Assembly (NCBI GenBank): GCA_011041825.1
Contig: DRAO01000221.1
Coordinates: 1-17,919, forward strand
Source of the DNA: Chloroflexota bacterium
GTDB taxonomy: Bacteria; Chloroflexota; Anaerolineae; SpSt-600
Direction: 5' to 3'
Length of the DNA: 17,919 bases
The notes below the pieces were generated by a model. The model made no database searches. It was not told the origin of the DNA and saw only the letters and a program-made list of their open reading frames with translations. The translations under genes and the position numbers were made by a program. Position 1 is the stretch's first letter. Each line of letters starts with the position of its first letter. This document shows positions 1 to 17,919 of this stretch, piece after piece.

Positions 1-363
1 ACTGTGGATAAGGACTTGGTCCTCTATCTCTTCGGTACGCCAGGCCAGAAGCGTTTCGACTTTATGTGGGAAATCCTCTCGGAGGGGATGTTAGGATTCG
101 TGGTGATGGTGGATAGCACCAGCCCCCAAACCTTCCGGGAGGCTAGATATATTTTGGATGTGTTCCACCGTTACGCCAGGACGCCTTACGTGGTGGCTGC
201 CAACAAGCAGGACCTTCCTGATGCCTGGCCTGTGGAAGACCTGCGCATAGCCCTTCGGTTGAATAGCAAGACCAAGGTCATACCTTGTGTGGCCACAGAT
301 AAGGAAAGCGTGAAGAAGGTGCTGTTGGAACTCCTTTACCTCATTTTAGAGATGCTTGAGTGA
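1..363 (+). CDS. Small Ras-like GTPase, COG2229/MglA-type (5' truncated)
   Basis: The window opens inside this gene: the reading frame is open from base 1, and the GTG at base 4 is unlikely to be the true start. The visible 120 residues hold the C-terminal two thirds of a small GTPase fold. The switch-II/G3 element is FGTPGQKRF (residues 11-19), the form usual in the COG2229 predicted GTPases, where Ras has DTAGQ. The G4 guanine-specificity motif is NKQD (68-71), and CVATD near residue 94 fits G5. The P-loop and switch I lie upstream of the window. Such proteins bind and hydrolyse GTP as switches, and in many bacteria they are encoded beside Roadblock/LC7 proteins. Whether one lies just upstream cannot be seen. 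The stop is 12 bases before the next start, so co-transcription with the hydrolase is likely. The family call is firm; the target of the switch is unknown. Confidence 0.9.
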   Translation, partial: TVDKDLVLYLFGTPGQKRFDFMWEILSEGMLGFVVMVDSTSPQTFREARYILDVFHRYARTPYVVAANKQDLPDAWPVEDLRIALRLNSKTKVIPCVATDKESVKKVLLELLYLILEMLE

Positions 364-375
364 GGGGGAAAAGCG

Positions 376-1173
376 GTGGCCTCAGTGGTTACCGAGCAGG
401 GAGTGGTCCATTATGAGGTAATAGGCAAGGGGGAACCGGTTATACTCCTCCATGGATGGTTGGGCTCGTGGGGTTATTGGCTCGGCACTATGCGTGAGCT
501 TTCGAGCCAATATAGGGTTTATGCGCTTGACTTCTGGGGGTTTGGTGAATCAGACAGGAGAAGGGAGAGCTTTCGCATCCCGGATTTTGTGGCCCTCGTG
601 TTGCAGTTTATGGACCGGCTGGGGATAAGCAAAGCCAGATTGGTAGGGCATTCGATGGGTGGGACGGTGGCCCTGAGCGTAGCCTTGGAAGCACCTTCCA
701 GGGTAAAGCAGGTGGGCTTGGTCAGCTCGCCGTTAGAAGGCAAATCGCTTAGCTTGCTTTTGAAGATGGCAGCCATCCCTCAGTTGGCCTTCCTGGCCTG
801 GAACAACCCTTGGTTCCTCAGGTGGGTCCTGAGGATGATGGCTCCTTGGACAGCCAGGGATTGGAAGGAATGGTACAATATGCTTATGAGGGACATTTCC
901 AAGACAACCCTGGCTTCGTTCTTTCAGAGCATAAACTCGCTTTACAAGACCGACTTGAAGCCTTATCTTAAGGACGTGAAAGCCCCCGTCTTCGGCATCT
1001 ATGGCCTGCGGGATAACATAGTGGACCCGTGCCAGGCCGAGGTGGTGAGTTCAATTCCTAACGCCCGGGTGAAGCTTATGTCCCATTGTGGGCATTTCCC
1101 AATGCTTGACGACCCACCGGGCTTTAACGAAACGCTCGCCGAAAACCTCAGAGGAGGGGACTCAAGGGGATAG
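376..1173 (+). CDS. Alpha/beta hydrolase
   Basis: A 265-residue soluble alpha/beta-hydrolase-fold protein with no signal peptide. The oxyanion-hole HGW is at residues 26-28. The nucleophile elbow GHSMGG (91-96) places the catalytic serine at 93. The acid is probably Asp213 in GLRDNIVDP, and the base is His240 in HCGHFPM. Length and motif spacing are normal, so the enzyme should be active, cleaving an ester, thioester, lactone or similar bond; the substrate cannot be read from the sequence. The start is a GTG preceded by the purine-rich GAGGGGGAAAAG, 12 bases after the GTPase stop. The hydrolase beginning at 17744 is a close paralogue: both share HYEVIG, HGWLGSW and YALD followed by WGFG in the N-terminal third. 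The many aromatic and hydrophobic residues in the cap region (about 130-190) fit a hydrophobic substrate, which is only an inference. Confidence 0.93.
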   Translation: MASVVTEQGVVHYEVIGKGEPVILLHGWLGSWGYWLGTMRELSSQYRVYALDFWGFGESDRRRESFRIPDFVALVLQFMDRLGISKARLVGHSMGGTVALSVALEAPSRVKQVGLVSSPLEGKSLSLLLKMAAIPQLAFLAWNNPWFLRWVLRMMAPWTARDWKEWYNMLMRDISKTTLASFFQSINSLYKTDLKPYLKDVKAPVFGIYGLRDNIVDPCQAEVVSSIPNARVKLMSHCGHFPMLDDPPGFNETLAENLRGGDSRG

Positions 1174-1262
1174 AGGTAATCTTCGATGCTTCGTGCAGTG
1201 CCAAAGCTTTCATACGAGATACACCCTCTTCAGGAATGGTCTACTTGAGCAATCAGCCTTAC

Positions 1263-1269
1263 AGGAGGT
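1263..1269 (+). promoter_or_regulatory. Shine-Dalgarno site that fixes the V4R start
   Basis: AGGAGGT lies 4 bases before the ATG at 1274. The open frame extends upstream to 1088 inside the hydrolase gene, but that extension has no ribosome binding site and reads as unconserved sequence. This strong site therefore supports the ATG at 1274. Confidence 0.8.
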
Positions 1270-1273
1270 ACCG

Positions 1274-1915
1274 ATGGCTAGGCCTAATGAAGGTCCCTTG
1301 CCCAAGTATTATTACCCCAACAAGATGGCGAGAGCATACCTTATGGGCCTGGAAGAAGTGCTGGGCCGGAATGGTCTCAATGCAGTGCTGAACTTTGCCA
1401 AACTCCGGCATCTGGTGGATAGAATGCCCCCTAACAACCTCAACAAAGAATTCAGCTTCGAGGAATTTGCTGCCATTCAGGAAGCATTGGAGGAAATGTA
1501 CGGCCCTCGTGGGGGGAAGGGTTTGGCCCTCAGGGCCGGGAGGGCTACGTTCAAATATGGCCTGCGGGAATTCGGAGCTGTACTGGGGATGGCTGACCTG
1601 GCCCTCAGGGTGCTGCCTTTAAGCGTGAAACTGCGGGTGGGACTCAATGCTTTCGCCGAGACCTTTAACCGCTTCAGCGACCAGATTGTGCGGTTGGAGG
1701 AAGATGACCAGCGTTTCATCTGGGTTAACGAGCGCTGTCCTGTCTGCTGGGGGCGCCATACTGATGCGCCCTGCTGCCACGCTGCTGTAGGTATACTTGA
1801 AGAAGGGCTGCGGTGGGGTAGCGGAGGCAAAACCTTTAAAGTGGAAGAGATTACCTGCATAGCCGTGGGGGATGACGCTTGCCGGTTCGTAATCCCCAAA
1901 ACCCCTACAGAATAG
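1274..1915 (+). CDS. V4R-domain protein, copy 1
   Basis: A 213-residue protein whose C-terminal half matches the V4R (4-vinyl reductase) type of small-molecule-binding domain found in BchJ-like proteins and in the sensor regions of some regulators. The diagnostic block is PCCHAAVGILEEGLRW followed by TCIAVGDDACRFVIP. Cysteines at 155, 158, 167, 168, 195 and 203 could form a metal site; CPVC (155-158) is present here but missing from the paralogue at 3228. The N-terminal 140 residues are mostly helical and carry a YGPRGG-like turn that the paralogue has as YGDRGA. No DNA-binding, kinase or transmembrane part is fused, so this is a stand-alone domain, probably a ligand-binding or adaptor protein and not a proven reductase. 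The two V4R genes flank the beta-helix gene, which suggests a shared pathway. The start was chosen from the strong Shine-Dalgarno site. Family certain, ligand unknown. Confidence 0.88.
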   Translation: MARPNEGPLPKYYYPNKMARAYLMGLEEVLGRNGLNAVLNFAKLRHLVDRMPPNNLNKEFSFEEFAAIQEALEEMYGPRGGKGLALRAGRATFKYGLREFGAVLGMADLALRVLPLSVKLRVGLNAFAETFNRFSDQIVRLEEDDQRFIWVNERCPVCWGRHTDAPCCHAAVGILEEGLRWGSGGKTFKVEEITCIAVGDDACRFVIPKTPTE

Positions 1916-1922
1916 AAACTTA

Positions 1923-1939
1923 AGGGGCTGTCAGCCTCT
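1923..1939. repeat. Imperfect dyad in the gap between V4R-1 and the beta-helix gene
   Basis: AGGGGCTG and CAGCCTCT surround a central T at 1931 and pair at seven positions plus one G-T. As RNA this would be a stem of about seven base pairs with a three-base loop. No T-run follows, so it is not a standard intrinsic terminator. It could be an operator-like palindrome, a processing or attenuation hairpin, or chance. Confidence 0.3.
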
Positions 1940-1962
1940 GAACAATCGCTCGGGCTGATTCT

Positions 1963-3207
1963 ATGAGGAAAGTCATCATCAGGGATAACAGGAAAATATT
2001 TCCTTTCAATGAACCAGCCAGGGATTTAAGAGTTATGAACAAACCCCTCTGGCTGTATCAGCACGATGTCCTAGCCCCTTATTGTGAGGAAGAACTGGAG
2101 GTAAACTCATTTTTCGAAATCCCCCTGGATAACAAGGAAACCCTGGTTTACAGGGATAACCTTTTCTTTGACCAGCATTTCTTTGAAGCCTTCATAACCG
2201 AGGCTCGGAGGAGGAACAAACCCTGTCGTGTGGCCTTCTCTCCTGAGGATAAGGCCATAACTACCTATGCCCTTTTGTTACAGAAGGGCATCCACCGGCA
2301 AGGCGGCCTCTATGTAGCCGATATGTGGTATTTCCCGGAAGGGATTGAGGAAGAAGCTGAACCCCTTGTCATAGAAACTCAAGCCCGGGAGATAGGGTTC
2401 TATCACGTTCCTACTTATATGGCTCCACCTCCAGGAGATTTGGTTTACTGGGTGCCTTTGAGGTCTTTTCTTTCTATAGAGAACTGGATACACATCTATT
2501 TTGCAAATGTCCCCTTCGGCATCTTCGCAGAAGGGGCCAGGATGGAGAAAGAAGCCGACAAGCTTTCGGTAAAGCTCCGGATTCTCCTCCGCTCCATTCT
2601 GGAGCGGAAGCATTTTCTCTCCTGCTCGGAGTTGGTTAAGGTGGGGCGTAACACTCAGATTGACCCCACGGCCATAATTCAGGGGCCTACTTATATTGGC
2701 AACAACTGTACCATTGGGCCGGGGGTGGTGATATCCAATTGCCTCATCGGCAATAACGTGAACATAATGCAGGGATGCCAATTGCTTTTAAGCGTGGTTA
2801 GCGATGGGTGTTACCTGCCCTTCAGGGCGGCTCTGTTTATGAGCGTGTTGATGGAAAACTCAATGGTAGCCCAGAACGCCGTATTGCAATTGAGCGTGGT
2901 GGGGAGGGATTCCTTCGTAGGTGCAGGGGTGGTCTTCACCGATTTCAACCTCCTTCCCAAGCCGGTGCACGTGCTTCACGAAGGCAAATTGCATTCCACC
3001 GGCCTGCCTGTCCTCGGCTGCTGTGTGGGCCACAATTGTCGGATAGGCTCGGGCCTGGTTTTTTACCCCGGTAGAGCGGTGGAATCGGACGTGGTGCTGG
3101 TGCGCTCTGAGGAGAGAGGCGTCATAACCCATAACATCTATTATGAGGAGAGTGACCACTTTAAATTCAGAGGAGGACATAAGCACCGGCGCCTTTACCC
3201 ACGTTAA
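1963..3207 (+). CDS. Left-handed beta-helix (hexapeptide-repeat) GlmU-like protein
   Basis: A 414-residue protein. Residues about 225-330 form a run of hexapeptide-type repeats (for example IDPTAII, YIGNNCTIGPGVVI, LIGNNVNI, VGRDSFVGAGVVF), and a last coil is seen near 350-373 (VGHNCRIGSGLVF). This is the left-handed parallel beta-helix of GlmU C-terminal domains and other acyl- or nucleotidyl-transferases. The first 200 residues open with IRDNRKIFPFNEPARDLRVMNKPLWL, broken here as IRDNRKIFPF and NEPARDLRV, and do not show the GxGTRM/L-type signature of active sugar nucleotidyltransferases. Nucleotidyl transfer is therefore doubtful. The family may be an acyltransferase or a scaffold acting on a sugar nucleotide or acyl donor; the substrate is unknown. 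There is no clear Shine-Dalgarno site before this ATG. I kept it because an in-frame stop at 1939-1941 bars extension and the conserved-looking N terminus begins here. The gene lies between the two V4R genes. Confidence 0.75.
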   Translation: MRKVIIRDNRKIFPFNEPARDLRVMNKPLWLYQHDVLAPYCEEELEVNSFFEIPLDNKETLVYRDNLFFDQHFFEAFITEARRRNKPCRVAFSPEDKAITTYALLLQKGIHRQGGLYVADMWYFPEGIEEEAEPLVIETQAREIGFYHVPTYMAPPPGDLVYWVPLRSFLSIENWIHIYFANVPFGIFAEGARMEKEADKLSVKLRILLRSILERKHFLSCSELVKVGRNTQIDPTAIIQGPTYIGNNCTIGPGVVISNCLIGNNVNIMQGCQLLLSVVSDGCYLPFRAALFMSVLMENSMVAQNAVLQLSVVGRDSFVGAGVVFTDFNLLPKPVHVLHEGKLHSTGLPVLGCCVGHNCRIGSGLVFYPGRAVESDVVLVRSEERGVITHNIYYEESDHFKFRGGHKHRRLYPR

Positions 3208-3227
3208 TTGCTGAAGGAGGATTACTT

Positions 3228-3842
3228 ATGGGTGAGCCCAGGCTCATAGCCAACGCTATTATGTGCATCTTCCTGGAGGCTGTGGAGGAAGTCTTGGGAG
3301 ACAAGGGGTTAACAGTGGTTCTCAAGCAAGCCGGTCAGGAGCAATTTCTGGGGCAGAAGCCACCGAATGACACCGAACTGGGTCCTTCCCTCCAGGAGTA
3401 CGGTCTCATTGAAGAAGCTATCGAACAGGTTTATGGGGATAGGGGAGCCAGAGCCATCCTGATGAGGATAGGTCGGGCCAACTTCAGGCGGTCTTTGGAG
3501 GAGAGGGGAAAGCTTATAGGGTTAACGGGGTTAGCCCTGAACCTTATCCCCTCTTATGAGGCTAAGCTCGGCCTCTTCCTAAAGAACTTTGCTTCAGCAG
3601 CGGTTAAACACGGGAACCTGCCAGTAAGGCTGGAGGAGGATGAGGACAATTTCTACTACATTTATGATGACTCTCCGGCCCATTACAGGCCTGAGAAAGA
3701 CCGCCCTTGCTGTTTCGTAACCGTGGGCCTTTTGAAGGAAGCCGTCAAATGGGCTACCGGTAAGGAAGTTAACGTGGAGGAGAAGACCTGTATGGCCTGT
3801 GGAGATGATGTTTGCACCTTCGTCATCCCGAAGAAAGCCTAG
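3228..3842 (+). CDS. V4R-domain protein, copy 2
   Basis: A 204-residue paralogue of the V4R protein at 1274, alike over its whole length: an N-terminal helical region with a YGDRGA turn, then RLEEDEDNF, PCCFVTVGLLKEAVKW and TCMACGDDVCTFVIPK. It keeps the CC pair (161-162) and Cys188 and Cys196, gains Cys191, and lacks the CPVC pair of copy 1, having SPAHYRPEKDRP there instead. The presumed metal or ligand site therefore differs. The ATG is preceded by AAGGAGG at 3213-3219, a strong ribosome binding site, 20 bases after the beta-helix stop. No other domain is attached. It probably binds a small hydrophobic or metal-containing ligand; V4R domains elsewhere act as sensors or as assembly factors in tetrapyrrole metabolism. 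It lies directly upstream of the acyl-ACP-reductase-like gene. Family certain, role inferred. Confidence 0.88.
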   Translation: MGEPRLIANAIMCIFLEAVEEVLGDKGLTVVLKQAGQEQFLGQKPPNDTELGPSLQEYGLIEEAIEQVYGDRGARAILMRIGRANFRRSLEERGKLIGLTGLALNLIPSYEAKLGLFLKNFASAAVKHGNLPVRLEEDEDNFYYIYDDSPAHYRPEKDRPCCFVTVGLLKEAVKWATGKEVNVEEKTCMACGDDVCTFVIPKKA

Positions 3843-3848
3843 AGGAGG
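3843..3848 (+). promoter_or_regulatory. Shine-Dalgarno site that supports a TTG start
   Basis: AGGAGG directly follows the V4R-2 stop and lies 11 bases before TTG at 3860. The open frame continues upstream into the V4R-2 gene (an earlier TTG at 3812), but only the 3860 start has a ribosome binding site, and the protein from there begins with a typical Rossmann-type beta strand (ATFAFIIHP). Confidence 0.7.
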
Positions 3849-3859
3849 AATCAAACTCG

Positions 3860-4894
3860 TTGGCCACCTTTGCCTTCATAATCCATCCCATAGACCCGAG
3901 GGGGGACGTAAAAAAGCGGTTCAAGCTACTGGGTACATATCTGCCTATCAGCGTAATCCATTTCCTTTCGGCCTATTTCCCACCGCTTATCCTTTCGCAG
4001 GTGAAGGGCATCCGCTCTCAGGCCACCGGAGAGGAGGTAAAGGGGTGGCTCCTGGCCTGCCCGCTTACGGCCAAGCGGATGATTGAGGTGCCCGTGGAGT
4101 TTGCCTACCGGAAGATAATAGCCACTTGCAAACTTGCGGAGAAATTAGGTGTTGATATAATAGGATTAGGAGCTTTCACATCGGTAGTGGGAGATGCAGG
4201 CGTAACGGTAGCCCGAAGCATCTCGGTGCCTGTGACCACCGGCAACAGCTATGCGGTGGCTGCATCCGTCAAGGCGCTGAAGGAGGCGGCCCTAAAACGG
4301 GGCATTAACGTAAGGGAAAGCACCGTTGCCATCCTCGGAGCCACAGGCTCTATAGGGAAGGCCACGACCAAGTTGCTGGCTTCGGAGGCAAGGAGGTTAA
4401 TCCTCCTTTCCAGGAGCCTGGACAGGCTTAGCAAAGTTCGGGATGAGCTTCCAACAGGGGGAGAGGTTAGGATTAGCACCCGGTTGGAGGATATGCGGGA
4501 GGCCGATTTAGTGGTGACGGCAGCAGGAGCAGTGGACCCCTTGGTAACCCCTGGGCACCTTAAAAGGGGAGCCATAGTATGCGACATCGCTATCCCCTCC
4601 AATATCTCTCCCGAGGTGGAGAGGGAAAGGGATGACGTGGTAATCCTGAAGGGAGGGGTGGTGGAAGTGCCCGGTGAGCCGGACTTCGGCTTCGACATCC
4701 GCTTACCTGAGGGGCTAGCCTATGCCTGTATGGCGGAAACCATCGCCTTGGCGATGGAAAAGCGCCTGGAGTGCTACACCCTTGGACGAGATTTGGAAGT
4801 GGAGAAGATCAGGGAGATAGAACGCATCGCCGAGAAGCACGGCTTTCATCCTGTAATTTACCCTGAAATGGGGGCCGCAGGTCCCCTATCATAG
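3860..4894 (+). CDS. Acyl-ACP reductase-like protein (COG5322)
   Basis: A 344-residue protein resembling the cyanobacterial long-chain fatty acyl-ACP reductase (AAR), which reduces acyl-ACP with NADPH to a fatty aldehyde. What can be seen: GVDIIGLGAFTSVVG (97-111), TTGNSYAV (127-134), the nucleotide-binding loop GATGSIGK (160-167), and a C-terminal YACMAET block. In that block Cys290 lines up with the AAR cysteine that forms the acyl-enzyme thioester (LFACFAES in the Synechococcus protein). The ending GRDLEVEKI followed by EKHGFHPV is also AAR-like. Length matches the family at about 340. No aldehyde-deformylating oxygenase gene is adjacent, so if it makes aldehyde the product probably goes elsewhere. 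An amino-acid or shikimate-type dehydrogenase is the main alternative, since COG5322 was first described as a predicted amino acid dehydrogenase; the conserved cysteine favours acyl reduction. The TTG start was chosen on its Shine-Dalgarno site. Confidence 0.82.
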   Translation: MATFAFIIHPIDPRGDVKKRFKLLGTYLPISVIHFLSAYFPPLILSQVKGIRSQATGEEVKGWLLACPLTAKRMIEVPVEFAYRKIIATCKLAEKLGVDIIGLGAFTSVVGDAGVTVARSISVPVTTGNSYAVAASVKALKEAALKRGINVRESTVAILGATGSIGKATTKLLASEARRLILLSRSLDRLSKVRDELPTGGEVRISTRLEDMREADLVVTAAGAVDPLVTPGHLKRGAIVCDIAIPSNISPEVERERDDVVILKGGVVEVPGEPDFGFDIRLPEGLAYACMAETIALAMEKRLECYTLGRDLEVEKIREIERIAEKHGFHPVIYPEMGAAGPLS

Positions 4895-4913
4895 AAAGGG
4901 GGGAGTAGAGATA

Positions 4914-5801
4914 ATGGAAAAAGGCAGACTCCTCATTGTGGAAGACGACCACGATGTTGCCGATATGCTTCGGATATATTTTGACTCCCTCGGTTATGAA
5001 GTGGAAGTAGCCTATAGGGGTGGGGAAGCCCTCGAAATGACCCGCCGTAAAACCCCGAACCTCATTATCCTGGACATCAACCTGCCGGATTTGGATGGCT
5101 ATGAAGTATGCAAGAAATTGCGGAGCAACCTCCGCACCAGCCATATCCCCATCATCTTCCTCACCCAGAGGGATGAGAGAAGCGACAAAATCGCCGGTTT
5201 GGAACTAGGGGCGGATGATTACATAACCAAGCCTTTCGATGTGGAAGAGCTGCGCCTTCGGGTGCAGAACGCTTTACGTAGAGCCACTTATGAAAACCTC
5301 AGCCACCCTGTCACCGGTCTGCCCAGCAGCAAATTGGTTGAGGAGCAGCTTAAGGAACTCCTTCAGAGAGATGATTGGGCTCTCTTGTTCTTTGGCCTCA
5401 AGTATTTCAAGGAATTCACCGACGTTTATGGCTTTGTGGCTGGGGATGATGTGCTGCGCTTCGTGGGCATTATGCTGGGCGAGGTGGTGGATTCCGTGGG
5501 CACCCCGCAGGATTTCATCGGCCACGTGGGCACTGATGACTTTCTAATCATCACCCGGAAGGAAAGGGCTCAGAACCTCAAGGAGGAAGCTATCTCCCGC
5601 TTCAACGAACAGGTGCATACTTTCTATTCCTTTATGGACCGGGAACGTGGGTATATACTGACGGAACAGGAGGGAGAGAAGAAGGAGGTGCCCTTTATGA
5701 GCCTTATCTGTGGGATCATAACCCCTGAAGATGGCCCCTTTGCGGATATAAGGCAGATAACGGAGGTGGCAGCGGAGGCCCGGAGGAAGGCAGGCCTTTA
5801 A
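4914..5801 (+). CDS. Response regulator with degenerate GGDEF domain
   Basis: A 295-residue two-domain protein. The receiver (about 5-122) has the acidic pair Asp11/Asp12, phospho-acceptor Asp54 in LDINLPDLDGYEV, Thr84 and Lys106 in KPF, so it should accept phosphate. After a short linker the HPVTGLPSSKLVEEQL entry (131-146) marks a GGDEF fold. Key cyclase residues are changed. The metal-binding aspartate of the usual IDLDNFK is lost (here FGLKYFK, 160-166), the Asn of FKxxND is Thr, and the signature reads GTDDF (206-210). It is therefore probably not a diguanylate cyclase and may instead bind a nucleotide or a partner. The start is an ATG 19 bases after the AAR-like stop, behind GAAAGGGGGGAG. 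It probably receives phosphate from a kinase of this locus, such as the hybrid kinase at 7315, but the pairing is inferred. Confidence 0.88.
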   Translation: MEKGRLLIVEDDHDVADMLRIYFDSLGYEVEVAYRGGEALEMTRRKTPNLIILDINLPDLDGYEVCKKLRSNLRTSHIPIIFLTQRDERSDKIAGLELGADDYITKPFDVEELRLRVQNALRRATYENLSHPVTGLPSSKLVEEQLKELLQRDDWALLFFGLKYFKEFTDVYGFVAGDDVLRFVGIMLGEVVDSVGTPQDFIGHVGTDDFLIITRKERAQNLKEEAISRFNEQVHTFYSFMDRERGYILTEQEGEKKEVPFMSLICGIITPEDGPFADIRQITEVAAEARRKAGL

Positions 5802-5810
5802 GGGGGATGG

Positions 5811-6563
5811 ATGTTTAAGTTTAGCACTGCTAAACTAGTGGCTGCAATGGTTGTAGAAGAACAGGAAGGGCTCAATCTCCTGGAGAGATGTGTGTTTTTC
5901 CTGTTCAAATGCCTAGGTTCTATCAGGAGGGCGGTTAAGGAGAGGTGGCTTTTCAGCCAGAGGAGCATGCTGGAATTTTACAAAGCTGGCATCCGGAATT
6001 ATCTCGTATTAGGAGCCGGGGTCCTTTTACCGACCCATATCCATCGTTTGTTCACAGATGTCAGGGTCCTTTATGTGGATAACGATGAGGAGGTGGTGAG
6101 AGAGGCGCAGAAGTTGCTGGCCGGGAGGGAGAACGTCCGTTACGTGTGGGGAGACTTAAGGCGATGGGATGAGACCATAAAACCTGTATGCCAGGAATTC
6201 TTTGGCGAATCGCCTCGGTTGGGAGTAATTATGGTGGGGGTAACTGCCTTTCTTCCCGATAACCTCATACGCCGGATTCTCAAGTCCATCTACGCCTGGG
6301 TTGCCCCCGGCTCTTACCTGAGTGTTACCAACATAGATGCCGAGACCATAAGGGCAACCCCGGGGATTTACATCCGGTACGTCATCTTTAAACTCATCTA
6401 CCTCTTGGTGGGGAATAGACATCACATCCGGACTGATGCCGGCTTAAAAGCCCTTATGCTGCCTTGGAGAGTTGTAAAAGTGGTGCCTATATTTCCCGGC
6501 AATCCGGAGCTCTCACCTGGACAGAAGGCTTATGCCAGTGGATACATCGCAATGAAACTGTAA
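5811..6563 (+). CDS. SAM-dependent methyltransferase-like protein (Methyltransf_19/DUF574 type), copy 1
   Basis: A 250-residue protein with a Rossmann methyltransferase core: LVLGAGVLLPTHIHRLF (65-81) as the SAM-binding glycine loop, VLYVDNDEEVV (86-96) with Asp90 positioned to bind the SAM ribose, WGDLRRWD (113-120), and PGSYLSVTN (166-174). This layout, a GxG loop followed by PTxxxH and YVDND, is that of the S-adenosyl methyltransferase family also called DUF574, common in Actinobacteria and Chloroflexota. The C-terminal ending SPGQKAYASGYIAMKL resembles the strand that closes the fold. The hydrophobic stretch IRYVIFKLIYLLVG (188-201) could contact a membrane or a lipid-like substrate, as inference only. 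The methyl acceptor is unknown. It starts at an ATG behind AGGGGG, just after the response regulator stop, and is followed 10 bases later by a paralogue. Confidence 0.85.
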   Translation: MFKFSTAKLVAAMVVEEQEGLNLLERCVFFLFKCLGSIRRAVKERWLFSQRSMLEFYKAGIRNYLVLGAGVLLPTHIHRLFTDVRVLYVDNDEEVVREAQKLLAGRENVRYVWGDLRRWDETIKPVCQEFFGESPRLGVIMVGVTAFLPDNLIRRILKSIYAWVAPGSYLSVTNIDAETIRATPGIYIRYVIFKLIYLLVGNRHHIRTDAGLKALMLPWRVVKVVPIFPGNPELSPGQKAYASGYIAMKL

Positions 6564-6573
6564 GGGGGGAATT

Positions 6574-7296
6574 ATGGCCATCTACAAGACGGGCAAGGTT
6601 GTGGCGGCGATGCTCCAGGACGATACATCCTTGCTTAATCCCTTTGAAAAGGCCCTGCTGGCCTTCTTGAAGAGGCTTATGTCCTACAAGAAAAGCGCTG
6701 TGGAAAGATGGCTCTACGGTCAGCGGGTGACCTTGGAGATGAGCAAGAGGGGGATTGATAAGTTCCTCGTGCTGGGGGCAGGGGTCCCCACATCTGGCCA
6801 TGTCCATCAACTCCTTCCTGAGGCTAAAGTCCTTTATGTGGACAAAGACCCGGAGGTAGTGCAGCTGGGGAGGGAAATCATCGGGGATAACCCTAAAGTG
6901 CGTTACATCAAGGGTGACATAATAAAGCTCAGGGATTCCGTGTTACCTGAGGCTTCTGATTTCCTGGGTCCCAACCCGAAAGCTGGCATCATCTTCATAG
7001 GCTCCTCTTACTTCATCCCTGATGATGCTCTAAAGGAGGTCTTCAGCAGCCTTTACGATTGGTCTGCACCGGGTTCCCTCCTGTCCCTTTCGGCAGGGAT
7101 TAGGAACCCAAATGTCCCGCTCCCTCCTTCTTTCAAGATTCTTGTTTTCATATATGCTTTGACGGGCAACAAGACGTATCCAAGGACGGCTGAGCAGCTG
7201 AAGGCTCTGGCGCAGCCCTGGAAAGTGGAACAAACTGAGGTCATCATTGATTACGGTGAGCACTCAAAGTTGTACGGCTACCTATTATCAAAATAA
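6574..7296 (+). CDS. SAM-dependent methyltransferase-like protein (Methyltransf_19/DUF574 type), copy 2
   Basis: A 240-residue tandem paralogue of the preceding protein, aligning almost without gaps over the first 200 residues: ERWLYGQR (44-51), LVLGAGVPTSGHVHQL (65-80), VLYVDKDPEVV (86-96), KGDI (113-116), and a PGSLLSLS strand. The C terminus is shorter and lacks the SPGQ segment. The likely role is SAM binding and methyl transfer, but the paralogue could be catalytic or a regulatory partner in a heterodimer. The start is an ATG behind GGGGGGAATT, 10 bases after copy 1. Nothing looks truncated. It is followed 18 bases later by the giant kinase, which suggests translation in one message with it. 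Confidence 0.84.
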   Translation: MAIYKTGKVVAAMLQDDTSLLNPFEKALLAFLKRLMSYKKSAVERWLYGQRVTLEMSKRGIDKFLVLGAGVPTSGHVHQLLPEAKVLYVDKDPEVVQLGREIIGDNPKVRYIKGDIIKLRDSVLPEASDFLGPNPKAGIIFIGSSYFIPDDALKEVFSSLYDWSAPGSLLSLSAGIRNPNVPLPPSFKILVFIYALTGNKTYPRTAEQLKALAQPWKVEQTEVIIDYGEHSKLYGYLLSK

Positions 7297-7314
7297 TCCC
7301 AGAGGTGAGGATAA

Positions 7315-10300
7315 ATGTTGGGGTGGGTTCTGATCTCCCTGGTAGGGGTAATTATGGGAATAGGCGTTTTCTGGCTCTTGAGTAAAGCTGCCCGGGGCGA
7401 AGGGACCTCGCCTCCCCTGGAAAAGGCTATGGTTGAGAGCGTCGGCGAAGCGGTGCTGCTGGTCGGTATAGGTGGTGAAGTGCTCTTCGCTAACCGGAAA
7501 GCCCGTGAGGATTTGGGTATCTACCCGGGCCAGAGCTTGATAACCATTGCCGAGCACTTTATCCCGAAGGAGGATTTCCTGCTCCTCCTCACCACCGAGG
7601 GCACCGTTGAGGTCCGTTATAACAACCGCCTCTTTGAGGTGTCCTCCTATAAAACCGTGGTGAAGGAAACCGTCTACTTCTCCCTGGTCTTCCACGATGT
7701 AACCGAGAGCCGAATTATAGAGGAGCTTGACCGGGAGATAACCTCCACCTTGGATTACGAGAAGGTGGTGAAGCTCACCCTTGAGAGGGCGATGGAATTG
7801 ACGGGGGCTGAAGCCGGGGTTATAAACCGCCTTACGCCCGATGGGAAGGGGCTTTTGGTTGTAGCATATAAGGGTTATCCTGAAGAAGTGATAGAGCCGT
7901 ACAAGACCACCCCCTGGGATACGGGCAAAGGCGTTATCGGTAAGGTTGTGAAAACCGGAAAGCCTGTGCTGGCCTCCGATGTCAGGAAGGAACCCGCCTA
8001 CGTGGAGGTTATCGGTGAGACCAGGTCCGAGATGGCCATCCCCCTCAAGGTGCAGGATAGAGTTATAGGCGTCCTGAACCTGGAGAGCACCAGGTTGGGA
8101 GGGTTCACCGAGGAGCACCTTCGCCTGGTGGAGAAGCTGGCTGAACACGCCGCCATAGCTCTGGAGAATGCCCGGCTTTACGAAGAACAGCGCCAGCGCA
8201 CCTTCGAGGCTCAGACCCTCTTGGCCCACGCTGAGGCTGTTGCCCAGAGCCTGGATATGCAATCAATAGCCGAGGCTGCCCTGGAGCACATTAGCAAAGT
8301 TTTCTCCCCGGATATAAGCGTGGTGGTAATGCCGGATACCCTGGGTAGAATAAAGCTGGTGGCTATCAAGGGGCTTGAACCCTCGCCGGAGCACCGTGAA
8401 AAAATGGAGAGGTTCTACGAGAAGGCTTACGCCACCGCTATGGCCTATCGGATGTTCTCATCCCGGGAGCCCATCATCATCGAAGATGTAGATAAGTATG
8501 AGGGCAGGGGGATAGGCTTCAAAGAAATGCTCCCCTGGGTGAAAGCCGTTGGGTTGTTCCCTATGGTGGTGGGCGAGACGATGACCGGGGCATTGGCTCT
8601 GGCTTGGAAAAACCCTCGCTCCTTCTCCCCCTCCGAAGTGAACCTGGTCAAGGCAATGGTGAACCAAACGGCCATCGCCCTCCAGAACGCCCGCCTCTAT
8701 GGCCTAACCGACCAGGACCTTCGCATCAGATTGGATGAGCTTGCCGCCCTGGCTAGAATCACCCAGGAGTTGAGCTCCACCCTCAGCCTGGAGCACATCT
8801 TCGAGGTGATATGTGATGAAGCGGTGCGGGCTACAGGAGCCGAATACGTGGATGTGGCCCTTGTGGACGGGGATAAGGGGATTTATACCATTAAAGCCCT
8901 CAGGGGGTACCCGCCCGAACTGGAAGAGGCTTTCAAGGACAAAAGCTTCAGCCTCGATAAAGGTATCCACGGCAAGGCAGCGAGGCTCGGGAAGTCGGTG
9001 CTCGTCGGTGATGTGAGCCTCGATAAGGATTACATCCCTGGCACTTATGATACTGAATCGGAGTTGGCGGTGCCTGTCTTCTACGAGGACAAGGTTGTAG
9101 GTATCATAAACCTGGAAAGCAACCGCAAGAATGCCTTTACCGAAAGCCACGTCCGCTTCGTGGAAATGATGGCCGTAGCCGCCTCCGTGGCTATCGGCAA
9201 TGCTATGCGTTATGAGGAGCAATTGAGGGCACGGGAGATGGCCCACCGGCGGGCCGAGCAGTTGGCCGCTCTCTCGGAGTTGAGCCGCTCCTTCCGAAGC
9301 GACCGCCCCCTGGAGGAGATGCTGGAGGATGTTGCTTACGCCATCCAGGAGACGGTGGGGTTCCGGGTGGTGCTCATAAGCGTGGTAGAAGGCATCCCTC
9401 CGATGTTGAAGCGGGTGGCGGCAGCCGGCATCCCCCTTTATATCCTGGAGGAGTTGAAGAAAGTCCAGCAGCCCCTCGAAGTTGTGGAGAGGATCCTGAC
9501 CGATGAATATCGGATAGGCAACAGCTACTTCTTCCCCCATCAGAAGAAGGAGCAATGGGGCAAAGAATTGCACACCTACACCTCCTTGCCGGTCCCCGAA
9601 GAGGCCGAACCCTGGCCGGAAGGGCGCTGGCACCCGGAAGATATGCTGATGGTGCCCTTGCGCTCCAGCAGGGGTGAGATTTTGGGCGTCATAAGCGTGG
9701 ATGACCCCGTTGATGGCAGGATACCTTCCCCCACCACCCTCGAAATCCTGGAGACTTTCGCCGCCCAAGCGGCGGTAGCCGTGGAGAACGTCCGGGCTTA
9801 CCAGGCTGCCCAGAGGCGGGCAGCGAGACGCACAGCCCTTGCTGAAGTGGCCCGGGAAGCTTCTTCAATCCTGAACGAAGATGAATTGCTCTCCAAAGCC
9901 GTCGAAGCCATCCGCCGTAACTTTGGCTACCCCCACGCCGCCATATTGATGCTGGATGAAAGCGGCGAAGAGCTGGTGATGAAGGCGTCTTCCAGCATCT
10001 TTAAGGGGGCTTTGCCGGGGAAGTACCGCCAGAAAATAACCGAAGGGATGATAGGCTGGACGGCCAGGACGGGCAAAACCCGCCTGGCTAACGATACGAG
10101 CAAGGACCCTTATTATATCAGTGCCCCTGGCTGGCAACCTAAGTCCGAACTCTGCATACCCCTTCGGGTTGGTGGTAAAGTCGTAGGGGTGATGGACATA
10201 GGTGATAGAGCTCCAGGGGCCTTCGAAGAGGAAGACGTGGTTGCCCTGGAGACTATGGCTGACCACCTCTCCATCGCCATCTATAACGCCCGGCTGTTCA

Positions 10301-13300
10301 ACCAGGTGAAGGAGCACAGTGAGAAGCTGGACATCCTCTACCGACTGGGCAAGGAGCTTGCCTCCACACTTGACCTGGATAGCTTGCTCCGCTTCATAAC
10401 CGAGCAGGTGAAGTACATCACCGGTGCCAGGAGGAGCCGCCTCTTCCTGGTGGATGTGGAGAAGCGGAGGCTGCTGAAGGTGCTGGAAAGCGGCTATGAA
10501 GACAAGTGGAAGGAGCACCTCGAAGGTGTGAGCTATGAAGAAGTGGAAGCGGGTATAAGTGGGTGGGTCATCCGGGAGAAGAAGCCCACCTTGGTGGTTG
10601 ATGTCTGTGAAGACCCCCGCAACACCGGGGTGGCCTTGGAGAAATCCAGGCGCTTTGGAACCAAGTCGGTTATCGTGGCCCCCCTCATTGCCAAGGGGAA
10701 AGTGATGGGGACATTGACCGCTGCCAACCTCCGGGAGGACCCTGTCTTCACCGAGGAAGACCTCAACATCGTGATGATGCTCGCAGACCTGGCAGCTGTG
10801 GCCATCGAAAATGCCCGTGTTTTTGAGGAAGAGAGAAGGCGCCGTGAACTGGCCCTTGCCCTCCGGGAGATGGGCCAGCTCCTCTCCTCAACGTTAGACC
10901 TGAACACCATCATAAACCAGGCTTTGGATTACCTCAAGCGCCTGGTGGATTACGACACCGCTTCCCTCTCCCTGCTGGAGGACCATACCCTGCGCATCGT
11001 GGCCGCCAGAGGGTTTGGGGAGCAGACGAAGGAGGTGCTGGAGACCACCTTTGATGCCGAGAGGAACATCCCCTTCCGGCGGATGCAGCAGATCCGCAGG
11101 CCCGTGCTCATAAGGGATACCAGGGAAGAGAACATCCTGGAGAAAGTAGCTGGCGTGGAGCGCATCCGCTCCTGGATAGGGGCGCCCATTATCTACAAGG
11201 ACAAGATAATAGGGCAGTTGGCTGTAGATAAGGAAATCCCCAACTTCTTCACCGAAGAGGACGCCGAAGTGGTGATGATTTTCGCCGGGCAATTGGCGGC
11301 GGCCATCGAGAATGCCCGGCTTTATCAGGAGCTCAGGAAATTTGCCCAGGAATTGGAGAAGAGGGTCGAGGAGAGGACAGCCGAACTCCGGAAGGCGTTG
11401 GAGGACCTGTCCCTGGAGCGAGACCGGGTTGAGAACCTCTACCGGATAACCAGGGAACTGGTGACGACGCTGGATATAGACCGGGTGCTGAACGAGGCCC
11501 TGCGGATGATGCACGAAGCTGTGGGAGCGCCTCAGGGTGCTATACTCCTGCTCGACCCCTCCACCAATCACTTTGTCTACCGGGCAGCTTTCGGGAGGAA
11601 GAAGCCGTTGCCCAGGGGAGGCAAGCCCACTCCCCTCAGGCCTGGCTATGGCCTCGCCGGATGGGTTGCTCAGAAGAGGGAGCCCGTCATCGTTGAAGAT
11701 GTGTCCAAAGACCCCAGGTGGGTGTCCTTCGATTTGGAGGTGGATAAAGTGCGCAAATCGGCCCTGGCTGTCCCCCTCGCTGTGGGTGCGGATGTCCTGG
11801 GCGTGATGCTCCTCTTCCACCCTCAACCCGGCTATTTCACCGAAGACCACTTGAGGCTGGTCTCGGCGGCAGCTTCTCAGGTGGCCCAGGCCATCAACAA
11901 CGCCGAACTCTATCGCCTCATCACCGACCAGGCCCAGCGCCTTGGTGAGATGCTTCAGGAGCAGGCAGCCGAAGCCTCCCGGGTGCAGGCCATCCTCACA
12001 TCCGTTGCCGACGGCATCCTCGTTATAGACGAAAATGACCGGGTGTTTATGATCAACCCGGCTGCCGAAAACATCCTGAACCTGAGGGGAGGGGAGTTAA
12101 CCGGGCATCCTGTCCGGGACATCCTGGCATTAACCGCAGAAGAGGACAAGGATATGGTATTGCGCTTCTACACTGAGCTCCTGCTCAACAAGGCCAAGCT
12201 TGCCGAGGGAAGGGAACCTGTGAGCTTCAGGGTGGAGGGGAAGCGCAAAGTTGTAGAAGTCTCCCTCTCCCCTGCCCCAATAGGAGCAGGAGGGGGCCTT
12301 GGAGTCGTGGCTGTCTTGAGGGACATCACCAGGGAAGTAGAGATAGACCGGATGAAGACGGAGTTCATCTCCACAGTCTCCCACGAACTCCGCACGCCGA
12401 TGACCTCCATCAAGGGGTATACCGACCTGCTCTATATGGGGATGGTGGGTGAGCTCAATGAGCGTCAGAAGCGATTCCTCCGGATTGTGAAGAACAACGC
12501 CGACAGGTTGGCCACCCTGGTTAGCGACATCCTGGACATCTCCCGCATCGAAAGCGGTAGGATTAGGCTTAACCTCCAGCCTGTAGACCTGACAGAGGTG
12601 CTGGACGAAGTTACCCCCGTGTTCCAGCGCACTATAGAGGAGAAGTCCCTCAATTACATCGTTAACATCCCCGATGACCTGCCTCCTCTATGGGCTGATA
12701 GGGACCGCCTGAACCAAATCCTCACCAATCTCATCTCCAATGCCTGCAACTACACGACTGAAGGCGGTACGGTAAAAGTGGAAGCCAGGGTGGTAGACGA
12801 CAAAGTACAGGTGGATGTCACTGATACCGGCATTGGCATCGCCCCGGAGGACCTCCCGAAGGTGTTCGACCGCTTCTTCAGGGCTGATAACCCGGTGGTG
12901 AGGCAAAGCCCTGGAACCGGCCTTGGCCTTTCCATAACCAAGGCCTTCGTAGAGATGCATGGCGGGGAAATCTGGGTCAGAAGCCAGCTTGGCAAAGGTT
13001 CCACCTTCAGCTTCACCATCCCCATAGCTGAGGCGGAGGCCCCCGAAAAGGTGGAGAGGCCCACCCCTGTCAGGGAGCGCAGGAAGATCCTGGTGGTGGA
13101 TGATGACAGGGATGTAGCTGAATTAATCCGACATAACCTGGAGAAGGAAGGTTACGAGGCTACCATAGCGTTGAGCGGGAAGGACGCTTTATGGCTGGCT
13201 AAGGAGCTTTCCCCGGACCTGATAACCCTGGATGTTCTCCTGGGGGATATGGATGGCTTTGAGGTATTAGAGCAACTCAAAGCTGATGAAGCCACAGCAT

Positions 13301-13827
13301 CCATCCCTGTGATAATTGTATCGGTCCTGGCCGAGCAGGAAAAGGGCTTCGCCCTTGGGGCTGCCGATTACGTGATAAAGCCCTTCGAGGAAGAGAGGCT
13401 CCTGCGGAGCGTGCGCAACCTCTTGGAAAGCTTGGACGGAGGTAAGCTGGACAAAATCCTGGTTGTGGATGATGATAAGGATATAACCGGATGGCTGGTG
13501 GAGGTCCTGAGCAGGCACAATTACCGGGTACGGGGGGTTTACAGCGGCGAGGAAGCCCTCAAAGCTGTTGAAGAAGAACCGCCTGATTTGATCCTCCTCG
13601 ACCTCAAGATGCCGGGGATGGATGGGTATGAGGTGTTGAAGAGGTTAAGGGCTCAGGAGACCACTCGCCACATTCCCATCATAGTCATAACGGCCAGCCC
13701 CGTGGATAAGGAGAAGGCAAAGGTGAAAGTGCTCGGCTTGGGAGCTAAACGATTGCTCGTAAAACCGTTCAGCGCCGAAACCCTTGTAGGGGAGATTAAG
13801 AGGGTCATCTCCGAACCTTGGACATAA
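7315..13827 (+). CDS. Giant hybrid histidine kinase: TM, PAS, 8 GAF, PAS, HisKA, HATPase, REC, REC
   Basis: A 2170-residue protein. One N-terminal membrane helix (about 2-23) has no obvious extracellular domain, so sensing is probably cytoplasmic. A PAS-like domain (35-135) is followed by eight GAF domains at about 140-292, 295-468, 470-642, 644-838, 839-1004, 1005-1177, 1178-1342 and 1376-1555. Each ends in a recognisable variant of the [10 protein letters not shown] helix. A coiled coil (1343-1374) precedes GAF8. A second PAS is at 1557-1680. HisKA carries SHELRTP with phospho-acceptor His1690. The ATPase has N-box Asn1809, DTGIGI and GTGLGLSI. Two receivers carry Asp1973 and Asp2096 and their KPF lysines; no HPt is fused, so output should pass to a separate phosphotransfer protein or regulator. 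All kinase motifs look intact. The start is an ATG behind AGAGGTGAGG. The ligands of the GAF domains cannot be read from the sequence. Confidence 0.93.
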
Positions 13828-13866
13828 AAATGTCCCTTGTAAGGGTGAAAGCACGGGGGGAAGCTT

Positions 13867-14772
13867 ATGTCAACTTTGGCCTTCTTGGTTAATGAAGATG
13901 CCGAATTGGTGGAAAGGCAATTGACCGAAGAGCGCCGCTACGCCCGTTTCCTGGGGATACTGACCCTGGTAGTGGCTGCACTTGTGGTGGGTGTTACGGA
14001 AAGGACGGTGAACTCCATAGCCCTATCAGCTTTCATCAGTGAGGTTGGCTCCCTCTGCCTCTACCTCTTTGCTCCGATGTGGTTCATACTGTGGCGGAGG
14101 ATGGGCAAGCGGGCTTTCAGGTATTCCCTGGCGGTATATGCTTTCTCGGTAGCCGTGATGGCCTTGGTGGATTACACCACCAAAATGGGATTAACCAAGC
14201 CCTTGCATATATCCCCACGGGCCGAAGACCCCATCCTTATGCTGGGGTTCCTTATGCTCCTGCCCTGGGCACCCTTCCTGCTTGTCGCCAGGAAATACCC
14301 CTCCGAGGCCCGTCGGGTTGGCCTTTGCTTCTCCAGGTGGGCTGAGAACATTGGGATAGGGTTGCTGGCTGGTTTAGCCCTGGGTGTCCATCTCCTCACA
14401 GTGGCTCTTATCATAAGACATCCCGTCTTTCCCCGGAAAATCCCTTATACCCTGTGGATGGTCTTCTACGAATTTGGGATCCAATCTATGAGTGAGGAGC
14501 TTTTCTTCAGGGGTTTCCTTTTCAATTATCTCCACAACTATGAGGGTTGGGGGATGTGGAAGTCAGCCTTTATCACCGCCTTTGCCAACGTCTTAATCTA
14601 TATGATGAAAACCTCCTGGACAGAGCTGGCCTTTGTCACCCTGGCGGCTTTGTTCTACATCCTCACGATGGCGGTTATGAACGCTCTCCTCTATCGGTGG
14701 AGGAATAACATCTTGTGCTGTTGGATGAGCAATGTGTTCTTCAGTTTGACCACCACTTTAGTTGTAAGTTAG
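13867..14772 (+). CDS. CPBP-family (CAAX protease/bacteriocin-processing) membrane protein, degenerate active site
   Basis: A 301-residue polytopic membrane protein with roughly seven or eight hydrophobic helices. The motif SEELFFRG (209-216), giving EExxxR at Glu210/Glu211/Arg215, is the first signature of the CPBP intramembrane metalloprotease family (Rce1/Abi). In active members a second motif FxxxH and a third HxxxN/D supply metal-binding histidines. Here the corresponding positions read FANVL (239-243) and CWMSN (285-289), so both histidines are replaced (Leu243 and Cys285) and catalysis is doubtful. It may be a pseudo-protease acting as a membrane partner for the kinases on either side. 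The alternative, that I have misaligned motifs 2 and 3, is possible because the helices are hydrophobic and variable. The start is an ATG behind GGGGGGAAG. The gap to the next gene is 10 bases. Confidence 0.78.
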   Translation: MSTLAFLVNEDAELVERQLTEERRYARFLGILTLVVAALVVGVTERTVNSIALSAFISEVGSLCLYLFAPMWFILWRRMGKRAFRYSLAVYAFSVAVMALVDYTTKMGLTKPLHISPRAEDPILMLGFLMLLPWAPFLLVARKYPSEARRVGLCFSRWAENIGIGLLAGLALGVHLLTVALIIRHPVFPRKIPYTLWMVFYEFGIQSMSEELFFRGFLFNYLHNYEGWGMWKSAFITAFANVLIYMMKTSWTELAFVTLAALFYILTMAVMNALLYRWRNNILCCWMSNVFFSLTTTLVVS

Positions 14773-14782
14773 GGGGTAAACC

Positions 14783-17356
14783 GTGAGGAGACGGTCGTCT
14801 GTTCCTGCGTTAGTAGCAATGATATTGATTGCCCTTATAACCTGGGCTTTGTTCCAGGTTGCCACCGAGGAGAACCCTGTCCCTGCCATTCGCTACCTTT
14901 ACTTCATACCTGTGCTCCTGATCTCCTTCTATTATGGCTTAAGTATGGGCTTATTGGCCACCTTTGCGGTGGCCTCAATTATGCTCCCCCGCCTTCTCCT
15001 CATAGCTAAGGTTCATTTCTTCAGCGAGAAAGTGTCCTCGATAGTGGCTGAGCTCTTACTCCTGGCTTTGGGGGCCATTGCCATAGACCAGTGGTTTGGG
15101 AGTCAGCAGAGGCAGCGGGATTTTTACCGCACCCTTAGTGACCTGGGTGAACTCTTCGCCAGCCGGGCGGACCCCGACGCCATCCTGAGGATGATGCTGG
15201 AAGAATCCGCCCGCATTTTTGGAGCTACCTGGGGCGAAATCATCATCAAGGTTAATGGGCGACTTCGGCGTAAAGTTCGCCTGGGCGAGGGAGGAAATGC
15301 CCCCTCCGAGATCCCCCTTCCCCCAGAAGGGAGGAAAACTCTGGCCGAGAAAATAATAGATGAAGGCCGCAGCTACCTGATAAACAACCTGGAGATAGAT
15401 GTGCGGTTTTCCAGGTGGTTTAAGGATGGCCCCCGCATAAATTCGTTTATGGCCGTCCCCATCCGAAGGCGAGGGGAGCCTTTCGGCTTGATTGCCCTGG
15501 GCAACAAGTTCGATGGCCCCTTCACCAAAGATGAATTGGCGATGTTGGAAGCCATAGTAGCTAAAAGCGAAGCAGCCCTGGAAAATGCCATCCTCCTGGC
15601 AGAGGAGCGGAAGCGCACCTTAAGGCTGGCCGTCCTAAATGAAATAGCCCAGGCCATAAGCTCAGTGATGGATACGGAAGAGCTCTTCAAAATCGTCCAT
15701 AAGGAAATGGGTCGCCTTGTGGACGTTACCAATTTCTACATTGCCCTCTATAACCCTGAGAGGGAAGAGATAGAGTTTGCCTTCGCCGTTGAAGATGGCA
15801 AGATGCTGGACAAGGCCCGCCTTGAAAGGGCAACTCGAAAGATGCGGCCCAGCGGCCTGACGGAGTACATAATTCGGACGGGGAAGCCCCTTTTCCTCCC
15901 CTCCCGGTTGGAGGAGGAACTCGAACGCCTTGGCATCCAGCCGATAGGGCGCTTGGCCCGCAGTTGGATGGGGGTCCCGATGATTGCCCACGGCAAAGTC
16001 ATCGGGGTTATGGCCGTTCAGGATTATGAGAGGGAAAATGCTTACACCCGTGATGACCTGGAAACCCTCCAGAACATAGCCAATCAGACGGCCATAGCCC
16101 TGGAGAACGCCCGCCTGTTGGAGAAGACAGACGAAGCCCTGGCTCAGAGGGTGAGGGAATTGACCACCCTCAGGGAGATTGACCGGGAACTGGCGATGGC
16201 TTGTCTGGACCTGACCAGGGTGCTAAATTTGGTCCTGGAGAGGGCCATAGCCGCCACCGGAGCCGCAGCCGGAGCCTTAGCTTTGCTCGAAGAGAGGGAG
16301 GCCGGCAAGGGGCTTTACGTCCTGGCCCAGAAAGGTTATCCTGAAGAATTCAAGTATTATATGAATCATCCTTACCCCGTGACGAAGGGCATAACCGGTC
16401 GGGTGGCGAGGACGGGTGAGCCCTGTCTGTGCCCCAATGTGGAAGAGGACCCTGACTATGAGATGACCTTGGAATCCACCAAGGCTCAATTAAGCGTGCC
16501 CATATTGCTGGAAGGTAAGGTCATAGGCACCTTAACGCTGGAGAGCCCTTACGAGGGGGCTTTTACCGAAGGCGATTTGAGTTTCATCCAGCAGTTGGCT
16601 GATAGGGCAGCCATTGCCATCCAGCACGCCCGCCTTTATGAGGAGATTCAGAAGGCCAGTGAAGCCAAGAGCGAGTTCGTTTCCATAGTATCTCACGAAT
16701 TGCGGAATCCGATGACCAACATTAAGGGGTACACGGATTTGATACTGAGCGGGAAGGCAGGGCCTATCAGCGAGAGGCAGAGGGAATTCCTGGGGAAGGT
16801 GCGCTCGAACGTGCAACGGATGAGCAATCTGGTGGAGGACTTGTTGAATATATCGCTGATAGAGGCGGGGAAGCTGCGTCTGAGGGTAGAGCCGGTGTAT
16901 TTTCCTGGGGTGATAGAAGAAGTGATGAGTTCGGTGAGGAGATATGCGGAGGAGAAGAAGCTGATATTGGAGGTGGAGATAAATGATGCGATTCCGCCGG
17001 TGAGGGCGGACCGTTCACGGGTGGTGCAGATATTGAGCAATTTAGTGAACAATGCGTGTGCGTACACGCCTAGCGAAGGGAAGGTGAAGATAAGGGTGAA
17101 GCGGGTTAATGGATATGTGGAGGTGGATGTGGAGGATACGGGGATAGGGATACCCGATGATGAACAGGAGAAGATATTTGAGCGGTTCTTCCGTGGTTCG
17201 CATCCGATGGTGAAGGAGACAGGAGGGACAGGTCTGGGGTTGTACATAACGAAGAACCTGGTGGAGATGCAAGGGGGAAAGATATGGTTTAAGAGCAAGG
17301 TGGGAGAGGGGAGTGTGTTCAGCTTTACGCTGCCCATCTGGACGGAAGGGAGGTGA
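14783..17356 (+). CDS. Membrane histidine kinase: TM bundle, 3 GAF, HisKA, HATPase
   Basis: An 857-residue sensor kinase. The N terminus has four hydrophobic helices (about 8-27, 38-51, 53-74, 85-103), with YFIPVLLISFYYG and a following GLLATFA resembling the DUF4118-type membrane module seen in many kinases. Three GAF domains follow at about 113-277, 279-452 and 459-623, each closing with an [14 protein letters not shown] helix. HisKA begins near 628 with SHELRNP, phospho-acceptor His638. The ATPase has N-box Asn757 (LVNNACAYT), DTGIGIP and GGTGLGLYI. No receiver is fused; the response regulator 3 bases downstream is the obvious partner. The start is a GTG behind AGGGGGT, 10 bases after the CPBP stop. 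From about base 16850 onward the codon choice becomes C-poor and G-rich, beginning near the HisKA/ATPase junction, while the protein itself looks normal. Confidence 0.93.
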   Translation: MRRRSSVPALVAMILIALITWALFQVATEENPVPAIRYLYFIPVLLISFYYGLSMGLLATFAVASIMLPRLLLIAKVHFFSEKVSSIVAELLLLALGAIAIDQWFGSQQRQRDFYRTLSDLGELFASRADPDAILRMMLEESARIFGATWGEIIIKVNGRLRRKVRLGEGGNAPSEIPLPPEGRKTLAEKIIDEGRSYLINNLEIDVRFSRWFKDGPRINSFMAVPIRRRGEPFGLIALGNKFDGPFTKDELAMLEAIVAKSEAALENAILLAEERKRTLRLAVLNEIAQAISSVMDTEELFKIVHKEMGRLVDVTNFYIALYNPEREEIEFAFAVEDGKMLDKARLERATRKMRPSGLTEYIIRTGKPLFLPSRLEEELERLGIQPIGRLARSWMGVPMIAHGKVIGVMAVQDYERENAYTRDDLETLQNIANQTAIALENARLLEKTDEALAQRVRELTTLREIDRELAMACLDLTRVLNLVLERAIAATGAAAGALALLEEREAGKGLYVLAQKGYPEEFKYYMNHPYPVTKGITGRVARTGEPCLCPNVEEDPDYEMTLESTKAQLSVPILLEGKVIGTLTLESPYEGAFTEGDLSFIQQLADRAAIAIQHARLYEEIQKASEAKSEFVSIVSHELRNPMTNIKGYTDLILSGKAGPISERQREFLGKVRSNVQRMSNLVEDLLNISLIEAGKLRLRVEPVYFPGVIEEVMSSVRRYAEEKKLILEVEINDAIPPVRADRSRVVQILSNLVNNACAYTPSEGKVKIRVKRVNGYVEVDVEDTGIGIPDDEQEKIFERFFRGSHPMVKETGGTGLGLYITKNLVEMQGGKIWFKSKVGEGSVFSFTLPIWTEGR

Positions 17357-17580
17357 GATATGGCAAAGATTCTGGTAGCAGAGGATGAGAGGGATATATT
17401 GGAGTTGATAACGTTCAGCCTTGAGTTAGGGGGGTTTGAGGTGATACAGGCGATGGATGGGTTGGAGGCTTTGGAGAAAGCAATAGTGGAGAAGCCTGAT
17501 CTGGTGTTGTTGGACATCCGGATGCCGAAGTTGACGGGGTATGAGGTGTGTGAGAAGTTGAAGGAGAGCGAGGTTACACG
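16861..17580. other. C-poor, G-rich compositional island across kinase ATPase domain and response regulator
   Basis: Counting by hand, this 720-base stretch has about 86 C on the + strand (about 12%), while sampled 60-base lines of the giant kinase gene hold 14 to 22 C (about 23-37%). Codons shift from C-ending to G- and A-ending: TTG and CTG for Leu, ATA for Ile, GTG for Val, GCG for Ala. The change starts between about 16740 and 16860 and reverts near 17580, inside the response regulator. The borders do not coincide with gene ends. Cause unknown; recombination with a foreign or diverged kinase-regulator copy is one reading. Confidence 0.65.
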
Positions 17581-17740
17581 GGATATCCCTGTGGTCTTCA
17601 TCTCAGCCAAGGGGCAGGAGATGGAGATAAAGCAGGGGTTGGAAGCTGGGGCAGTGGATTACGTGGTGAAGCCTTTCGCTCCTGATGAACTCATAAGGAA
17701 GATGCAGGAAATCATTGATAAATACAGCAAGCAGGGGTGA
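17360..17740 (+). CDS. Single-domain response regulator (CheY-like)
   Basis: A 126-residue receiver domain with no output domain. The acidic pocket is Glu8/Asp9, the phospho-acceptor is Asp52 in LLDIRMPKLTGYEV, the Thr/Ser switch residue is Ser82 and the conserved lysine is Lys104 in VKPF. Length is that of a stand-alone receiver. It starts at an ATG 3 bases after the kinase stop, with the ribosome binding site GGGAGG lying over the kinase stop region, which fits translational coupling. It is therefore probably the phosphate acceptor of the kinase at 14783, and could also shuttle phosphate from the giant hybrid kinase. Having no output domain, it must act by protein contact. Its first two thirds (to about base 17580) share the C-poor codon style of the kinase 3' end, and the last 50 residues revert to the usual style. 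Confidence 0.93.
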   Translation: MAKILVAEDERDILELITFSLELGGFEVIQAMDGLEALEKAIVEKPDLVLLDIRMPKLTGYEVCEKLKESEVTRDIPVVFISAKGQEMEIKQGLEAGAVDYVVKPFAPDELIRKMQEIIDKYSKQG

Positions 17741-17743
17741 GCG

Positions 17744-17919
17744 GTGAGTGCTATTGTCATTGACGGTGGCATAATCCATTACGAAGTGATAGGAAGAGGC
17801 CGTCCCCTCATTTTCATCCACGGCTGGCTGGGGTCGTGGCGCTATTGGATGGGGAGTATGGAAGAATTATCCCCTTATTTCCGGACTTACGCCCTGGACC
17901 TGTGGGGATTTGGAGATTC
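17744..17919 (+). CDS. Alpha/beta hydrolase, paralogue of the gene at 376 (3' truncated by window end)
   Basis: The frame opens with GTG at 17744, 3 bases after the response regulator stop, whose TGA lies in the same frame and excludes an earlier start. AGGGG at 17733-17737 is a possible ribosome binding site. The visible 58 residues read as the N-terminal part of an alpha/beta hydrolase: IHYEVIGRG (11-19), the oxyanion-hole HGWLGSW (26-32), and YALDLWGFGD (49-58). These match the first hydrolase of the window position for position with no gaps, with clearly more than half the residues identical. The nucleophile elbow and the rest lie beyond the window. The repeated order, hydrolase directly behind a signalling gene at both ends, suggests a duplicated module. 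Family certain, substrate unknown. Confidence 0.9.
   Translation, partial: MSAIVIDGGIIHYEVIGRGRPLIFIHGWLGSWRYWMGSMEELSPYFRTYALDLWGFGD

Follow-up and report, generated by a model that had tools for sequence, protein, structure and literature searches.

Does a run of signalling genes and lipid-type enzymes in a Chloroflexota genome form one functional unit and, if so, what lies at its heart? The stretch of DNA analysed here, referred to as the window, is 17,919 bases long (G000:C2:1-17919) and comes from a genome of 2.29 Mb in 512 contigs that is 85% complete. An initial annotation had offered, as one reading of it, an array in which enzymes make or modify an acyl-derived signal that is bound by V4R or GAF domains and reported by kinases. 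Comparison with related genomes leads us to a different emphasis: with a probability of about one half, the window represents one variant of a locus conserved in Chloroflexota and centred on a switch in which an MglA-type GTPase is coupled to V4R proteins.

Genome surveys and locus sets

The reductase-like protein of the window was searched in 199 genomes of its class. 80 genomes matched, 59 of them with a stand-alone form of the enzyme, and these 59 were taken for the class survey together with 64 rows of LbH, a protein with a nucleotidyltransferase-like domain and a left-handed beta-helix (two partial extra rows were dropped). A search for LbH across the phylum covered 400 genomes, of which 70 match. 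The reductase-anchored set comprises the 40 top-ranked stand-alone reductase loci after the window itself, the LbH-anchored set 19 loci hand-picked to cover families (eight inside the class and 11 outside) and the V4R-anchored set 16 hand-picked loci. Gene presence in the fetched loci was set by the bit-score thresholds of the script; many of these loci are cut by contig ends, and most presence counts are therefore lower bounds.

Linkage was counted over 150 listed V4R rows (at least 150 exist, from 90 genomes), 120 Roadblock rows and GTPase rows including paralogues. Weaker or partial Roadblock rows were left out, including a row that adjoins the V4R gene of G077:C427. The linkage of V4R and GTPase genes was surveyed in this one phylum.

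Gene content of the window

According to the open reading frame list and Pfam, 12 complete co-directional genes on the + strand span 376-17740, separated by gaps of 3 to 100 bases (the widest at 1174-1273), as the initial annotation had described. In front of them stands the 3' remainder of a gene for a small GTPase of MglA type, of the Arf/Ras family (1-363, + strand; Pfam Ras/Arf/ATP_bind_1), the product of which is 88% identical over 120 amino acids to its orthologue in the sister genome G008; this copy has no 5' end and no G1 motif because the contig begins inside the gene. The array itself opens with an alpha/beta hydrolase (376-1173; Pfam Abhydrolase_1, 123 bits), a V4R protein of the cluster type, V4R1 (1274-1915; Pfam V4R, 33.7 bits; AF2 fold), LbH (1963-3207; Pfam Hexapep and LbH_EIF2B; AF2 and VIA matches) and a second V4R protein, V4R2 (3228-3842; Pfam V4R, 45.5 bits), both V4R proteins exceeding the Pfam gathering score of 31 bits. 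These are followed by an acyl-ACP-reductase-like or PigE-N-like enzyme (3860-4894; NCBIfam and PDB alignments), a protein with a receiver and a GGDEF-like domain devoid of the GGDEF/GGEEF signature (4914-5801; Pfam) and two Methyltransf_19 proteins (5811-6563, 50.9 bits, and 6574-7296, 66.8 bits; Pfam cut-off 26). The distal part encodes a hybrid histidine kinase with eight GAF domains, PAS, HisKA, HATPase and two receivers (7315-13827; Pfam), an Rce1-like CPBP membrane protein (13867-14772; Pfam, 33.6 bits, cut-off 22.4), a histidine kinase with three GAF domains (14783-17356; Pfam) and a single-domain receiver (17360-17740; Pfam, 102.8 bits). The HisKA, HATPase and receiver domains that define two-component signalling are thus all found in the window by Pfam. 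Translation of 17741-17919 (+) verified the second alpha/beta hydrolase gene that had been noted at the downstream edge; only its 5' start is present before the contig end, and a full-length relative (one example) matches Pfam Abhydrolase_1.

The reductase-like reading frame was listed from TTG 3812, which would overlap V4R2. Its start is most likely TTG 3860, behind AGGAGG, which fits the starts of the homologues better. RNA families and tRNAs were not found within the 17,919 bases, and a scan for promoters and terminators (14 sites against 10.1 in shuffled sequences and 12 against 19.5, respectively) gave no support for transcript borders. The same LbH and V4R proteins (P0001, P0121) are encoded on a public contig 25,457 bases long, which may hold the missing upstream genes.

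Conservation of gene order

The recurrent order in the 40 reductase-anchored loci is DUF4388 (PATAN), MglA-type GTPase, hydrolase, V4R and LbH, then the reductase-like gene, a response regulator, a GAF kinase, a regulator and the second hydrolase. LbH is present in 38 of these loci, the GTPase and the first hydrolase in 35 each, DUF4388/PATAN in 33, the receiver/GGDEF-like gene in 32, a V4R1-type gene in 25, the large GAF kinase likewise in 25 (and in 17 of the 19 LbH-anchored loci), the second hydrolase in 16 and the single receiver in 15; the CPBP gene, with three occurrences, is an occasional member. The upstream DUF4388 gene scored 89.4 bits in the one example tested, and the window's own copy has presumably been lost at the contig edge. 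In G008 the cluster is split across two contigs: C51 runs from PATAN to receiver/GGDEF, and C21 opens in a piece of receiver/GGDEF and continues with one methyltransferase, the large kinase, CPBP, the second kinase, the receiver and the second hydrolase. One locus (L089) contains the reductase alone, with more than 9 kb of flanking DNA on either side.

The gene arrangement is conserved beyond chance, because the same neighbours stand in the same order in most of the 59 related-genome loci. The synteny that the initial annotation had proposed to look for is seen in part, V4R, reductase-like, regulator and multi-GAF kinase genes holding one order in many genomes, and the finding by which it could have failed, genes that are not neighbours in relatives, was not made over the 59 loci. 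It could be supposed that these are unrelated housekeeping genes kept together with no common function, a view to which the composition lends something by varying with the family, as the figures for V4R and CPBP illustrate. The order nevertheless persists across families and outside the class, and V4R and GTPase genes co-occur even where they are unlinked; we regard this explanation as very improbable.

Membership differs from gene to gene. Among the 11 LbH-anchored loci outside the class, six have the series V4R-LbH-receiver/GGDEF-kinase and four LbH-receiver/GGDEF-kinase, such that LbH, regulator and kinase follow one another, mostly with V4R, in ten of 11. The eleventh (L133) reads PATAN-GTPase-Roadblock-V4R-LbH-hydrolase-Roadblock; the two Roadblock genes flanking its V4R-LbH-hydrolase part (8841-9254 and 12342-12815) are near-identical. 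The reductase is found in the cluster in none of the 11 LbH-anchored loci outside the class and in four of the eight inside it. Within the class, 58 of the 64 genomes with LbH possess a stand-alone reductase, against one of the 135 without LbH (kinship ignored). The place given to the reductase in the initial annotation therefore holds in part: it is an ordered neighbour in many loci of the class, is absent from all 11 outside it and is an optional member of the locus. The Methyltransf_19 pair, which had also been counted in the set, occurs in none of the 59 fetched loci (40 reductase-anchored and 19 LbH-anchored). 26 of the 199 class genomes match in a survey with this family, the only linked relative being G008, and the methyltransferases, linked within the window's own family only, were rejected as core parts. 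The GTPase had been described as adjoining the array, which it does; it is more than a neighbour and is a core member, preceded by a DUF4388/PATAN gene and with Roadblock proteins as candidate partners.

Linkage of GTPase, Roadblock and V4R genes

A GTPase orthologue is present in 91 of the 199 class genomes, including 63 of the 64 with LbH (92 genomes matched; G045, with a weak paralogue only, was dropped). GTPase and LbH lie within 6 kb on one strand in 57 of the 63 genomes holding both, kinship being ignored. The motifs GPFxxGKT (43 of 44 rows), FGTPGQ and NKQD (44 of 44 each), corresponding to G1, G3 and G4, are intact in the relatives.

One Roadblock/LC7 gene was found in the window's own genome. 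It lies outside the window, on contig C18, and is directly followed by a V4R gene, the product of which is 64% identical to V4R1; because of this second locus, Roadblock and V4R were surveyed in the 199 class genomes. Roadblock/LC7, V4R and a receiver/GGDEF-like gene stand in series there (L149, 2216-4141). A 78-residue stretch on the - strand (L149, 4111-4347) overlaps the start of the Roadblock gene and resembles PF14407 Frankia_peptide (33.5 bits, cut-off 48); going by this resemblance, its product is possibly peptide-precursor-like, beside a presumed GTPase partner.

Of the 150 listed V4R rows, 66 follow a GTPase row at a distance of at most 2.5 kb, 43 directly follow a Roadblock row (by no more than 500 bases), four are linked to both and 45 to neither. 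At least one GTPase or Roadblock link is found in 78 of the 90 V4R genomes among the V4R rows listed, and the GTPase-V4R links cover 21 families by hand count. Roadblock stands beside the GTPase in nine of the 120 listed Roadblock rows. The fetched examples include minimal operons of the form PATAN-GTPase-V4R (L150, L151, L152, L153 and L156) and PATAN-GTPase-Roadblock-V4R (L154 and L155), a PATAN-GTPase-Roadblock locus (L165) and the series Roadblock-V4R-receiver/GGDEF (L149, L157, L158 and L159, as well as L160 with a partial Roadblock row at the contig end). V4R occurs with neither GTPase nor Roadblock in L161, L162 and L163; in L164 the score of the script was reached by no V4R.

In a draw of 201 genomes from the phylum, V4R was found in 35, the GTPase in 36 and both in 34; G035 has V4R without the GTPase, and G200 and G212 have the GTPase without V4R. 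Co-occurrence extends to genomes in which the two are unlinked, such as those of family f66, where V4R is far from both GTPase and LbH. In the f66 loci L166-L170 an open reading frame lies some hundred bases behind V4R, with no GTPase labelled nearby; a TVAEPSR-like opening of this frame is shared by four of the five loci. Besides the f66 distances and the exceptions G035, G200 and G212, two observations count against a GTPase-V4R coupling: the 45 unlinked V4R rows, and the seven loci of one family (L059-L065) with the content GTPase-hydrolase-LbH-reductase, from the clusters of which V4R, regulator and kinase are missing. Six of the seven genomes of this family carry V4R elsewhere.

Fold and relationships of the V4R proteins

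The AF2 model has the V4R/Bet3 fold and resembles TRAPPC3, H-NOX and PoxR, H-NOX folds scoring no lower than TRAPPC3; heme binding by V4R was considered in this connection and set aside. By sequence profile the nearest proteins are PoxR and MsvR. Six cysteines, a candidate set of the zinc-binding sort, are invariant in 43 aligned rows, and are kept in 34, 36, 19, 35, 36 and 39 of 39 rows from more distant loci. The databases hold about 4,400 matches to V4R1 and about 4,800 to LbH.

In a tree of 55 V4R rows V4R1 groups with cluster V4R genes, and V4R2 and five V4R genes that lie directly behind a GTPase gene together make up a starred set of six (100/100). The two group apart, and the window therefore carries two V4R lineages, one of them close to the GTPase-linked kind; the exact place of V4R2 is unsure because of its long branch. 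Five Roadblock-linked rows are found inside a starred set of eight, which also includes three rows of other context. The type of neighbour changes nine times over the tree, against a mean of 17.5 in shuffled data and with no value as low in 200 shuffles, a measure of clustering only. Tandem pairs of divergent V4R genes were seen in G307:C11, G129:C39, G088:C10 and G163:C2.

Enzymes and regulators

The reductase-like protein can be aligned over about 290 residues with acyl-ACP reductase and PigE, and has the Rossmann motif GATGSIG and the aligned cysteine, which we take to be catalytic. C290, G160, G163 and G166 are kept in at least 97% of 45 rows. It scores 122.7 bits against TIGR04058 (cut-off 449.7) and 197.1 against the PigE model (cut-off 850), below both thresholds. 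In Chloroflexales-type genomes (L002-L025 and L027) the reductase is preceded, in one fused protein, by an N-terminal domain of about 330 residues. This fusion was considered as a Rosetta stone and rejected: neither LbH nor GTPase was found in the DNA around 27 loci, and the N-terminal part gave no Pfam match in the one protein tested. The hydrolase residues S93, D213 and H240, the presumed Ser/Asp/His triad, are kept in at least 97% of 45 rows.

H357 of LbH is invariant. Structural matches of LbH to nucleotidyltransferase and beta-helix proteins have an rmsd of 8-15 over the whole model. By eye, six rows of the N-terminal half show no glycine-rich NTP-binding loop; we take this signature to be the mark of active sugar-1-phosphate nucleotidyltransferases. 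A comparison of this half with PDB sequences yielded two matches to an immune receptor at E of about 1, which we put down to chance. In the receiver/GGDEF-like protein the receiver Asp54 is present in all 50 rows, and the GGDEF/GGEEF signature in none (the commonest variants are GGDNF, 15, and GGDDF, 12), which does not support an active diguanylate cyclase.

These enzymes could form a lipid or envelope biosynthesis operon, in which the hydrolase, LbH as an acyltransferase and the acyl-ACP reductase make a membrane component derived from a fatty aldehyde or alcohol, while the part of GTPase, V4R and kinases is confined to regulating or localising this synthesis, with no acyl signal being sensed. 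The retained cysteine and Rossmann loop of the reductase, the invariant H357 and the L059-L065 family, which keeps the enzymes with the GTPase, agree with this. The LbH-regulator-kinase series, however, persists without the reductase in ten of 11 loci outside the class, and the PATAN-GTPase-V4R operons are free of all these enzymes. We consider biosynthesis as the main purpose rather unlikely, though worth keeping in mind.

Relation to known systems

MglA-type GTPases (groups 1 and 5; the actinobacterial conservon is group 2) share with the GTPase of this locus the single domain and the GPFxxGKT-type, FGTPGQ and NKQD motifs, and likewise have PATAN upstream, kinases, receivers and, in some loci, Roadblock. 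The neighbours given in section 18 of PMC4316618 include no V4R, LbH, hydrolase or reductase genes, and Roadblock lies mostly elsewhere in the present genomes. A polarity or surface-motility switch like that of Myxococcus MglA might be considered, with GTPase, Roadblock, PATAN and receivers setting the polarity of filaments, gliding or pili, and V4R and enzymes as accessories. PATAN genes are found close to MglA groups 1 and 5, and receiver proteins cooperate with MglA (PMC4316618); Roadblock does adjoin the GTPase in the few rows counted above. Against this, none of the genes labelled in the loci was recognised as a pilus or gliding gene, and V4R follows GTPase or Roadblock too regularly for an accessory; such a switch seems unlikely to us.

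TRAPPC3/Bet3 and the Asgard TRAPPC3-like proteins have the same V4R fold, perhaps the same zinc-sort cysteine set, and the same co-presence of a Ras-superfamily GTPase and Roadblock in the genome. In Asgard MK-D1 the small GTPase genes are generally outside such operons (PMC10933270), whereas the Chloroflexota genes are linked; the likeness of the Chloroflexota V4R proteins to TRAPP is known here from gene linkage and fold. The Bet3/TRAPP subunit has been suggested to descend from prokaryotic V4R, the authors leaving undecided whether roles resembling those in traffic existed already among the V4R proteins of prokaryotes (PMC2253512); the main text of that paper does not mention GTPase, operon, neighborhood or roadblock. 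Among the literature matches listed (titles and abstract openings, with subscription papers outside the scope), none reports a bacterial gene pair of V4R with GTPase or of V4R with Roadblock. PATAN beside MglA (PMC4316618) and V4R as the Bet3 ancestor (PMC2253512) are thus already described in these sources, and what is new relative to the literature searched, to the extent just given, is that V4R genes of bacteria are coupled to those of GTPase and Roadblock.

Hydrophobic ligands are known from the pockets of V4R-fold proteins, palmitate in mouse TRAPPC3 and phenols in PoxR (PMC10933270). The sensors PoxR/MopR and MsvR share the V4R domain with the window proteins, which in contrast are stand-alone, no DNA-binding or AAA domain having been found in them by Pfam. 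The cyanobacterial long-chain acyl-ACP reductase and the reductase part of PigE align with the window enzyme and share its Rossmann motif and cysteine; the window enzyme differs in falling far under both NCBIfam equivalog cut-offs and in lying inside a signalling locus. ST0452, GlmU, GMPP and eIF2B have the domain order and fold of LbH, the six LbH rows differing from them in the lack of the glycine-rich signature.

Proposed mechanism

Starting from the observed families, gene order, co-occurrence, presumed catalytic residues, GTP-binding motifs in relatives and V4R fold, the GTPase-V4R switch might work as follows. V4R would bind a hydrophobic ligand, perhaps an acyl or aldehyde compound, and would tune the GTPase either by itself or in concert with a Roadblock (MglB-type) protein; the GAF kinases and receivers would add further signals to the GTPase. 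LbH may transfer acyl groups or serve as a scaffold. The V4R ligand could be made or cleared by the hydrolases and, within this class, by the acyl-ACP-reductase-like enzyme; alternatively, these enzymes could contribute to a membrane lipid, the synthesis of which would be under control of the switch. Ligand identity, signal direction and output of the switch are all steps that we infer, and the acyl-signal idea of the initial annotation becomes one branch of this model rather than a result.

A bolder form would be a bacterial TRAPP-type control, in which V4R and a Roadblock-fold protein together act as the ligand-gated regulator of a dedicated Ras-superfamily GTPase, a partnership older than, or parallel to, eukaryotic membrane traffic. 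The ligand in the window would then be acyl-derived, supplied by the linked reductase and hydrolases, and the two kinases would report on the switch. We put this forward tentatively, as rather unlikely.

Biological implications

The locus, which is old and well conserved in Chloroflexota, joins V4R proteins, sensor kinases and enzymes of a lipid type to a Ras-like GTPase switch. The Asgard study found the folds and generally no operons tying them to small GTPases (PMC10933270). A phylum in which V4R regularly stands behind a Ras-superfamily GTPase or Roadblock gene makes the relation of V4R to traffic testable with small purified proteins, and a predicted role can be offered for a large set of still unassigned V4R, beta-helix and GAF-kinase proteins.
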